This document shows, one piece after another, positions 1-64,000 of a stretch of DNA of 64,000 bases. Each line of letters begins with the position of its first letter. Position 1 is the stretch's first letter. A program made the position numbers and the translations under genes. The DNA is from Pseudomonas alcaliphila JAB1 (GTDB lineage: Bacteria > Pseudomonadota > Gammaproteobacteria > Pseudomonadales > Pseudomonadaceae): positions 1,488,001 to 1,552,000 of the forward strand of contig NZ_CP016162.1 of the NCBI RefSeq assembly GCF_001941865.1. The letters run 5' to 3'. Under the pieces are notes generated by a model. That model saw only the letters and a list, made by a program, of their open reading frames with translations, was not told where the DNA came from and searched no databases.

Positions 1-2
1 AT

Positions 3-815
3 CTGTTCATCGGCACCGAGGGCACGCTGGGCATCATCACGCAGGCCGTGCTCCGCCTGCATCCGGGCGTCTCGGGCGCCAATACCGCGTTGGTAGCCGC
101 GCCCGATTTCGGCTCGGCCATCAAGCTGCTGCGCCATGCGCAGCACCTCCTGGGCGGCCGGGTCAGCGCATTCGAGATGATGTGGCAGGACTACTATGCC
201 GCGGCCACAACCGCCGGCGGCATCGCCGCGCCGCTGCCGGCCACGTATCCACTATACGTGCTGCTGGACCTGCAGGCGGCCGCACCCGAAGAGGATGCGG
301 CGCGCTTCGAGGCGATGTTGGAACACGCGCTGGCCGAAGGCTGGATCGCCGACGCCGCCGTGGCCCAATCTCACACGCAGACCCAAGCCTTCTGGGAACT
401 GCGCGATGCCATCTCCGAGATGCTGCGCACCTTCGCGCCCACCATCAACTTCGACGTGTCCGCGCCCATCTCGGGCATCGAGGAATGCGTGGCCCGGATG
501 CGCGAGGCGCTGGCGCGCGATTTCCCCGGCGTTCGGGCGATCTACTTCGGCCACGTCGGCGACGGCAACGTGCATATCGTGGTGGGTTCGCTGCCGACTG
601 ACGACCGCAAGACCGAACAGCGCATCGAGGCCGCATTCTACGCTATCGTGCGCAGCCTGTCGGGATCGGTCTCGGCCGAGCACGGCATTGGGCTGCACAA
701 GCGGCCGTGGTTGCACTACAGCCGCAATCCGGCGGAGCTGTCCTTGATCGCGACGGTGAAGCGCGCGCTCGATCCGCACGGGATCATGAATCCGGGGAAG
801 ATTCTGGCGTCTTGA
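3..815 (+). CDS. FAD-linked oxidase (GlcD / D-lactate dehydrogenase type), C-terminal part
   Basis: The 5' end lies outside the window, but the frame is open from base 3. It begins with FIGTEGTLGIIT, the end of the FAD-binding PCMH domain of glycolate oxidase/D-2-hydroxyacid dehydrogenases. The FAD-oxidase C-terminal domain follows, with YFGHVGDGNVH and SAEHGIG (the usual metal/substrate histidine region) and the typical end PHGIMNPGKIL. The family oxidises D-2-hydroxyacids such as D-lactate, glycolate or D-2-hydroxyglutarate; the substrate cannot be told here. It is the only clearly housekeeping-like gene in the window, so it may be chromosomal flank next to the ICE, though it could also be cargo. 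A 7-bp GC stem at 827-842 lies just downstream but has no adjacent T-run. Confidence 0.85.
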   Translation: MFIGTEGTLGIITQAVLRLHPGVSGANTALVAAPDFGSAIKLLRHAQHLLGGRVSAFEMMWQDYYAAATTAGGIAAPLPATYPLYVLLDLQAAAPEEDAARFEAMLEHALAEGWIADAAVAQSHTQTQAFWELRDAISEMLRTFAPTINFDVSAPISGIEECVARMREALARDFPGVRAIYFGHVGDGNVHIVVGSLPTDDRKTEQRIEAAFYAIVRSLSGSVSAEHGIGLHKRPWLHYSRNPAELSLIATVKRALDPHGIMNPGKILAS

Positions 816-1128
816 GTGGGGGTGGTGGCGGCGGTCGCCGCCTGATGGGTGCTGCAAGAGATTTTTTTGAAGAAAAAATTTACGGTCACCCCGTTTCTGC
901 AATACTGACCAGCGATGATTCTATGGCTTGCGTAAATCTATCCGGCGCCTCGTTTGGGCTGCCTCGCGCCACGATGAGAGTCGCGCCTGGTGATCCTGAC
1001 AAGCCGGCGGCTTCGAAAGCCGTTTTTTATGTCAGGTTCTTCACCAAGCCGGTGGCCGTTCACGTCATCGGTTGTTCAGCATCGCAAAACCTGGAAGGGT
1101 GTTCCGTGGTACAGCTGTAATGGCCGGA
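816..1128. other. Intergenic, no gene recognised
   Basis: This lies between the oxidase stop and the end of the IS110 remnant. It holds a perfect 7-bp stem (827-833 with 836-842) and A/T runs near 862-880, but no ORF I recognise. I looked here for a tRNA-gene 3' end that could be an ICE attachment site and saw none. Confidence 0.5.
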
Positions 1129-2180
1129 TCAGGCGGCGTAGACGACTGGCCCTGCTTCGAATTCCGAGTGGTTGGCAGCGATCGCCCAGGCGATTCGGGC
1201 GAACTTGTTGGCCAGGGCGCACACCACTACATTCGAGTGATTCGAGCGGCGTCGCTCTCGTAGCGAACGGACCCAGTCGGCCAGGGCGCCCTGCTGATGC
1301 TTCAGGCGCTGCGGCTAGACCCGGGCGCATTGCACTAGAAGTCGCCGCAAATTCTTGTCCCCTCGTTTGCTCATCCCCAGCAAATTGGCTCGACCGCCGG
1401 TGCTGTGCTGGCGGGGCACCAGCCCCACCGATGCCGCGAAATCACGGCTGCCGCCATACTGCTTGCCATCGCCATTTCGGCCGATAACAGGCTGGCCGTG
1501 ATCGGGCCGACACAGGGAATCGTCAGCAAGCGACTCCCCAGGTCATCTTCCTCAAGCTGGGTGGTCATTTCCTTGTCCAGTGCCTTGATCTGTCCGTCCA
1601 GATAGCGTGAATGCTGATGCAGGCGCGTTAGGAGTGCGACCAGCCGAGGCGGCAGCTCATGCTCATCCAACGTGCTCGGCAGTCGTCTGACCAGCGATAG
1701 TCCCTTGGGCAGGCTGATGCCGAACTCCAGCAGGAAACCGTGGGCCTGGTTGGCCGTCTTGGTACGATCACGCACCAGCGAATCACGCATCCGGTGCAAT
1801 ACCGAAAGCGTTTGCCGGGCCTCGGTCTTGGGCGAGACGAAGCGCATGCTGGGCCGCGAGGCGGCTTCGCAGATCGCTTCGGCATCAATGAAGTCGTTCT
1901 TGTTGCCCTTGACGAAAGGACGCACGAACTGCGGCGAGATCAATTTCACTTGATGCCCGAGCGCCGTCAGTTGGCGCGCCATAAAGTGCGCTCCGGCGCA
2001 GGCTTCCATCACCACCGTGCAAGCCGGCAGGATGCCAAGCAATCGCATCATTTGCTGGCGTGTCGCTTTCGTGCGAAAGATCTTCCGGCCAGAACCGTCT
2101 TTTCCGTGTAGATGAAAGCTTTGCTTGCCCGGATCAATCCCTACCAGTGCAACTGCGCTCGTGATGATGGCCTCCGAAAT
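1129..2180 (-). pseudogene. IS110-family transposase, inactivated
   Basis: A DEDD transposase of the IS110 family. The N-terminal RuvC-like domain is recognisable from VGIDPGKQSFHLHG, with VMEACAGAH and NDFIDAEAI further in. The C-terminal helix-hairpin-helix (Transposase_20) domain starts at LLTIPCVGPITASLL. The frame breaks after SAEM near 1480, where one G is missing. The next frame continues with GDGKQYGGSRDFAASVGL, meets an in-frame TAG after LLVQCARV, then runs on to a stop at 1129-1131. One frameshift plus one nonsense codon make a complete protein impossible. No ATG lies at the expected start: GGAG precedes ATC codons near 2165-2180, so the start may also be mutated. Element ends were not located. 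Confidence 0.85.
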
Positions 2181-2520
2181 AAAAACACCCTGCGAAAGTG
2201 TGCCCTCGGAGGGTGGGGATGACCATCTCATTAACCCGAATCTCGAACGCGCGGAACCCACCAGGCAGCAAAAGCCACCGATCTTCTCGGCATGCAGCCA
2301 ACTACCCTGGCTGCTGCCCAGCTCCACGCTGATCCTCCGCGCCGTTTCGCAAACTACCGGTATCAGCCTGCATGCGCTTTTCATCCATGTATTCGAGCGT
2401 GCTGGACAGGCTGCTCGCGGCGACGGTCTTGCGGCTGCCGCCGCGTATCGACAGTAAGCGCCCCCCCTTTTGCTCGAACACCCCGCCCTGCATCCTGTGC
2501 TTTTCCAGTAGGGGATTTAT
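2181..2520. other. Junction DNA between IS110 and IS66 remnants
   Basis: No gene is recognised. The part next to the IS110 transposase start may include that element's non-coding end, where IS110-group elements encode a bridge RNA. The rest could be the left flank of the decayed IS66. Open frames here have no family signature I recognise. Confidence 0.35.
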
Positions 2521-3785
2521 ATGGAAACGATGCACGCGCGCCGCGAGTCCTGGGCTCGGCATGTTCAGGCCTGGCAGGACAGCGGGCTGACGCAGTTGCT
2601 TATTGCCAGTAGCATGCGCTCAAACCCGAGGCACTGGCCTACTGGATCAGACGCAGCAAGCGGGCGGCCACGCCGCTTACCCTGGTGCCCGTGGCAGCGG
2701 CAGCGGCAGGGGTGTGGCTGCTGCAGGCATGCCAGTGGCTGGCGGTTGGCGTTGCCGGCGGACGTCGATGCAAGCTGGTTGGCCGGATTGCTGCGGGGGA
2801 TGGCCTGACGCGAATGCCGGCCCAGGTTTGGCTGGTGGCCGACCGATCAACATGCGCTTGGGGATCGACGGGCTTTGGTGCACCTTCAGCAGGCCCTCGG
2901 GCGACCACCCTGCGATGGCACGACCTATGCCTTTCGCAATCGGCACGGCTCGCGGCTCAAGCTGTTGCAGAAGGACGGCACCGGTGTGTGGTTGGGTCAG
3001 CGCCGTCTGCATCAAGGCCGTTTTCGCTAGTTCCATGCCGCCGAATGCAGCGCCGCGCTGGTCAAGATCGGCGAAGACATCAGCGAGCAGCTCGACCTGA
3101 TCCTGGCCAGGTCCTTCGTCCACCGGCACAGTCGCCCGCAATAAGCCTGCCGCCCGTGCGAAAGCATCAGCGCCGCGCCGGTTCCGCCAGCAGTGATCGA
3201 AGGCGGCATGGCCGCCCCTGACCTGACCGCCTGCCGCTCTACCGCCTCGAACAGATCGCTGCCCGTGACGGCGTCACCCTGCCCGTTCGGCCCTCGCCGA
3301 GTGAGTCGGGCGCTACGGCGTGGCCTTGAGCCCCTGGTGGATCGGCTGCGCGCCTTATTGCTCCAACGCCAGGTGCTGCATGCCGATGAAACTCCCTCTG
3401 CAGCAACTCAATCCCGGCGAGGGGAAAACCAAACGCCCCTATCTCTGGGCCTACTCTGGGCCTACCGCAGCAACGACCTGGAGCCCAGTGACAGCCGAGG
3501 CCTTGCGGCGCATCGCCGATCTCTATGCCCTCGATTGGCGCGCCCCCGCACTCGACGCGGCCGTCCGGCAGCTGCTGCGTGAACAGAAAGCCCTGCCCAA
3601 ACTGCAGGCCCTACACGACCGGCTGCAGCTACCGCGCCGCCGCCATCCAGAGCGTGCTGGCCACCACCAGACTGAACGGTCTCGAGCCCGGCGCCTGGCT
3701 CAAGGACACCCCGGGAAAAACTGCCCATCTGGCCCAACAGCCAGATCGAGGAGCTGTTGCCCCTCGGCGTCTCAACCTGAGTAAC
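2521..3785 (+). mobile_element. Decayed IS66-family element (tnpA-tnpB-tnpC remnants)
   Basis: Three broken IS66 genes follow one another. A TnpA-like piece starts at 2521 (RRESWARHVQAWQDSGLTQ) and continues after a frame break with HALKPEALAYWIRRSKRA. At 2820-3030 a TnpB piece reads MRLGIDGL, then CDGTTYAFRNRHGSRLKLL and GVWLGQRRLHQGRFR before a stop. From about 3060 a TnpC piece reads IGEDISEQLDL, then YRLEQIAARDGVTL, VDRLRALLLQRQVLHADETP and finally TRLNGLEPGAWLKDT near 3660-3715. The repeated frame changes show it is long inactive. Related IS66 fragments occur near 30000 and 52400. Confidence 0.85.
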
Positions 3786-3983
3786 GATGGGACGGCTGGA
3801 CGCTCACCTTTTTTCATAAGACGAGCCGAAAACGGGCACCTACCCACAGCATGGGTTCGCGGAGGCGGGCTTAACCGTGATCGGTTGCTAAATGGGGGGC
3901 GATGCCGCTCAGCATGCGCTTAATGCAGCTCACGACCTGCTCAACCTAGATTGCTAATTCCCGGCTTGGATAGGGGGCAGGTT
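3786..3983. other. Intergenic between IS66 remnant and traI, nothing recognised
   Basis: In ICEclc-type elements the relaxase gene lies close to one element end, so this is where an attachment site might be expected. I could not identify one, nor a terminator for traI. Confidence 0.4.
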
Positions 3984-5804
3984 TTACAGAGGGTTCGCGC
4001 TTGGTAAGAAGTCCTCATGCAGGAGCCGCAGGTATGGGTTGTCTGGCGGCGTCTCCTGGAACAGCGCATCCGGGCTGGCGAGCAGGTAGCCGTGCAGCCG
4101 GCGCGACTTGCGCGGCCCCGTGACTTCGCAGGTCCAGATGTTCAGCCCGCTCGGCTGCTTGCGGTGCTGTCCCAGCTTCTCGAAGCGCTTCTGTACCCAC
4201 TGCCACCCCTCCAGCTTCTCCTGCTTGGCCAGCGCGACGACTTGAAGGTACTCCTGCGCGTAGCGCTGGAACACGCCGGGGCTGACGAGGTAGCTCGTAC
4301 CGGCGACGGTATGCACCAGGGCCCTGGCGTCGTTGATGATGAGCTTGCGCGTCTGGATGCTCTGACGCAGCCAAGCCATGAAGTGCGCCCCGGAGGGCTC
4401 CGTGCGATCCTGGGCAGGCGCGAGGCTCATCTGCGGCGGGGGCACGGTCGAAGGGGCCGGCTCGGGCTCGGCAACAGTGGAGCTCGGGATCTCCGGTTCC
4501 GTGGGTGGAGCGGCGTCGCCCAGCAGGTCGAGCAGCGCGGCCACGCCGGTGTCCATGGCTGCGGATGGGATCGGCGCCGCGCTCGCGGGTGCAGCTTCGG
4601 TGCCTTCCACGCGCGGCCCATCGGCCACCCCCGGCGCCTGCGGCTCCGCCTGTTCCGCTTCGACCTGCACACGGCCTGCGAACGGCGCCGGCCGGTCGGC
4701 GGCATCCCAGATCATCGCCGGCGAGAGTTTCAGGAAGGTGAAGGCGTGCGACCAGCCGGCGTCGCTGGTGACGGTAGCCTTCCAGATCGCCTTGCCATCC
4801 GGCGTCGGTTGCACGACGCCGTGATCCTGCAGCACGTTGAACACCGCCGTGTTGCTCGCGGGGATGCCGTCGATGCCCTGCGACAGCAGATGTGCGCGCA
4901 GCTTGTCGGAGACGGTCTTGCTCACCAGCCACAAGGCGTCTTGGGTCAGCCAACCGTCCGCCGGGCCGGCCTGGTTCAACTTGAACTCCTCCTTGAGCAG
5001 GTAGCGCAAGCCGTCGAGCAATTTGCGTTGCAGCGCATGCTTGGGCGCCGCCAGCGCCTTGCTGGGATCGCCGCCGAGTTCTTGGGCGACCGATGCCTGG
5101 TCGGCCTGCACGACCAGCTCGCCGAGCGTGCCGGCGTGCTCGTACTGGCCGGCCAGTACGTACAGCAGCGCGGCCCAGAGGTCGGAATAGCCGCTGAGCC
5201 AGTCGAAGATGTCTCGATCGAGAAGGCGCGCGTAGAGCAGCCCGGTGGCGGCGCTGTGCAGGCGGTACTCACGCTCCTTTCGGTAATGAAAGCGGTAGGG
5301 CTTACGCAGTGGGCCGTGCCAGGGATGCCAGACGCTGCCGTCGACATGCTCGACGTGCAGATCGACGGCAATCTTGCCGATGTCGTGCAGCAGGGCCGCG
5401 TAGGCCGTGCCTGCGGTCCAGGCTTCGGCCTGGGCCGCCTGTGCCTCTGGCGTGACGCCCGCAGGCAGCAGGTATGACTGCCGCAATTTCAGCGCATAGG
5501 CGACGATTTCCAGGCCGTGGTCCAGCATGCCGCCCGGATAGGCGTGGTGGTGGTTCTCGGAGGCCGGGAACTTCTGGACCAGCTCGGCGTAGCGTTCCAG
5601 TGGGGCGAGGTAGAGCGTGGCGAACTGTCGGCGCGAGAGCGATGTGCGCTGCCAGATGCGTTCCAGCAGTTTCCGCCGGCGCGGCGAGGCCAGCAGCGAT
5701 GCGGCCGACTCGGGCCGCATCGACCCTTTCGGAGTTTCGATGGCGGATGTGGGCGGTGTGCCGGCGGTGGGTGGCACCCGTTTGCGCTGGAACAGCGAGA
5801 GCAT
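3984..5804 (-). CDS. traI: TraI relaxase, MobH family (ICE type)
   Basis: About 606 aa from the ATG at 5804, which follows a G-rich ribosome-binding site (GGGGG, 5 nt upstream). The frame stays open to 5990, but that leader encodes only a Lys/Gly/Arg-rich tract and is probably non-coding. The N-terminal TraI_2 region has the HD-type metal motifs of MobH relaxases: GGMLDHGLEI (His about residue 95) and LLHDIGK (His-Asp about 140). The Pro/Glu/Ala-rich linker (about residues 395-490) leads into a C-terminal TraI_2_C-like domain (LIINDARALVHTV to the end). The family nicks oriT and leads the transferred strand into the G-type T4SS. It is the last gene of the transfer block, separated from it by the abiE cargo and DUF3742. 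Confidence 0.88.
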   Translation of the reverse strand: MLSLFQRKRVPPTAGTPPTSAIETPKGSMRPESAASLLASPRRRKLLERIWQRTSLSRRQFATLYLAPLERYAELVQKFPASENHHHAYPGGMLDHGLEIVAYALKLRQSYLLPAGVTPEAQAAQAEAWTAGTAYAALLHDIGKIAVDLHVEHVDGSVWHPWHGPLRKPYRFHYRKEREYRLHSAATGLLYARLLDRDIFDWLSGYSDLWAALLYVLAGQYEHAGTLGELVVQADQASVAQELGGDPSKALAAPKHALQRKLLDGLRYLLKEEFKLNQAGPADGWLTQDALWLVSKTVSDKLRAHLLSQGIDGIPASNTAVFNVLQDHGVVQPTPDGKAIWKATVTSDAGWSHAFTFLKLSPAMIWDAADRPAPFAGRVQVEAEQAEPQAPGVADGPRVEGTEAAPASAAPIPSAAMDTGVAALLDLLGDAAPPTEPEIPSSTVAEPEPAPSTVPPPQMSLAPAQDRTEPSGAHFMAWLRQSIQTRKLIINDARALVHTVAGTSYLVSPGVFQRYAQEYLQVVALAKQEKLEGWQWVQKRFEKLGQHRKQPSGLNIWTCEVTGPRKSRRLHGYLLASPDALFQETPPDNPYLRLLHEDFLPSANPL

Positions 5805-5839
5805 GACGACCCCCGGATGACGGGCTGATCGGGGCGCCT

Positions 5840-5945
5840 TTTGGCCTTTTCGGGTAGGGCCTTTCCCCTTGGCCCCGTTCCCTTGCCCCTTCCCAGCCCT
5901 TTGGCCTTTGGCCTTTGTCGGAAGCCTTTGGGTATAGGGCCGCTG
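5840..5945 (-). other. G-rich repeat tract upstream of traI with a G-quadruplex motif
   Basis: The minus strand between the abiEii stop and the traI start repeats the unit AAAGGCC and contains four closely spaced G-runs (complement of 5880-5899, loops of 2, 2 and 3 nt), a canonical G-quadruplex pattern. This is visible directly in the sequence. Its role is unknown: oriT-associated DNA, a structured traI leader, or recombination scar are all possible. Confidence 0.5.
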
Positions 5946-6014
5946 CTTCGCGGATGCCACGATGAATGCGGCATGGGGCAGGCCCGACAAGCGGGGAATA
6001 CTTCTGTCGCCGCG

Positions 6015-6935
6015 TCAGATCTGGCCCAGGCCGGCATCGAGCGCAGCGGCTTGCGCGGCGAAGTCCTTGGGGCGCTTCTTGCGAAAGGTCTCCAGGTTGT
6101 TGAGCTTCCAGCGCAGTGCCGGCAGTTGCGCGGCGTGCTGGCATTGCATCAGCGACCAGTCCGGTTCTGCGCGTACCAGGCCGCTCAGGAACCGCCTGTG
6201 CGCCTTCGTCAGCCGTTGCTGCAACTCGCGTCGCAACTGCGCGCGAGCCTCCAGCAGCGTGTCCAAGGGGCAGTCCACTTCGGCCATACCGACAAAGGCC
6301 CGTTCGTACTCGCCGGCGATGTCCTTGTCGTTGCCGAACAGCACTTCGTGGGGCGGTCGGTTGTGGCCCGCCAGATAGATCACGAAGCACTCGACCATGC
6401 CGTCGCTGATGTCGCCCGACTCAAAGAGCTGCCACACGTCGAACAGGTCGCGGGGGTGCTGCCGATCCAGCGCGGCCACCAGCTTGCTGGCATACAGCTC
6501 GTCTGGTGCCAGGATCGGCACGTCCAACTCGATGCCGAACAGATCGCTGGTCCTAGCACTCAGCGGCCGCCGCTCAACGGGCAGCACGCTGCCTCGGAAC
6601 ACGACGTTGACCTCGATCTTCACCTGGTTGGCGTCGTTCTCGACGATCAGCTTGGTGTCCCCCAGGTCCTTGGCGCGAACCAGGCGTGTCTGCACGCCCA
6701 GTGGTGCAACGCGCGTGGCGATGGCGGCCAGCTCCTGGTTGATGGCTTGCAGCGCTTCGTCGCGCGGCGTCTGCCAAGGGAGGTACACCACGTCGATGTC
6801 TACCGACAGGCGCGGCATGTCCCGCACGAAGAGGTTGATGGCCGTGCCGCCCTTCATGGCGAAGATGTCGTTGGCGAACACGTCAGGCGCGACGGCCAGC
6901 AGCAGGCGAACGGTGTCCGCGTAGGTCTTATCCAT
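6015..6935 (-). CDS. abiEii: AbiEii-type nucleotidyltransferase toxin
   Basis: 306 aa. The nucleotidyltransferase fold shows as KGGTAINLF (residues 28-36) and SVDIDV (44-49), giving the paired acidic residues. A later block, LAPDELYASKLVAALDRQHPRDLFDVW, holds the conserved Lys and Asp of the AbiEii/DUF1814 family. AbiEii toxins modify cellular targets with nucleotides and arrest growth, giving phage abortive infection or stabilising the host element. It overlaps the upstream antitoxin gene by 8 bp, as in AbiE operons. It sits between DUF3742 and traI, which looks like a cargo slot in this ICE. Length is normal and the motifs are intact, so it is probably functional. Confidence 0.9.
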   Translation of the reverse strand: MDKTYADTVRLLLAVAPDVFANDIFAMKGGTAINLFVRDMPRLSVDIDVVYLPWQTPRDEALQAINQELAAIATRVAPLGVQTRLVRAKDLGDTKLIVENDANQVKIEVNVVFRGSVLPVERRPLSARTSDLFGIELDVPILAPDELYASKLVAALDRQHPRDLFDVWQLFESGDISDGMVECFVIYLAGHNRPPHEVLFGNDKDIAGEYERAFVGMAEVDCPLDTLLEARAQLRRELQQRLTKAHRRFLSGLVRAEPDWSLMQCQHAAQLPALRWKLNNLETFRKKRPKDFAAQAAALDAGLGQI

Positions 6936-7686
6936 GAGGTCTCAGGCTCAGCAAGGTGCCGTCATCGAGCCGGCTCATCCAGCGCGTGTTGCTGCCGGTG
7001 CGAACCGGGTACTGCTCCAGCAGAGCATCGACATCCACGAGGCTGGTCTCGCGCGCCCAGGTGAGGAACAGGCGCACGGCCTTCACGCTGGCGCAGCAGG
7101 ACAGCAGTTGCCCGAGTAAGTCCTTGCGGGGGGAACGCAGTCCATCAAAGATGTTGCGGGCCTCTTCGAGGCTCTGCTTGGCGCCGGCTTCGTACAGCAG
7201 TTCCAGAACGGCACGCTCGGAGGCAGCCACCCGCAGATCCTCGGGCAGGCCAGGCGGCGTGGTCAGGGTCATGCTGGCCAGCGCCGTGTCCGGCCAGTCG
7301 AACAGGCGGGCGTGGACGTAGCGGGCCGGAAAGCGCGCGGTGAACCAGGCCGGCAACGCGAAACGACCGTCGCCCCACAGTACCAGCGTCTCCCGGCTGC
7401 CCAGGTTGTGGCGCACGCCCTGCAGGGCCAGGGCGCTCTTGCCGCCGACGTGCAGGCCGGGCACGCGCTGTTGCAGGAACTTCAGCGCACTGTAGACCCC
7501 GAATTCATCGTTCGGGAAGGCATAGACGCCATGGGCCAGGCGCACGAGCCACCCGCCGTCGGCATAGTGGGCGGCAAGCTGGGGCGACACCCCGAACTGA
7601 CTCAGGGTGGCGAGGTCGAACGGCGCCCCGCGGGGGAGTCCGGCCTGCAGCCGCTTGATTACCTGGTGCCTAGAATTTCCATCCAT
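6928..7686 (-). CDS. abiEi: AbiEi-type antitoxin / transcriptional repressor
   Basis: About 252 aa from the ATG at 7686. The N-terminal winged-helix part covers roughly residues 1-80 (LSQFGVSPQLAAHYADGGWL, then GVYAFPNDE). The AbiEi C-terminal domain follows (GGKSALALQGVRHNLG, RVAASERAVLELLYEAG, ARNIFDGLRSPRK). The family represses its own promoter and neutralises AbiEii without a stable toxin-antitoxin complex (type IV systems). The abiEii start overlaps its stop. A perfect palindrome lies immediately upstream of the start codon and could be its operator. The frame extends further upstream, but that part has no antitoxin similarity. Confidence 0.88.
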   Translation of the reverse strand: MDGNSRHQVIKRLQAGLPRGAPFDLATLSQFGVSPQLAAHYADGGWLVRLAHGVYAFPNDEFGVYSALKFLQQRVPGLHVGGKSALALQGVRHNLGSRETLVLWGDGRFALPAWFTARFPARYVHARLFDWPDTALASMTLTTPPGLPEDLRVAASERAVLELLYEAGAKQSLEEARNIFDGLRSPRKDLLGQLLSCCASVKAVRLFLTWARETSLVDVDALLEQYPVRTGSNTRWMSRLDDGTLLSLRPHG

Positions 7687-7700
7687 GCTATAAAAATAGC
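7687..7700. promoter_or_regulatory. Palindrome abutting the abiEi start, candidate AbiEi operator
   Basis: GCTATAAAAATAGC is a perfect inverted repeat directly next to the start codon, in an AT-rich patch that could also hold a -10 element. AbiEi proteins autorepress by binding inverted repeats upstream of their operon. Assigning this site is inference. Confidence 0.4.
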
Positions 7701-7916
7701 ACGGAATCCAATCAGCCCCTAGAGGTATCGCAAGAGCCTCACAGGGAAAGTAGCATAAGGTTTGATTTCTATTGCAAAATCTAATCATCTTGGCGACACC
7801 CGAGCCAGCCTGGCTCTGCCAGCCGCAACCCACCCGCCCTCCTGATCGCGGTCTATGCTGGAGGGCAAGCCACAACCGGCCGCTCCTGAGGTGAGGCACC
7901 ACTGAAACCGAGGCAC

Positions 7917-8285
7917 ATGAGCATGACCACCAACACGCACAACGGGCGCTGGAGCCACCGGCTGGGCCGGGGGGCTGGCCGTGCCTGGCGTGGATACCAG
8001 CGCCGCGAGCAGCGTGTCGCCGGCCGGCTGGTGACGCGCGGGGTGCCCGCAGGCGCGGCGACGGCGGTGCTCTGGATCGTCAAGCTGGCCGTGCTTGGCA
8101 TGCTGCTCTACACCGTATCCTGGCTCGTCCTGCTGCTGGCCTTTGCGGTGGTCGCCACATGGTTCGCGCGGAATGCCGATGCGGATGACGAGAAGCAGCC
8201 GGAACTTAGAGACGGACACTCGGGCGTCGGCCTGTACGACAAAGATGACTGGCGGATCGACATGGGCGATCCCGACGAGCCGTAG
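7917..8285 (+). CDS. DUF3742 family ICE protein
   Basis: 122 aa, the only plus-strand gene of the transfer block. A basic N-terminus (HRLGRGAGRAWRGYQRREQ) is followed by two hydrophobic stretches at about residues 43-85 (AATAVLWIVKLAVLGMLLYT and WLVLLLAFAVVATWF). The acidic tail ends in GLYDKDDWRIDMGDPDEP, the tail typical of DUF3742 proteins of ICEclc/PFGI-1 elements. It faces the TraG-like gene, with 28 bp between the two stops and no obvious terminator. Function is unknown; its place between the T4SS genes and traI is conserved. Confidence 0.8.
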   Translation: MSMTTNTHNGRWSHRLGRGAGRAWRGYQRREQRVAGRLVTRGVPAGAATAVLWIVKLAVLGMLLYTVSWLVLLLAFAVVATWFARNADADDEKQPELRDGHSGVGLYDKDDWRIDMGDPDEP

Positions 8286-8313
8286 CCGCCGCATCAGCGC
8301 GAGAGAGTGCTCC

Positions 8314-9834
8314 TTACTTCGCGGCACCTTTCGATACGGCCGTCATCGCAAGACGAGAGCCGCTACCTCCAGCCGACTTTGCATCGGACGTGCCAGTGAT
8401 GAGACCGCCCAGGAAGTTTCCAGCGCGAACTCCCGCCCATCCGAGTGCCATCACCCAGAACGTCGGTAACACGATGAACATCATCGCCATCACGAAATTC
8501 AACAGCATATCGCCGAAAGCGTTATTCAACCCCATCAGCGGGTTGAAGTTGCTGTGCGGCGAATGCCAGCCGTAGAGCGCGTCCAGGATCGTGCTGTCGA
8601 TCCAGCGCGCGAGCTGGAACCAGAAGTCCACGAAGAACAGCGCGAACTGGACGCAGCTCACCGTCACCACCGTCTTCAGGTCGTAGGTGCCGATCAGCAG
8701 CACCAGCGGGATGCAGATGACGAGCGCCATCTTGAGCATCGTCAGCACCATCGGCAGCGCCTGGCGCACCACGTCCATCGCCGGAAAGAAGCCCAGCGAG
8801 CCGACGGTCAGCCCCAGGTCGCCCGCGTCGCGCGTGACGACGTTCGGCAGCGTCTTGTCGATCTGGCCGCCGTAGTCGGTGTAGACGGCGCCCTGGTTCA
8901 TCTTCTGCTGCCTCGGTGAGACGACGGCGCGGATCACCGAGTCATTGAACTCGCTCTGCGACAGGAAGCCCGCCCAGCGCGCGATGCGCGACAGCAGATC
9001 CGGGTCGACCTGAGCCAGCAGCCGGCTGCGCAGTCCCTGGCCGCCATCGGCCCACCACTGCCGGCAGGACGGATAGCCGCCGCCGCTGTCCACCTGTGCC
9101 AGCCCCGCATCGCGGGTCGCGTCGTAGGGCCAGGCCGTGCGTGGGGTCTTGGCGCGATAGGTGTCATAGAAGCCGGGCGTGTCGAGGAAATAACTCGACC
9201 CGATCCAGGTGACGTCGTTCATCTGTTCCTCGGAGAGCGTCGGCCGGTTCATGAACAGCTTGGCGCGCGACGGCCCGTAGCAGTCGTGCGTGAAGTCGGC
9301 GACCTCCTGTGCCAGCACCGGATCCTCGATGCGCGTGGCATCCACATCCATGCGAATCTGACGCAGGTCCGTGCCGCAGGGAATCGCCGCCACCGCGGCG
9401 CCCGTCACGGCTTTCGACAGCGAGTGCATGAAGAACCACCACACCGGCACCAGCGCGCTCTGATCGTTGAGCGCGGTGTAGACGTTGGACCAGCCCGTCT
9501 CGTTGGGCAGCGGGACGTTGACCTGGCATTGCGCGGAGCGCGTGGTGTCGAACTTGATCGTGGCGAGATCCACCGGGATGAACGGGATGCCGGCGAACAG
9601 AATGACCACGATCGCCACCCACACCCGGTTCTCGATGCGCATCGACGACAGCACGCCCTTGTTGCCTTCGTCCGCACCTTCGCTGCGGGCCTTGAGCCAT
9701 TCCTGGATCACGATGGCCACGAACGGCAGCGCGAACACGCCGCTGGCCACGAGGATGCTCCAGATGCCGTTGTTGACCACCCAGGCCACCAGGGTCAGGT
9801 AATACTCCAGGTAGTCCGTGGTGTAGAGCATCAT
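8314..9834 (-). CDS. traG: TraG N-terminal-like conjugal transfer membrane protein
   Basis: 506 aa inner-membrane protein. Hydrophobic segments occur near residues 15-45, 73-95, 370-440 and 440-470 (for example VLTMLKMALVICIPLVLLIG and LLNFVMAMMFIVLPTFW). Between them is a large periplasmic region with several Cys residues. It matches the TraG_N family of G-type T4SS ICEs, implicated in mating-pair stabilisation; the long TraG C-terminal domain of F plasmids is absent, as usual here. It follows the 117-aa membrane protein by 15 bp, so it is co-transcribed with the upstream transfer genes. Confidence 0.85.
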   Translation of the reverse strand: MMLYTTDYLEYYLTLVAWVVNNGIWSILVASGVFALPFVAIVIQEWLKARSEGADEGNKGVLSSMRIENRVWVAIVVILFAGIPFIPVDLATIKFDTTRSAQCQVNVPLPNETGWSNVYTALNDQSALVPVWWFFMHSLSKAVTGAAVAAIPCGTDLRQIRMDVDATRIEDPVLAQEVADFTHDCYGPSRAKLFMNRPTLSEEQMNDVTWIGSSYFLDTPGFYDTYRAKTPRTAWPYDATRDAGLAQVDSGGGYPSCRQWWADGGQGLRSRLLAQVDPDLLSRIARWAGFLSQSEFNDSVIRAVVSPRQQKMNQGAVYTDYGGQIDKTLPNVVTRDAGDLGLTVGSLGFFPAMDVVRQALPMVLTMLKMALVICIPLVLLIGTYDLKTVVTVSCVQFALFFVDFWFQLARWIDSTILDALYGWHSPHSNFNPLMGLNNAFGDMLLNFVMAMMFIVLPTFWVMALGWAGVRAGNFLGGLITGTSDAKSAGGSGSRLAMTAVSKGAAK

Positions 9835-9849
9835 GCCTGCCTCCCGGTC

Positions 9850-10203
9850 TCAGTCGTGCCGCAACAGGTGACTGGCTTCCAGCGCGACCACGGCGATCAC
9901 GGCCGCGATCTGCGTGCGCAGCAGGCGCTGATGCGTCTCGCGGGAGGGCTCCCGCTGCAACAGGCGCCGACGCAGCCACCACCAGCCGTAAGCCGTCGCT
10001 CCGTAGAGGCACAGCCGCCACACGAAGAAATGGCCGGCGTGCGCCTGCAGCCAGTGCTGCCAGCCCTCGACGCCGCCGACCACGTGGATGCCGGCGATGT
10101 TCACCGCCACCGCGGCGGCGACCACCAGCAAGGTCCACAGCAGCGCCACGCCGACGCGGCGGTTGAAAAGCCACGGTAGTCGCAACCAGGCCGGCCGGCT
10201 CAT
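9850..10203 (-). CDS. Small ICE membrane protein, function unknown
   Basis: 117 aa with three likely membrane segments (about residues 15-38, 55-75 and 93-110). The start overlaps the stop of the upstream gene by 4 bp (ATGA), showing translational coupling. A small hydrophobic gene at this place, between the TIGR03755 and TraG-like genes, is a regular part of this T4SS type, but I do not know its role. Confidence 0.65.
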   Translation of the reverse strand: MSRPAWLRLPWLFNRRVGVALLWTLLVVAAAVAVNIAGIHVVGGVEGWQHWLQAHAGHFFVWRLCLYGATAYGWWWLRRRLLQREPSRETHQRLLRTQIAAVIAVVALEASHLLRHD

Positions 10204-11606
10204 GGCGTGCCGCTCCGCTGTTTCTGGACTTCCCGGAGACGGTCGCGCGTGGTGTCGCCCTCGAAGACACCGCGTGAGCCGACGGCGCGGATGCTGTGGC
10301 GCTGGATGATCGCCATCGCCGAGTTGCCGGCCAGCGTGCGGCGCAGCTCCAGCTCAGTCTTGAGGTTGTCGATCTCCTGCTCCAGCGCGCTGTTCTCCTG
10401 GTCGACCGCCCGCACGGCCAGCTCGTTGGCGGCGACGTTCGGCTCCTTCTTGCCGGTCAGCAACGTGCGTTGCAGCAGCAGGGCCTTCTCCAGCACGTTG
10501 GACAGCGCAGCCTCCGACGCCAGGCGCTTGCCCAGCACGTCCTGGTCGGGCTCGTCGCGTAGCGCTTCAATCACGCCGCGGGTGATCGGCAGCGAGCTGC
10601 TGCCGGCTGCGTCGAGATTGGCCAGCGTCGTCGGCCGGGCGCCCGTCACCAGCTCCTGCAGCACTTGCAGCTTGGTCTCGTACTCTTCCTGGATCATTGG
10701 CGTCAGCCCGACGCCAGGCGTGGTCTGGGTCTTCGTGCAGCTCTCGCAGGTACGTTGCTCGCGTTCGCCCAGCACGCGGGTCGCCCAGTCTGCGGCCGCC
10801 TGGGGCGAGGACCAGGTCTGGCAGGTCAGGCGGTTGCCGCAGGCGTTGCGCGCGATCGACAAGGTATCGGTGGCGCTGCGCCCGTTGAGCAGGTTGTAGC
10901 CCGCTCGCGTCACGTCGCCGACCACCTTGATCGAACTCTGGCCGGAGCCGCCCGCGTTGCCGCCGCCGACCCAGGGCACGCCGTTGTTCCCTTTGTTGGA
11001 CTCGGCCTTCTCGACGGCGGAGACGGCGTCGGTGCTGCCGACCGCATCCCGCAGCGCCATCCCCTCGGCGAGCTGGTCCCAGCCGGCCTGGCCGCCGGCC
11101 ATGTCCGCCATGCGATTGGCGATGGCCCGGCAGGTCATCTTCGAGCGGTCGAAATCCAGGCGCGCCTGCAGGATGCCGTTGGTGAGCAGGTTGTAGAGCC
11201 CGGGATCGGCGCGCTGGATGATCAGCGCGGGCAGCGAGGCCACGGCGCTGGTGGCGTTCTGGATCACGTTGCTCATGATCGTCTGGAAGCCGTTGCTGAT
11301 GCCGTTGAGCTGGTTCTGCAGGGTCGTGGTGATGCTCATGTCGCCGCAGATCAGGTTGCTGTTCCAGCCGACCCCCACGCCGATGCTCTGCATGTTGCCG
11401 GCACCGCCCATCGACACGGCCCGGCCGCCGCCGATGCTGTAGAGCACGTCGTCGCCGATCACGCTGCCGCCGACGTTCACGCCATTGGGGTCGATGCGCG
11501 TCTGCGCCCAGGCGACGCCGACGGCCAGCGTGATGACCGCCACGAGCAGCGTGGCCCGCAGATGCGGCTTCGCGCGGCGCAGGAAGTCAGGCAGGGAGGC
11601 GTTCAT
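10200..11606 (-). CDS. Integrating conjugative element protein, TIGR03755 family
   Basis: About 468 aa from the ATG at 11606, preceded by GAGGAACC. The signal peptide (LRATLLVAVITLAVGVAWAQ) is followed by the conserved RIDPNGVNVGGSVIGDD and a Gly-rich block SMGGAGNMQSIGVGVGWNSN. The C-terminal third, rich in Glu/Leu, looks coiled-coil (ENSALEQEIDNLKTELELRR). CESC and similar Cys pairs suit a disulfide-bonded periplasmic protein. It is analogous to TraH-like assembly proteins of G-type T4SS. It sits directly after the TraU-like gene with a 10-bp gap. Confidence 0.85.
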   Translation of the reverse strand: MNASLPDFLRRAKPHLRATLLVAVITLAVGVAWAQTRIDPNGVNVGGSVIGDDVLYSIGGGRAVSMGGAGNMQSIGVGVGWNSNLICGDMSITTTLQNQLNGISNGFQTIMSNVIQNATSAVASLPALIIQRADPGLYNLLTNGILQARLDFDRSKMTCRAIANRMADMAGGQAGWDQLAEGMALRDAVGSTDAVSAVEKAESNKGNNGVPWVGGGNAGGSGQSSIKVVGDVTRAGYNLLNGRSATDTLSIARNACGNRLTCQTWSSPQAAADWATRVLGEREQRTCESCTKTQTTPGVGLTPMIQEEYETKLQVLQELVTGARPTTLANLDAAGSSSLPITRGVIEALRDEPDQDVLGKRLASEAALSNVLEKALLLQRTLLTGKKEPNVAANELAVRAVDQENSALEQEIDNLKTELELRRTLAGNSAMAIIQRHSIRAVGSRGVFEGDTTRDRLREVQKQRSGTP

Positions 11607-11616
11607 CGTGGGTTCC

Positions 11617-12561
11617 TCACATGAAATCGACGCTGCCGAGGAAGACCTGGCCACGGCGCTGGCAGCAGGAGTACGGCCGCCACAAGGCCCAGGCGTAGTC
11701 GCCTTGCTGGGCCTGCACGCGGGTGCGGCTGTGCGGGAAGACCACGCAACTGTTCGAGCGCGTGGGCGTCAGCTCCTGCCACTTGCCCGTCGAGGCGTCG
11801 GTCTCCATCAGCGCGGCGGCCGGCCAGTAGCCGTCGCGGGCGTTGGCCAGCAGCGGCTGATACACATGAATCTGGTTGCGGCGCGTCACGATGTCGCCCG
11901 CGCGCTGCGCGACCACGGCGCCGCTCTTGTAGTCGTCGGTCTGGTGCAGGAAGCCACCGCGCGGATACACGTTGCCCCAGAGGTTCAGGTCGGTGCGCGT
12001 ACCGATTTCGCGCCGGCCGGGGATGAGCGCTTCGGGGTAGAACGCTTCCGGGATGTTGTAGCGCCAGGCGATCGTGTTGAGCGTGCTCAGCAGATACGGC
12101 ATGAAGGCCGTGCCAGCGCCCTCGCAGGTGTAGCCGGAGGCGCTGGCGAACTGGCTGAACACCACCCCGGCCGGATGGCCGATGACATCGGCGTTCTTGA
12201 ACCTGGCGAGGTTGTTCTCGTTGTCGTGATTGGTCGTGCCGTCACCGCCAGCCTTGGCGGTCGGGTTGGGCATGCTCATCGCCCTGACTTCCAGCCATGG
12301 GTTTTCTCCAGTGTTCGAGTAGCTCGATACCACCGCATCGGGGACGTAGTGGCGCACCTTGACAGAGGTGCGAACCGAGCAGCCGAAGGGCGTGCAGGAC
12401 AGCCAGTAGCAGATTCCGACCACCCGGTATTCGAGGCAGTCGGGGGACAGGGCCGAGGAGACGATGGTGGCGGTGTCCAGGGCCAACGTCGACGTGGCCG
12501 CGCCCAGCAGCAGCGAGGCCATGGTGGCGCGCAGGCGCCGGGATGCCAGCAGGGCGCTCAT
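11617..12561 (-). CDS. TraU-like conjugative protein, TIGR03756 family
   Basis: 314 aa. An N-terminal signal (MASLLLGAATSTLALD) precedes the TraU-like segment CLEYRVVGICYWLSCTPFGC, rich in the Cys residues of this secreted family. Further Cys/Trp motifs follow (SCVVFPH, WALWRPYSCCQRRGQ). TraU homologues act in mating-pair assembly in the periplasm and need disulfide bonds, which fits the DsbA-like gene close by. Start and stop overlap the neighbours or nearly abut them, as in a single operon. Confidence 0.85.
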   Translation of the reverse strand: MSALLASRRLRATMASLLLGAATSTLALDTATIVSSALSPDCLEYRVVGICYWLSCTPFGCSVRTSVKVRHYVPDAVVSSYSNTGENPWLEVRAMSMPNPTAKAGGDGTTNHDNENNLARFKNADVIGHPAGVVFSQFASASGYTCEGAGTAFMPYLLSTLNTIAWRYNIPEAFYPEALIPGRREIGTRTDLNLWGNVYPRGGFLHQTDDYKSGAVVAQRAGDIVTRRNQIHVYQPLLANARDGYWPAAALMETDASTGKWQELTPTRSNSCVVFPHSRTRVQAQQGDYAWALWRPYSCCQRRGQVFLGSVDFM

Positions 12562-13007
12562 GGCCGGGCGCTCCGGTAGGCATCGATGCGCACGACGGCG
12601 CGGGGCACGTCGGGCTCGCCGTAGACCACGTAGCTTCGATCGACCACCACGGCGGGAATCTTGGCGATGCCCAGCCCCCAGGCATCCGCGACACCCTGAT
12701 AGGCCTGGCCGATGCGGCGCTGCAGGGCCTCGCCGCCATCATGCAACCGCTGCCGCACCAGGGCCGCGGCCTGTTGCGGGTCGGCCGGCAGGTGCGCGGC
12801 GAGTTCGAGCTCGATGCGCGTGGCCTGGTCCAGCTCGATGACCCGCACGCCGGCCGGGGCCTTCACCGGATGATGGCCGTCGGTGACCACGAGCACACCG
12901 GCGGCGGCCGCGATGGGAGCAAGCAGTGCGGCGCACAGCCCAGCGGCCAGCCTGGCAGTCAGGAGGCGCCGCGAGGCAGCAGGAAGGTTGAGGGAATGAG
13001 CCGGCAT
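12558..13007 (-). CDS. Integrating conjugative element protein, TIGR03757 family
   Basis: 149 aa. A signal peptide ends at about AAAAG (residues 1-36). The exported part carries VLVVTDGHHPVKAP, a Glu/Leu segment, then AWGLGIAKIPAVVVDRSYVVYG, the hallmark of this thioredoxin-fold-like family (DUF1525, TrbC/TraW-like). It overlaps the TraU-like gene by 4 bp (ATGA), which parallels the TraW/TraU linkage of F. It heads the downstream transfer sub-operon, because a strong terminator separates it from radC upstream. Confidence 0.85.
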   Translation of the reverse strand: MPAHSLNLPAASRRLLTARLAAGLCAALLAPIAAAAGVLVVTDGHHPVKAPAGVRVIELDQATRIELELAAHLPADPQQAAALVRQRLHDGGEALQRRIGQAYQGVADAWGLGIAKIPAVVVDRSYVVYGEPDVPRAVVRIDAYRSARP

Positions 13008-13112
13008 GTCGCGCCTCCGCAGAGTCGATGCAAGCTCGTAGTCGAGTGCAACGCAGATCAGGAAACGACAAAGAAACCGAAACCAGTCAGTCCCGATTTC
13101 CTGCGGACTGGC

Positions 13113-13138
13113 AAAAAAACGGGAGCCAAGGGCTCCCG
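13113..13138 (-). terminator. Rho-independent terminator downstream of the radC-like gene
   Basis: Minus-strand stem GGGAGCC / GGCTCCC (13131-13137 with 13121-13127) with a 3-nt loop, followed directly by seven T (complement of 13113-13119). It lies 20 bp after the radC-like stop and would uncouple it from the TIGR03757 gene. Confidence 0.85.
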
Positions 13139-13157
13139 TGGTGATGAATCGAATGCG

Positions 13158-13652
13158 CTACAACAAGCCAGCTTCGGCGAACGAGTACGGGCTGCCCTTG
13201 CCGACGATGAAGTGATCCAGTACCCGGACATCGACGGTGGCCAGGGCGCTCTTCAGCCGCTCGGTGATCGCACGATCAGCGGCCGAGGGCTCGGTGTTCC
13301 CCGAGGGGTGCTGATGCGCCAGGATCAGCGCCGCAGCGTTGAGCGCCAGCGCACGCTGGACCACCACCCTCGGATACACCGAAGTCTGGTCGACCGTGCC
13401 CTGGAACAGCGGCTCAAAGGCGAGCACCTGGTGCTGGTTGTCGAGAAACACGACGGCGAAGATTTCGTTCGGCTCCGTGACCAGTTTCAGGCGCAGGTAG
13501 TCGCGCACGGCGGCGGGACTGCCCAGCGCTGGACCGGCCTTGAACACGCGGTTCTCCAGCAAAGCGATGGCCTGCCGGATGATCCAGTCTTCGTGCTGGG
13601 CGGCGATCAGGGTGAGCGACTCCGGGCGGGAGTCGGCGATGACAAGAGACAT
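13158..13652 (-). CDS. RadC-like JAB-domain protein (DUF2466)
   Basis: 164 aa from the ATG at 13652, preceded by GGAGG. It is the C-terminal JAB/MPN half of Rad[19 protein letters not shown], then the metal motif [15 protein letters not shown] and [19 protein letters not shown]. The N-terminal helix-hairpin-helix half of chromosomal RadC is missing, as in many ICE and plasmid copies. Function is unproven, possibly DNA handling or anti-defence in the recipient. It has its own structured leader and a strong terminator, so it is an independently expressed unit inside the T4SS block. Confidence 0.88.
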
Positions 13653-13688
13653 GGCGAACCTCCAATGGATGAGATCGGAGGGCGCCTG

Positions 13689-13714
13689 CCCCTGGAGGGC
13701 AAACCCTCCTGGGG
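13689..13714 (-). promoter_or_regulatory. Hairpin in the radC-like gene leader
   Basis: The minus-strand sequence forms a 10-bp stem with one A-A mismatch (CCCC-A-GGAGGG pairing with CCCTCC-A-GGGG) around a TTTG loop, 37 bp before the start codon. It is strong enough to act in RNA. The role is inferred: a leader structure controlling expression, or part of a repeat shared by ICE accessory genes. Confidence 0.55.
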
Positions 13715-13847
13715 ACGATGGGGATGGAACGGGTGACGAGCGGGCATCCACCACCGCCGATGCAGTGGCTGTTCGCGTCAAGGGATGCGATGCGAACGGG
13801 TTTCGATCAACGCGGACAAGCCGCGCCGCAGCCTTGAAGATCGATGG

Positions 13848-14591
13848 CTACCTGGGCATGTCACCGGCAACGCCGGCGGGCATGTCTGAGGAATGGGCGG
13901 GTTCGGCTGCGGTCGTGCTGCCGGCGGCGAGCAGGTCGATGGCAGACAGCAAGGCATCGCCTTCGACGGGACCGTGCAGCAGGAGCGTCTTGCCGGACTC
14001 GCGGTCGCGCAGTTGCAGGGCCGGCGTGGCCGCGATGCCCTGCTGTGCCGCTTCCGCCGCGTGGGAACGGATGATGGCGTCGGGGCGATCGCTGTCGAGA
14101 CAAGCCTGCACGGCAGGCGTGAGGTCGGGATAGCGCAGGCCCTCCGGCAGGCCCTGGCCGTCGCCGCGGGTGTGCGCGTAGAGCCAGGCCACCGCCTGCC
14201 AGAACGTGGCATGTCCGCCGATCTCGCCCGCGCACTCGGCCAGGCGTGCCCCGGCAGTCGCGGCCGGCTCGTGCATGGACAGCGGCAGGTGGTGCCACCG
14301 CCAGCTCACCTCGGGATGGGCGTCTATCCAGCGCTTGAGCGTGGGGAAGTAGGCCCGACAGTACGGACACTCCAGGTCGGCGTAACCGACCACCGTGAAG
14401 CGGGCATCGGCACGGCCATACAGCCAGGGCGGGCCAGCCGGTTTCGACGCTTCGGACCCGGCGGCGGCCAGGGGCACGGGCTCGGTTGCCGGATGCGGCA
14501 CGTGCAGCAGCATCCACGAGGCCACCGCAATCGTCACCACGATCAGCAGACCGATCCAGGGATGACGGCGGGCGAATGAAGGCATGCGCAT
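13848..14591 (-). CDS. DsbA-family thiol oxidoreductase, membrane-anchored
   Basis: 247 aa. One N-terminal membrane anchor (WIGLLIVVTIAVASWMLL) is followed by a thioredoxin-fold domain with active-site motif ECPYC (about residue 75) and a later IAATPALQLRD with the cis-Pro. This is the architecture of ICE-borne DsbA/DsbC-like proteins. It would oxidise or isomerise disulfides in exported T4SS parts such as the Cys-rich TraU-like protein. It lies 13 bp downstream of the ATPase gene, probably in the same transcript. Confidence 0.85.
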   Translation of the reverse strand: MRMPSFARRHPWIGLLIVVTIAVASWMLLHVPHPATEPVPLAAAGSEASKPAGPPWLYGRADARFTVVGYADLECPYCRAYFPTLKRWIDAHPEVSWRWHHLPLSMHEPAATAGARLAECAGEIGGHATFWQAVAWLYAHTRGDGQGLPEGLRYPDLTPAVQACLDSDRPDAIIRSHAAEAAQQGIAATPALQLRDRESGKTLLLHGPVEGDALLSAIDLLAAGSTTAAEPAHSSDMPAGVAGDMPR

Positions 14592-14604
14592 CGTGTTGCT
14601 CCCT

Positions 14605-17484
14605 TCAGGCCAACGTGTCCAGCGTCAGAGGTTCGATGCCCCGCGCACGGTCGATCTTCTCGGCCACGCGGAAGGCCGCATCCAGCTCGCTGATGCCGTG
14701 CTGCTGCATCAACTGGAAGCGTTCGGCCTTCTCCTCCGGCTCGGTCATCGCCATCGCCAGGTAGAGGCTGGGCGGCACGGCGCGGAACAGCACTTCCATG
14801 CTCTTGGAGAGGATGACGCCCTCGCTGAACTTGCCGGCTTCCTTGCGGGCCGAGAGCATCAGCGCCTTCTGCGACGCATTGAGTTCGCGGAACCGGGCGA
14901 TCTTCTCGACTTCATCGGGCGGCATCGACAGGCAGATCCACCACTCGATCATGTTGAGCATGGGCTCGGCCGCTTTCGGCAAGTCGTCCAGGTTCTGCGT
15001 GGCGAGCCAGAACCAGGCGCCGAGCTTGCGCCACATCTTGGTGATCTTGACCACGTAGGGCGCGAGCAGCGGGTTCTTGGTGATGATGTGACCTTCGTCC
15101 GTCACGTTGATGATCGGGCGGCCCAGGAACTGGTCGCGCTCGGCGATGTTGTTGACGGTGTTGATGAGCGAGATGTAGGCAATGGAGAGCTGCGCGTTGT
15201 AGCCCTCGCGGGCGAAGGTGGCCAGGTCCACGATGGTGATGTCGACTTCCGGCCACGGCGTGCCGGGCCGGTCGAACATCTCGCCATCCACGCCCTGGCA
15301 GAACATGTCCATGGCGTCGGCCATCTCCAGCAGGCGTGCGCGCCGCATCTCCGGCAGCGTGGCATCGCCGGCGCGCTCGCGCAGCGCGTCGCGCACATCG
15401 CGCGTGAGCACCGTGCGTTCGTCCGCCACGCAATGCCGGGCCGCATCGAGAATGCACTGGCGGATCAGGCTGCGGTCGGCGCGGGTCATGCGCGCTTCTT
15501 CCTTGTCCTCGCCGCCGGTGATCATCAGCCGTGCAGTGATCTCCAGCTCGCCGAGCACGTCGCGCTGCTCGTCGCCTTCCACGGCCATGCCGGCATCGGG
15601 CTGATCTTCGTCGAGCGCATCGGCGTCCAGCGTCTGTACCTGGCTCGGCGTATCGACCAGGCGCCAGGCGTCGGCGAACGGCGCCAGACTGACGCCCGCG
15701 CCGGGCGCGAGCTTCACCCGATGCACGGTGAGGCCCAGCCGTGCCGCGAAGTCGCCGAACAGGCCGAAGCTGTTGCCCGCCTCGACGATGAACAGGCGCG
15801 GCCGATAGATCGCCGTCACCTGATTCAGGATGTTGTTGAGCGTCGCGCTCTTGCCCGAACCCGTGGGGCCGAACAGGAACAGATGCGCGTTCATCTGGCG
15901 GTCGAGGCGGTTCAACGGATCGAAGGTGATCGGACCGCCGCCGCGGTTGAAGAACGTGATGCCCGGATGCCCCGTGCCCTGGCTGCGGCCCCAGACCGGC
16001 GCCAGGTTCGCCGCATGTTGCGCGAACATGAGCTGGGTGTACCACTGGCGCTTGTCGGCAGCCGGATCGAACACGCACGGCAGCCAGCGCAGATAGCTGT
16101 TCAGCGGCGCCACCTCGTCTTCCTCGCGCACCGGCTGCAGGCCCGCGTTGAGCATCACGTTGACGAGTTGCAGGCCGCGCGCGTCGAGCTGGGCCAGGTC
16201 GCGGCCGCGCAGGTAGAACGCCAGTGCGCCGCGGTAGAGCTTGTGCGCGCTGCCGATCAGGCCGCGCGCCTGCTGCACGTCCGCACGCGTCTGCTCCGAG
16301 GCCAGGGTCTCGCCGACGGCCTTCCTGGCGAGGTGGTTCAGGTGCGCCTCCAGCACGTCCTGGGGCGTGGCGACCAGCGTCAGGCACATCACCGTGTCCT
16401 CGGGCATCTGGTCGAACAGCGCGTTCATGGCGTCGCCGCCTTTGCGCGTCTCGCCCGTCAGATGGCCCGTCACGGGTGGCGTGCGCAGGCGATCCATCAC
16501 GATCACCCGATGCGGCATGCCGTCGAAGAACCAAAGGCCGTTGGGCACGTCCGAGCGTGGCTGGCCGAAGAACAGGCGCTGCGCGAAGTCGGTGCCGCTG
16601 GCGAGTTCGATCTCGCCCTCTTCCCGCTCTTCCGGGTAGCGGGTCAGCGCATAGAAGCGTTCCCGGTCTTCGGCAGTGGCGCCGAGCAGGGTCGGGTTCG
16701 GGTTGAACCAGCGCAGCAGCCAGGCGTGGATGTCCGCCGCGCCGAGACGCCGGGCTTTCACGCCGGCATTCGCCAGCCCGCCGACCAGGCGGTCGCAGAT
16801 CGTGGTCAGCGCCTGCTCGGGCGACTGGCCGCGCCGCGGGGCCGCGGACGTGCGGCGATAGACCACCATGCGCACGCGCCGGACCTGGCCGCGCCACCGC
16901 AGGCGCGTCACCGTGGTGTCCTCGAACAAGCCACCCGGCTTGGCGATGGCCTGCAGGTGATGGGCGAAGAAGCGCAGGTAGAAGTCGCTGAACGCGCTTC
17001 CCTGCGCACGCGGCTGCAGATAGTTCGCCAGTGAACGCAGATAGTTGTTCCAGTCGGCCTCGTCCTGGGCGTAGAGCTGCACCACCCAGGGGTTGTCGTC
17101 CAGCTCGTCGAAGGAGTCCTGCAGGGCGTTCTCCAGCGCATCGCGCGCCTGCCACAGCCAGGCCATCTCGCGGCCCTCGGTGCCGACCGGCGCCAGCTCG
17201 AAGAAGGCCGCCACCGACTGGCCATCTTCCAGCAACATGCACTTGCTGCCGTGCAGGTACTCGACCCAGGGCAGCAAGTCCGCGAACGACGGCGCGACGG
17301 TGTAGAGCGCATCGTGGTCGGCCTGGGTCGCTGGCCGGCGCCGGCCGGCGAGCGCGCCGCCGGGCTCCGGTATGCCCTGCGCGGCCAGCGTCGCGACATG
17401 CAACGCCCAGGCGTCGTCCGCCGCCTGCGCACCATCCGCTGGAGGGGCGGCTCCCTTGCGCGGCCACGGCAGCGACCAGGCCAT
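14605..17484 (-). CDS. traC: Conjugative transfer ATPase (VirB4/TraC-like), TIGR03744 family
   Basis: 959 aa cytoplasmic ATPase powering the T4SS. Walker A is GPTGSGKSA at about residue 540, and a Walker B-like NVTDEGHIIT is near residue 795. LATQNLDDLPKAAEPML near the C-terminus is the usual VirB4 sensor region. The N-terminal half is the CagE/TrbE/VirB-like region. Its start overlaps the last base of the lipoprotein stop at 17484, implying coupled translation. Length and motifs are intact. Confidence 0.92.
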   Translation of the reverse strand: MAWSLPWPRKGAAPPADGAQAADDAWALHVATLAAQGIPEPGGALAGRRRPATQADHDALYTVAPSFADLLPWVEYLHGSKCMLLEDGQSVAAFFELAPVGTEGREMAWLWQARDALENALQDSFDELDDNPWVVQLYAQDEADWNNYLRSLANYLQPRAQGSAFSDFYLRFFAHHLQAIAKPGGLFEDTTVTRLRWRGQVRRVRMVVYRRTSAAPRRGQSPEQALTTICDRLVGGLANAGVKARRLGAADIHAWLLRWFNPNPTLLGATAEDRERFYALTRYPEEREEGEIELASGTDFAQRLFFGQPRSDVPNGLWFFDGMPHRVIVMDRLRTPPVTGHLTGETRKGGDAMNALFDQMPEDTVMCLTLVATPQDVLEAHLNHLARKAVGETLASEQTRADVQQARGLIGSAHKLYRGALAFYLRGRDLAQLDARGLQLVNVMLNAGLQPVREEDEVAPLNSYLRWLPCVFDPAADKRQWYTQLMFAQHAANLAPVWGRSQGTGHPGITFFNRGGGPITFDPLNRLDRQMNAHLFLFGPTGSGKSATLNNILNQVTAIYRPRLFIVEAGNSFGLFGDFAARLGLTVHRVKLAPGAGVSLAPFADAWRLVDTPSQVQTLDADALDEDQPDAGMAVEGDEQRDVLGELEITARLMITGGEDKEEARMTRADRSLIRQCILDAARHCVADERTVLTRDVRDALRERAGDATLPEMRRARLLEMADAMDMFCQGVDGEMFDRPGTPWPEVDITIVDLATFAREGYNAQLSIAYISLINTVNNIAERDQFLGRPIINVTDEGHIITKNPLLAPYVVKITKMWRKLGAWFWLATQNLDDLPKAAEPMLNMIEWWICLSMPPDEVEKIARFRELNASQKALMLSARKEAGKFSEGVILSKSMEVLFRAVPPSLYLAMAMTEPEEKAERFQLMQQHGISELDAAFRVAEKIDRARGIEPLTLDTLA

Positions 17485-17918
17485 CAGTAGTCCTCCACCC
17501 GCTCGCCCGGCATCGCGTACTGCACGCGCTGGTAGAGCGGGAACACCGTGCTGTAGCCGGGCACCGGCACCGGGTCGGTGCCCGCCAGGTGTGGGAACAC
17601 GTACATCACCAGGTCGGGGTTCGGCAGGCGCTGGAACTGGCGGTAGATCTCGTTCTGCGCGGTACGGGTGTAGCGCGCCTGCACGCCGGGTGCCGCCTGC
17701 ACGTCGGCCACGGTCAGCGGCCGGCGCAGGCCCTGGCGCGCGTCGAGCAGTTGCCGTGCGGTCTGGCCGCCGCCCGCGCTGCCGCCGGTCTCCTGCTGCC
17801 AGATGTCGAGCATGCTGCTGTCGCCGTGTAGCAGCAGCTTCTCCTTGCTGGTGGCGCAGCCGCCGAGCAAGACGGCCGCCAGCAGCACGGCAGTCGCGTC
17901 AATCCAGGTCCGAAGCAT
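17484..17918 (-). CDS. Conjugative element lipoprotein, TIGR03751 family
   Basis: 144 aa. The lipobox LLGGC gives a lipidated Cys at about residue 21. The mature part has ARQLLDARQGLRRPLTVADV and a C-terminal VFPHLAGTDPVPVPGYSTVF typical of this family. It is probably an outer-membrane core component, comparable to VirB7/TraV. It overlaps the upstream TraB-like gene by 20 bp in another frame and touches the ATPase gene. Confidence 0.88.
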   Translation of the reverse strand: MLRTWIDATAVLLAAVLLGGCATSKEKLLLHGDSSMLDIWQQETGGSAGGGQTARQLLDARQGLRRPLTVADVQAAPGVQARYTRTAQNEIYRQFQRLPNPDLVMYVFPHLAGTDPVPVPGYSTVFPLYQRVQYAMPGERVEDY

Positions 17919-19335
17919 GGGCTTCTCCGATGCGGTGGTTCACCCGACGCCCCTGGGCGTCGTAGTCGATGTCGAGCGGCTGCTCCAGATGCACGGCCAC
18001 CCTGGCGCCGGGCTGCACGTAGACGGCCGCGAAGGCCTGGCCATACAACTTGTTGACCCAATCGGCCATGTCGCGCACACCGCCGGCCAGGATGCGGCCC
18101 ATCGCTTCGTTGCCGCTGATGCCGACGGTGCCCAGCGAGCCGTTGTTGTTGGCGACCACGGCCACGCTGCCGTTGTCGGACTTGATGAGCGAGGCCGCGC
18201 CCGCGCCGGCCGCGGTGATCAGCGCCTGGCTGCCGAGGTACTGCTGCGCGTTGCTGCGCCGCTCGCCGCTGACGCAGGGAATGCCGTAGGGATCGCTGAT
18301 CCAGCCGAGGCCGCCTTGCGTGGCACTCGTCGTGCTGTTGGCGCTGGCTTGCCCGCTGCGCTGGTCCCGGTTGCCGTCCTCGGGCACCGTGCGGATGGTG
18401 CCGTCCTGGAACACGAACGTGACCGAGCGGATTTGCCCGCGCACGCACGACAGCGTCCAGTCGCCCGAGGCCGTGCCGCTGACCACGGCGCCGGCCACGT
18501 CGGGGATGTCGATGCCGTTGGCCGTGAGGTTGTCCGGGCCGATCAGCACCTTGAAGGGGTACGGGTCGTTGACGGTTCCGTCGATCGGCACGCGCCCGAT
18601 CAGCGCCGTCATGGCAATCGACCCCATGAGCGTCGCGTTCGACGGCACGGTGTAGACAGCCTGCGTGGATGCGCCCACCGCGCTGCTGCCAACGTCGGCG
18701 ACGGATTCCACTGCGGCCGACAGGCTTTTCTGGGCCGGCCCGAAGCTCTGGGGAAAGCTCGGCTCCTTGCTGCCTTTCGTGGCGTCGACCTTGGCGTCGT
18801 CGGGCTCGACCCACCGCATGCCGCTGGTGCCGCGCTCGAAGCGCTGGCCGTCACCCTCTTCCAGCCCCAGCCCGACGGGCAGGTCGGACGGGCCACCCTT
18901 GCCGGCAAGGCCGTCCAGTTGCCGCTGCAAGTCCTGCAGCAGACCCTGGGTCTGCTGCCTGTCGCTGGCCACCTGGGTGCGCTCCTGCTCCAGGCGGTTG
19001 CGCTCGCCTTCCAGCGCGCTCTGGATGCGCTGGTCGATCGCGCTTTCCCGCGCCCGCAGGCGCTCGTTCTCGGCCTTGTGCTGCCTGTTGTCGCCGAGCG
19101 CGCTCTGTAGCTCGGTGCGCAACTGCTTGACCTGGGCCACCAGCGTGGCGACGGTATCGCGCGGCGTGTCGCCGGCGATGCCCAGGGCCTTCATCTCCTC
19201 GGGCGTGAGCGTACCGGCCGCGCCCTTGGGCGCGGGCTGGCCGCCGGGGGCGCCGGAGAACAGCTTGATGCCGACGAACACCAGCAGCAGCGCCATCGGG
19301 ATCAGCAGCCACTTGAGCAGCGGATTACTCTTCAT
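17899..19335 (-). CDS. TraB-like T4SS core protein, TIGR03752 family
   Basis: 478 aa. An N-terminal membrane segment (LLIPMALLLVFVGIKLF) is followed by a coiled coil at about residues 65-140, rich in Gln/Arg/Glu. The C-terminal TraB/VirB10-like barrel domain includes TLMGSIAMTALIGRVPIDG and VSGTASGDWTLSCVRGQIRS. VirB10-type proteins span the envelope and gate the channel. It overlaps its neighbours on both sides by 11-20 bp, indicating one transcription unit. Confidence 0.88.
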   Translation of the reverse strand: MKSNPLLKWLLIPMALLLVFVGIKLFSGAPGGQPAPKGAAGTLTPEEMKALGIAGDTPRDTVATLVAQVKQLRTELQSALGDNRQHKAENERLRARESAIDQRIQSALEGERNRLEQERTQVASDRQQTQGLLQDLQRQLDGLAGKGGPSDLPVGLGLEEGDGQRFERGTSGMRWVEPDDAKVDATKGSKEPSFPQSFGPAQKSLSAAVESVADVGSSAVGASTQAVYTVPSNATLMGSIAMTALIGRVPIDGTVNDPYPFKVLIGPDNLTANGIDIPDVAGAVVSGTASGDWTLSCVRGQIRSVTFVFQDGTIRTVPEDGNRDQRSGQASANSTTSATQGGLGWISDPYGIPCVSGERRSNAQQYLGSQALITAAGAGAASLIKSDNGSVAVVANNNGSLGTVGISGNEAMGRILAGGVRDMADWVNKLYGQAFAAVYVQPGARVAVHLEQPLDIDYDAQGRRVNHRIGEAHASDLD

Positions 19336-20239
19336 CGCGCGCTCCTGCGGTCGAGCCGGCCGCGGCGGCCGGCGGCAGGTTCACGGTGGCGTCGATCGGG
19401 CTCAGCGCCGGCAGCAGCGATTCGGCCAGGCCGTGGCCGCGCGTGACCAGGTAGAGCACCGTGGTGTCGGACGGGGTGCCGGCCGGCCCCAGGTTCGGAT
19501 GCTGGAAGGTCGCCGCCACGAAGTTCCCCTGCAGCGCGCGCGGGTCGAGGTCGAGCCAGCGCGCGGCGGTGTTGGTGAGTCGCACGGCCGTCACCCACTG
19601 GTCTTCCAGGCGCCACGCGGCCAGCGCCCGCGCGTGCACCGGCAGCGTCGGCAGCAGGGTGTCCAGCGCGAGGTCGCGGCGCAGGTTCACGCGCCCGATG
19701 CCGGACACCGGCTCGACGGTGCGCAGCGGCGCGTACAGGTTCTGTGCGGCATGGCGCGTCAGCACGATCGGTAGCGGCGTTTCGCGCCGGGGAACCGATT
19801 TGTCTGCGGGCGCATCGGCCTGCGCGTCCGCGCCACTTGCCGCACCGCCGCCGTAGCGCTTGGCGGGGGCTTCCGCTGCCACGATGCGCACCGGCTCCAG
19901 CGGCGCCTGGCCGTCCTGCGCCGGCTCGGCGGCGATGTCGAGCAGGATCAGCGCGCCGGATTCCACGTCCTGCAGTTGCAGCCGCGTTGGCGGAATCGGC
20001 TCGCTCGCCCGCAGGTAGATCGCGCCACCCGTACTCTGCACGCGCAGGTGGTCGCCAACACCGGTCGGCACGCCGACGCGCACATTGCGGTCGATGAAGA
20101 CCACGCGCTCCTGGCCGACCACCAGCGGCAGCGGCAGGGGCAGCCGCTCCCAGCGCAGGATTTCCACGGCCTGGCTGGCCGGCACGAAACCGAGGGTCAG
20201 CAGGACGGCGGCCAGGGCCGACAAGACGACGGACTTCAT
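19325..20239 (-). CDS. Integrating conjugative element protein, TIGR03749 family (TraK-like)
   Basis: 304 aa from the ATG at 20239. A signal peptide (SALAAVLLTLGFVPASQA) precedes EILRWERLPLPLPLVVGQERVVFIDRNVRVG and a later TRHAAQNLYAPLR. This matches the DUF3438/TIGR03749 family, which occupies the VirB9/TraK position of G-type systems. The start overlaps the stop of the upstream gene by 4 bp. Confidence 0.87.
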   Translation of the reverse strand: MKSVVLSALAAVLLTLGFVPASQAVEILRWERLPLPLPLVVGQERVVFIDRNVRVGVPTGVGDHLRVQSTGGAIYLRASEPIPPTRLQLQDVESGALILLDIAAEPAQDGQAPLEPVRIVAAEAPAKRYGGGAASGADAQADAPADKSVPRRETPLPIVLTRHAAQNLYAPLRTVEPVSGIGRVNLRRDLALDTLLPTLPVHARALAAWRLEDQWVTAVRLTNTAARWLDLDPRALQGNFVAATFQHPNLGPAGTPSDTTVLYLVTRGHGLAESLLPALSPIDATVNLPPAAAAGSTAGARDEE

Positions 20240-20934
20240 GGGGAGCCTCCCTGCAGGCGGCCGGAGGCGTTGGCGGGCGTGCCGGCCCGGGTCGGCGTGG
20301 GCGTCGGCGGTGGTTCGATGCGCTGGGGTGCGCTGGCGTAGCAGTCCAGCGCCAGGCCGAAGGGGTTGCGCTCGGGGTCGATGTCCAGCCGGACGACCTT
20401 GATGGGGTAGCGCACCAGGGCGCGCTTGACCTGCTCGGAGCCGTAGTATTCGTCCGCGCTCACGTCGAGCGTGACGATCCAATCGCGGTCGGAGACCACC
20501 TTGACGCGCGTGGCCGGATTGTCGCCGTAGCCGCGGCCGGGAATCTCGTAGATGCCGCGCACGCGCTGACGCAACTCGCCCCTGGCACGCCGGTACTCGT
20601 AGTCCTGCTGCAGGAAGGCCCGGCAGCTCGGCGTCAGGTAGGCCGACAGCGCGCGCAGGTTGCGTGGATAGTCCTCTTCGCCGCTCGTGGGCCAGCGCTG
20701 TACCTGCTGCCAGATGTAGAAGGTGAAGGCATACACGCTCTCGGGCGGCACCTCCCACCACTTGCGCGTGCTGCCCGAGCGCAGGTCCGGCGGCACATGG
20801 ATGGTGAGACTCTTCGGCGCAGTCCACCAACCGAAGCCGAGCAGCAGCACCACCGCGAACAGCGCGCCGGCGCCCAGGCGCAGCGTCCTCACGTGCGCCT
20901 GCAGGTGCGCAACCTCGTTCCTGAAACGGCTCAT
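20236..20934 (-). CDS. TraE-like protein, TIGR03746 family (DUF2895)
   Basis: 232 aa from the ATG at 20934. A single N-terminal membrane anchor (LGAGALFAVVLLLGFGWW) is followed by a VirB8/TraE-like periplasmic domain containing YAFTFYIWQQVQRWP and GYGDNPATRVKVVSDRDW. The Pro/Thr-rich C-terminus is low complexity. VirB8-type proteins nucleate T4SS assembly at the inner membrane. ATGA overlaps occur with both neighbours. Confidence 0.87.
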   Translation of the reverse strand: MSRFRNEVAHLQAHVRTLRLGAGALFAVVLLLGFGWWTAPKSLTIHVPPDLRSGSTRKWWEVPPESVYAFTFYIWQQVQRWPTSGEEDYPRNLRALSAYLTPSCRAFLQQDYEYRRARGELRQRVRGIYEIPGRGYGDNPATRVKVVSDRDWIVTLDVSADEYYGSEQVKRALVRYPIKVVRLDIDPERNPFGLALDCYASAPQRIEPPPTPTPTRAGTPANASGRLQGGSP

Positions 20935-21341
20935 GGCGCCCCTCGATCGGCATTGCGCCGGGTCGTCCAGTAGCCCGAGCGGGTAATGAGGCGCTGCCAG
21001 CCCAGCAGCGCTGCCAGCGCCGGGTGCCGCAGGGCCAGCCGCCACTGGAGCTGCCGGTATAGCCAGGTCTCGGGCCGGCCGCGCTTCTGTGCGCGCAGGA
21101 AGCCGCCGCCGATGAAGACGCCCAGCGCGATACCGGCGACGATCAGCGTGGGCACCATGGCGATGCTGTGCGTGAGCCAGGCCAGCGGCACGCCGAGCGC
21201 GAACCCGGCGGCGGCCGACAGGCCGGCGCAGATCCACAACTCGTCGGCGGTCAACCCGCGCACGACCACCGGCTGGCGGTTCAGCCGGTGCGGCAGGAAG
21301 GTCACCAGCGTGTCGCGCGGGGTCTCCGCAGGGACGGCCAT
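20931..21341 (-). CDS. TIGR03750 family ICE membrane protein (DUF3487)
   Basis: 136 aa. The N-terminal signature LPHRLNRQPVVVRGLTADEL is followed by two membrane helices (about residues 33-75) and the conserved end GWQRLITRSGYWTTRR. TraL/VirB3-like inner-membrane component by position. It overlaps the TIGR03746 gene by 4 bp. Confidence 0.87.
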   Translation of the reverse strand: MAVPAETPRDTLVTFLPHRLNRQPVVVRGLTADELWICAGLSAAAGFALGVPLAWLTHSIAMVPTLIVAGIALGVFIGGGFLRAQKRGRPETWLYRQLQWRLALRHPALAALLGWQRLITRSGYWTTRRNADRGAP

Positions 21342-21353
21342 CGCTTGCCGCCC

Positions 21354-21722
21354 TCACAGCACGCCGGTGGCCTCGGTGAGCAGCCAGATGCCCACCACCA
21401 GCAGGATCGCGCCCACGGCGACCGTCAGGCCGAACTGCCCCCAGGTGGCGCGGCCGGCGTGGATCTCCGAGTAGCGGGTGTAGGCGTGGTAGCAGACGCC
21501 GACGAACATCGAGGCGACCACGAGCAGCGCGATCAGCAGCACGATGTCGTAGCCGTAGTTCTGCAGGGTCTGCAGGATGCCGCTGCCCTGGCCGCGCGAT
21601 GGGTCTTCCATGGTCGGCAGGCCCTGCGCGAACGCGGATGGCGGCAGCCCCAAGAGCGCCAGCGGCAGCAGCGGCGCGGCGATGCGGGACGGAATGCGAT
21701 GGGATGTCGTTGGCGTGTTCAT
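21354..21722 (-). CDS. TIGR03745 family ICE protein (DUF2976), pilin-like
   Basis: 122 aa from the ATG at 21722. A signal peptide (LLPLALLGLPPSAFAQG) is followed by two hydrophobic helices (DIVLLIALLVVASMFVGVCY and LTVAVGAILLVVGIWLLT) separated by a short polar loop. This is the two-helix layout of VirB2/TraA-type pilins, though the pilin role is inferred. A 22-bp gap separates it from the upstream gene. Confidence 0.85.
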   Translation of the reverse strand: MNTPTTSHRIPSRIAAPLLPLALLGLPPSAFAQGLPTMEDPSRGQGSGILQTLQNYGYDIVLLIALLVVASMFVGVCYHAYTRYSEIHAGRATWGQFGLTVAVGAILLVVGIWLLTEATGVL

Positions 21723-21744
21723 GGCGTATGGCCCTTCGTGACGG

Positions 21745-21984
21745 TCAGGAGAGGAGGAAGAAGGCCAGCACCAGGTACATCGCCACGAAGCGCACGACGA
21801 CGGCGAGGAACTGACGTTCAGTGATGCGGTGCTCGGCCCAGCCGACATAGGCGGTGCGCATGGCCCACACGCCCCACAGCAGCAACACGGCGAACACGAA
21901 GCCCAGCACCACGGCGGAGACGGCCGAAGGCGCAAAGCCGCCGTTGGCCTGGAAGGCGGCGACCTGATCGGCAGAGGGCGTCAT
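21745..21984 (-). CDS. TIGR03758 family ICE membrane protein (DUF3262)
   Basis: 79 aa with two membrane segments. It starts MTPSADQVAAFQANGGF, the family signature, and contains LGFVFAVLLLWGVWAMRTAY and FVAMYLVLAFFLLS. The start overlaps the RAQPRD gene stop by 4 bp. Its precise role in the pilus or channel is unknown. Confidence 0.85.
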   Translation of the reverse strand: MTPSADQVAAFQANGGFAPSAVSAVVLGFVFAVLLLWGVWAMRTAYVGWAEHRITERQFLAVVVRFVAMYLVLAFFLLS

Positions 21985-22346
21985 GGCGACGGTTCCTCGT
22001 CGTCGGCGCGCTCGCGGCGGACGTAATCGCCGGCCAGCGGGACGGGATCGCGCGGCTGGGCGCGCTGGGGCACGAGGTAGTCCTGCAGGCCGGTGCGAAC
22101 GCGCTGCAGGTCGGCGCGCAGCCGGGCGTAGTCGAAGTGGTAGCGGGCGCGCGCCTGCGGGGCGGTGCTGGTGGCGTGCTCGACCAGTCGGTCGATCAGG
22201 TCGAGCTGGCGCGCGAGCGCGGCGAGCTGCTCGTGTTCAGCGGTGGCATCGCCGGCCGATGCGGGCGATACGCCGGCCAGCGCGATGATCAGCGCCAAGG
22301 CCGGCACACGGCGGCAAGGGGTCATCGGGTTGCCATGGGGTGTCAT
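21981..22346 (-). CDS. RAQPRD family integrative conjugative element protein (TIGR01690)
   Basis: About 121 aa from the ATG at 22346; a start at 22325 is also possible. A signal peptide (VPALALIIALAGVSPASA) is followed by a helical region and the family-defining sequence QRAQPRDPVPLAGDYVRR. It is the first surviving gene of this T4SS segment. The genes that normally precede it (TIGR03747 membrane protein and TraD coupling ATPase) are missing from the window, and an ISL3 remnant starts about 110 bp upstream. Confidence 0.88.
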   Translation of the reverse strand: MTPHGNPMTPCRRVPALALIIALAGVSPASAGDATAEHEQLAALARQLDLIDRLVEHATSTAPQARARYHFDYARLRADLQRVRTGLQDYLVPQRAQPRDPVPLAGDYVRRERADDEEPSP

Positions 22347-22454
22347 CACGCCGTTCCACAGTCGTTTGGATGGCGGGATGCTGCGGTGGTCGGCTGGAAC
22401 CTGCCGCAAACAATCGGAACGGGCTGCGAACCGGATTCACGTAATCTACTTCGT

Positions 22455-23181
22455 AGAGTGCCAAGCTAGCGCTTGCCGTGTCCGGCGTGCCCTGCGCCGG
22501 AGCAGCCAATCCACGACCGGGGCGAGCGCCGTTGGCAGCACCTGCACTTCTTCCAGTTTCGCGTCTCATCGATGCCCACCGCCGTGGGTGGGGTGCACGC
22601 AGTGAACTTCAGCGCGGCGCGGCGGCCGGGTGTGGACGAGACTAACGCCCGTCGCGGCCAGCGCTCTACGTGACGTTGTTCCATAATACCGATGCGCGGC
22701 GCTTGCTGTTCGCCACGCCGGGCCGGGATGCCCAGACCTTTGCGACGTTCGCAGCCGATCTGCGTGCGTATGGTGGCGAGCCCGACGCGATCACCGACAT
22801 TGGCATCGACTGCCCAGGGCCTTCCAGGCGGGCGCGGCCAAGCAGCATCCGCAGGCGCGCCTCGCCTTCGATCCATTTCATGTGGTGGCGCTGGCCAGTC
22901 GGGCGCTCGACCAGGTTCGGCGTGCGGAAGTGAAGCTCGCGCCGGAGCTAAAAGGCAGTCGTTGGGCGTTGCTCAAGCGCGCGGCGCACTGGTATCGCAA
23001 ACAGATCGACACCATGCATTGGCTGCAGCGCAGCGGCCTGAAGACAGCACGTGCCTTGCGCCTGAAAGAGGCATTGCGCCAACTCTATCAAGCACGCCAC
23101 GCCGTTAGCCCTGCTCGACGGCTGGATCTCGTGGGCACGTCGCTGCCGGCTGTGGACGAATGGCTTCGCCTTCGCTCCTGA
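22455..23181 (+). pseudogene. ISL3-family transposase remnant
   Basis: Scrambled fragments of an ISL3 transposase. CPACPAPEQPIHDRGERRWQ and HLHFFQFRV near 22473-22565 resemble the N-terminal zinc-binding region. After a deletion, 22673-22800 reads DARRLLFATPGRDAQTFATF. A frame change near 22810 leads to FDPFHVVALASRALDQVRR and HWYRKQIDTMHWLQRSGLKT. The rest of the catalytic domain is missing. It separates the ICE transfer genes from the cargo and marks an old rearrangement. Confidence 0.75.
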
Positions 23182-23186
23182 TGCCC

Positions 23187-24722
23187 CTCTCGTGAACTCA
23201 AGTCCGACAGGCATATAGAACATTAGATTTTCCGGAAAACAGGCGTTTTTTTGCCAATTTCCCGGATTTATACCTATTTTTTTGCTCAATTTCCGATTTT
23301 CAGGCGTAATACGGCCATGCGTTTCAGGTTCCACGCCAGGCACACCAGCGTCCATTCGCCGCTGACCTTTTTCATTCCACGCAGCGAGAATTGCCGAAAG
23401 CCCAGCACCGACTTGATGATGCCGAACACCGGCTCCACCGTTTGCTTGCGCAACGCATACCGCGCACGACCCACCTTGGTTTTCAGCTTGTGCGCCATGT
23501 GCTGCGCCGGGGTGGCGTCGGCGGCCAAGGCCGGTGGCTCGGTGAAGCGCGCGCAGGGCGAGGGGTGATGCTCCTCTCGCTTGACCGCCATCAGCGGCTC
23601 GATGCTGCTCGCGGTGCAGGCGTTGGAATTGGCGGCGCGGTAGTAGCCGCTATCAGTCAGCAGTTCGCTGGGCTTGCCCAGCGTGGCGGGTAATTCGGCC
23701 AGTTGTGCCAGCATCGGCACGACTTGTTCCTTGTCGTTGCAGGCCTGGGTGACGGCTGGCGCCACCACCAGCATGCTGGTCGTATCCACCGCTGCCTGGG
23801 CGTTGTAGGCCTGTTCGAAGCCGCCGCCGGATACCGGCATGATGCGCGAGTCTTCATCGGTCAGGTTGATCTGATCTTTGGCCGTCGGCCCCGCAATGGG
23901 TGGCTTGGGGGCTTTGCCGCGTGGTTTCTTGCCACTGGCTTTGGCCTTTTCCTCCCGCTGCGCCAGCTTGGCCTGATACTCAGCTTGCTCCTTGGCGAAG
24001 CGCGCCTTGGCACGGGCTTGGATCTTGCTCTTCGCCTCGGCCATGGCCGCCAGGCGGGTTTCACGGCGAGCGATTTCCTCTGGCAGATTCATGCCGTCCG
24101 GGACGGCCGATTGATCCGCCTGCTCGGCCAGGGCGAATAGCGTCTGCACTTCGCTCTTGAGCTGATTTTCGAGTTGTTCGATATGCCCATGGGACAGCGC
24201 GCTATGGCGCGATGCGTTGGCGTGGATCTTGGTGCCATCCAGACTGATCGTGCCCAGCGTGAGCAGGCGCATTTCCTGCGCCATTTGCAGTACCTGCACG
24301 AACAGGCCGGCCAGTTCGTCGAGAAAGCGGCGGCGGAAGCTGGCCAGGGTATCGTGATCGGGATGAGCGTCAGCGGCGATGAAGCGGAAGGCCACCGAGT
24401 CATGGGTGGCGCGCTCGATCTTGCGGCTGGAGAACACGCCGGTGGCGTAGCCATAGATCAGCAGGGCCAGCAGCATCGACGGGTGATAGGCGCTACTGCC
24501 ACGCCCGGCGTACGCTTTCTCCAGCGCGCTAAGATCACACCCGTCGACGACTTCGACGATAAAGCGAGCCAGGTGATTTTCCGGCAGCCAGTCTTCGATG
24601 GAGGGCGGCAACAGGTAGCTGGTGTGGCGATCGACTGGGCGGAAACGGCTCATGCTGGGTCTCGCTAAGGGCAGGCCGCCATGATCGCAGAAAACCATGG
24701 GAAAGACCGACAGGCTGCTAGC
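23187..24722 (-). mobile_element. IS1182-family element, probably one complete end only
   Basis: The tnp-start side ends in the inverted-repeat sequence AAGACCGACAGGCTG (plus strand, within 24703-24719), followed by CTAG. The other side (23190-23245) carries the right-end pattern TTTTCCGGAAAA and ATGTTCTAT when read on the minus strand. It lacks the expected outer repeat, so it seems clipped by the neighbouring ISL3 remnant. The same right-end pattern recurs intact at 27236-27303 and, inverted, at 29912-29960. Confidence 0.55.
23286..24653 (-). CDS. IS1182-family transposase
   Basis: 455 aa from the ATG at 24653. The N-terminal DUF772 domain (MSRFRPVDRHTSYLLPPSIE, DWLPENHLARF, YHPSMLLALLIYGYATGVFS) is followed by a Lys/Ala-rich linker. 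The DDE catalytic part has ISLDGTKIHANASRHSALS, LLTDSGYYRAAN and the C-terminal VEPVFGIIKSVLGFRQFSLRG with the Glu. The frame is uninterrupted and of normal length, so the protein may be active even though one element end looks incomplete. Confidence 0.9.
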   Translation of the reverse strand: MSRFRPVDRHTSYLLPPSIEDWLPENHLARFIVEVVDGCDLSALEKAYAGRGSSAYHPSMLLALLIYGYATGVFSSRKIERATHDSVAFRFIAADAHPDHDTLASFRRRFLDELAGLFVQVLQMAQEMRLLTLGTISLDGTKIHANASRHSALSHGHIEQLENQLKSEVQTLFALAEQADQSAVPDGMNLPEEIARRETRLAAMAEAKSKIQARAKARFAKEQAEYQAKLAQREEKAKASGKKPRGKAPKPPIAGPTAKDQINLTDEDSRIMPVSGGGFEQAYNAQAAVDTTSMLVVAPAVTQACNDKEQVVPMLAQLAELPATLGKPSELLTDSGYYRAANSNACTASSIEPLMAVKREEHHPSPCARFTEPPALAADATPAQHMAHKLKTKVGRARYALRKQTVEPVFGIIKSVLGFRQFSLRGMKKVSGEWTLVCLAWNLKRMAVLRLKIGN

Positions 24723-24756
24723 GATCGGATTCGAGTGATTTAGAGTTCCCGGCTCA

Positions 24757-25674
24757 CTAAATGCTCCCGCCAAAGCTCTGCAGCAACATTATCAGCACGG
24801 TCAGAGTCAGAAAACCCAGGAGTGAGCTGGCGATCACCTGACTTGAGACGAAACGCGGTTCGGCATCGAATTCGGTTGCCAGGATTATCGTGAAGACAGC
24901 AGTGGGCATGGCCGCCATAACAATGAATGTATGCTGTGCAACACCTTCCAGACCCAACAGCTCACTGACCAGGTAGGCCAAGACGGCGCTGCCAATGAGC
25001 CTCAGGCCGAGTGCCGCCAATAGGCTGGCACCCCGGTCCAGGGCTACGCCTTTCTCAAGCTGGAAGCCCAGAATTAGCAGCATGATCGGAATTGAGGCCT
25101 GGCCCAGCATCTCTAAAGGCTGAGCGAGCGCGAGCGGCAGGGTTGTATCCGTGACGCGAAGCAGAAAGGCCAGCCCGATCGCCCATACTACCGGCAGCTT
25201 CAGGGTTTGTTTGAGGGGGCCGAGCCCCGCATTGTGGCTGCGCGCCGCGATGAAGACTCCCAGCGACCAGCCCAGGATGGCCTGGGATGCAAAAATGATG
25301 ACCGCGACAGCAAGGCCTTCCTGGCCAAAGGCGAGCAGGGCCACAGGTAGGCCCATGTTGCCGGCGTTGGGAAATGCCGTGGCAAGCATAAACCCACTCT
25401 GCATGGGACGGTTGTGACCAAGGCTGCGGCTGAGCAGCGCGCTGACGGCCACCAGGCTGATGCTCATGAGCAGGATCGCGCCAACGATCCGTCCGGTCGC
25501 CTCCAACGGCAGGCTCGCATTAAGCAGAGAGTCCAGCACCAGCGCAGGTGATAGCAGGTATAGCATCATCTGGCTGAAAGGGGCCGCAGGGATATTGCGC
25601 CAGCGTTTGAGTCCGGCACCGGCCGCCGCGACAATCAGTATTGGCAGGATGACGTTGAAAAAAACGTTAGTCAC
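24757..25674 (-). CDS. AEC-family (auxin efflux carrier type) permease
   Basis: 305 aa, about 10 hydrophobic segments throughout. It starts NVFFNVILPILIVAAAGAGL and has the conserved Asn/Pro helix TAFPNAGNMGLPVALLAFG in the first half, with a second repeat after residue 160. AEC proteins move small organic acids across the inner membrane, so export or uptake of a carboxylate is likely but unproven. It lies between IS elements next to a truncated sigma-54-type activator gene, with no other pathway gene, so it looks like stranded cargo. Confidence 0.85.
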   Translation of the reverse strand: MTNVFFNVILPILIVAAAGAGLKRWRNIPAAPFSQMMLYLLSPALVLDSLLNASLPLEATGRIVGAILLMSISLVAVSALLSRSLGHNRPMQSGFMLATAFPNAGNMGLPVALLAFGQEGLAVAVIIFASQAILGWSLGVFIAARSHNAGLGPLKQTLKLPVVWAIGLAFLLRVTDTTLPLALAQPLEMLGQASIPIMLLILGFQLEKGVALDRGASLLAALGLRLIGSAVLAYLVSELLGLEGVAQHTFIVMAAMPTAVFTIILATEFDAEPRFVSSQVIASSLLGFLTLTVLIMLLQSFGGSI

Positions 25675-25769
25675 AAGACGAAAGACCTCGGCCGAAGTTG
25701 CAGGAGCGCAGGGAAAATCTGGGAATCTTCAGTGGCGCTCAACAGAGGCTTCTCAGCCGTGCAGTTGCG

Positions 25770-26051
25770 CTAGCGGGTAATGAACGTGTGAGAAGATACG
25801 TGAGTCCATGATTCCGTGAAAGCAGCCTTGTCCAGACCGTGCCTTTTTATTTTATTGTAGAGGGTTTTACGAGGCAGCCCGAGCTGCAGCATGGTGTGCT
25901 TTATACTCCCGTGGCAACTGTTAAGGGCGCTCACCAGTGCGAGCGCTCGAGCATAGGAAGAATAAAGGTTCTTCGCGGATTCTGGGGAAAGAGCGCGTTG
26001 ACAGGCAGGGAAGTGGGTAAATTGGCAGTCGCTCAACATCCCAACCCCCAC
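25770..26051 (-). pseudogene. NtrC/DctD-type regulator, C-terminal Fis-type HTH fragment
   Basis: Only the last ~60 codons are recognisable: LALVSALNSCHGSIKHTMLQ then LGLPRKTLYNKIKRHGL, the Fis-like helix-turn-helix that ends sigma-54-dependent activators such as DctD. The receiver and AAA+ domains are missing, and the frame runs into DNA adjoining an ISL3-type element at about 26050. It lies upstream of the AEC permease gene on the same strand, so it may once have regulated it. As it stands it cannot activate sigma-54. Confidence 0.7.
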
Positions 26052-26065
26052 ACCCTGCTGTCGCC

Positions 26066-27220
26066 GTGCATCCTATTGATCTTGCCGCTTTCTGGCCAGG
26101 CTACGACGTCGTCGCCTCTCGCCCCGTAGCTGAGAATACCCTGCTGATCGAGCTCGAACCCCAGGCCACGCGAGTGCCCTGGTGTGGGCGCTGTCTACAG
26201 CCCTGTCCGTTGATTCACGAACGGCGTCTACGCCACGTGCGTGACCGCGACCTGCTGAATCAGCAGGTGCTGCTCCAATTGTCCATGCGTCGCGTCGACT
26301 GCCTGCGGTGTGGGCGGGTGACCGAACGGAACGATTGGCTGGAGCCGGCTTCCCGCCTGACTCGACGTTTGCAAGCCTGGCTCGAGGGCTTGTTGCGGAT
26401 ACTGCCCATCAGCCACGTCAGCCAGCTCACCGGCCTGCATTGGCACACCCTCAAGGCCCTCGACAAACGCCGCCTGGAAGCGGAGGCAGGCGTCATCGAG
26501 CCGGGCGACGTCCGGCGCCTGGTGATGGACGAGCTCGCCCTGCACAAGCGCCATCGCTACGCCACGGTGATCATGGATGCCGAGCGAACACGCGTGCTGT
26601 GGGTCGGCCACAGCCGCCAGGCGATTCGCCCATTCTTCGAGTGGCTCGGTGAGCATTGCCAGCACATCGAGGCGGTCGCCATGGACATGAACACCGCTTT
26701 CGACCTGGAAGTGAAGCGGCACTGCCCTCAAGCCGAAGTGGTGTACGACCTGTTCCATGGGGTGGCGCGCTACGGTCGTGAGGTGATCGACCGTATCCGC
26801 GTCGACCAGGCCAACCACCTTGCGCGATAACAAACCAGCGCGCAAGGTGGTCAAGCGCAGCCGCTGGCTGCTGCTGCGCAACGCTGAGCACCTCAAGGGC
26901 GGCCAAGCCGTGCAGGTGCAGGAATTGCTCGCCGCCAACCAGCCGTTGGCCACGGTTTATCTGCTCAAGGACGCGCTGAAGGAAGTCTGGTACCCCCGAG
27001 CGTCTGGGAAGGCTGGCAACGCTGGCGGGCCTGGCTACGGCAGGCCCGAGAAAGCGGCTTGGCACCGCTACACCGCGGCATCCTCGCCAGCGCTCGTTTT
27101 CCCATGCATACCAGCCTGCTGGAGGGCCTGAACAACCGTATCAAGGTGATCAAGCGCATGGCCTATGGTTTCCGGGACTCGGACTACTTCTTACTGAAAA
27201 TCAAGGCCGCCTTCCCCTGA
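26066..27220 (+). pseudogene. ISL3-family transposase with two frameshifts
   Basis: Starts with GTG (VHPIDLAAFWPGYDVVASRP). The N-terminal zinc region (WCGRCLQPCPL, RVDCLRCGRVTERN) and the catalytic block AVAMDMNTAFDLEVK are followed by VVYDLFHGVARYGREVIDRI. Near 26818 an extra base breaks the frame after QANHL; the next frame continues DNKPARKVVKRSRWLLL. A second break near 26995 leads to the true C-terminus, LEGLNNRIKVIKRMAYGFRD and FLLKIKAAFP, stopping at 27220. With both shifts corrected the protein is full length, so decay is recent or these are sequence errors. Confidence 0.85.
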
Positions 27221-27235
27221 AAAGCATGATGAACC

Positions 27236-27303
27236 CTGAAAAACGCCTGTTTTCCGGAAAACCCATGTTCTATCTGCCTGCGGGGCTCAAGACCGACAGG
27301 CTG
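27236..27303 (+). repeat. Isolated IS1182-type right end
   Basis: Contains TTTTCCGGAAAA, ATGTTCTAT and the terminal AAGACCGACAGGCTG, followed by CTAG. It matches the end next to the IS1182 transposase start (24703-24719) in its terminal repeat and the 23190-23245 end in its inner part. No transposase is attached to it here. Confidence 0.6.
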
Positions 27304-27471
27304 CTAGCAGGCCGTTGAAAAATTCGGCCTCAACTGCCCCAACCCGTTCGGGGTGTCGCTTTTTCAAGCGCTTGGGCCTAACGGAGGCCGCAAAAGGCCT
27401 GGATTCAGGCCTTTTTGACCGGTTTCAGCACTACTTTCACGCCTTTCGGCGTTTTTCGGGCGCACCTCGCC

Positions 27472-28559
27472 CTATACATGCGAGCCTCGCCACCAACCCG
27501 ACAGACTCCCCAGTCGGATCAGGTTGTAGACCGAGAAGCCCAGCAGCAACTGGGCACTCAGCTTGGCGCGGCCGATCAGCTTAGTCTTGCGCAGGCCGCC
27601 AACCGTCTTCAGCCAACCAAAGCCTTCTTCGATCCGCTTGCGGATCTTCTGGCTGGTGGCGTACCCCGGGTGCCGCGTGGTGCGGCCGTCGATGGCACTG
27701 CCCTTGCGCTTGTGCGCCACATGCGGCGTCACCTTCAGCTCGCGCGCCCCCTGCACAAAACGCTTCTGGTCGTAATTCTTGTCCGCCCCCACCGTGCTGC
27801 CCGGCTTGGCCGTGCGCTCCAGCATCTCCAGGGTCGCCTCCACCTCGGCACGTCCATTGAACTCGGTGCATTCCACATCCACGATCAGGCCGTTGCGGTG
27901 CTCCATCATCGTGTGGGCCATGTGCGCCAGGCGACTGGCATCGCCATTGCTCTTGCGCGCCAACTTGGCTTCAGGATCGGTGGTCGACTGGTGGGTCGCG
28001 TTGCTGCGCTTCTCGCCCTTGAAGTCGGCATCGGGGTTGCGCGTGCCATCCTCCCGTGGGTCGCCGCCGTCCTTCTTGATGAAGGACTTGTGCGAGGCCC
28101 AGGCGTCGATCAGCGTGCCATCGACGCTGAAATGCTCGTCGCTGGCGTACTCGGACCATTCGTCCAGGGACTTGATGCGCTGAAAAAACAGGCGCGCTAC
28201 ATCCTGATTGAACAGCCGGTCGCGGTTCTGGCTGAAGGTCGAGTGATCCCACATGCGCTCGTCCATCGACAAGCCGACGAACCAGCGAAACAGCAGGTTA
28301 AAAAATCAATCTGCTCGACCAACTGCCGCTCGGAGCGAATGGTGTAGATCACTTGGAGCAACGAGGCGCGCAGCAGGCGCTCCGGCGCAATCGAGGCCCG
28401 TCCCAGGGTGGAGTACAGCCCGTCGAAGTCCCGATCCATCGACGCCAAGACAGCATCGACCAGCTCGCGCAGTGGACGCAGCGGGTGATCGTTCGGGATG
28501 CGCTGCTCCAGCGTCGTATAGCTGAAAAGCTCGTTTTGTTTGAGGTCGAGTCCACGCAT
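27472..28559 (-). CDS. IS5-family transposase, two overlapping frames (probable -1 frameshift)
   Basis: The first frame starts at the ATG at 28559 (MRGLDLKQNELFSYTTLEQR) and runs through VIYTIRSERQLVEQIDF before ending at 28197 in unrelated residues. The second frame continues the family sequence as NLLFRWFVGLSMDERMWDHS, then FSVDGTLIDAWASHKSF, VGADKNYDQKRFV and the C-terminal EEGFGWLKTVGGLRKTKLIG, stopping at 27472. The junction is T TTT TTA, a canonical -1 slippery heptamer in the correct phase. Either the transposase is made by programmed frameshifting or a T-run indel has inactivated it. All DDE motifs are present across the two frames. Confidence 0.8.
28299..28305 (-). other. Candidate -1 ribosomal slippery site T TTT TTA
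   Basis: In the first frame the codons are GAT TTT TTA ACC. Slipping back one base gives the next codon AAC, which is exactly the frame that continues the transposase. The two frames overlap by about 100 bp here. Confidence 0.6.
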
Positions 28560-28644
28560 AGGCTTAGGCTGGCTTCGGCAGAAGGGGATAGTCGCCATTT
28601 TGCCAGAGCCAGGCGGGCTCTGGCTTTTTTCAACGGCCTGCTAG

Positions 28645-28908
28645 AGCTTTCTGAGGGCGAGCCCAAGCAGGCTAGCCCGACCACCAATTTTTGTGAGGCC
28701 AGAGTCATTGGCGCGTGCCGACCACAAAGAAGGGGCGCGCAGGCGTCATGGCTCAGAACTAAAAGCAGAGCCAAAGACCAAAATCATTTGGCCCTTGGTT
28801 GACTTGCGTCATGTCCGGCTAAGGCATATCGTGATACGCATGATGCGTGCGTAGCTTGGCCCTTGGCTCCGTTGTAACCCGCGTTAATAAAAATAAGAGA
28901 TGTGGACT
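28645..28908 (+). promoter_or_regulatory. xylS upstream region with a perfect palindrome
   Basis: No coding sequence recognised. ACGCATGATGCGT (28836-28848) is a perfect 13-bp palindrome about 60 bp before the start of the XylS homologue and could be an operator. TTGACT at 28799-28804 could serve as a -35. I checked for a sigma-54 promoter like that of TOL xylS and found no properly spaced -24/-12 pair. Confidence 0.35.
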
Positions 28909-29907
28909 ATGAATGTTTGCTTATTGAACCAGAAAAGCCAGATTTTCGCCCATACCGACCCCTATGCAGTTTCCGACTACGTTAACCAGTATGTCGGTTC
29001 GCACTCTATTCGCCTGCTCAAGGGCCGGGACTCAAAAAGCAGCCTGAACCACCGAAACTTTGGCGGCCTCGACCTGTGTCGAATCAGCTATGGCGATAGT
29101 GTCAGGGTGACCTCGCCAGGCTTGGAAACCTGCTATCACCTGCAGCTATTGCTCAAGGGTCATTGCCTTTGGCGTGGCAATGGCTTGGAGCACTATTTTG
29201 CGCCAGGCGAACTATTGGTGATCAACCCGGATGACCGCGCGGAGCTGACTTATTCGGAGGAGTGCGAGAAATTCATTGTCAAATTGCCCTCGGTTATCAT
29301 TGATAGCGCATGCAATGAGCTCAATTGGCAGAAGCCGAGTGGAGGTATCCGTTTCCCCCCCCGACATAGCCTGCAGCAGCTTAATGGCTTCATCAATCTA
29401 CTCGGACTGGTTTGTGACGAAGCGGAACATAACATGTCGATGACCCTGGTGGCGGAGCACTACACGAAGATCATCGCTACCAAGCTGCTCGAGACGCTCA
29501 GCAGCAATGTCAGCCGCAAAGGCTTCGTCGAAGGCAACCCATGTTTCGAGCGAGTCGTTCAGTTCATTGAGGAAAATGTCAAACGGAGTATCAGCCTTGA
29601 GCAGTTAGCGGAGCTGGCGCTGATGAGCCCACGCTCCCTCTACACCATGTTCGAGAAGCATACCGGCACCACGCCCATGAATTACATTCGCAACCGCAAG
29701 CTTGAGTGCGTCCGTGCCTGCTTGAGCAATCCCACTACCAATATACGTAGTATCACTGAGGTGGCCCTAGACTACGGCTTCTTACATCTGGGACGTTTCG
29801 CCGAGAAATACAGGAGCACATTCGGCGAGCTGCCTTCCGACACCCTGAGTCGACACAAGATGAAGTGCATCGATTCAAGGGAGTCTAGCCTGTCCTCGCT
29901 CTTTTGA
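28909..29907 (+). CDS. xylS: XylS-type AraC-family transcriptional activator
   Basis: 332 aa from the ATG at 28909 (the frame opens three codons earlier, but this start matches XylS and follows AAGAGA). From memory it aligns with TOL-plasmid XylS over its whole length: PYAVSDYVNQYVG, GLETCYHLQ, YFAPGELL, then the C-terminal AraC helix-turn-helix pair (MSPRSLYTMFEKHTGTTPMN, ALDYGFLHLGRFAEKYRS). XylS binds benzoates and activates meta-pathway promoters. Positions 37 and 41, Pro and Arg in XylS and linked to effector response by mutants, appear to be Leu and Asp here, so inducer range may differ. Likely targets are the oxygenase, transport or benE genes nearby. IS1182-type ends flank it on both sides. 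Confidence 0.9.
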   Translation: MNVCLLNQKSQIFAHTDPYAVSDYVNQYVGSHSIRLLKGRDSKSSLNHRNFGGLDLCRISYGDSVRVTSPGLETCYHLQLLLKGHCLWRGNGLEHYFAPGELLVINPDDRAELTYSEECEKFIVKLPSVIIDSACNELNWQKPSGGIRFPPRHSLQQLNGFINLLGLVCDEAEHNMSMTLVAEHYTKIIATKLLETLSSNVSRKGFVEGNPCFERVVQFIEENVKRSISLEQLAELALMSPRSLYTMFEKHTGTTPMNYIRNRKLECVRACLSNPTTNIRSITEVALDYGFLHLGRFAEKYRSTFGELPSDTLSRHKMKCIDSRESSLSSLF

Positions 29908-29911
29908 CTGG

Positions 29912-29960
29912 CTGCTTGTCGGACTTGAGCCCCGCCGTCAGGTAGAGCATCAGATTTTTT
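29912..29960 (-). repeat. IS1182-type right end, inverted copy
   Basis: Read on the minus strand it carries ATGCTCTACCTGACGGCGG followed by GGCTCAAGTCCGACAAGCAG, matching the end at 27236-27303 with scattered differences. Its outer tip touches the xylS stop, so xylS lies between two inverted ends. Confidence 0.55.
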
Positions 29961-29974
29961 TAAAAACCATCGAT

Positions 29975-30525
29975 CACCTCCCTGCCGTTGTCGAGACAGC
30001 GCACCAGGGCCGTCCAGCGCTTGAGGCTGTGGTCAAGCGCCTTGGAGATGGCCGTGCCTTCATGGATGCGCTCGCGCTGGGCGAGCATCCAGGTGTGCAG
30101 GGTATCGTCGAGAGGTCTGGCCTGTGCGTGGCGTATTCGCGTCGCTCGTCAGGCGGCAGTCACGCACCTCGCGCTCGATGGCGTACAGCTGACCGATATT
30201 GGTGCAGGGCCTGTCCGGCCAGCGGGCTCTGGTTGGCCACGTGCAGGCTGTAGAACTCGCGCCGGGCGTGGGCCGCGGGCCATACAGCCGATTTTGGTCA
30301 CGCCTTCCCCTGCTCGAAGCAGAACTTGTAGGCGGCGAAGTCATCACAGACCAGCTGGCCTCTCCAGTCACCGAGGAAGGCACGGGCATGCTCGCCGGCT
30401 CGGCTGGGACTGAAGTCATAGACTATGGCGCGCAGCTCGGCGAACGCGCTGGCAGCATAGGCCACACGTAAACCCGCTGCGTCTTCTTCATGCCGGGCGC
30501 AAGCATTTGCACCGGGGTTTCATCG
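29975..30525 (-). pseudogene. IS66-family tnpC fragment
   Basis: Minus-strand frames read DETPVQMLAPGMKKTQRVYV, then AYAASAFAELRAIVYDFSP, SRAGEHARAFLGDWRGQLVC and DDFAAYKFCFEQG, typical of the IS66 DDE region. A frame change and degraded sequence follow (SLHVANQSPLAGQALHQY). The 5' part of the gene is replaced by group II intron sequence: the coding region resumes exactly at the intron's 3' end. Confidence 0.8.
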
Positions 30526-30640
30526 GTCGTGGTAGGGACGGCAGTTACCTGCCGCCCTCCGCTCAGATCCGTACGTGCGGGATAACCGCATAGGGCTCCT
30601 GCCTCGGGGTATGTGACGCAAAGAGATCCTCAGGATAACG
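30526..30640 (-). other. Group II intron 3' fragment (domains V-VI)
   Basis: The minus strand carries a domain V-like hairpin (complement of 30566-30598: GAGCCCTATGCGG ... CCGCACGTACGGATC), then a domain VI-like stem (GGCGGCAGG ... CCTGCCGTC region) ending in CGAC. It abuts IS66 tnpC codons, so it marks an old intron insertion whose 5' part has been lost. One base in the lower domain V stem is mispaired, consistent with decay. The left boundary of the fragment is approximate. Confidence 0.65.
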
Positions 30641-30872
30641 ATGTGCGTTTCCGGGTTTAGGTATGTAGTAGAGGTCAACGAGGCGCCCTTAACATGACCA
30701 TTGATATTTGAAAGCTTGCCGTCCTAGCTAGACGGCAGACCGCCGAACGAAAACCACCAAGACGTATCAGGTTCCCCGGCGCCGCGTGGCAATTGAAGAA
30801 ACGCGTTTCGGCAACCGGCTCATCTGCCTCATCAGACAACTCGGCGGTTGACATCAGGATATTCTGACAAAA

Positions 30873-32123
30873 TCAGGAAGTCTTTTTCAGAGTTTCCTTA
30901 GGCACCATTACCCTACGCAGGCTGTCACGCTCGAGTAGCCAAGACGCGATGAATGCGAACACGAGACCCCAAAACGGAGCGCCTATATTCAGAATTGGTA
31001 CACCGGCCACCGACACCACAAAGGCGACCAGAGCACCAAGCGGACACTCGCCGCAAAAGGCGCCTTGGAAAGCGCCCTGCAACGCCCGGATCATGGCCAG
31101 TCCGCCGATTAGCCCAATCAAGGCCAGCGGCACCGCCAACGCAACGGCTGTTGCGACCGGTGCAAAAAGGCCAAAAATAATCATTAAGACAGCGAAGACC
31201 ATGCCGCCGATCCACTGCCGATGCTGCGCGCCGCTGGAGACGAGAATCGCGTTGGTCGGCCCGGTAAGACAGGCGGGCACCGAACCGACCACCGCGAACA
31301 GCATCGAGCCCAGCCCGGACCCCACCGTAACGGCCTTCACAGGCGGTGGGTGATCGACCTGCTGCAGTACCGCAAAGCCCTGTGCGTTCTGAATGCCCAG
31401 CACAGTTATCATGAGCGGAATGACCATCTCTACCAGAGCCTGCAGCGAGAACTCTGGCATGTACATAATAGGACGCGCTAGGAGCGTTGGCACCACGCCC
31501 AGTGGCGCGATGCCGCCCGTAGTCCAAGCTACCGCGCCACCGGCGAGCAGCGCGGCCAGCACCGGCGGCAGTCGGCTCCCTAGCGCTGGCAAGACGGAGA
31601 AGAGCATGAATACTCCGAGGCTTACGGTGGCGAGCAGCGCGTTACTGGTAAACGCGGTGACAACTTTAACTCCCAGCGGCAGGAAAACGCCGGCGACCAT
31701 GCCCATGACGATGGGTATTGGAATGCGGCGCATCACACAGTTAATGAGCCCGCTCCAGCCGAGTAATGTGATGAGTAGAGCAGTTACCCAGTAGGCCCCA
31801 ATGACTTCCGCAAAGCTCAGGTGGTCGAGCGCCGACGGCAGCAGCAGCGCGCCCGGGATCGTCCAGGCCATCCCTAGCGGCTGCCGGTATCGCCAGCAAA
31901 AGTACAGGCTCAGCACCCCACTGAGACCGTAGGCACCGAAGATCCAGGAGGCGAGATCTACATCGCTCAGACCTCCATCACGGCCCACCATGATAAGGAT
32001 AGCCAAGGGACCCGTCACCCCGAAAAGAAAGGCAGTGATGCCGTTGCTAAGAGCGTGACTATCGAGGCGATTCGACCTGGCTTCTTCAGCACTACCCGCG
32101 GTATTCCTTTCCTCTGTTTGCAA
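30873..32123 (-). CDS. benE: BenE-family benzoate transporter
   Basis: 416 aa inner-membrane protein with about 12 hydrophobic segments. It carries the BenE family sequences GITAFLFGVTGPLAILI, YRQPLGMAWTIPGALLL, IVMGMVAGVFLPLGV and LTGPTNAILVSSGAQHRQW. BenE proteins take up benzoate by proton symport. In this cluster it could import benzoate or a substituted benzoate formed by the bph route or taken from outside. It is followed by intron debris and preceded by an IS30 fragment, so it is its own transcription unit. The start has AGGAAAG upstream. Confidence 0.9.
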   Translation of the reverse strand: MQTEERNTAGSAEEARSNRLDSHALSNGITAFLFGVTGPLAILIMVGRDGGLSDVDLASWIFGAYGLSGVLSLYFCWRYRQPLGMAWTIPGALLLPSALDHLSFAEVIGAYWVTALLITLLGWSGLINCVMRRIPIPIVMGMVAGVFLPLGVKVVTAFTSNALLATVSLGVFMLFSVLPALGSRLPPVLAALLAGGAVAWTTGGIAPLGVVPTLLARPIMYMPEFSLQALVEMVIPLMITVLGIQNAQGFAVLQQVDHPPPVKAVTVGSGLGSMLFAVVGSVPACLTGPTNAILVSSGAQHRQWIGGMVFAVLMIIFGLFAPVATAVALAVPLALIGLIGGLAMIRALQGAFQGAFCGECPLGALVAFVVSVAGVPILNIGAPFWGLVFAFIASWLLERDSLRRVMVPKETLKKTS

Positions 32124-32282
32124 AGTCTTTCCTCCGTCAGTAAGAACCTCCCGGAAAAGCCTAGGACTTTAGCTGGCCAGTTGCAGGAGCTGAGTGCAAC
32201 ACTGTTATTGATTGAAGCTGGAACAGCTGCCGTATATCCAGGGCTTCCTGCATTACCTCATTCGTGACTTCTCAGGCACTTG

Positions 32283-32630
32283 AAGTCGAAGCGCTAAAGC
32301 GGTCGCATACTCGGTTGCAGTGCAATGGCGTCGCGTTCTTCTTGGCTGTGTACCGACAAGTCCGTCCCCTTGGCAGGTATTGGCGGATCAGGCGGTTGAC
32401 GTTTTCGTTGCTGCTGCGCGGCCAAGGGCTATGAGGATCGCAGAAGACTATCGCCAACACCGGTTCTCTGGGTGGTCTGGGCGTGCTGCGCCATCTCCCG
32501 CCCCTGGTCGCAGGTCATGCGCATCGCCAGCGGCATGCGATCGAGCGCGGCACCGAAGCCCTCCACCGCCTAGGTCGCGGTCGCGTCGTTCATCTTCACC
32601 AGCATCAGGTAGCCACTGGTGCGTTCCCAG
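32283..32630 (-). pseudogene. IS30-family transposase C-terminal fragment
   Basis: Minus-strand frames read LLMLVKMNDATAT, then [33 protein letters not shown] and [20 protein letters not shown] with RQYLPRG, the final catalytic block (with the Glu) of IS30 transposases. Frame breaks and loss of the N-terminal half show it is dead. It abuts the end of the oxygenase large-subunit gene, so it may have replaced genes once downstream of it, such as electron-transfer components. Confidence 0.8.
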
Positions 32631-33908
32631 CTATTCGGCCTCCAATTGATACTCCTTGCCTAGGCCCAGGGCGTCGCGATAGGCGTCCCAGAAGCCGACT
32701 ATGGCGCCCTCGGTGACCAAGTGCTCGGCGTCCTCAGCCTTGCCGCCGCCCATCCCGATGTAGGAAGCCTCTTCCTGATCGCGCACCACGGCGCCGTGCA
32801 CTAGCTCTACCGCCTCGCCGTCCTCCATCGAAATCAGCCCGGCCGGCCCGATCAAGTTACTCTGTTTGCGGCGGATGGACTGCATCTCTTCGTCGTCGTC
32901 GGCATAACCGAACTGCGTCCACACCAGTTCGAACTCGTTCTCGGAGTAGGTGACCAACTGTCGCACCGCCAGCGTGTTGGCGATCTGCTGTAACACCAGG
33001 TTCGGGAAGACCGCCAGGATCATCAGCGTTACCGGATCGTCGAACTCCTTGCGTCCGGCCAGCACGGAAGGATCCTGCAGCCTGAAGTCGGAATCGAAGG
33101 AGCGCGCGTCCTTGAATATCTCTTTGTCGAGCTCGTCGTTGTTCGAGCTGCTCTGCGAGTACAACATCGAGTGACGGCCCTGACGGCCACCGAGCAGCGA
33201 GCCCCCTGTCTGCGAGGAGCGGTACAGGCCGAAGGTGGCATGAAACAAGTGCAGAAGACTGGCGTGATAGGGGTCGCGCGTGTTTTCCGCGTATAGCTTC
33301 CAGTTACCGTGAATGTACTGTCGCTGATCGCCCAAGACCTTGATCGGGCGATTGAAAATACGTGCTATCGAATTCACCGTCCGCTCGCCCAGGTACTCCT
33401 GCAGCGGTTCGACCTCTTCGGAGAAGGTGGCGAAGACCACGCCGTGCAACGTCTCCACGCGCAGCTGCGTGAGGCCATGCCTGCTCATGTCGAACGACTC
33501 AGGCATGCCGCCCTTGCGCTTGATGCCTCGGCGGAACGGCACGCCGATCAGGTTGCCTTTGAGATCGTAGGCCCACTGGTGATACACGCACTCCAGGTTC
33601 GGTGTGTTGCCGCGCAGGCTGCGGCACACGCGCGCGCCGCGGTGGGCGCAGCGGTTCTGCATCACGTGCACGCTGCCGTCTTCGGCGCGAGTGACGATCA
33701 CTGGAATCTGCCCCACGAAAGTGGCCTTGTAGTCGCCCACGCTGGGGATCTCGGCCTCCAGTGCGACGAAGGACCAGTTATTGCCACGAAACAGCCGCTC
33801 CTGCTCCAGATCGAAATACTTGCGCTCGGTGAAGACCTTGTACGGAACCCGATGGCCTTCCTCCGTCAACTGGACCCGTGCCTGGGCCTGCTCAGATGCG
33901 ACGTTCAT
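32631..33908 (-). CDS. Rieske aromatic-ring hydroxylating oxygenase, large (alpha) subunit
   Basis: 425 aa, ATG at 33908 behind GAGGAGA. The Rieske centre is Cys87-x-His89 and Cys107-x2-His110. The mononuclear iron site is in ENTRDPYHASLLH (Asp212, His215, His220). Family resemblance is strongest to the OhbB (2-halobenzoate), AndAc (anthranilate), TphA2 (terephthalate) and NagG group, not to BenA or BphA. The first two substrates would give catechol directly, fitting the meta pathway encoded next door. The stop abuts an IS30 fragment, and no dedicated reductase is present. Its partner small subunit is encoded just upstream. Substrate assignment is inference. Confidence 0.85.
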   Translation of the reverse strand: MNVASEQAQARVQLTEEGHRVPYKVFTERKYFDLEQERLFRGNNWSFVALEAEIPSVGDYKATFVGQIPVIVTRAEDGSVHVMQNRCAHRGARVCRSLRGNTPNLECVYHQWAYDLKGNLIGVPFRRGIKRKGGMPESFDMSRHGLTQLRVETLHGVVFATFSEEVEPLQEYLGERTVNSIARIFNRPIKVLGDQRQYIHGNWKLYAENTRDPYHASLLHLFHATFGLYRSSQTGGSLLGGRQGRHSMLYSQSSSNNDELDKEIFKDARSFDSDFRLQDPSVLAGRKEFDDPVTLMILAVFPNLVLQQIANTLAVRQLVTYSENEFELVWTQFGYADDDEEMQSIRRKQSNLIGPAGLISMEDGEAVELVHGAVVRDQEEASYIGMGGGKAEDAEHLVTEGAIVGFWDAYRDALGLGKEYQLEAE

Positions 33909-33948
33909 TGTGTGTTCTCCTCTGTTCCGTGTCTGCGCTACTTTCGCC

Positions 33949-34437
33949 CTAAAGAGGGCGCGCGAGCAGGGTGTCGATGCGATAAGTGTCCAAGATCACC
34001 AGCTTTTCCTTGAAGCGCAGGGCGTCGCCAACCGCGACGATGCGGTCCATGTAGCGGCCGGCACTGTAGAGCTTGGTATTGCCGTCGTTGCGGGTTTGCA
34101 GCACCGCATAGTTACTCTGGACGCTGATCTCGCCATTGTCGGTGCCTGCTATATGGACACTGCTCACCAGGTGCCGGTAAAAGTGCTCGGGATAGATGTT
34201 GGCATTGCGTAGCGAGACTACGCGGTCATGCAACATGCCGCGGCTGTCACAATCCATGATCCCGATCGACATACCGCGATCAGCATTCTCGCGCGGAATG
34301 ATCCGATAGCTGCAATCTTCGACGAACAAGTCCGGCCATGCTTCCAGCCGATCATCATCTATGCATTGGACATAGCGGGTTAGCAATTGCTCCACTTGGT
34401 ACTGGAGCTCCATCGCCGATAGTGTCTCCGTTTGCAT
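33949..34437 (-). CDS. Aromatic-ring hydroxylating oxygenase, small (beta) subunit
   Basis: About 162 aa from the ATG at 34437, chosen because GGAGGAACAC precedes it; the frame is open 12 codons further. It has the beta-subunit cone fold signature region: QVEQLLTRYVQCIDDDRLEA, WPDLFVEDCSYRIIPRENAD, and the C-terminal LRFKEKLVILDTYRIDTLLA. It pairs with the alpha subunit 40 bp downstream to form an alpha-beta oxygenase. Resemblance is to the OhbA/AndAd type. It lies 36 bp after the LivF-like gene, so uptake and first oxidation are probably co-expressed. Confidence 0.83.
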   Translation of the reverse strand: MQTETLSAMELQYQVEQLLTRYVQCIDDDRLEAWPDLFVEDCSYRIIPRENADRGMSIGIMDCDSRGMLHDRVVSLRNANIYPEHFYRHLVSSVHIAGTDNGEISVQSNYAVLQTRNDGNTKLYSAGRYMDRIVAVGDALRFKEKLVILDTYRIDTLLARPL

Positions 34438-34473
34438 GTGTTCCTCCAATTCGGAAATGACTCTTTGCGGCAT

Positions 34474-35208
34474 TCATATGCCGATGTGTTTTTGAAGCAG
34501 TTCCGGCTTGCCCTGCAGGGCCAGGCTTGGACCGTCGTAGACAATGCGGCCCTTAACGAGAATCATGCTGCGGTCGGTAAAGCCGAGCAGCACGTTGATG
34601 TTTTTGTCGACAATCAGGGTGGCGATGCCGGAGTCTTTGATGGTGCGAATCACCTGCCATATCTCCTTTCTGATCAGCGGCGCCAGGCCTTCGGTGGCCT
34701 CGTCGAGGATCAGCAGGTCGGGGTTGAGCATGAGGGCACGACCGATCGCCACCATCTGCTGTTCGCCGCCGGAAAGATTGCCGGCAAGGTGGTCGATGCG
34801 CTCGGCGAGCCGCGGAAACGTCTGCAGAACTCGGGCAAGATCCCACTCGTTGCGTCCGTCGCGTCCAGGGCGGGCAGCCATGACCAGACTCTCTCGCACG
34901 GTCAGGTTTGGGAACATACCACGCCCCTCGGGCACGTAGCCGATGCCTTGGCGGATGATCTGGTGCGTCGCCGCGCGGCTCACGTCGCGCCCATTGATCA
35001 GTACGCGACCTTCTCGTGGCGGGGTCAGACCTAGGATTGAGCGGATGGTGGTGGTCTTGCCCATTCCGTTGCGTCCGAGCAGGCACACGCTCTCGCCGCG
35101 GGCGATAGTCAAATCCACACCATGCAGCACATGGCTGTTGCCGTAATAGGTATGCAGACGACTCGCCTGCACCAACAAATCGGGTGTGCTTTGCATTGCT
35201 TCTGCCAT
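34474..35208 (-). CDS. LivF-like ABC transporter ATP-binding protein
   Basis: 244 aa. Walker A LLGRNGMGKTTT, signature LSGGEQQMVAIGRALMLNPD, Walker B LLILDEATEGLAP. It is the smaller ATPase of a branched-chain amino-acid type (HAAT) importer. Next to aromatic oxygenase genes this importer class commonly brings in aromatic acids. The 2-halobenzoate (ohb) gene cluster also includes an ABC ATPase gene, which supports that assignment. The start overlaps the last base of the LivG-like stop. Confidence 0.9.
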   Translation of the reverse strand: MAEAMQSTPDLLVQASRLHTYYGNSHVLHGVDLTIARGESVCLLGRNGMGKTTTIRSILGLTPPREGRVLINGRDVSRAATHQIIRQGIGYVPEGRGMFPNLTVRESLVMAARPGRDGRNEWDLARVLQTFPRLAERIDHLAGNLSGGEQQMVAIGRALMLNPDLLILDEATEGLAPLIRKEIWQVIRTIKDSGIATLIVDKNINVLLGFTDRSMILVKGRIVYDGPSLALQGKPELLQKHIGI

Positions 35209-35966
35209 CAGTAGGCCTCCTCACCGTCGCCCAAATACGCTTCCTGCACTGCAGCATCGGCGCGAATCTGATCCACCGGGCCGCTGGCCAGAACCCGACC
35301 GTTGACCATGACCGTGAGCACGTCGGCGATGCTAAATACCGCATCCATGTCGTGCTCGACTAGTACCAGCGCGTAGTCTTCAGCCAGCTCTCTGAGCAGC
35401 GTAGCCAACTGCGCCGACTCCTCCTGGCCCATTCCGGCCATTGGCTCGTCAAGTACAAGACAGGTGGGGTCGGTGGCCAGCACCATGCCGATTTCTAGCT
35501 GACGCTGTTCCCCATAGCTCATGGCATAGGCCGGCATGTCGGCATGGTGTCTCAGGCCACACCGCTCCAGCCCAAGCTCGGCGCGGGCCCGCACCGCACG
35601 GTAGGTCTCTGCGCTTCGGAAGAAACGCATCGAATGTGGAAGGCGCGACTGCGCGGCCAGCCAGCAGTTTTCCAGGCAGGTAAAGCTTGGAAAGATATTG
35701 GTGCGCTGAAAGCTGCGACCGATACCCAGCTGTGAGATCGCGTTGGGCGGCAGCCCGGAAATGTCACGGCCGTGGAATAGCACCTGACCTTTGCTAGGCG
35801 CCAGATGCCCGGTGAGCAGGTTCACCATCGTGCTTTTTCCGGCCCCGTTGGGGCCAATGATCGCGTGCACCTCGCGCGGGCCCACGCTCAGCGAGACGTC
35901 GCAGACGGCGGTGAGCCCGCCGAAGTGGCGTGTCAACCCGTGCGTTTCGAGAATATTGTCACTCAT
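35208..35966 (-). CDS. LivG-like ABC transporter ATP-binding protein
   Basis: 252 aa. Walker A IGPNGAGKSTM, signature MSYGEQRQLEIGMVLATDP, Walker B CLVLDEPMAGMG, and the family end VQEAYLGDGEEAY. It forms the heterodimeric ATPase with the LivF-like protein. It overlaps livM by 4 bp and livF by 1 bp, so the operon is tightly coupled. Confidence 0.9.
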   Translation of the reverse strand: MSDNILETHGLTRHFGGLTAVCDVSLSVGPREVHAIIGPNGAGKSTMVNLLTGHLAPSKGQVLFHGRDISGLPPNAISQLGIGRSFQRTNIFPSFTCLENCWLAAQSRLPHSMRFFRSAETYRAVRARAELGLERCGLRHHADMPAYAMSYGEQRQLEIGMVLATDPTCLVLDEPMAGMGQEESAQLATLLRELAEDYALVLVEHDMDAVFSIADVLTVMVNGRVLASGPVDQIRADAAVQEAYLGDGEEAY

Positions 35967-37006
35967 AAATTGGCTCCTTCCCTGAGGGCGGCCTTGTCGG
36001 TATCGGGCGCACCGAGCTTGGCGGTGGGTTTGTTCCTACGCTCAGCCCATTTCAGCAGCAGTCCGCCAATACCCCTGGGCAGCAGCAGCACCATTGCGAT
36101 TACGGTGATACCCATGGGCAGCTCCCAATGCGGGGTCAGCGTCGAGTACCAATATTGCAGCCCTTCGAACGCGAACGCGCCGAGAATAGGGCCAAACAGG
36201 GTACCCATGCCGCCGAGGATCACCATGATGAGTGCGTGCGCCGAGAGCATCCAGCTGACGTCGGCCGGGTTCACAAAACCGTACTGCGTAGCCGAAAGAA
36301 ACCCCGCGTAGCCCGATAGGGTACCGGCGATAACGAAGGCGACGAGCTTGTAAATCACAGGGTTGTAGCCCAGCGCGCGGACACGGATTTCGTTCTCCTT
36401 GATGCCGGAGAGCACTCGTCCGAAGGGCGAGCGTAGCAGGGTGCGTAGCAGCAGATAGACTAGCAGCATGGAGGCCAGCACCACGTAATACAAAGTGGTT
36501 CTGTTTTCCAGATCGAGCAACTGTATGCCAGCTATGCTCACCTCGGGCTTGAACATCAGGTAAATGCCGTCGGAGCCGCCCGCGAACGGGGCGTCGTGGA
36601 ACAGATAGAAGAACATCTGCGAGAAAGCGATCGTCGCTATGATGAAGAAAATGCCCGAGGTGCGGATGATCAGCGCACCGATGATCAGAGCCGCCGCAGC
36701 CGCGAGCAGCAGGCTCATCGGCAGGGCGACCCAGAAATTCGCCGGCGCGAACTCCGGTGCGGTCAGTGCCAGGGTGTAGCCGGCGATGCCAAAGAAGACA
36801 GCTTGTGCAACGCTGACCATGCCCCCCGCCCCAACCAGCAGATCCAGGCTCAAGGCCATAATGGCCAGGATCATGATCGTAGTAACCTTTTGCGTGTAGT
36901 AGTCATGCTTGCTGCCGGCCAGCGCTTCGCCAAACAGCGGGTAAAGGGCCAGCAGCACCGTAAGCACTAATAACAAAATCTGTATAGAGCGAGGCAAAGA
37001 ACGCAT
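35963..37006 (-). CDS. LivM-like ABC transporter permease
   Basis: About 347 aa from the ATG at 37006, which follows AGGAA; an in-frame ATG at 37024 lacks a ribosome-binding site. Roughly nine membrane segments. LDLLVGAGGMVSVAQAVFFG, near the N-terminus, and GGMGTLFGPILGAFAFEGLQ are characteristic of LivM. It forms the channel with the LivH-like protein. Confidence 0.88.
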   Translation of the reverse strand: MRSLPRSIQILLLVLTVLLALYPLFGEALAGSKHDYYTQKVTTIMILAIMALSLDLLVGAGGMVSVAQAVFFGIAGYTLALTAPEFAPANFWVALPMSLLLAAAAALIIGALIIRTSGIFFIIATIAFSQMFFYLFHDAPFAGGSDGIYLMFKPEVSIAGIQLLDLENRTTLYYVVLASMLLVYLLLRTLLRSPFGRVLSGIKENEIRVRALGYNPVIYKLVAFVIAGTLSGYAGFLSATQYGFVNPADVSWMLSAHALIMVILGGMGTLFGPILGAFAFEGLQYWYSTLTPHWELPMGITVIAMVLLLPRGIGGLLLKWAERRNKPTAKLGAPDTDKAALREGANL

Positions 37007-37016
37007 CGAGAAATTC

Positions 37017-37877
37017 CTATGCAAAGAGGCCGCGGGGCTTCCAGAGAACGATCATCGCCATCAGGGCGTACACCACCGCGCCGGCGAAATGAGGGACCAG
37101 TACGGCACCCCAGGTGGAGGCCAGCCCTACCATCAGCGCCCCAACAAAGGCGCCTTTGATTGAGCCGATACCGCCGATGACCACCACCACAAAACAAATG
37201 ATCAAGACGTCGTTACCCATGCTCGGATACACCGAAGAGATTGGCGCGGCCAGCACGCCGGCAAAAGCGGCCAAGGTGGCACCGACGGCGAACACCGATG
37301 TGTAAGTCCAGGAAATATTAATGCCCAGAGCTTGCACCATCTCGCGATTGCTAGCGCCGCCTCGGACAATCATGCCCAACCGCGTTTTTTGCAGGATGAG
37401 GTACATGGCGATGGCGATGGCGATGCATATGCCCGAGAGGAACAGGCGGTAAATGGGATAGTCCAGATTCTCGGTGAGCACTATCGCGCCGCGCAGAGAC
37501 TCAGGGATGGGCACGGCGTGCACGTCGTTGCCCCATAGGATGCTTTGCAAGGCATTGAAGATGAGGATGAGACCGAAAGTGAGCAACACCTGATCAAGAT
37601 GGTTGCGCTTGTAGATGCGCTGAATCAACAACTTCTCCAGCATGATCCCCAGCAGCAGTGCGATTGGAAGCGCGGCGATGGCGGCAAGCCAGAAATTGCC
37701 CAGCACCGACGTCAACCAGAACGCCAGATAGGCGCCGATCATATATAGCGCGCCGTGTGCGAGGTTGATGATGTGCATGATGCCGAAAATTAGCGTCAGG
37801 CCGCTGGCAATCAAAAACAACAGCAAGCCCTGCTGGATGCCGTTGAGCATCTGTATGAAAAAAGTTGACAGGTCCAT
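37017..37877 (-). CDS. LivH-like ABC transporter permease
   Basis: 286 aa, about eight membrane segments. The LivH signatures are GLTLIFGIMHIINLAHGALY and VVIGGIGSIKGAFVGALMVG. It ends 10 bp before the LivM-like start. It is separated from the upstream binding-protein gene by a GC hairpin that may lower permease expression relative to the binding protein. Confidence 0.9.
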   Translation of the reverse strand: MDLSTFFIQMLNGIQQGLLLFLIASGLTLIFGIMHIINLAHGALYMIGAYLAFWLTSVLGNFWLAAIAALPIALLLGIMLEKLLIQRIYKRNHLDQVLLTFGLILIFNALQSILWGNDVHAVPIPESLRGAIVLTENLDYPIYRLFLSGICIAIAIAMYLILQKTRLGMIVRGGASNREMVQALGINISWTYTSVFAVGATLAAFAGVLAAPISSVYPSMGNDVLIICFVVVVIGGIGSIKGAFVGALMVGLASTWGAVLVPHFAGAVVYALMAMIVLWKPRGLFA

Positions 37878-37906
37878 CGAGAACTCCCCAGGCTCGGTAG
37901 AGGGTA

Positions 37907-37922
37907 GCCGGCACGAGCCGGC
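37907..37922 (-). promoter_or_regulatory. Intercistronic GC hairpin between binding-protein and permease genes
   Basis: GCCGGC / GCCGGC stem (37907-37912 with 37917-37922) around a 4-nt loop, with no T-run after it. Hairpins here in importer operons often protect the upstream mRNA or reduce read-through. That role is inferred. Confidence 0.45.
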
Positions 37923-37936
37923 CGTCGCTTGTTGCG

Positions 37937-39127
37937 TTAGTTGGACATCTCGCAGCCGGTTGCCGGATCTTCCAGCGCCTCTGCCGCAACGCCTATCATC
38001 ACGCTTTTACCATTGCGCACTTCGCTCATATAGACATTCTGGATCGGGTTGTGCGCCTTGGACATGCTCCAGGGGCCGCGTGGGCTGTCGTCGAACTTCA
38101 CCTTGCGCATCGCGTCGATCAGCGCGCCACGATCGGAGGTATCGCCTTTGACCGCCTCCATAGCGCGAATTAGCAACAGACCCGCGTCGTAACCCTGCAC
38201 GGCGTAAATATCGGCTTCGGAGTCGTAGCGTTCCTTGAAAGCTTGGCGGAACGCCTTGTTATACTCATTGTCGAGGTCTTCGGCGTAATGCATGGTGGTG
38301 CGGATGCCATCCGCGCGGTCGCCCAGCCCGTCAAGGCTCTCGGTCAGGAAGCCGGTGGAGAGCAGCGGAATCGTATTCTTGAGGCCGGCGTCGGCGTAGT
38401 CCTGAATGAACTTCACGGCACCGCCACCTCCGAAGAAGGTATAAACAGCATCGGGCTTGATTGATGCGATCTCGGTCAGCTGGGCTTGGAAGTCGACGCT
38501 GGGGAAAGGAACCAGGATCTGCTTGACGATCTCGCCGCCGAGGCGCTCGAATTCTTCCTCGAAGCCGCCCAGATGCTCGGTACCGGCTGCATAGCGCCAG
38601 GATATTGTCACGATGCGGCGATAGCCCGCATCATAGGCCGGCTTGGCCATAGCGTAATCGGCCTGCCAGTTTGAGAACGAAGTACGGAATATATTGGGTG
38701 CGCACAACTCACGCGTGGCCACGTTCAGGCCGGCGTTGGGGATCACCAAAATGGTGCCGGTCTGACGCGCTACCTTGATCGCAGCCATGGCGACGCCCGA
38801 GTGGACCGGGCCAATCACGAAGTCGACATTCTCGCCGGAGATGAGCTTCTGCATATTGCTAACAGCCTTGCCTGGGTCCGCCTCGCTGTTGACCACGACA
38901 AACTTGGCTTCGCGTCCCCCGAGCTTGTTTCCGTGCTGTTCGATCGCAAGGCGCATACCTCGGTCCGCGTTGGTGCCGAGCATTCCGAATGTGCCTGAGT
39001 AGGGGAGTAGCAGACCGATCTTGACCTGCTCTTGCGTCGAGGCTGCGCCCGTCATTGTAAGAGTCATGAGTGCAGCCGCGGCTGCACCCGGTGCAAAGCG
39101 TTTTGCCTTTACCTTGAATAAACCCAT
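37937..39127 (-). CDS. ABC transporter substrate-binding protein (LivK type), copy 2
   Basis: 396 aa periplasmic protein. The signal peptide ends near TGAAST. Mature fold I starts VKIGLLLPYSGTFGMLGTNA, and DFVIGPVHSGVAMAAIKVAR and IPNAGLNVATRELCAPNIFR shape the ligand cleft. ACP-type family 1 binding proteins of this sort bind aromatic acids in several bacteria. It is a clear paralogue of the next gene upstream, sharing the same length, motifs and the C-terminal CEM ending. Confidence 0.88.
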   Translation of the reverse strand: MGLFKVKAKRFAPGAAAAALMTLTMTGAASTQEQVKIGLLLPYSGTFGMLGTNADRGMRLAIEQHGNKLGGREAKFVVVNSEADPGKAVSNMQKLISGENVDFVIGPVHSGVAMAAIKVARQTGTILVIPNAGLNVATRELCAPNIFRTSFSNWQADYAMAKPAYDAGYRRIVTISWRYAAGTEHLGGFEEEFERLGGEIVKQILVPFPSVDFQAQLTEIASIKPDAVYTFFGGGGAVKFIQDYADAGLKNTIPLLSTGFLTESLDGLGDRADGIRTTMHYAEDLDNEYNKAFRQAFKERYDSEADIYAVQGYDAGLLLIRAMEAVKGDTSDRGALIDAMRKVKFDDSPRGPWSMSKAHNPIQNVYMSEVRNGKSVMIGVAAEALEDPATGCEMSN

Positions 39128-39230
39128 TTGATTTTCCTTTTTATTTTTGTTTGTCGGCCTTAAGAGACCCGGGGCTATAGCTCCGCTACGCGTTACACCT
39201 ATAAAATGACCTCGCTACTGGAAAGTAACC

Positions 39231-40412
39231 TCAGTTCATTTCGCATCCCAGCGCTGGATCAGACAGCGCCTCGGCGGCGGTACCGACCACCACGTTGGTG
39301 CCGTCCTGCACTTCGCGCAGGTAAATGTTTTGCATTGGATTATGCGCCTTGGAAAAGCGCCACTCACCGCGCGGACTATCGATCCGCACCTGTTCCATCG
39401 CGGCGATCCAGGCTTCGCGATCACGGCTGTTGCCTCCCACCGTTTGCAGCGACTGGGCTAGCAACAGGCCAGCGTCGTAGCCCTGAACCGCGTAGACGTC
39501 CGCCTCCTTGGCGAACCTCTGCCGGTAGGACTGGCGGAACGCCAAGTTCTTCTCGGTTGCCAGACCCTCGGCATAATGAAGGGTGGTCAACAGGCCCTCG
39601 GCTGCTTGCCCCTGAGCCTCCAAGGTGCCCTCAGTGAGGAAGCCCGAGCCAAGCAGCGGAATCCGTCCCTGCAGGCCCGACGCTGCATAATCCTGGACGA
39701 ACTTGGCGGCACCGCCACCGGCGAAGAAGACAAACACCGCGTCCGGCTTGAGCGCAGCAATCTCGGTGAGATGGCTCTGGAACTCCACTTCAGGGAACGG
39801 TACATAGAGCTCCTTAAGCACCTTGCCACCGGCCTGCTCGAGACCCTCCTTAAAGCCGTCCACCGACTCGGTACCGAAGCCGTAGCGCCAGGCCAGGGTG
39901 ATGACATTCTGGTAACCACGGTCGGCGGCCACCTGACCCATGGGGTAGGCGGTCTGCCAGGAGCTGAATGAGGTACGGAAGATGTTCGGCGCGCACAGCG
40001 GGCCGGTGGCCGCGTTGAAGCCTGCGTTGGGGATGATCAGCGGCACACCGGTCTCCCGGGCGACCTTGACCGCGGCCATGCCAACGCCAGAATGTATCGG
40101 ACCAACCACCACATCCACATTAGCACCGGACACCAGGCGCTGCATATTTTGCACCGCCTTGCCGGGGTCGGCGCCATCATCGACCACTACGTACTCGACT
40201 GGACGCCCACCAAGCTGGTTGTCGTACTGCTCAATAGCCAACTTCAAACCATTGGTAGCAGCTTCACTTGGCGCGGCGTATGTGCCGCTGTATGACATCA
40301 AAAGGCCAATCTTGATTGGCTCATCCGCGTGAGCCAGACCGCACAGGGTGGTGAACAGGATCCCAGGCAGAAGGCCGTGGAAGGTGGAAGCGCGTTTTTT
40401 ATTCTTGTTCAT
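39231..40412 (-). CDS. ABC transporter substrate-binding protein (LivK type), copy 1
   Basis: About 393 aa from the ATG at 40412, which follows GGAGAG. The signal peptide (LLPGILFTTLCGLAHAD) precedes IKIGLLMSYSGTYAAPSEAA, VVVGPIHSGVGMAAVKVARE and IPNAGFNAATGPLCAPNIFR. It is paralogous to the downstream binding protein, with only one permease/ATPase set to serve both. Two binding proteins may give the importer two ligand ranges. Confidence 0.88.
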   Translation of the reverse strand: MNKNKKRASTFHGLLPGILFTTLCGLAHADEPIKIGLLMSYSGTYAAPSEAATNGLKLAIEQYDNQLGGRPVEYVVVDDGADPGKAVQNMQRLVSGANVDVVVGPIHSGVGMAAVKVARETGVPLIIPNAGFNAATGPLCAPNIFRTSFSSWQTAYPMGQVAADRGYQNVITLAWRYGFGTESVDGFKEGLEQAGGKVLKELYVPFPEVEFQSHLTEIAALKPDAVFVFFAGGGAAKFVQDYAASGLQGRIPLLGSGFLTEGTLEAQGQAAEGLLTTLHYAEGLATEKNLAFRQSYRQRFAKEADVYAVQGYDAGLLLAQSLQTVGGNSRDREAWIAAMEQVRIDSPRGEWRFSKAHNPMQNIYLREVQDGTNVVVGTAAEALSDPALGCEMN

Positions 40413-40462
40413 GGTGACTCTCCAATGCTGCACTGCAAAAAATCTCTCGTCGGTTATAGCCT

Positions 40463-40493
40463 CGCTTCCCGGCAGACCAGCCGCCGGGAAGCG
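40463..40493 (-). promoter_or_regulatory. Strong hairpin after the porin gene
   Basis: A perfect 11-bp stem, CGCTTCCCGGC / GCCGGGAAGCG, with a 9-nt loop, six bases after the porin stop. No U-run follows, so it is not a standard intrinsic terminator. mRNA 3'-end protection or a Rho-linked end is possible. Confidence 0.6.
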
Positions 40494-40498
40494 GCGGT

Positions 40499-41764
40499 TT
40501 ACAGCAGGTTCCAGGTGTAGTTGAAAATCAGGCGGTTCTCGTCTATGTCGCTGCGGTAGTTGGAACGGGCAACGACATTGCGTAGCCGCACACCGAGGTT
40601 CTTGAGCGCGCCGCTCTGGAAGGTGTAACCCACATCTAGATCACGCTCCCACTCCTTGCCCTCGAAGCCCCTGCCAGTGTCGACGTTGTCTCCCTTGATG
40701 AAGCGCACCGTGGTCACCAAGCCGGGAAGACCCAGCGCAGCGAAGTCGTAGTCATGGCGAACCTGCCAGGAGCGCTCGTCGGCTCCGGCGAACTCATAGG
40801 TGGGGACTTCATTGCCCAGCGGCGAAACGTTGTTGAAGAGACGCGGGAAGGCGTCATCGCCGAACATGGCCTGATAGCCGACCATGAAGGTGTTCCCGCC
40901 ATACTTGGCCGACAACTGGGAGAAAACCGCCTGATTATCGATATTGCCCAGCAGCTGATCACCGTCTTCCTTGGAGTCGTAGAAGCCTATGTTAGCGCCC
41001 AGTCCCCAGTCACCCACCGGCTCGCTGTGCTTGAGGCTATAGAAACGCTGGTTAAAAATGTCTTCCAACTGCGCGTACCAGACGCCGACCGAGGTGCGCT
41101 TATCGTTGAAGGCGTAATCGGCACCTGCGTAGTTGAAGCGGTCGGTCGCGGCGTTCCCCGCCAGCTGCGGCAGATGACCGAGCTTGGCGCGCATCTTGTC
41201 GTCACCCGCCTCGTTCAGCAGACTGTTGGAACGGAATTGACCGCCTTGTAGGGTCAGTCCGTCGAACTCGCGGGAAATGATGCTAGCGCCCTGGTAAGTC
41301 GGGGGCAGCAGGCGAATATCAGAGAAGGTAAGCACCGGCAGGTTCGGGGTTTGCTCGCCGATCTTCAGTTCGGTCTGCGACAGGCGCACCTTTAGCGCCG
41401 CTCCAAGGCGGCTGAAGTCATCGACCGCCTCGCCGCTATCCAGGGGTAGCAAGCCGGTATTCACCCTCTCGCGGCTACTGTCGAGTTTAATGCCCAGCAT
41501 TCCCAGCAGGTCGACGCCGAAACCGACTGTGCCCTGGGTGTAGCCAGAATTCACTCTGAGAATGAAGCCCTGCGCCCACTCTTCGGCCTTGGACTGCTGG
41601 TTGGGGCCCTCAATGTCCGAGAAATCCCGACTGAAATAATAGTTGCGCGCTTGCAGCGTCGCCGTGGTGTCTTCGATGAAACCGCCTTCAGCGGCTAGGG
41701 TACTGAGCGGCAGACTGGCGCTCACAGACACCAGCAGACGGGTTAGGTTCGGATATTGCTTCAT
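40499..41764 (-). CDS. OprD-family outer-membrane porin
   Basis: About 421 aa from the ATG at 41764. The signal peptide ([20 protein letters not shown]) precedes [20 protein letters not shown], the typical OprD start. The strands end in [12 protein letters not shown] with the C-terminal hydrophobic residue needed for barrel assembly. OprD (OccK/BenF-type) porins carry aromatic carboxylates and similar small acids over the outer membrane. Its place between the nah operon and the importer genes fits an aromatic-acid channel. Confidence 0.88.
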
Positions 41765-42035
41765 TTTTGACTCGCTCTTTTTTATTGTTTTTTGGAAAGC
41801 ATATATATGCCACATATTTCCCGCCCACAATTCTCCGTACCGCAAGTGGGCGGCCTTGAAACCACCTCGCTACCCAGACAGGCAACTCGGCGTAACAAAC
41901 GGACCAGCCGCTCTGCACTTTTCCTCGCTTTAGGCATGCTTAAAATAACAGGCAGTCACTTGCCCGCGCTCTTTGTGGCCGCGTCCCAATGCAGGTCTGG
42001 TTCCTCGACCCGAAGTGCCCTTGGGCATCTCCACT

Positions 42036-42227
42036 TCAGCGTCTGACCTTGCTGGCCAGTTCGCCGCCGATACCGAAGTGGCCCTTGGCCATCTCCGTGA
42101 TAATCACTCGCACGCTGGTCAGCGGCGCATCCAGGGAGCGCGATATGGCCTCGCTGACCTCACGGATGAGGGTTTCCTTCTGCTCGTCGTTGCGGCCTTC
42201 AAGAATGTGGATCTGGGCAATAGGCAT
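42036..42227 (-). CDS. nahJ: 4-oxalocrotonate tautomerase
   Basis: 63 aa. After Met removal the catalytic Pro1 is exposed ([11 protein letters not shown]). Arg11, Arg39 and Phe50, the other active-site residues known in this enzyme, are all in place. It ketonises 2-hydroxymuconate to the 2-oxo-3-enedioate in the oxalocrotonate branch of the catechol meta pathway. It is the last gene of the nah operon, 48 bp after nahK. Confidence 0.95.
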
Positions 42228-42275
42228 GGTGTGCCTCCTGAAGAAGAGGCCGCCCGGGCAGGGCGGCCGGATGGC

Positions 42276-43070
42276 TCAGACGAAGCGCGCGGAGACGCTG
42301 CCAAGCCCCTGGTAGCGCACGGTGATGTTGTCGCCCGGCGCTACTGCGACGGCGGCGGTGATGCCGCCAGTCATGATGAAGGTGCCGGCCGGTATGTGTT
42401 CGTCGCGCTCTGCCAGCAGGTTGGCCAGCATGGCCACGCTGGACAGCGGATGGCCGAGCACTGCGGCGCCGGCACCAAGTTCCACCACCTCGCCGTTCTT
42501 CTCCATCACCACGCCGAGAGTGCGCAGGTCGACCTCCTCGAGGTTGGCCATGCGGCCTCCGGTGATGTAGCGGGTCGACGAGGCGTTGTCGGCCACCACG
42601 CTGATCAGGTCGAACTTGAAATTCTCATAGCGCGAGTCGATTACCTCGACGGTGGGGATCACGTAGTCGACCGCGGCGATCACGTCGCCGATATGGCAAC
42701 CAGGCCCGACCAGCGGTGCCTTGGTGACCACCGCGATTTCCGCCTCGATCTTGGGGTGGATCAGCTTGGAACAGTCCACCGTGCCGCCGTCGGGCACGCT
42801 GAAGTAGTCGGCGAGAAAGCCGTAGATCGGCGTCTCCACGCCCATCTGTGCCATCTTCGCCCATGAGGTCAGGCCCATCTTCAGGCCGACGATCTTGTTG
42901 CCGCGCTCCTCCTTGCGCCGGCGGATTTCCCACTGGATGTCGTAGGCATCGGCGAAGGTCATCTCGGGATAGTCGTTGGTGACCTTGTGGATGTCATGGG
43001 CCTGCAATTCGGCGTTCTCGATGTGCTCGGCCAGGGCCAGCACCTGCTCGCGGTTGAGGGTACGGTTCAT
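42276..43070 (-). CDS. nahK: 4-oxalocrotonate decarboxylase
   Basis: 264 aa from the ATG at 43070, overlapping nahM by 4 bp (ATGA). It belongs to the hydratase/decarboxylase family: [40 protein letters not shown] and [20 protein letters not shown]. It decarboxylates 2-oxo-3-hexenedioate to 2-hydroxypenta-2,4-dienoate, acting in a complex with the NahL hydratase, to which it is homologous. Confidence 0.93.
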
Positions 43071-44107
43071 GCGCTCACCTTCTGGTTCTGGCGGGCCCGG
43101 GACATATCCAGGGCGAGGTCTTCGATCATGTCTTCCTGGCCACCGACGGTGCCGCGGCGCCCCAGCTCGACCAGAATGTCGCGGGCCGGCACGCCGTATT
43201 TCTTCTCGGCGCGCTGGGCGAACAGCAGGAATGAGCTGTATACGCCGGCATAGCCCAGGGTCAGCGCATCGCGGTCGACGCGGATCGGCTGGTCCATCAT
43301 CGGCACGACGAGGTCTTCGGCCACATCCATGATCTTGTAGAGGTCGATGCCGGTTTCCACGCCCATGCGCTTGCACACCGCGACGAAGACTTCCAGCGGG
43401 GTGTTGCCGGCACCCGCGCCTAGCCCTGCGACCGAGCCGTCGATGCGCGAGGCGCCGGCCTCGATGGCCGCCAGCGAGTTGGCGATGGCCATGCCCATGT
43501 TGTGGTGGCCGTGGAAGCCGATCTCGGTGGCCGGGTTCAGCTCGGCGCGCAGCAGGCCGATCTTCTCGCTGACTTCATCGGGCAGCATGTAGCCGGCGGA
43601 GTCGGTGCAATAGATGCAGTTGGCGCCGTAGCTTTCCATCAGCCGCGCCTGCTCCAGCACTTTTTCCGCGCTGATCATGTGCGCCATCATCAGGAAGCCG
43701 ACGGTATCGGCGCCCAGCTTGCGCGACATGCCGATGTGCTGCTCGGAGACATCGGCCTCGGTGCAATGCGTGGCCACTCGAATGGTGGAGACGCCACAGT
43801 CGAGCGCCATCTTCAGGTGGTCGACCGTGCCGATGCCCGGCAGCAGCAGGGCGGATACCTTGGCCTGCTTGAGGCGCGGGATCACCGCACGCAGGTATTC
43901 CTCGTCGCTGTGCGCGGGGAAACCGTAGTTGATCGAGCGACCGCCGAGGCCGTCGCCGTGGGTGATCTCGATCAGTGGCATGCCGGCGGCGTCGAGGCCG
44001 GTGGCGACCGCGATCATCTGCTCGAGGCTGATCTGGTGGCGCTTGGCGTGCATGCCGTCGCGCAGGCTCATGTCGTGCAGGGTGACGTTCTTGCCTTGCA
44101 GATTCAT
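43067..44107 (-). CDS. nahM: 4-hydroxy-2-oxovalerate aldolase
   Basis: 346 aa of the HMGL/DmpG family. [15 protein letters not shown] near the start gives the catalytic Arg-Asp and His20. [14 protein letters not shown] provides the metal-binding HxH. It cleaves 4-hydroxy-2-oxovalerate to pyruvate and acetaldehyde and channels the aldehyde to NahO. It lies 12 bp after nahO. BphI at 59644 is a same-length homologue. Confidence 0.95.
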
Positions 44108-44119
44108 GGTGCGACTCCT

Positions 44120-45043
44120 TTAGGCCAGTGCCGCTTCACGACGTGGCAGTTGAATGGTGCCGCTGGCGATTTCCTCGGCGAACATCTCGCCGGTGCGCAG
44201 GGCGGCGGCGGTCATGATGTCGAGGTTGCCGGCGTACTTGGGCAGGTAGTCGCCCAGGCCCTCGACCTCCATGAAGATCGAGACGCGGTTGCCGTCGAAT
44301 ACCGGGCCATTCTTCAGCCGGTAGCCGGGCACGTACTTCTGCACCTCGGCGATCATCGCGTGGACCGATGCGGTGATCGCATCCTGGTCCGGTTCGGTTT
44401 CGGTCAGGCAGTGGATGGTGTCGCGCATCATCAGCGGCGGCTCGGCCGGGTTGACGACGATGATCGCCTTGCCTTCCTTGGCCCCGCCGACCTGCTCGAT
44501 GGCGCCGGCGGTGGTGCGGGTGAACTCGTCGATGTTCTTGCGGGTGCCCGGGCCGATGGAGCGCGAGGACACGGTGGCGACGATCTCGCCGTAGGCCACC
44601 GGCTGCACGCGCGATACCGCGGCGACCATCGGGATGGTGGCCTGGCCACCACAGGTGACCATGTTGACGTTCATTTCCAGCGTGCCGACATGCTGCTTGA
44701 GGTTCACCGGCGGCACGCAGTACGGGCCGATGGCGGCCGGGGTCAGGTCGACCATCAGCACGCCCAGCTCGTTGAGCTTGCGGCTGTTCTCGGCGTGTAC
44801 ATAGGCGGAGGTGGCATCGAAGGCGATGCGGATATCGTCCTCGAGCACGTGCGGCAGCAGGCCGTCGACGCCCTCGGCGGTGGTCTTCAGGCCGAACTCG
44901 CGGGCGCGCTTGAGGCCATCGGACTCGGGGTCGATGCCGACCATCCAGACCGGCTCGATCCACTCGGAACGCAGCATCTTCATCACCAGATCTGTGCCGA
45001 TGTTGCCCGGGCCTATGATCGCTACTTTCAGTTTCTTGCTCAT
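44120..45043 (-). CDS. nahO: Acetaldehyde dehydrogenase (acylating)
   Basis: 307 aa. NAD-binding [14 protein letters not shown] at the N-terminus and catalytic Cys131 in [13 protein letters not shown]. It oxidises acetaldehyde to acetyl-CoA in a channelling complex with NahM. It lies 14 bp after nahL. Its counterpart in the bph operon is BphJ. Confidence 0.95.
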
Positions 45044-45057
45044 CAGGCTGTCCTCGA

Positions 45058-45843
45058 TCAGATGAAGCGCACGCTGGCGCTGCCGATGCCGCCGATATCG
45101 ACGCGCATGAAATCACCGGCCTTGACCGGTTCCAGCGGAACCAGCGAGCCGGACAGGATCACTTCGCCGGCCTTCAGGCCGATGCCGAAGTGGCCGAGGG
45201 TGTTGGCCAGCCAGGCCACGCAGTTGACCGGCGAGCCGAGCGCAGCCGCTCCAGCGCCGGTGGAGAGCAGCTGGCCGTTTTTCTCGACCACCATGCCGCA
45301 GGTGACCAGATCGACCTGGCGCGGTGAGACGGCCTGGTCGCCGAGCACGAACAGCCCGCAGGAGGCGTTGTCTGCCACGGTGTCCTGGATCTTGATCTTC
45401 CAGTCCTGGATGCGCGAATCGACCACTTCGAAGCAGGGAATCACGCATTCAGTGGCGGCCAGCACGTCGGCGTTGGTCACGCCCGGCCCCATCAGGTCCT
45501 TCTTGAGGATGAAGGCGATCTCGCCTTCGGCGCGCGGCTGGATCAGCCGCTCACTGATCGGCATGGCTTCGCCGCTGTTGTAGACCATGGCATCGGTGAG
45601 GTAGCCGAAGTCCGGCTGGTGCACGCCGAGCATGTTCTGCACGGCCTTGCTGGTGACGCCGATCTTCTTGCCGATCACCCGCTCGCCGGCAGCCAAGCGC
45701 CGTTCCAGCATGCGCAGGGAAATGTGGTAGGCGTCCTCGACGGTAATGTCGAAGCCGCGGCTGGTCAGCGGCGTGACGGTCTCGCGCTGGACCATCGCCT
45801 GGTAGAGCTCGTCGCCGAGTTCGTTGATCAATGTCTTGTCCAT
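45058..45843 (-). CDS. nahL: 2-hydroxypenta-2,4-dienoate hydratase
   Basis: 261 aa. Family motifs [40 protein letters not shown] and [18 protein letters not shown]. It adds water to 2-hydroxypentadienoate to give 4-hydroxy-2-oxovalerate. It lies 11 bp after nahN and is homologous to NahK, its complex partner, and to BphH. Confidence 0.94.
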
Positions 45844-45854
45844 ATCGGTCTCTC

Positions 45855-46703
45855 TCAGGAATGGAGGGCGTCGGCCTCGGCGAGGAAATTCTCAACTAGG
45901 CGGGCGAAACGCTCGGCGTGTTCGATCTGGGTCCAGTGGCCGCACTGGCCGAAGACGTGCAACTGGGCGCGGGCGATCCATTCGGCCAGGGTCAGCGAGG
46001 CCGCCAGCGGAATCACCTGGTCCTCGCGGCCATGGATCACCAGTGTTTCGTGGGGCAGGGCGCGGATGTCCGCTTCGTCGCTGGCCAGCCCGTCGACCCA
46101 GCGTTGGCGCGGGGCCGGGAACATCTGGGCGAAGGATTCCTGAAAGCCGGGGCGGATACTGGCCTGGTAACGCAGCTCGGCCAGCTCGTCGTTGACCAGG
46201 TTGCGGTCGTAGGCGAAAACGTCCATCAGCCGGCGCATGCTGGCAAAGGACGGCTCGTAGCCCCAGACAGCATCCAGGCCCGGCGTGATTGGAAAACTCA
46301 CTCCAACGCTGCCCATCAGCACCAGCCGGCGCACCCGCTCGGGATGCCGGATGGCCAGTGCCAGCGCCAGCCCGCCGCCGAACGAGTTGCCGACGATGTC
46401 GGCCTGCTGGATGCCGAGGGCGTCGAGCACGCCGATGGCATGCTCGACCCAGCGCGCCTGGCTGTATTGTCCATCGGCCGGACGTTCGCTGTAGCCGAAG
46501 CCGAGCATGTCCGGAGCGACCACCCGGCGCGTCTGCGCCAGCTGCGGAATGATCCCGCGCCAGTTGGCCCAGGCGGTGACGCCCGGCCCGGAGCCGTGGA
46601 TCAGCAGAACCGGGAAGCCTTCGCCCTGATCATGCAGGTTGGTGCGGTAGCCAGCGGCGAGGATTTCGCGACCGATTTCAGGGCTTTGCTGCGGTGCGTT
46701 CAT
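45855..46703 (-). CDS. nahN: 2-hydroxymuconic semialdehyde hydrolase
   Basis: 282 aa alpha/beta hydrolase. Oxyanion motif LLIHGSGPGVTAWANW, nucleophile Ser107 in VGNSFGGGLALALA, Asp in HGREDQVIPL and His in FGQCGHWTQIEHAERF. It hydrolyses the ring-fission product to formate plus 2-hydroxypentadienoate. It lies 10 bp after nahI. It is related to BphD but has its own substrate pocket. Confidence 0.94.
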   Translation of the reverse strand: MNAPQQSPEIGREILAAGYRTNLHDQGEGFPVLLIHGSGPGVTAWANWRGIIPQLAQTRRVVAPDMLGFGYSERPADGQYSQARWVEHAIGVLDALGIQQADIVGNSFGGGLALALAIRHPERVRRLVLMGSVGVSFPITPGLDAVWGYEPSFASMRRLMDVFAYDRNLVNDELAELRYQASIRPGFQESFAQMFPAPRQRWVDGLASDEADIRALPHETLVIHGREDQVIPLAASLTLAEWIARAQLHVFGQCGHWTQIEHAERFARLVENFLAEADALHS

Positions 46704-46713
46704 GGCCAGCTCC

Positions 46714-48174
46714 TCAGAGTTTCACACAGATGTTTTTCAGCTCGGTGTAGAATTCCAGCGAGTGCACACCCCCTTCGCGCCCGATGCCCGACTGCTTGCT
46801 GCCGCCGAAGGCGGTGCGCAGGTCGCGCAGGAACCAGCTGTTGACCCAGACGATGCCGGCCTCGATCTGCCCGGCGACGCGGTGGGCGCGCGAAGCGTTC
46901 TCGGTCCAGATCGCCGAGGCCAGGCCGTAAGGCAGGCTGTTGGCCAGTTCAATGGCTTCCTCCTCGCTGTCGAACGGGCGGATATGGCAGCAGGGGCCGA
47001 AGATTTCCTCGGTGACCACCGCCGAATCGTCGGTCAGGCCGGTCCAGATGGTCGGCTGCACCCAGGCGCCGCCGGCCAGGTGCGCCGGCATCTCCGGCAC
47101 GCCGCCGCCGGTGACAACGGTGGCGCCGTCGTCGACTGCCTGCTGGTAGTAACTGAGGACTTTTTCACGGTGCTTGTGGCTGATCAGCGGGCCGAAATTG
47201 GCCTCTGGATCGTTCGGTTCGCCGATCTTCAACGCTTCGGCGCCGGCCTTCAGGCGGGCGACGAACGCGTCGAAGATCGGCCGCTCGACATACACCCGCT
47301 CGGTGCCCAGGCAGACTTGGCCGCAGTTGGCGAAGGCCGAGCGCAGGGTGCCCTCGATGGCCTTGTCCATATCGCAGTCGGCGAAGACGATGCCGGCGTT
47401 CTTGCCGCCCAGCTCCAGCGACACCTGGCGCACGCCCTTGGCCGCGGCGCGCATGATGGTTTCGCCGGTGCCGGTCTCGCCGGTGAAGGTGTAGGCGTCG
47501 ACGTCCGGGTGCTCGGTGAGGAAGGCCCCGGCCGAATCGCCGCCGAAACCGTGCACCACGTTGTACACGCCGGCCGGCACACCGGCGGCCTGCATCACCT
47601 CGCCGAGCAGGGTGGCGGTCAGCGGGGTTTCCTCGGATGGTTTGACCACCACGCAGTTGCCGCAGGCCAGGGCCGGGCCGACTTTCCAGGTCATCAGCAG
47701 CAGCGGCAGGTTCCACGGGCTGATCACCCCGATCACCCCCTTGGGCCGGCGCACGCCGTAGTTGAGTGCACCGGCGCCGTCCGGGGTGGCCATCTCGAAG
47801 GCTTCGGTCGGCACGTTCTTGATCAGGTCGGCGAACACCTTGAAATTGGCCGCGCCGCGCGGAATGTCGATGTGGCTGGCCAGGGATTTGGGCTTGCCGG
47901 TGTCCAGGCATTCGGCCTCGAGAAACTCATCGAAGCGCGCCGTGACGCCATCGGCCACGCGATGCAGAATCTCAGCGCGCTCGGCCACCGTCATCTTCCC
48001 CCATGGTCCCTTCAGCGCAGCGCGTGCCGCCCTGACCGCGGCGTCGACCTCGGCGCGGCCGGCCTCGTGCACGCGGCCGATCACCTGGCCATTGACCGGG
48101 TTGATGTCCTCGAAGGTGCGGCCGCTGGCCGAATCGACGAAGGCACCGTTAATGAAATGCTTGATCTCTTTCAT
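46714..48174 (-). CDS. nahI: 2-hydroxymuconic semialdehyde dehydrogenase
   Basis: 486 aa, aldehyde dehydrogenase superfamily. VISPWNLPLLLMTWKVGPAL, FTGETGTGETI, catalytic Glu in VSLELGGKNAGIVFAD and catalytic Cys in NCGQVCLGTERVYVERP. It oxidises the semialdehyde with NAD, feeding the oxalocrotonate branch. Length is normal for NahI/XylG. It follows nahH by 34 bp. Confidence 0.95.
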   Translation of the reverse strand: MKEIKHFINGAFVDSASGRTFEDINPVNGQVIGRVHEAGRAEVDAAVRAARAALKGPWGKMTVAERAEILHRVADGVTARFDEFLEAECLDTGKPKSLASHIDIPRGAANFKVFADLIKNVPTEAFEMATPDGAGALNYGVRRPKGVIGVISPWNLPLLLMTWKVGPALACGNCVVVKPSEETPLTATLLGEVMQAAGVPAGVYNVVHGFGGDSAGAFLTEHPDVDAYTFTGETGTGETIMRAAAKGVRQVSLELGGKNAGIVFADCDMDKAIEGTLRSAFANCGQVCLGTERVYVERPIFDAFVARLKAGAEALKIGEPNDPEANFGPLISHKHREKVLSYYQQAVDDGATVVTGGGVPEMPAHLAGGAWVQPTIWTGLTDDSAVVTEEIFGPCCHIRPFDSEEEAIELANSLPYGLASAIWTENASRAHRVAGQIEAGIVWVNSWFLRDLRTAFGGSKQSGIGREGGVHSLEFYTELKNICVKL

Positions 48175-48208
48175 CTGCGCAATCTCTGCAATAAGTCGAA
48201 CCGAACCA

Positions 48209-49132
48209 TCAGGTCAGCACGGTCATGAATCGTTCGTTGAGCACACGGTCGTGATAGAAGATCGCCTTGCCCAGGTCCTTAGCCAGCCAGGTCACCGGCT
48301 TGTGATCCGGATAGCTGTAGTTGCCGCCGCAGAACACCTCGCTGCGGTTACCGGACGGGTCGAAGAAGTAGATGGTCTTGCCGTGGGTCAGGCCATGACG
48401 GGTCGGGCCGATGTCGATCGAGGTGTCGGTCATGGAGATCAGGTCGGCGGCGCGAAGCACGTCTTCCCAGGTTTCGAGGTGAAAGGACACATGATGGAGG
48501 CGGCCTTTTTCCGGATGGTGAATGAAGGCCACGTCGTGGGCCTTGGTCGACAGACTGAGGAACTGGGCGACGCGCGTGCCATTTTCGTCCAGCACCTGTT
48601 CGGCCAGATAGAAGCCGAGCACCTTGGTGAACAGGTCATAGGTCGCCGGCAATTCGTCGCCATACAGTAGGCAATGATCGAAACGCACAGCCGCCATGCC
48701 TTTCAGATCGCGCGGCCATGCCTCGGGATTGACCTCATTCACACCCCACTTTCCAGTATATTCCTTGTCTGCATACAACTCGAAGTGATGCCCGGAGGGT
48801 GCCTGGAAGCGCACGCGCCGGCCACAACTGTTCAGTTCACCTGCGGGTAGCTGCTCAACGGCACAGCCATATGCCGTCAGATCCCGCTCCAGTTGCCGGA
48901 GAGCATCCTCATCCACAACCTTGAAACCCATAAAATCCATACCAGGTTCGTCGGCTTCGCGTAGCACCACGGAGAATTTGTCAACTTCGGTCCAAGCCTT
49001 GAGATAGACACGGCCCTGATCGTCACGGTCCATCTCGATCAGGCCCAGCAACTCGACGTAGTGTTCCAGGGCCTTGCTCATGTCCAGTACACGCAGCTGC
49101 ACATGGCCGGGGCGCATTATACCTTTGTTCAT
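48209..49132 (-). CDS. nahH: Catechol 2,3-dioxygenase
   Basis: 307 aa, the length of XylE/NahH, to which it looks very close from memory. Iron ligands His153 (VRFDH), His214 (RLHHVSF) and Glu265 (RSEVFCGG) are in place. The extradiol signature [20 protein letters not shown] is intact. It opens catechol to 2-hydroxymuconic semialdehyde. It overlaps nahT by 4 bp (ATGA), so the reactivating ferredoxin and the dioxygenase are translationally coupled. Confidence 0.97.
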
Positions 49133-49467
49133 GACGTCACCTTTTCTCTTTGTTGTGGGTCGACCGTATTTTCATAGCACGGCTTTGAATAACGCTCGAT
49201 ACATAGATCGCTACGGGCAAACAGTCGGCAGGCCAGGGCGTAGCCTTGTTCGCGGGCCTCTACCGGTACGTGCTTGCAGCTCATACGCCCGCATTCGTAA
49301 TCACCGGTCAGCACCCGCACCTTACACAGGCCGCACCCGCCGCCGCGACAGCCAACTGGTAGGCAGTGCTTGTTCTGGGCCTCCATAGCACGAAGCACTG
49401 ACTGCTGCGGCTGGCAGACGAAGCTCTCCCCATCAGGCCGTACAGTGATTTCAAAGACCGTTGGCAT
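49129..49467 (-). CDS. nahT: Chloroplast-type [2Fe-2S] ferredoxin, NahT/XylT
   Basis: 112 aa from the ATG at 49467, preceded by GGAGGCGG. The cluster ligands are Cys40, Cys45, Cys48 ([16 protein letters not shown]) and Cys80. XylT/NahT ferredoxins reduce oxidised, inactive Fe(III) catechol 2,3-dioxygenase and so keep NahH working on difficult catechols. It is the first gene after a 441-bp gap downstream of nahG. Confidence 0.92.
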
Positions 49468-49908
49468 CCCGCCTCCGTCGACATGTGCGTCAGTGGGCAC
49501 CGCTGCAGGACCTCAAATACAAGGCCTGACCAGTTTGGCGATTGCTAGGGAAGTATTGATTGTCATCGCGGGAGCGCTGATTATTAAGGTGTAACGGAAC
49601 GAACTCTTGTTATTGGTTTGCATTGTTCTCTCTAGCGATGCTCTTTGGCGCAGCATGTATGAAATCCTAATGGGCTACCGTGGTATCTGCGGTCCACTGG
49701 CACCAATGCGGTGGCTGCCTGTGCTTAGATCAGAATCTAACTATATTTACAGATCCAACGGCTCCCATGGGCGTCGGCCTAGCGGCTGAAACAAAGTGAT
49801 ATTTTGCACCTAGCACTAAACGCAAGCCTATGTGCATCACGTAACCCGTTCGCAGAAAACACTTCAATTACTCGCCTTCGAAACCTTAGCCACTATCGAC
49901 ACGGCCTC
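49468..49908. other. nahG-nahT gap without a recognisable gene
   Basis: 441 bp with lower GC than the flanking genes. Frames on either strand are short and unlike known families. No strong terminator was seen, so nahG transcripts may read through. Confidence 0.5.
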
Positions 49909-51222
49909 TTACCCTTGACGCAGCGCAATTTGCTCATGCGCCTCCCAACCCATGCGCAGTCGGGCCTCAGCCACATCGGCATCGAGATCATGGTTCCATA
50001 GCCAGTCGAAACGAGTCGCCAGTATTTCCCCCACCAGCTGTTCGTCCGCACCTACAATGGGGTCGCGCAACTCGTATAACTCGCCGGTTTCCACAGTGGT
50101 TCGTTGCACACGACAGGCATGAGGGCGGCGCAGGTCGTCGTAAGCTCCAAGCAGCTCGGGGAGGTTGCCTGTTTCGGTCCGACTATCGCCCAACAGCCGG
50201 GCGAGGAAATAGGCGTCCTCAAGCCCTTGCCCTGCACCGGCACCTTGGTGCGGCAGCATGGCGTGCGCTGCGTCGCCGATCAGGGCAACCCGACCGTGTA
50301 CGTAGCCTGGCAGTTCCGGCAGGTCATGCAGTGCCCAGAGAGTTGGCGCCGGGATGCACTCCAGTAAGGCGCGCGGGGCATCGCCCCAGCCCGCGAACGC
50401 ATCGAGCATCTCGCGCTGGCTCGCTTCCCGTACCCAGGGAGCGTCCGCGGGCCAAGTCGGTTCCGGCTGGCTACGGTCGGAGGTGAACGCTACCACGTTG
50501 ACAATGCGGCCTTTTCTCACCGGGAAGGTAAGAATATGGCCATAGAGCCCTAAGTACATCTGCGGGACATCCACCAAGTGCTCGTCAATGCCATTTATTC
50601 TATAGGCTTCGCGCAGTTGCAGGCTATCTACCATGCCCCGGTATGCACAGGTACCGCTAAAACGTGGTTCTAAATGATCCAGCCCCTGACCTTCCAGCAC
50701 ATAGCTACGAAGCGCTGACTTAATGCCGTCGGCGCCGATTAGAAGATCGCAGCGGTACTCTGTGCCGTCGGCGAATAGCATTTGCAGTTCATCACCCTGC
50801 TGCTCGATTTGGGTGGCACGCTTCCTAAATTGGGCGATACCTTCTGGAAGGTGTTTTACTAGGGCGTCAAGGAAATCAGCACGGTGTGCAGAGGACTGAC
50901 CTACGCCCGGCGCAATGGTGGCGCCTAGATAGCTGGCATCGCTACCGCGCCGCCATTCAAACCAAATATCCTCCCAAGGCTGCGGAGTCCGATCAGCAAC
51001 CTGAAAGTAGGCTTGACCCAAACCCAAACCGACAATGGCGCGCACTGCGTTAGGCCCGAAGGACACACCAGCACCGACTTCACCGAACGCCGGGGCAGCC
51101 TCGAATAGCTGCACATTAAGATGGGAGTGTTTGCACAAGCTCAATGCCAAGGCAAGGCCTGAAATTCCGCCGCCGACTATAGCGACGCGCAAGGCTGGTT
51201 TCTTAGCGTTCATGTCGTTCAT
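49909..51222 (-). CDS. nahG: Salicylate 1-monooxygenase (salicylate hydroxylase)
   Basis: 437 aa flavoprotein. FAD-binding VAIVGGGISGLALALSLCKH at the N-terminus, LLIGADGIKSALRSYVLEGQ in the middle and VALIGDAAHAMLPHQGAGAG towards the C-terminus. From memory the sequence follows NAH7 NahG closely, including EAAPAFGEVGAGVSFGPNAV. It converts salicylate with NADH and O2 to catechol and CO2. It is the promoter-proximal gene of the operon and is divergent from nahR; a second in-frame ATG at 51213 is possible. Confidence 0.96.
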   Translation of the reverse strand: MNDMNAKKPALRVAIVGGGISGLALALSLCKHSHLNVQLFEAAPAFGEVGAGVSFGPNAVRAIVGLGLGQAYFQVADRTPQPWEDIWFEWRRGSDASYLGATIAPGVGQSSAHRADFLDALVKHLPEGIAQFRKRATQIEQQGDELQMLFADGTEYRCDLLIGADGIKSALRSYVLEGQGLDHLEPRFSGTCAYRGMVDSLQLREAYRINGIDEHLVDVPQMYLGLYGHILTFPVRKGRIVNVVAFTSDRSQPEPTWPADAPWVREASQREMLDAFAGWGDAPRALLECIPAPTLWALHDLPELPGYVHGRVALIGDAAHAMLPHQGAGAGQGLEDAYFLARLLGDSRTETGNLPELLGAYDDLRRPHACRVQRTTVETGELYELRDPIVGADEQLVGEILATRFDWLWNHDLDADVAEARLRMGWEAHEQIALRQG

Positions 51223-51311
51223 GCAATACCTGTCATGGCTTTATTATTGGGATATCTTCAACAGTAGCGAAGCCATAACTATTGATAAATACACTAATCC
51301 CTATATTATAT

Positions 51312-51326
51312 ATTCATGGGCAGAAT
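51312..51326. promoter_or_regulatory. Candidate NahR operator in the nahR-nahG intergenic region
   Basis: ATTC-N7-GAAT is a perfect interrupted palindrome with the T-N11-A geometry of LysR-type sites, located 90 bp from nahG and 51 bp from nahR. On the minus strand a possible -10 (TAGTTAT, 51281-51275) lies at a distance fitting NahR activation. Assignment is inferred from position and symmetry. Confidence 0.5.
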
Positions 51327-51376
51327 GTACGATGCTGCCGCTTTGGCAGGACGACGTCCCAACATAGCGAGGCTCC

Positions 51377-52279
51377 ATGGAACTGCATGACCTGGATTTA
51401 AACCTGCTGGTAGTATTCAACCAGTTGATGGTCGACAAGCGTGTCTCTATCGTCGCGCAAAGCCTAGGCCTAACCCAACCTGCCGTAAGCAACGCCCTGA
51501 AGCGCCTGCGCACCGCACTGCAGGACGAACTGTTCGTGCGTACCCACCAAGGCATGGAACCTACGCCCTATGCTGCACATTTAGCTGAGCCTATCGCCCA
51601 TGCCATGCACAGTCTGCGCGAAGCGCTACATCACGAAGAGCGCTTCGATCCTTTAACCAGCGAGCGTACCTTCACCTTGGCCATGACCGACATTGGTGAG
51701 ATATATTTCATGCCGCGGTTAATAGATGCGCTCACTCGTAAGGCCCCCCATTGCACAATCAGCACGGTACGCGGCAGCTCGGTGAGTTTGGGACAGTCGT
51801 TACAAGACGGTACAGTAGATTTGGCCGTAGGCCTGCTACCCAACCTACAGGCCGGCTTCTTACAGCGTCGGCTTCTTCATAACCGCTACGTGTGCTTGTG
51901 CCGTAAGAACCACCCGGCCACCAGAGAGCCACTGACCTTGGAGCGCTTCTGTGCCTACAGCCATATACGTGTCATCGCCGCCAGCACTGGCCACGGCGAA
52001 GTAGATTCCCTTATGGCGCGAGCTGGCATCCGGCGGGACATTCGCCTAGAGGTTCCGCACTTCGTCGCCGTTGGCCATATCCTCCAGCATACGGAGCTAC
52101 TCGCCACCGTACCTGAGCGCTTCGCTGACTGCTGTGTAGAGCCCTTCGGCTTGAATGTGCTGCCAATCCCCATCGACCTACCAGACATCCCCATTAACAT
52201 GTTCTGGCACGCAAAATATCACAAGGATTTAGCCAACATCTGGTTGCGACAACTGATGTTCGAGCTGTTTTCGGATTGA
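51377..52279 (+). CDS. nahR: NahR-type LysR-family activator of the salicylate operon
   Basis: 300 aa. The N-terminal winged helix-turn-helix is MELHDLDLNLLVVFNQLMVD and LGLTQPAVSNALKRLRTALQ. The effector domain reads FTLAMTDIGEIYFMPRLIDA and NMFWHAKYHKDLANIWLRQL. From memory it matches NAH7 NahR throughout. NahR binds upstream of nahG and activates with salicylate. The start follows GAGGCTCC. It is transcribed away from nahG with shared control DNA between. Confidence 0.96.
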   Translation: MELHDLDLNLLVVFNQLMVDKRVSIVAQSLGLTQPAVSNALKRLRTALQDELFVRTHQGMEPTPYAAHLAEPIAHAMHSLREALHHEERFDPLTSERTFTLAMTDIGEIYFMPRLIDALTRKAPHCTISTVRGSSVSLGQSLQDGTVDLAVGLLPNLQAGFLQRRLLHNRYVCLCRKNHPATREPLTLERFCAYSHIRVIAASTGHGEVDSLMARAGIRRDIRLEVPHFVAVGHILQHTELLATVPERFADCCVEPFGLNVLPIPIDLPDIPINMFWHAKYHKDLANIWLRQLMFELFSD

Positions 52280-52303
52280 GTGAAAATCCGGGGTGATCGA
52301 TAC

Positions 52304-52641
52304 GTAAGCGTACGCCGAACTCACCTTGCGTGATTCAGGCAGGTACCCACTGATGCGGCAGCAGTTGGCCGATTTCACTGGCCCGCTGCATAGGCAGCCG
52401 TGTCAGCACGTCCTTGAGATAGGCATACGGATCATGTCCGTTCATGCGGGCCGACCGGATCAGGCTCATGATCGCCGCCGCTCGTTTGCCGCTGCGTAGC
52501 GGCCCGGCAAACAACCAGTTCGATGGACTTGCCCCTACCAAACCGGACACCAACTCCCCGTTGATGCTACTGCCAAGCGCCTGAATTCCCTCGGCGAGCG
52601 ATATTTCAAAGCGCTGTGCGGATGCTGCTCGTTGTAATGCT
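52304..52641 (-). pseudogene. IS66-family tnpC 3' end, cut by an IS3 element
   Basis: GTAAGCGTACGCC at 52304 resembles an IS66 terminal repeat. The minus-strand frame ending at 52335 reads SNWLFAGPLRSGKRAAAIMS, then LIRSARMNGHDPYAYLKDVL and LPHQWVPA, the IS66 C-terminal domain. Upstream it is interrupted at 52642 by the IS3 terminus, and no IS66 sequence is recognisable on the other side. Confidence 0.8.
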
Positions 52642-52680
52642 TGAACCGCCCCGGGTTTCGCGGAGGCTATCGTATTTGAG

Positions 52681-53514
52681 TCAGGCGGCAACTGGGATTG
52701 CTGCCTGACTCTGTTCGTATAGTGCCTCAAACTCCGCTGGTGGCCTATTTCCAATCGGTTCCAGCAAGCGCTGTTGGTTGAACCAGGTCACCCACTTCAG
52801 CGTTTCCCATTCCAGAGCCTCTACAGTTTTCCATGGCCCTTGCTTGTGGATCAACTCGGTCTTGTAGAGTCCGTTGATGGTCTCCGCCAAGGCGTTGTCG
52901 TAGCTGTCGCCGGTATTGCCAACCGACGGCTCGACGCCGGCTTGCGAGCCCCGGTCGCTATGATGAACCAGCCGGTGCGGCTCAGGCCGACGGCTGTGAA
53001 GTGCCTGTTCGAGCGCATCGAGGACAAACTCCGTGCGCATGTGCCGACTGACACGCCAGCCAACGATAAACCGGGAGTAGACATCCACGATGAACGCGAC
53101 GTAGGCAAACCCCTGCCAGGTTGAAACGAAGGTGAAATCGGCCACCCAGAGCTGGTTGGGGCGCTCAGCCGTGAACTGCCGCTTCACCAAGTCTCTGGGA
53201 TTGGCATTGCTAGGGTCAGCGCGTGTGGTTTTCACGGCCTTGCCTCGTGTTACACCACGCAGCCCCATGTCCCGCATCAACCGCTCCACTGTGCAGCGCG
53301 CTACGGTCTGGCGTTCGCGGAGCATCTGACGCCAGATTTTTCGGGCACCATAGACCTCGTAGTTCTCTTGCCAGACACGACGAATCTGCACGGTAAGCGC
53401 CTCGTCACGTATTGCGCGTGCTGATTGCCGTGATCGGTCGCGTAAGCGCGCAGCATGGCGTCGATAGGCCGATGGGGACACCTGCAGCACGCTGCACATT
53501 GGCTCGACCCCCAA
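52681..53514 (-). pseudogene. IS3-family orfB (DDE integrase), frameshifted and internally deleted
   Basis: Catalytic rve domain with LWVADFTFVSTWQGFAYVAF, then HHSDRGSQ and the Glu-containing SYDNALAETINGLYK. Between SDRGSQ and AGVEPSVG about a dozen residues usual in this family are missing, an in-frame deletion in the core. Upstream, the normal junction (PPFEVIWLLIDEHRKTFG) is thrown out of frame near 53517 by a G5 run, so only the downstream part is open from a TTG. A functional OrfAB fusion is unlikely. Confidence 0.8.
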
Positions 53515-53547
53515 AGGTTTTCCGGTGCTCGTCGATGAGTAGCCAGA

Positions 53548-53856
53548 TCACTTCAAACGGCGGTCGAGCTCCGCCTGGGCGAAAAAAACGCTGGCGACCT
53601 TGAGAATCTCGTTGGCCCGCTTGAGCTCGCGAATCTCGCGCTCCAGCTCTTTGATACGAGGATCTACCGACGGATTGGGTGTTGAGGGGGAAGATGCCTT
53701 GCGAATCCAGTTGCTCAAGGTCTGAGCGGTGCAACCGATCTTGCTGGATACCGCCTCAATGGCCGCCCACTGGGAAGCATGCGACTCACGGACTTCATAG
53801 ACCATCCGTACGGCACGCTCGCGGACTTCAGGGGAAAACTTCGGTGGCTTTGGCAT
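53548..53856 (-). CDS. IS3-family orfA (HTH protein)
   Basis: 102 aa. Helix-turn-helix KFSPEVRERAVRMVYEVRES and IEAVSSKIGCTAQTLSNWIR, followed by a leucine-zipper-like region (PRIKELEREIRELKRANEIL). It ends FFAQAELDRRLK, where OrfAB frameshifting normally joins orfB. Complete by itself, but its partner orfB is damaged. Confidence 0.88.
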   Translation of the reverse strand: MPKPPKFSPEVRERAVRMVYEVRESHASQWAAIEAVSSKIGCTAQTLSNWIRKASSPSTPNPSVDPRIKELEREIRELKRANEILKVASVFFAQAELDRRLK

Positions 53857-53909
53857 AGTGGCTCCAGTTTCTCAAAAGGTGGAGCCTCCGCGATAGCCGG
53901 GGCGGTTCA

Positions 53910-54156
53910 GATCAACATAAGCAGCCTCGACAAGGCCGCGACGTTAGCCCAGGTGGGTCAGTTTTACATCGGCCTTGACACATGCAGCTGCATACTTTCC
54001 CCTCAATATTCATGCCGGCGATGATATCTATACAAATTCGCTTATTTACTTATATAACAGCCTTCTCTATTTTTCACCCAACGGCATCATTAATGGGAGC
54101 GTGGTCAGAGCGGGCTCTCACGCCACGGCATGAGACGCTGCAACTCACCGCCCCTG
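53910..54156. other. AT-richer junction DNA with a possible IS21 terminus
   Basis: No gene recognised. On the minus strand 53980-53955 reads TGTCAAGGCCGATG then TAAAACTGACCC, which resembles IS21-family ends. The remainder is visibly AT-richer than its surroundings. Confidence 0.3.
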
Positions 54157-54283
54157 TTAAGGAAGCTCTGAACCATCGTCGATGCCACGGTGATCAATGC
54201 GCCGAGTTCGACCAAGAACAAGGACGGCAAACGCGACCCGGAGATGCACCAGACCAAGAAGGGTAACCAATATTACTTCGGCA

Positions 54284-56465
54284 GTGCGACCTGAAAGTCG
54301 CATGGGTTTCTGTTCCGCAGGTTAACGCCCGACGGAACCGACTGTTCCACCACTCGTTCCCTACCCAGACAGGCGTGGCCGGTAACAGCCGGGTCTGAAG
54401 CTCTGGGGACAATGTAACCGCCGATATTTCGGTAGGTCGAACCGCGAGGCCAGACTGAATCTGCCAGCATCAAGGCGGAGAGGCGCTAGGGATGAACGGG
54501 TACGGCTAACACAAGTGAACCTCATATAAACGTCGTCATAATAGCCAAGCCAAAGATGCTGACAGGCTTGAACCAAAAGGTGTGCGGCCAGGCAGGGGCT
54601 CTTACCGATAGCCCCTCGTGGATGTGGTGCCGCCGGCGAAATCGAGGAGCCCGACCCGTTCGGAAATCCATGCGGAACAGGGTAAGCCCGTAGCGTTGCC
54701 GATTTCGGCAGGTGAGCTGTAAAGCAAGCTGTTGATGCTGCGGGTAAAGGAATGTGGAAAAAGCGAAGGTCACCCTGTAATGGGGTGAATACAGATTGAA
54801 ACATCATCTGGCGCGAAAGCGAGCAGACTTCCACACGGTCTTCCATGGCGAGAAAACCTGATCAATCGTTGTACGGAGGAAAGCAGATGGCAGTGCTCGC
54901 ACCCAATGCGCAAGCAACGGCGAGCACTGGTGCGCCTTCGAACTTCATATCGGCCTGGCCCCAACACTGGAACCAGATCGAGTCGCAAGTGAAACGACTC
55001 CAGGTCCGTATCGCCAAGGCAACACGGGAAGGTAGGTGGGGCAAGGTGCAAGCCTTGCAGCGACTGCTGACTCGCTCGTTCAGCGGCAAAATGTTGGCCG
55101 TGAAACGAGTGACGGAAAACAGAGGCAAGAGAACACCGGGCGTTGATGGCAAGATCTGGTCGACTCCGGTGGCCAAATCGACGGGAGCACAAGCGTTACA
55201 GCATCGGGGCTATCGGCCCCAACCACTGCGACGCATCTACATACCCAAAAGCAATGGCAAGCAGCGTCCGCTGGGGATTCCAACGATGCGGGATCGTGCG
55301 ATGCAGGCGCTGTGGAAACTGGCACTTGAGCCGGTTGCCGAAACGCGTGCAGATCCCAACTCCTATGGATTTCGGTCGCAACGATCCACCGCCGATGCAA
55401 TCGCACATTGCTTCAATGCACTGGCGAAACGTGGTTCGGCGCATTGGGTACTTGAAGGTGACATTCGAGGCTGCTTCGACAATATCAGTCACGATTGGCT
55501 GCTCGCCAATGTGCCTATGGATAAGGTGGTTCTGCGCAAATGGCTTCGAGCGGGGTATGTCGATCAGGGAGCCTTGTTCGCAACGGAGGCAGGAACCCCG
55601 CAAGGGGGGATCATCTCTCCGGTACTTGCGAATTGGACGCTGGATGGCCTGGAAGATGTCGTCCATGCAAGCGTGGCTTCGACAGCGCGCAAGCGTAAGC
55701 CATTCAAGATACACGTCGTACGATATGCCGATGACTTCATCATCACAGGGGCCACGCAAGCTGTTCTGCAACATCAGGTTCGTCCTGCAATTGAGGCGTT
55801 CCTGAAACAGCGTGGACTGGAACTCTCTGATGAAAAGACTCAGATAACGCATATCTCACAAGGCTTCGATTTTCTGGGCCAGAACGTACGCAAGTACGCC
55901 GGCAAGCTACTCATCACTCCGGCTCGCAAGAGTGTGAAGGCATTGCTGGATAAGGTGCGGGAAATCGCGAACGCAAACAAGACGGCAACTCAAGCTAACT
56001 TGATCCTGACCTTGAACCCGGTGATCCGAGGGTGGACCATGTATCATCGCCATGTTGTCGCTGCCAAGCGTTTCGCATGGATCGACCATCAGATTTGGCA
56101 AGTGCTATGGCGCTGGGCAGTTCGTCGGCACGCCATGAAAAATGCCCATTGGGTAAAACAACGCTACTTTCGTGTCGTAGGTCAACGGCACTGGGTTTTT
56201 GCCACTCAGGAGAAAGCGCGCGGCTTGAGTCAACCCGCTTGGCTGTATGCCGCCGCCAGTGTTTCGATCGTGCGGCATATCAAAATATGCAGTGCAGCGA
56301 ACCCGTTCGACCCGGCATGGACGTTTTACCTTGAGCGCCGAAGAGCGCATCGTCAGGTTGCCCAGTCTTACTCAGGCTGCTGGAAGGCTTGAGCCGTATG
56401 AGGGGTGACTCTCACGTACGGTTCTTAGGGGAGGCAGGGGTGGTAACACTCCTGCTTTACCCGAC
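54284..56465 (+). mobile_element. Complete group II intron inserted in an IS5 transposase gene
   Basis: 2182 bp. The 5' end is GTGCGACCTGAAAGTCGCA, the GUGYG consensus of bacterial group II introns. Domain V is a 34-nt hairpin at 56391-56424 (GAGCCGTATGAGG ... CACGTACGGTTC), followed by domain VI and the 3' end CCCGAC at 56465. The exon junction makes an uninterrupted transposase frame, which fixes both boundaries. It encodes an apparently intact reverse transcriptase-maturase. Confidence 0.92.
54887..56392 (+). CDS. ltrA: Group II intron reverse transcriptase/maturase
   Basis: 501 aa from the ATG at 54887, chosen because GGAGG lies 7 nt upstream (the frame opens at 54845). RT blocks: RRIYIPKSNGKQRPLGIPTM, DPNSYGFRSQRSTADAI, LEGDIRGCFDNISHDWLL, GTPQGGIISPVLANWTLDGL and the catalytic VRYADDFII. 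The maturase X domain follows (LNPVIRGWTMYHRHVVAAKR). No HNH endonuclease with paired CxxC motifs is visible at the C-terminus, so retrohoming would be endonuclease-independent. Its stop overlaps the first base of domain V. Confidence 0.93.
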   Translation: MAVLAPNAQATASTGAPSNFISAWPQHWNQIESQVKRLQVRIAKATREGRWGKVQALQRLLTRSFSGKMLAVKRVTENRGKRTPGVDGKIWSTPVAKSTGAQALQHRGYRPQPLRRIYIPKSNGKQRPLGIPTMRDRAMQALWKLALEPVAETRADPNSYGFRSQRSTADAIAHCFNALAKRGSAHWVLEGDIRGCFDNISHDWLLANVPMDKVVLRKWLRAGYVDQGALFATEAGTPQGGIISPVLANWTLDGLEDVVHASVASTARKRKPFKIHVVRYADDFIITGATQAVLQHQVRPAIEAFLKQRGLELSDEKTQITHISQGFDFLGQNVRKYAGKLLITPARKSVKALLDKVREIANANKTATQANLILTLNPVIRGWTMYHRHVVAAKRFAWIDHQIWQVLWRWAVRRHAMKNAHWVKQRYFRVVGQRHWVFATQEKARGLSQPAWLYAAASVSIVRHIKICSAANPFDPAWTFYLERRRAHRQVAQSYSGCWKA

Positions 56466-57193
56466 TGAAGGCCCACATCGGAGTGGATGATGAGTCGGGT
56501 CTGGTACACAGCGTAGTCGGTACGCCAGCCAACGTGGCGGATGTCACTCAGGTCGACAAGTTACTGCACGGCGACGAAAACGTCGTTTGCGCCGATGCCG
56601 GCTACACCGGCGTCGAAAAGCGCTCCGAACACGAAGGCCGGGCGGTGATCTGGCAGGTCGCGGCACGCCGCAGCACTTACAAGAAGCTTGGCAAGAGCAG
56701 CCCGCTCTACAAAGCCAAGCGCAAGGTCGAGAAGGCCAAGGCGCAGGTGCGGGCCAAGGTCGAGCACCCGTTTCGGGTGATCAAGCGCCAGTTTGGTTAC
56801 ATCAAAGTTCGCTTTCGAGGGCTGGTGAAGAACACGGCGCAGTTGGTGACGCTGTTCGCCCTGTCGAACCTGTGGATGGCGCGCCGACATTTACTGGCGA
56901 ATACAGGAGAGGTGCGCCTGTAATGCGGGAAATGGCCGCCGCGAGGTGCTCGCGGCGGCTAAAAATCCAGAAAGAATGGATGATTTGATCGTTTTTAGAC
57001 GAATCGCCGTTTTTGAAATTGGCAGGGCTGAAGTCAGCCAGAAATACGTGACTACTTCAGACCATCCCTTAAGCCGCGGCACTCTGCTCGCGATGACGTC
57101 AAAAAAAAACGGGCACCCTGCGAAGCATAAGTAAGTGCCATTCAAATCTGTTCCATTTTCCTTTTAGGAGTGCCTCCCATACGTCTCATACAA

Positions 57194-57221
57194 AATAACC
57201 GCGAGCCATGTCGCGGTTATT
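57194..57221 (-). terminator. Hairpin terminator after the FadL-type channel gene
   Basis: Perfect 11-bp stem, AATAACCGCGA / TCGCGGTTATT, with a 6-nt loop, 16 bp after the channel stop. On the minus strand it runs into TTATTTTG. It probably ends the bph transcript. Confidence 0.75.
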
Positions 57222-57236
57222 CTGCCAGCTTTAGGG

Positions 57237-58610
57237 TCAGAAGCTGTGGGTATAGCCCAGACCGACAGTGTCCTGAGCATGCTCTGCCCTTATTGGCGCG
57301 GAGGTATTAGGCAAACTGGAGTTATCCATCTTCTTCTTGAAGGAATGGTTCCAGGCAACATCCACCTTACTTGTTGGCGAGAACTGATAAGAAAACCCCG
57401 CCGAGACAAACCTAGTCGTAATGGCGGGCATTACCGACAGCAAGGTCTCAGAGCGGAGTGCCTGAGTCACGAAACGGGTGCCACCTCGCAGCGTCCACTT
57501 GCCAGTTTGGTAAGCGGCACCGAGCGACAGGGCGGTCTGATCCTTGAAATTTAGCGGCAACAGAATGTCGATATTGTCACCGGTATCCGCCACAAACCCG
57601 ACATCGACGTCTTTCATGGCGTGCTTCCAGAATATCCGGGAGACGTCGGCAACAATCATCCATTGCGCATTGACCTGGTGGCTTATGCCAAGATTCAATT
57701 GCGCCGGCGTTTGAAAGTCACGTACGCTGATCCTGCCTCTGAGCGGAACCTGGCCGGCCAAGGCGTCGACTGCAGTCAGGGTTGCATCACCTTTCATGTC
57801 AGCTATATGACTCTCCATGGAATACGCGACACCCAGAACCGTATCTTTTGAGACCTTGTAGGTCAGCCCGATGCGCCCGCCAATACCCCATGCATCAGCG
57901 CCGCTGGCCACTGGATGGTTCCTGGTAAAGCTTAAATGCGCACCGCGCAAGTCAGGCAAGCCTCCGAGAACGGGTACGAGGCTACCGCTTGCCCGGCCCG
58001 ATCCTATTAACGAACCAACCTGATCCGCACCCAGTAGTAGATCGAGGTTCAGGCCCTGCCACATCGCATCGAGACTTGCACCAACTGTCAGCTTGTCATT
58101 GACTTCATAGCTCGCCGCAAAGGGAATGTTCAAGGTCATCAGCCGACTCGAGTTCTCGAGTCCAGTATCAAGGCCACCGGTAGCACGGGAAAGAAAACTG
58201 CTGTTTCCATACTCCGTTCCAACCCCGCCCTGCGGAAAGATGCCTGCGCCAAGCGTCAAGGAGCCGCTGTGATAGGTATATGCCATTTGGGGGACGGCAT
58301 AGGGGCCGCGATTTTTGGAGTGATCCTCAGAGTCGGCAACCTCCCCTGTATCGAGGTTCTTGATTGCAAGGTCACCAAAAGTGACATCCATGCCGAGATA
58401 GAACTGCGAACCCTCAGGCATTAGCGACAGTGTCGCCGGATTGGTCATCATGCCGGCAGCACCCACGTCAAATGCGGTTGCGGCACCACCCATCGCCCCC
58501 GACACCTGTCCAAACCCTACGAACCGAAATACGTCGGTGACCGCCAGTGCCGGCTGAGATGTGATTGCCAATACCCCCGCGGTGATCGGACCCATTAATC
58601 TGTGCTTCAT
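57237..58610 (-). CDS. FadL/TodX-family outer-membrane hydrocarbon channel
   Basis: 457 aa. The signal peptide (GPITAGVLAITSQPALAVTD) is followed by FGQVSGAMGGAATAFDVGAA, the N-terminal hatch region of FadL-type channels, then beta-rich sequence ending in GLGYTHSF. TodX, XylN and CymD of this family carry aromatic hydrocarbons through the outer membrane. Position at the end of the bph operon suggests biphenyl uptake. The gap to bphD is about 100 bp with a weak inverted repeat (ACGAGC/GCTCGT), so it may have separate expression. Confidence 0.88.
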   Translation of the reverse strand: MKHRLMGPITAGVLAITSQPALAVTDVFRFVGFGQVSGAMGGAATAFDVGAAGMMTNPATLSLMPEGSQFYLGMDVTFGDLAIKNLDTGEVADSEDHSKNRGPYAVPQMAYTYHSGSLTLGAGIFPQGGVGTEYGNSSFLSRATGGLDTGLENSSRLMTLNIPFAASYEVNDKLTVGASLDAMWQGLNLDLLLGADQVGSLIGSGRASGSLVPVLGGLPDLRGAHLSFTRNHPVASGADAWGIGGRIGLTYKVSKDTVLGVAYSMESHIADMKGDATLTAVDALAGQVPLRGRISVRDFQTPAQLNLGISHQVNAQWMIVADVSRIFWKHAMKDVDVGFVADTGDNIDILLPLNFKDQTALSLGAAYQTGKWTLRGGTRFVTQALRSETLLSVMPAITTRFVSAGFSYQFSPTSKVDVAWNHSFKKKMDNSSLPNTSAPIRAEHAQDTVGLGYTHSF

Positions 58611-58712
58611 TGTTTTTATCCTCAGATATCAATAAGTCTTATAATTATTTAACGAACGAGCACTTCCATCTGCCCGCTCGTCATCATTTATAGAAGAGGC
58701 AACGCTTTCTCC

Positions 58713-59576
<864 letters not shown>

Positions 59577-59643
59577 TCATCCTTTAAGTGAGTGGAGTGG
59601 AAACTGGTCAGGCGCAGCGCTTCATGCCGCGCCGGGTTTGAAA

Positions 59644-60684
59644 TCATGCGGCGGTCAAGGTCAACCCGCGCTCACGTGCCATGGTCATGGCGGTGTCTTC
59701 AATCATGTCTTCCTGGCCGCCGACCATGCCGCGCCGTCCCAGCTCGACCAGGATGTCGCGCGCCGGCACGCCGTACTTCGCACTGGCGCGTTTGGCAAAC
59801 AGCAGAAAGCTGGAATAGACCCCGGCATAGCCCAGCGTGAGCGAGTCGCGGTCGATGCGGATGACATGGTCCATGATCGGCACCACCAGATCTTCGGCCA
59901 CGTCCTGGATCTTGAACACATCGACTCCGGTTTCGATCCCCATGCGCGCGCATACGGCGATGAACACCTCCATCGGCGTGTTGCCGGCGCCGGCACCCAG
60001 GCCAGCGGCAGCGGCATCGATGCGGGTGGCCCCGGCCTCGATCGCGGCGATCGAGTTGGCGACGCCCATGGCCAGGTTGTGATGGCCGTGAAAGCCCAAC
60101 TCGGTTTCGGGTTTGAGCGCGGCACGCACGGCACTCAGGCGCGCTTTCACGTCGTCAGGCAGCATGTAGCCGGCCGAGTCGGTGACGTAGATGCAGTTGG
60201 CGCCGTAGCCTTGCATCAAGAGTGCCTGGCTGACCAGCTTTTCTGGGCTGGCCATGTGCGCCATCATCAAAAAGCCCACGGTGTCCAGACCCAGCTTGCG
60301 CGATTGGGTGATGTGCTGCTCCGACACATCGGCTTCGGTGCAGTGGGTGGCCACGCGGATGGTGTTCACGCCCAGGTCCTTGGCCATCTTCAGGTGTTCG
60401 ACGGTGCCGATGCCGGGCAAGAGCAGGGCACTGACCTTGGCCTGCTTCATCAACGGAATCACGGCGCCCAGGTATTCCTCGTCGCTGTGCGCCGGAAAGC
60501 CGTAGTTGACGGAGGAGCCGCCCAGGCCGTCGCCGTGGGTGACTTCGATCAGCGGGATGCCCGCGGCATCCAGGCCGCAGGCGATGGATTTCATTTGCTC
60601 CAGCGTCATCTGGTGGCGCTTGGGGTGCATGCCGTCGCGCAGCGTCATGTCGTGGACGGTGACTTTTTTGCCTTCTAGCTTCAT
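59644..60684 (-). CDS. bphI: 4-hydroxy-2-oxovalerate aldolase BphI
   Basis: 346 aa. [15 protein letters not shown] carries Arg16, Asp17 and His20, and [14 protein letters not shown] holds the metal HxH. It forms the channelling complex with BphJ, giving pyruvate and acetaldehyde. It lies 19 bp after bphJ. Its nah-operon counterpart NahM is of equal length with the same motifs. Confidence 0.96.
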
Positions 60685-60703
60685 GGTGGTTCTCCTGCGT
60701 GGT

Positions 60704-61618
60704 TCAGGCGTGGACGGGCTGGAGTGTCAACTGCCCGGCGAGGATTTCCTCGGCAAACATCTCGGCGGTGCGGGCCGCCGCCGCCGTCATGATGTCGAGG
60801 TTGCCGGCGTATTTGGGCAGGTAGTCGCCCAGGCCCTCGACTTCCAGGTAGACCGAGACGCGCAAGCCGTCGAAAACCGGGCCGTTGACCAGCTTGTAGC
60901 CGGGCACGTACTTCTGCACCTCTTTGATCATGGCGTGGATGGACTCGGTGATCTTGGCCTGATCGGGTTCGCTCTCCAGCAGGCAGTGCACGGTGTCGCG
61001 CATGATCAGCGGGGGCTCGGCCGGGTTGAGGATGATGATGGCCTTGCCCTTTTTGGCGCCACCGACCTTTTCGACCGCGCCGGCGGTGGTGCGGGTGAAT
61101 TCGTCGATGTTCTTGCGCGTTCCGGGTCCGGCGGACTTGCTCGAGACGGTGGCGACGATTTCGCCGTAGGCCACCGGCTGGACGCGGCTCACGGCCGCGA
61201 CCATGGGAATGGTGGCCTGGCCGCCGCAGGTGACCATGTTGACGTTCATCTCGCCTTTGCCGACATGTTCCTTGAGGTTGACCGTCGGCACGCAGAAGGG
61301 GCCGATGGCCGCCGGGGTCAGGTCTATCATCAGGGCGCCGAGGGCATTCACCTTGCGGCTGTTGTCAGCATGCACGTAGGCGCTGGTGGCATCGAAGACG
61401 ATCTGCACGCCGTCGGCCTGCATGTGGGGAATCAACCCATCGACACCGTCAGCGGTGGTCTTGATGCCCATCTCGCGGGCGCGCTTGAGGCCGTCGGATT
61501 CGGGGTCGATGCCGACCATCCAGATGGGTTCCAATACCGGGCTGCGCTGCAGCTTGGCCAGCAGGTCGGTGCCGATGTTGCCGGGGCCGATCAGGGCGCA
61601 TTTGATTTTTTTCGTCAT
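60704..61618 (-). CDS. bphJ: Acetaldehyde dehydrogenase (acylating) BphJ
   Basis: 304 aa. [13 protein letters not shown] for NAD binding and Cys131 in [13 protein letters not shown]. It turns acetaldehyde from BphI into acetyl-CoA. It lies 21 bp after bphH. The order bphC-K-H-J-I-D is that of the LB400 bph operon. Confidence 0.96.
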
Positions 61619-61639
61619 GTGCTGAAATTTCCGGAAAAG

Positions 61640-62422
61640 TCAGTGAAAGCGCACCGAGCAGCCGCCGATGCCGCCGATGGTGACGCGGAAATGGTCGCCG
61701 GCCTGGGCCGGGAACATGGCGGCCAGCGCGCCGGAGAGAATCACCTCGCCGGCTTTCAGACCGATGCCCAGGCGGCCCAGGGTGTTGGCCAGCCAGGCCA
61801 CGGAATTGACCGGGGAGCCCAGGGCGGCGGCGCCGGCGCCGGTGGCGATGATCTCGCCGTTTTTCTCGAGCACCATGCCGCAGGTCATCAGGTCGATCCT
61901 GCGCGGGTCGGCGGCGCTGCTACCGAGCACGAACATGCCGCAGGAGGCGTTGTCGGCCACGGTGTCCTGGATCTTGATTTTCCAGTCGCCGATGCGCGAG
62001 TCAACGATCTCGAAGCAGGGCATGACAAAGTCGGTGGCAGCCAGCACGTCGGCGTTGGTGACGCCGGGACCCATGAGGTCCTTTTTCAGGACAAAGGCGA
62101 TTTCCCCTTCGGCCTTGGGCTGGATCAGGGAGGACATGGCGATGCTGCCGCCGTCGCTGACGATCATGCCGTCCAGCATGTAGCCGAAGTCGGGCTGGTA
62201 GACGCCCAGCATGTTCATCACGGCCGCGCTGGTAACGCCGATTTTCTTGCCGACGACGCGCTCGCCGGCCTGCAGACGGCGCGAGATCATCCGTTGCTGA
62301 ATGTGGTAGGCGTCCTCGACGGTGATCTCTGGATGGCGGCTGGTCAACGGCTCGACCACGGTGCGCGTGCACAGCGCGCTGTAGAGCTCGTCACCCAGCG
62401 TTCCGATCAGTTCAGGGGTCAT
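61640..62422 (-). CDS. bphH: 2-hydroxypenta-2,4-dienoate hydratase BphH
   Basis: 260 aa from the ATG at 62422; the in-frame ATG at 62434 would add four residues. [40 protein letters not shown] and [18 protein letters not shown] define the hydratase family. It hydrates the C5 dienoate released by BphD to 4-hydroxy-2-oxovalerate. Confidence 0.94.
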   Translation of the reverse strand: MTPELIGTLGDELYSALCTRTVVEPLTSRHPEITVEDAYHIQQRMISRRLQAGERVVGKKIGVTSAAVMNMLGVYQPDFGYMLDGMIVSDGGSIAMSSLIQPKAEGEIAFVLKKDLMGPGVTNADVLAATDFVMPCFEIVDSRIGDWKIKIQDTVADNASCGMFVLGSSAADPRRIDLMTCGMVLEKNGEIIATGAGAAALGSPVNSVAWLANTLGRLGIGLKAGEVILSGALAAMFPAQAGDHFRVTIGGIGGCSVRFH

Positions 62423-62504
62423 GGCGTTTCTCATTCCAGGTCGGGGCGTTCATTGCTTTGAGGCAGCTCTCCCAGGCCCGCTTCCGCGCCCCGGGAAGGC
62501 ATCT

Positions 62505-63116
62505 TCACTCCTTGATCAAGCCTTCGGCGCGAAGCGCTGACTGTACCGCTTCACGGCCTCCAACACGGCCTTGGAAGGCCTGCAGCGAGGGCCAGGGCGA
62601 AAGATCAATGTTGACATATGCGCTCCAACCGAGCACGACGAACAGATAGATGTCGGCCACACTCAGTTGGTCGCCCAGCAGATAAGGCGCATGTTCGAGC
62701 TGTCGTGCGACCTGCCCCAGGCGGGTGTTCAGGCTCTGCCGCACGGCGTTTTTCCACTCATCGCTGGAGGCAGGGTTGAACAAGGGGCTGAAGCTCTTGT
62801 GCAGTTCGCTCGAGATGAAGTTCAGCCATTGCTGCAAGTGGTAGCGCTCGAAGCTGCCGTTGGCCGGCGCCAGCTGCTTGCCGGGGACCTGATCGGCCAC
62901 GTATTGCACGATGGCCGGGCCTTCGGTCAGGGTACGGCCGTCGTCAAGCTGCAGGCAAGGCACGTACCCGGCCGGGTTGATCTCCAGGTAGTCCTGCCCG
63001 GAGGCAGTCTTCTTGCTCGCAAGATCGACCTGCACCAACTCGAAGTTCAGGCCCGCCTCGCGCAATGCAATGTGCGGTGACAGGGAGCAGGCACCAGGGC
63101 TGTAGTAAAGTTTCAT
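62505..63116 (-). CDS. bphK: Glutathione S-transferase BphK
   Basis: 203 aa, beta-class GST. The N-terminal thioredoxin fold has MKLYYSPGACSLSPHIALRE with Cys10 as catalytic residue. The helical C-terminal domain holds APYLLGDQLSVADIYLFVVL. BphK of LB400 can dechlorinate chlorinated HOPDA, removing dead-end products of PCB breakdown. It sits between bphC and bphH as in LB400. It is not needed for biphenyl growth there, so its presence hints at a PCB-adapted operon. Confidence 0.95.
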   Translation of the reverse strand: MKLYYSPGACSLSPHIALREAGLNFELVQVDLASKKTASGQDYLEINPAGYVPCLQLDDGRTLTEGPAIVQYVADQVPGKQLAPANGSFERYHLQQWLNFISSELHKSFSPLFNPASSDEWKNAVRQSLNTRLGQVARQLEHAPYLLGDQLSVADIYLFVVLGWSAYVNIDLSPWPSLQAFQGRVGGREAVQSALRAEGLIKE

Positions 63117-63147
63117 GCAGGGATTCCCGTGCTATTCAGGTTGTTGT

Positions 63148-64000
63148 TCATGCTTTGTTGCGCGCAGCTGCTTTGTCGCGCACAGACTTGTGGCCCCACA
63201 TGCTCGGACTGTCGTGCCTCACCACAACCCAGGAGCGGTCAACGGTACGGGCACTCCAGCCATACTCGACCTCTACTCCGGACGGGGTCGAGGCATAGAA
63301 CGACACCATGTGGTCATTGGTGTGGCGCCCCAGCGTGGAGGTGATCAAGCCGTCCGCGTCAACCCGATCAAATGCAAAGCCGACGTCATCGAGCGAGGCG
63401 ACTTCGAGCATGAAGTGATGAATGCGTTTTGGCAGCGGGAATGCCGCAATTGCCAGGGTGTGGTGGCGTTCGTTGCAGTGCAGGAAGTACACAGGAACCG
63501 TCACGTCCGGCCCCATTTTCATGTCGATGACGTCAGACAACTGGAAGCCGAGCACGTCGGTATAAAACGCCAGCGCCTTGTCCGAATCCGGAACGCAGCG
63601 CACGAAATGCCCCAGCCCTTGCTCGCCGGTCAGGAAACCCGACACGGCCGCACCAGGCAGGAACGGTTTTTCGAACACCTCGCTGGCGCCATAGTAAATT
63701 TCCAACGGCAGGCCAAACGGGTCGGCAAAGGTGATCAATCCGGTCACCCCGCGGCGCCTGGCCAATGAGGCATCGCCGGTGGTGACTGCGATACCGGCCT
63801 GTTTGAGCTTGTCAGCCATCTGCGCCAGCCCTGCCGCATCGGCCACCTCGTAGCCGGCAAAGGCCAGATCGTCAACCTCGCCCTGCTGAACGGCGATCCG
63901 CCAGGCTCTCGAATCGATGCGGAACAGGTCGCCGTTGTCGGTCGTGCCCGCTTCCATCAAGCCCAGTTTCTGCGTCAGAAACGAACGCCAAGCAGCTACG
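63148..64000 (-). CDS. bphC: 2,3-dihydroxybiphenyl 1,2-dioxygenase BphC (5' end beyond window)
   Basis: 283 codons are inside the window; by comparison with LB400 BphC (298 aa) about 15 N-terminal residues lie beyond base 64000. Iron ligands: the His in GQGLGHFVRCV, the His in KRIHHFMLEV and the Glu in PSGVEVEYGW. It opens 2,3-dihydroxybiphenyl to HOPDA, the substrate of BphD. It ends SVRDKAAARNKA, 31 bp before bphK. The upstream bphA and bphB genes are expected to the right of this window. Confidence 0.96.
   Translation of the reverse strand, partial: VAAWRSFLTQKLGLMEAGTTDNGDLFRIDSRAWRIAVQQGEVDDLAFAGYEVADAAGLAQMADKLKQAGIAVTTGDASLARRRGVTGLITFADPFGLPLEIYYGASEVFEKPFLPGAAVSGFLTGEQGLGHFVRCVPDSDKALAFYTDVLGFQLSDVIDMKMGPDVTVPVYFLHCNERHHTLAIAAFPLPKRIHHFMLEVASLDDVGFAFDRVDADGLITSTLGRHTNDHMVSFYASTPSGVEVEYGWSARTVDRSWVVVRHDSPSMWGHKSVRDKAAARNKA

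Follow-up and report, generated by a model that had tools for sequence, protein, structure and literature searches.

A putative uptake and oxygenase module for ortho-substituted benzoates in the ICEbph-sal element of Pseudomonas alcaliphila JAB1

Chlorobenzoates are a usual dead end in the aerobic breakdown of polychlorinated biphenyls (PCBs), and a single mobile element joining the biphenyl, ortho-benzoate, and catechol steps would therefore matter for bioremediation. Described elements of the ICEbph-sal family (KF715, KF707, KF716) share with JAB1 the tRNA-Gly(CCC) attachment site and the bph-sal cargo. The sal operon of KF715 is 98.6-99% identical to that of JAB1, but in KF715 it is followed by other genes, without the oxygenase module treated here (40-kb stretch of pKF715A). 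The JAB1 region, with genes labelled ‘antAB’, was already presented in 2018 (Ridl 2018), and the element was named ICEbph-salJAB1 in 2021 (PMC8704644). The gene arrangement is thus previously published, and the suggestion in the original prediction that a bph-sal element with an extra oxygenase had not been described does not hold.

Among the known Rieske oxygenases close to the pair of JAB1 are the three-component salicylate 1-hydroxylases of sphingomonads and the ortho-halobenzoate 1,2-dioxygenase OhbAB. AhdA1cA2c and BphA1cA2c of sphingomonads have the beta-alpha gene order of JAB1; their loci also include an isomerase gene (nahD type), bphC, and a ferredoxin gene, whereas JAB1 has an ABC importer and a porin instead. 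At the pNL1 BphA1c locus, as in JAB1, no reductase gene is listed alongside. BphA1c, AhdA1c-e, and PhnA1b are described as using a type IV chain, with a [2Fe-2S] ferredoxin and a GR-type reductase (PMC2358900), and AhdA1c/d of strain PNB reportedly form catechol from salicylate, relying on a ferredoxin and a reductase that are shared (PMC4048848). OhbAB, from plasmid pA81 of Achromobacter xylosoxidans A8 and from P. aeruginosa 142 and JB2, shares with JAB1 the beta-alpha order and, in A8, the 41-base distance between the genes. An IclR-type ohbR gene lies next to ohbA in the published account (PMC6050381); the JAB1 pair has none beside it, and ABC genes lie upstream of its beta gene. The AndA enzymes (andAcAdAb of pCAR3 and pNK84) belong to the same broad family.

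The window, the whole stretch of DNA analysed, covers 64,000 nucleotides of the chromosome of JAB1, a soil bacterium that degrades PCBs (1,488,001-1,552,000), and lies within the 125.3-kb ICEbph-sal element. The ends of the element are 18-bp tRNA-Gly(CCC) repeats at 1,560,378-395 and 1,435,069-086, with one mismatch, and these ends together with the bph and sal cargo place it in the ICEbph-sal family. The distal bph genes with bphK, the complete sal/nah operon, and the Rieske pair with importer, porin, BenE, and XylS-type regulator, as read from the sequence in the original prediction, are all present as open frames. The oxygenase and uptake module and its border comprise the following features (window positions):

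28900-29907, plus strand: XylS-type AraC-family regulator, 75.8% identical to pWW0 XylS (NC_003350) over 95%
30873-32123, minus strand: BenE-family benzoate/H+ symporter, within a segment (29137-32165) that matches pWW53 at 99.9% identity
32158-32627: IS30-family transposase remnant (ISPa59-like, about 83-84%), between the alpha gene and benE
32631-33908, minus strand: Rieske oxygenase alpha subunit, salicylate 1-hydroxylase/OhbB lineage; Rieske motif at residues 87-110, iron ligands H, H, D
33949-34473, minus strand: Rieske oxygenase beta subunit, 55% identical to the A8 beta subunit and 47.5% to pNL1 BphA2c
34474-37877, minus strand: four genes of a LivF, LivG, LivM, LivH-type ABC importer, 91-96% amino acid identity to Pseudoxanthomonas spadix
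37937-39127, minus strand: periplasmic binding protein 1 (P. spadix counterpart 84% identical)
39128-39230, minus strand: probable Rieske ferredoxin scar, consisting of the 7-8 terminal codons (diverged) of the lost gene and then a spacer like that of P. spadix
39231-40433, minus strand: periplasmic binding protein 2 (57.6% identical to the first); the ferredoxin gene lies here in P. spadix
40499-41845, minus strand: OprD-family porin (in pWW53 the gene is truncated at the point matching window position 41363)

The BenE and XylS-type genes lie just outside 32631-64000, the range originally given for the route. The catabolic genes that follow the module are:

42036-51222, minus strand: complete sal/nah lower operon, KF715-like from 42060
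42036-42227, minus strand: sal tautomerase
about 42276-43070, minus strand: sal decarboxylase
43067-44107, minus strand: sal aldolase
44120-45043, minus strand: sal acetaldehyde dehydrogenase
45058-45843, minus strand: sal hydratase
45855-46703, minus strand: sal hydrolase
46714-48174, minus strand: HMSDH
48209-49132, minus strand: C23O (E 2.5e-132)
49129-49500, minus strand: sal ferredoxin
49909-51222, minus strand: salA, flavin salicylate hydroxylase (E 3.1e-240)
51377-52279, plus strand: nahR, NahR/BphR2-type LysR regulator
58713-59573, minus strand: bphD, in the distal bph block (58713-63999)
59644-60684, minus strand: bph aldolase
60704-61618, minus strand: bph acetaldehyde dehydrogenase
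61640-62434, minus strand: bph hydratase
62505-63116, minus strand: bphK
from 63148, minus strand: bphC, cut by the window end

The E values of C23O and salA exclude chance matches. The BphA3 gene (product 100% identical to that of KF715) and the BphA4 gene (92%) lie on the same element as the oxygenase, and no reductase or ferredoxin gene adjoins the alpha/beta pair.

What is new here is that P. spadix shares the module and carries a ferredoxin gene within it, that JAB1 bears a probable scar of that gene, and that TOL plasmids lack 9.2 kb at this position. The P. spadix proteins are 97% (alpha) and 95% (beta) identical to those of JAB1, and in the cluster of P. spadix DSM 18855 the genes between the binding protein and alpha, both included, run in the same order. 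Unlike in JAB1, that module includes a Rieske ferredoxin gene, and it belongs to a benABCD-salA-benE cluster in which genes for benzaldehyde and alcohol dehydrogenases also occur. JAB1 appears to retain just the final codons and the spacer of such a ferredoxin gene; either JAB1 lost the gene or P. spadix gained it at the same spot, with loss in JAB1 the probable course. In the TOL plasmids pWW53 and pDK1 both flanks are more than 99% identical to JAB1 and the 9.2 kb between them are absent, so that either these plasmids lost the module or JAB1 acquired it. A gene-order scan at E<=1e-150 matched one of 390 genomes, JAB1's own.

The alpha subunit has an intact Rieske motif, iron ligands, and carboxylate-binding Arg. 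It is 68% identical to BphA1c of the sphingomonad plasmid pNL1 over 399 residues, 52% to OhbB of A8, and 39% to HybB. For the trees, 125 rows were reduced to 69 at 90% identity, 23, chiefly long branches and near-duplicates, were then taken out manually, leaving 46, and seven were added, giving a tree of 53. Alpha grouped with the salicylate 1-hydroxylase/OhbB enzymes, and, in the phylogenetic check proposed with the original prediction, it stood apart from TphA2 and NagG, so that the sequence-based refutation named there does not apply. Terephthalate dioxygenase and salicylate 5-hydroxylase were rejected as identities on these separate clades and on their different contact residues. The OhbB lineage, that is, OhbB of A8 with the uncharacterised P0122 and P0123 (66-67% to OhbB), was the favoured sister of the window clade rather than a clade enclosing it, with support of 95/91 in the 53-row tree, 90/80 without distant rows, and 63/90 in another tree. 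In the first trees OhbB was a single long branch; support rose when P0122 and P0123 were included and fell when the distant rows were left out. An exclusive clade of the window alpha and BphA1c was not recovered, although it was not rejected either (p-AU 0.163), nor were trees with Ohb held outside the group (p-AU 0.245).

The substrate pocket points elsewhere than the tree. At five substrate-contact positions defined on TphA2 (taken from PMC9060491), the window alpha and BphA1c both read YLIRL, whereas OhbB reads WLVRF, differing from the window at three of five, NagG WMMRM, KA1 AndAc FIIRL, and TphA2 NSIRR. The YLIRL pattern occurs in 37 of the 53 rows (35 of 51 besides the window alpha and BphA1c) and is thus partly ancestral, which makes it weak evidence of substrate. 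All three Ohb rows, of which only the A8 row is characterised, have V at 290 and F at 390, where the window alpha has I and L. Among columns fixed within sets of five window-type, eight BphA1c-type, and three Ohb-type rows, 28 unite window and BphA1c against Ohb, three unite window and Ohb, 140 do not vary among the sets, and ten fall otherwise.

We consider it somewhat more probable than not, from gene content and residue comparison, that the module is an uptake and oxygenase unit for ortho-substituted benzoates with a salicylate-type pocket, supplying catechol to meta cleavage and drawing electrons in trans after loss of its own ferredoxin. Uptake of the acids would be by the OprD porin, BenE, and the ABC importer, which has two binding proteins; the alpha/beta pair would hydroxylate salicylate-type acids at C1 (or at C1 and C2), releasing CO2, and the catechol so formed would pass to the neighbouring sal operon for meta cleavage. 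Because the ferredoxin gene was probably lost in JAB1, the oxygenase probably depends on the electron carriers of another enzyme. These may be those of the biphenyl dioxygenase, and the ferredoxin and GR-type reductase encoded by bph genes of this element are the most likely donors. Salicylate and/or anthranilate are the likeliest predicted substrates; 2-chlorobenzoate may be one too, with lower probability. Against this reading, JAB1 (on the same element) and P. spadix (in the same cluster) already possess salA and benABCD, and another enzyme for salicylate would be superfluous. The lean of the trees towards OhbB and the beta subunit, nearer to that of A8 than to BphA2c, also count against it, as do the flanking genes in pWW53 and P. 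spadix, which are parts of a benzoate operon, not a salicylate one.

The same presence of salA and benABCD in both hosts leaves another ortho-substituted substrate unclaimed, which, with the sister position, the gene order and spacing, and the beta similarity, would suit an OhbAB-type 2-halobenzoate 1,2-dioxygenase and a route from ortho-chlorobiphenyl through 2-chlorobenzoate and catechol to acetyl-CoA. AromaDeg (PMC4250580) likens a P. spadix BD-a59 protein, which may or may not be the module alpha, to OhbB of strain 142. We nevertheless regard this identity as unlikely. Three of the five contact positions and the 28 columns are unlike Ohb, and the alternative topologies are not rejected; in the assays reported for AhdA1c/d, no product was detected from 2-chloro- or 2-iodobenzoate (PMC4048848), and JAB1 cells are described as forming 2-chlorobenzoate, in unquantified amount, from the PCB mixture Delor 103 (PMC5796565). 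LB400, with bph and ohb genes, is reported not to grow on 2-chlorobenzoate (PMC6050381), so gene content alone is no predictor of such growth. Of the one-element route originally proposed, the bph genes, catechol meta cleavage, and an ortho-benzoate-type oxygenase do reside on one ICE; the dehalogenation of 2-chlorobenzoate is the part left unsupported.

The published label antAB would make the pair an anthranilate 1,2-dioxygenase, and the best NCBIfam models are indeed AndAc (520.6 bits) and AndAd (205.8 bits), while AhdA1c/d are reported to convert anthranilate too, to 2-aminophenol (PMC4048848). Both scores fall under the curated equivalog cut-offs (750 and 230), by which AndA membership was rejected, the AndAc-annotated rows form a clade apart, and neither AndAa nor AndAb lies beside the pair, unlike in KA1 and NK8; this identity seems improbable to us. 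Still more doubtful is a decaying remnant no longer used, as the probable ferredoxin scar and the IS30 remnant at the border might suggest, since seven genes are intact and under purifying selection since JAB1 and P. spadix split (dN/dS 0.10-0.25, alpha 0.13, beta 0.25, both lineages averaged). A speculative extension, which we hold to be quite unlikely, is that the pair shared by JAB1 and P. spadix represents a surviving intermediate from salicylate 1-hydroxylases to OhbAB, placed with Ohb at the split yet retaining the older pocket and having some 2-halobenzoate activity; having lost its ferredoxin, it would have been rewired to the biphenyl dioxygenase chain on the ICE, and a self-transmissible element would take some ortho-chlorobiphenyls to central metabolism. 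Even if there is no dehalogenation, the pair belongs to the lineage with a salicylate-type pocket that, of those found here, stands nearest to OhbAB, and a direct test of how oxygenolytic dehalogenation arose would need few enzymes.

A PHROGs search gave no match. A long open frame at 41973-42866 (plus strand) was rejected as a gene; it has no Pfam match and is antisense to the tautomerase and decarboxylase genes. Co-transcription of the module with the sal operon is at most putative, since a terminator-like hairpin lies at 41967-41948 (minus strand) between that operon and oprD. Such hits are near chance level, the scan having returned five promoters against 4.6 expected and 16 terminators against 11.5 expected (sd 3.3).

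The bph, sal and oxygenase modules of the original prediction were confirmed by NCBIfam and Pfam scans. The oxygenase module, with gene coordinates as ORF positions and benE beside it, comprises:

32631-34473, alpha and beta subunits of the Rieske oxygenase
34474-41845, ABC importer, binding proteins and OprD porin

A 125.3-kb element encloses the entire window (genome 1,488,001-1,552,000), bounded by the 3' end of tRNA-Gly(ccc) (genome 1,560,378-1,560,451) and its repeat; this 18-base 3' end has one further genome copy, with 1 mismatch, at 1,435,069-1,435,086. The element was named ICEbph-salJAB1 in a report that also remarks on sal:bza fusions (PMC8704644). Ridl 2018 (PMC5796565) placed salA, sal genes, 'antAB' (a putative terminal dioxygenase), benE, a six-ORF ABC transporter and a porin at 1,518,873-1,540,279, and bph at 1,545,237-1,557,889. 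Because these two papers list it, the gene arrangement is already in print, and the earlier remark that the bph-sal element was not known to be described with this extra oxygenase does not stand. The locus itself is published, and its oxygenase adds a member to an established family.

The alpha subunit is 68% identical to BphA1c, the sphingomonad salicylate 1-hydroxylase type from pNL1, 55% to BN5, 52% to OhbB, the ortho-halobenzoate dioxygenase type, and 39% to HybB; over the whole alignment the values are 65.5% for BphA1c and 50.8% for OhbB. The Fe ligands of TphA2 (H210, H215, D356) align with H, H and D in 53/53 alpha sequences, by which the numbering of the contact positions was checked. 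At these positions JAB1 and BphA1c both read YLIRL, as do 37 of the 53 sequences in all, OhbB reads WLVRF, its two relatives YLVRF and YVVRF, NagG WMMRM, and TphA2 NSIRR. In the alpha phylogeny, OhbB and its relatives were sister to the JAB1 clade (95/91; 90/80 without distant sequences), although rival topologies were not rejected (p-AU 0.245 without distant sequences); with OhbB alone the sister support was 63/90, and the rival topologies had p-AU of 0.163 and 0.132. The beta subunit adjoins the A8 beta in a tree of 33 sequences, with weak support (82/0). Trees and residues together therefore suggest a lineage that leans to Ohb with salicylate-type contacts.

The proposal of OhbAB-type dehalogenation of 2-chlorobenzoate is only partly upheld: the trees speak for it and the contact residues against it. 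Characterized AhdA1c/d is reported to convert salicylate to catechol and anthranilate to 2-aminophenol, whereas neither 2-chlorobenzoate nor 2-iodobenzoate gave it a detectable product (PMC4048848). Counting against a salicylate-type enzyme are the XylS-like regulator (75.8%) and the benzoate operons to which the genes flanking the module belong in pWW53 and Pseudoxanthomonas spadix; moreover, JAB1 and P. spadix each carry salA and benABCD already, so a third substrate would be sensible. For these reasons 2-chlorobenzoate is retained as a candidate substrate, albeit an unlikely one. Biphenyl-induced JAB1 cells supplied with Delor 103 formed 2-, 3- and 4-chlorobenzoate and three dichlorobenzoates (authors' data not shown; PMC5796565), a result that covers biphenyl as inducer and would neither prove nor exclude slow use of 2-chlorobenzoate. 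According to PMC6050381, ohbAB is carried by ICEclc-JB2, ICEclc-LB400 and pA81, LB400 holds bph and ohb in one genome, and the ohb genes of strain 142 were introduced into LB400 to permit growth on 2-chlorobenzoate. A title and abstract search, its scope leaving out most subscription journals, found no test of the JAB1 oxygenase among the matches listed.

Among the best 80 of 163 alpha relatives in genome contigs, only that of P. spadix is close (97%), followed by a Marinobacter MAG (78%); a protein search gave 82% for a Marinobacter algicola protein. Within the genus, matches at E<=1e-60 turned up in 9/398 genomes, JAB1 among them, and the best outside JAB1 reached 50% identity. Three MAG contigs labelled Klebsiella pneumoniae (L065, L074, L085) carry relatives at 63-66%, and these labels are likely binning errors. 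An importer adjoining the oxygenase occurred in P. spadix alone among the 88 loci compared, at the thresholds used and with several loci short. The P. spadix order is benABCD, salA-like (63-64%), benE, porin, Rieske ferredoxin, binding protein, LivHMGF, beta, alpha, benzaldehyde dehydrogenase (sharing 77.7% identity with an annotated enzyme of this kind) and alcohol dehydrogenase. The seven common genes show dN/dS of 0.10-0.25, and dS drops about fourfold, from 0.43 in the binding protein to 0.10 in alpha (window 32631-39127 against 4780-11278 of the P. spadix stretch L019), which suggests that the oxygenase end was exchanged later than the importer end and would be a sign of mosaic ancestry inside one gene cluster.

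In P. spadix the ferredoxin frame terminates immediately ahead of the binding-protein gene. JAB1 39128-39230 aligns with this ferredoxin end and spacer at a local score of 65, against at most 32 in 500 base shuffles. Scored separately, the spacer beyond the stop codon gave 42 (matched by 0/2000 shuffles); the 7-8 codons of the coding tail gave a weaker 23, reached by 17/2000 shuffles, and 21 when anchored at the stop codon (0/2000 as high, top shuffle 9). All other parts of the ferredoxin gene are missing at this spot, where a second binding protein occupies its place. Loss in JAB1 appears the simpler reading, gain at the corresponding spot in P. spadix the less simple one, and the probable scar is a new anatomical point on the published locus. 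The JAB1 oxygenase would borrow electrons from BphA3 and BphA4, encoded on the same element at about 1,552,949-1,554,498 (100% and 92% to KF715), which fits the single ferredoxin/GR-type reductase pair common to AhdA1-type oxygenases (PMC2358900, PMC4048848).

The sal operon is complete, its decarboxylase and tautomerase frames reaching down to 42036. The match to pKF715A (42060-57236, 99.0% DNA identity) breaks off at 42060, just inside the 3' end of the tautomerase coding sequence, in its final codons; TOL plasmids pWW53 and pDK1 share 41363-42036 at 99.6% identity, and BenA, BenB and BenC of the JAB1 benzoate operon upstream of the window (1,474,745 onward) are identical to those of pWW53. 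The module accordingly resembles a pWW53-type benzoate-operon tail fused to a KF715-type sal operon, with an IS30 remnant as its end on the benE side in JAB1.

In pWW53, the match to 41363-42036, which includes the 5' part of an oprD gene cut at 41363, is followed by a 445-base intron-like piece (pWW53 93.7-94.2 kb; 13757-14201 of the pWW53 stretch L099) and then by 29137-32165 (99.9%), covering benE and part of the regulator. The piece resembles, at 87%, the 3' portion of the group II intron found in the window (56625-57069); of the two plasmids, this remnant was aligned for pWW53. Both flanks are matched likewise in pDK1, with an identical tautomerase-to-benE distance. Both plasmids lack, in the oprD-to-benE interval, the 9.2 kb of 32165-41363 that holds the remainder of oprD, the importer and the oxygenase, a gap that is a new anatomical point on a published locus. 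A single deletion beside the intron remnant would explain it in pWW53; gain of the 9.2 kb by JAB1 is a possible alternative.

Elsewhere in the window, 1-13084 shares 95-97% identity with pKF715A conjugation genes and is inverted relative to the sal operon, consistent with the inversion remarked on in PMC8704644. Transposase-family matches lie in frames within 26066-26830 and 27472-28272; repeats of 27304-28644 and 26611-26964 occur in stretches L014/L015 (98-100% identity), about 48 and 27 kb upstream, and flank the other benzoate operon on both sides. The group II intron is separated from bphD by a gene (57237-58610) for a FadL-type outer membrane transporter, perhaps for uptake of hydrophobic substrates.
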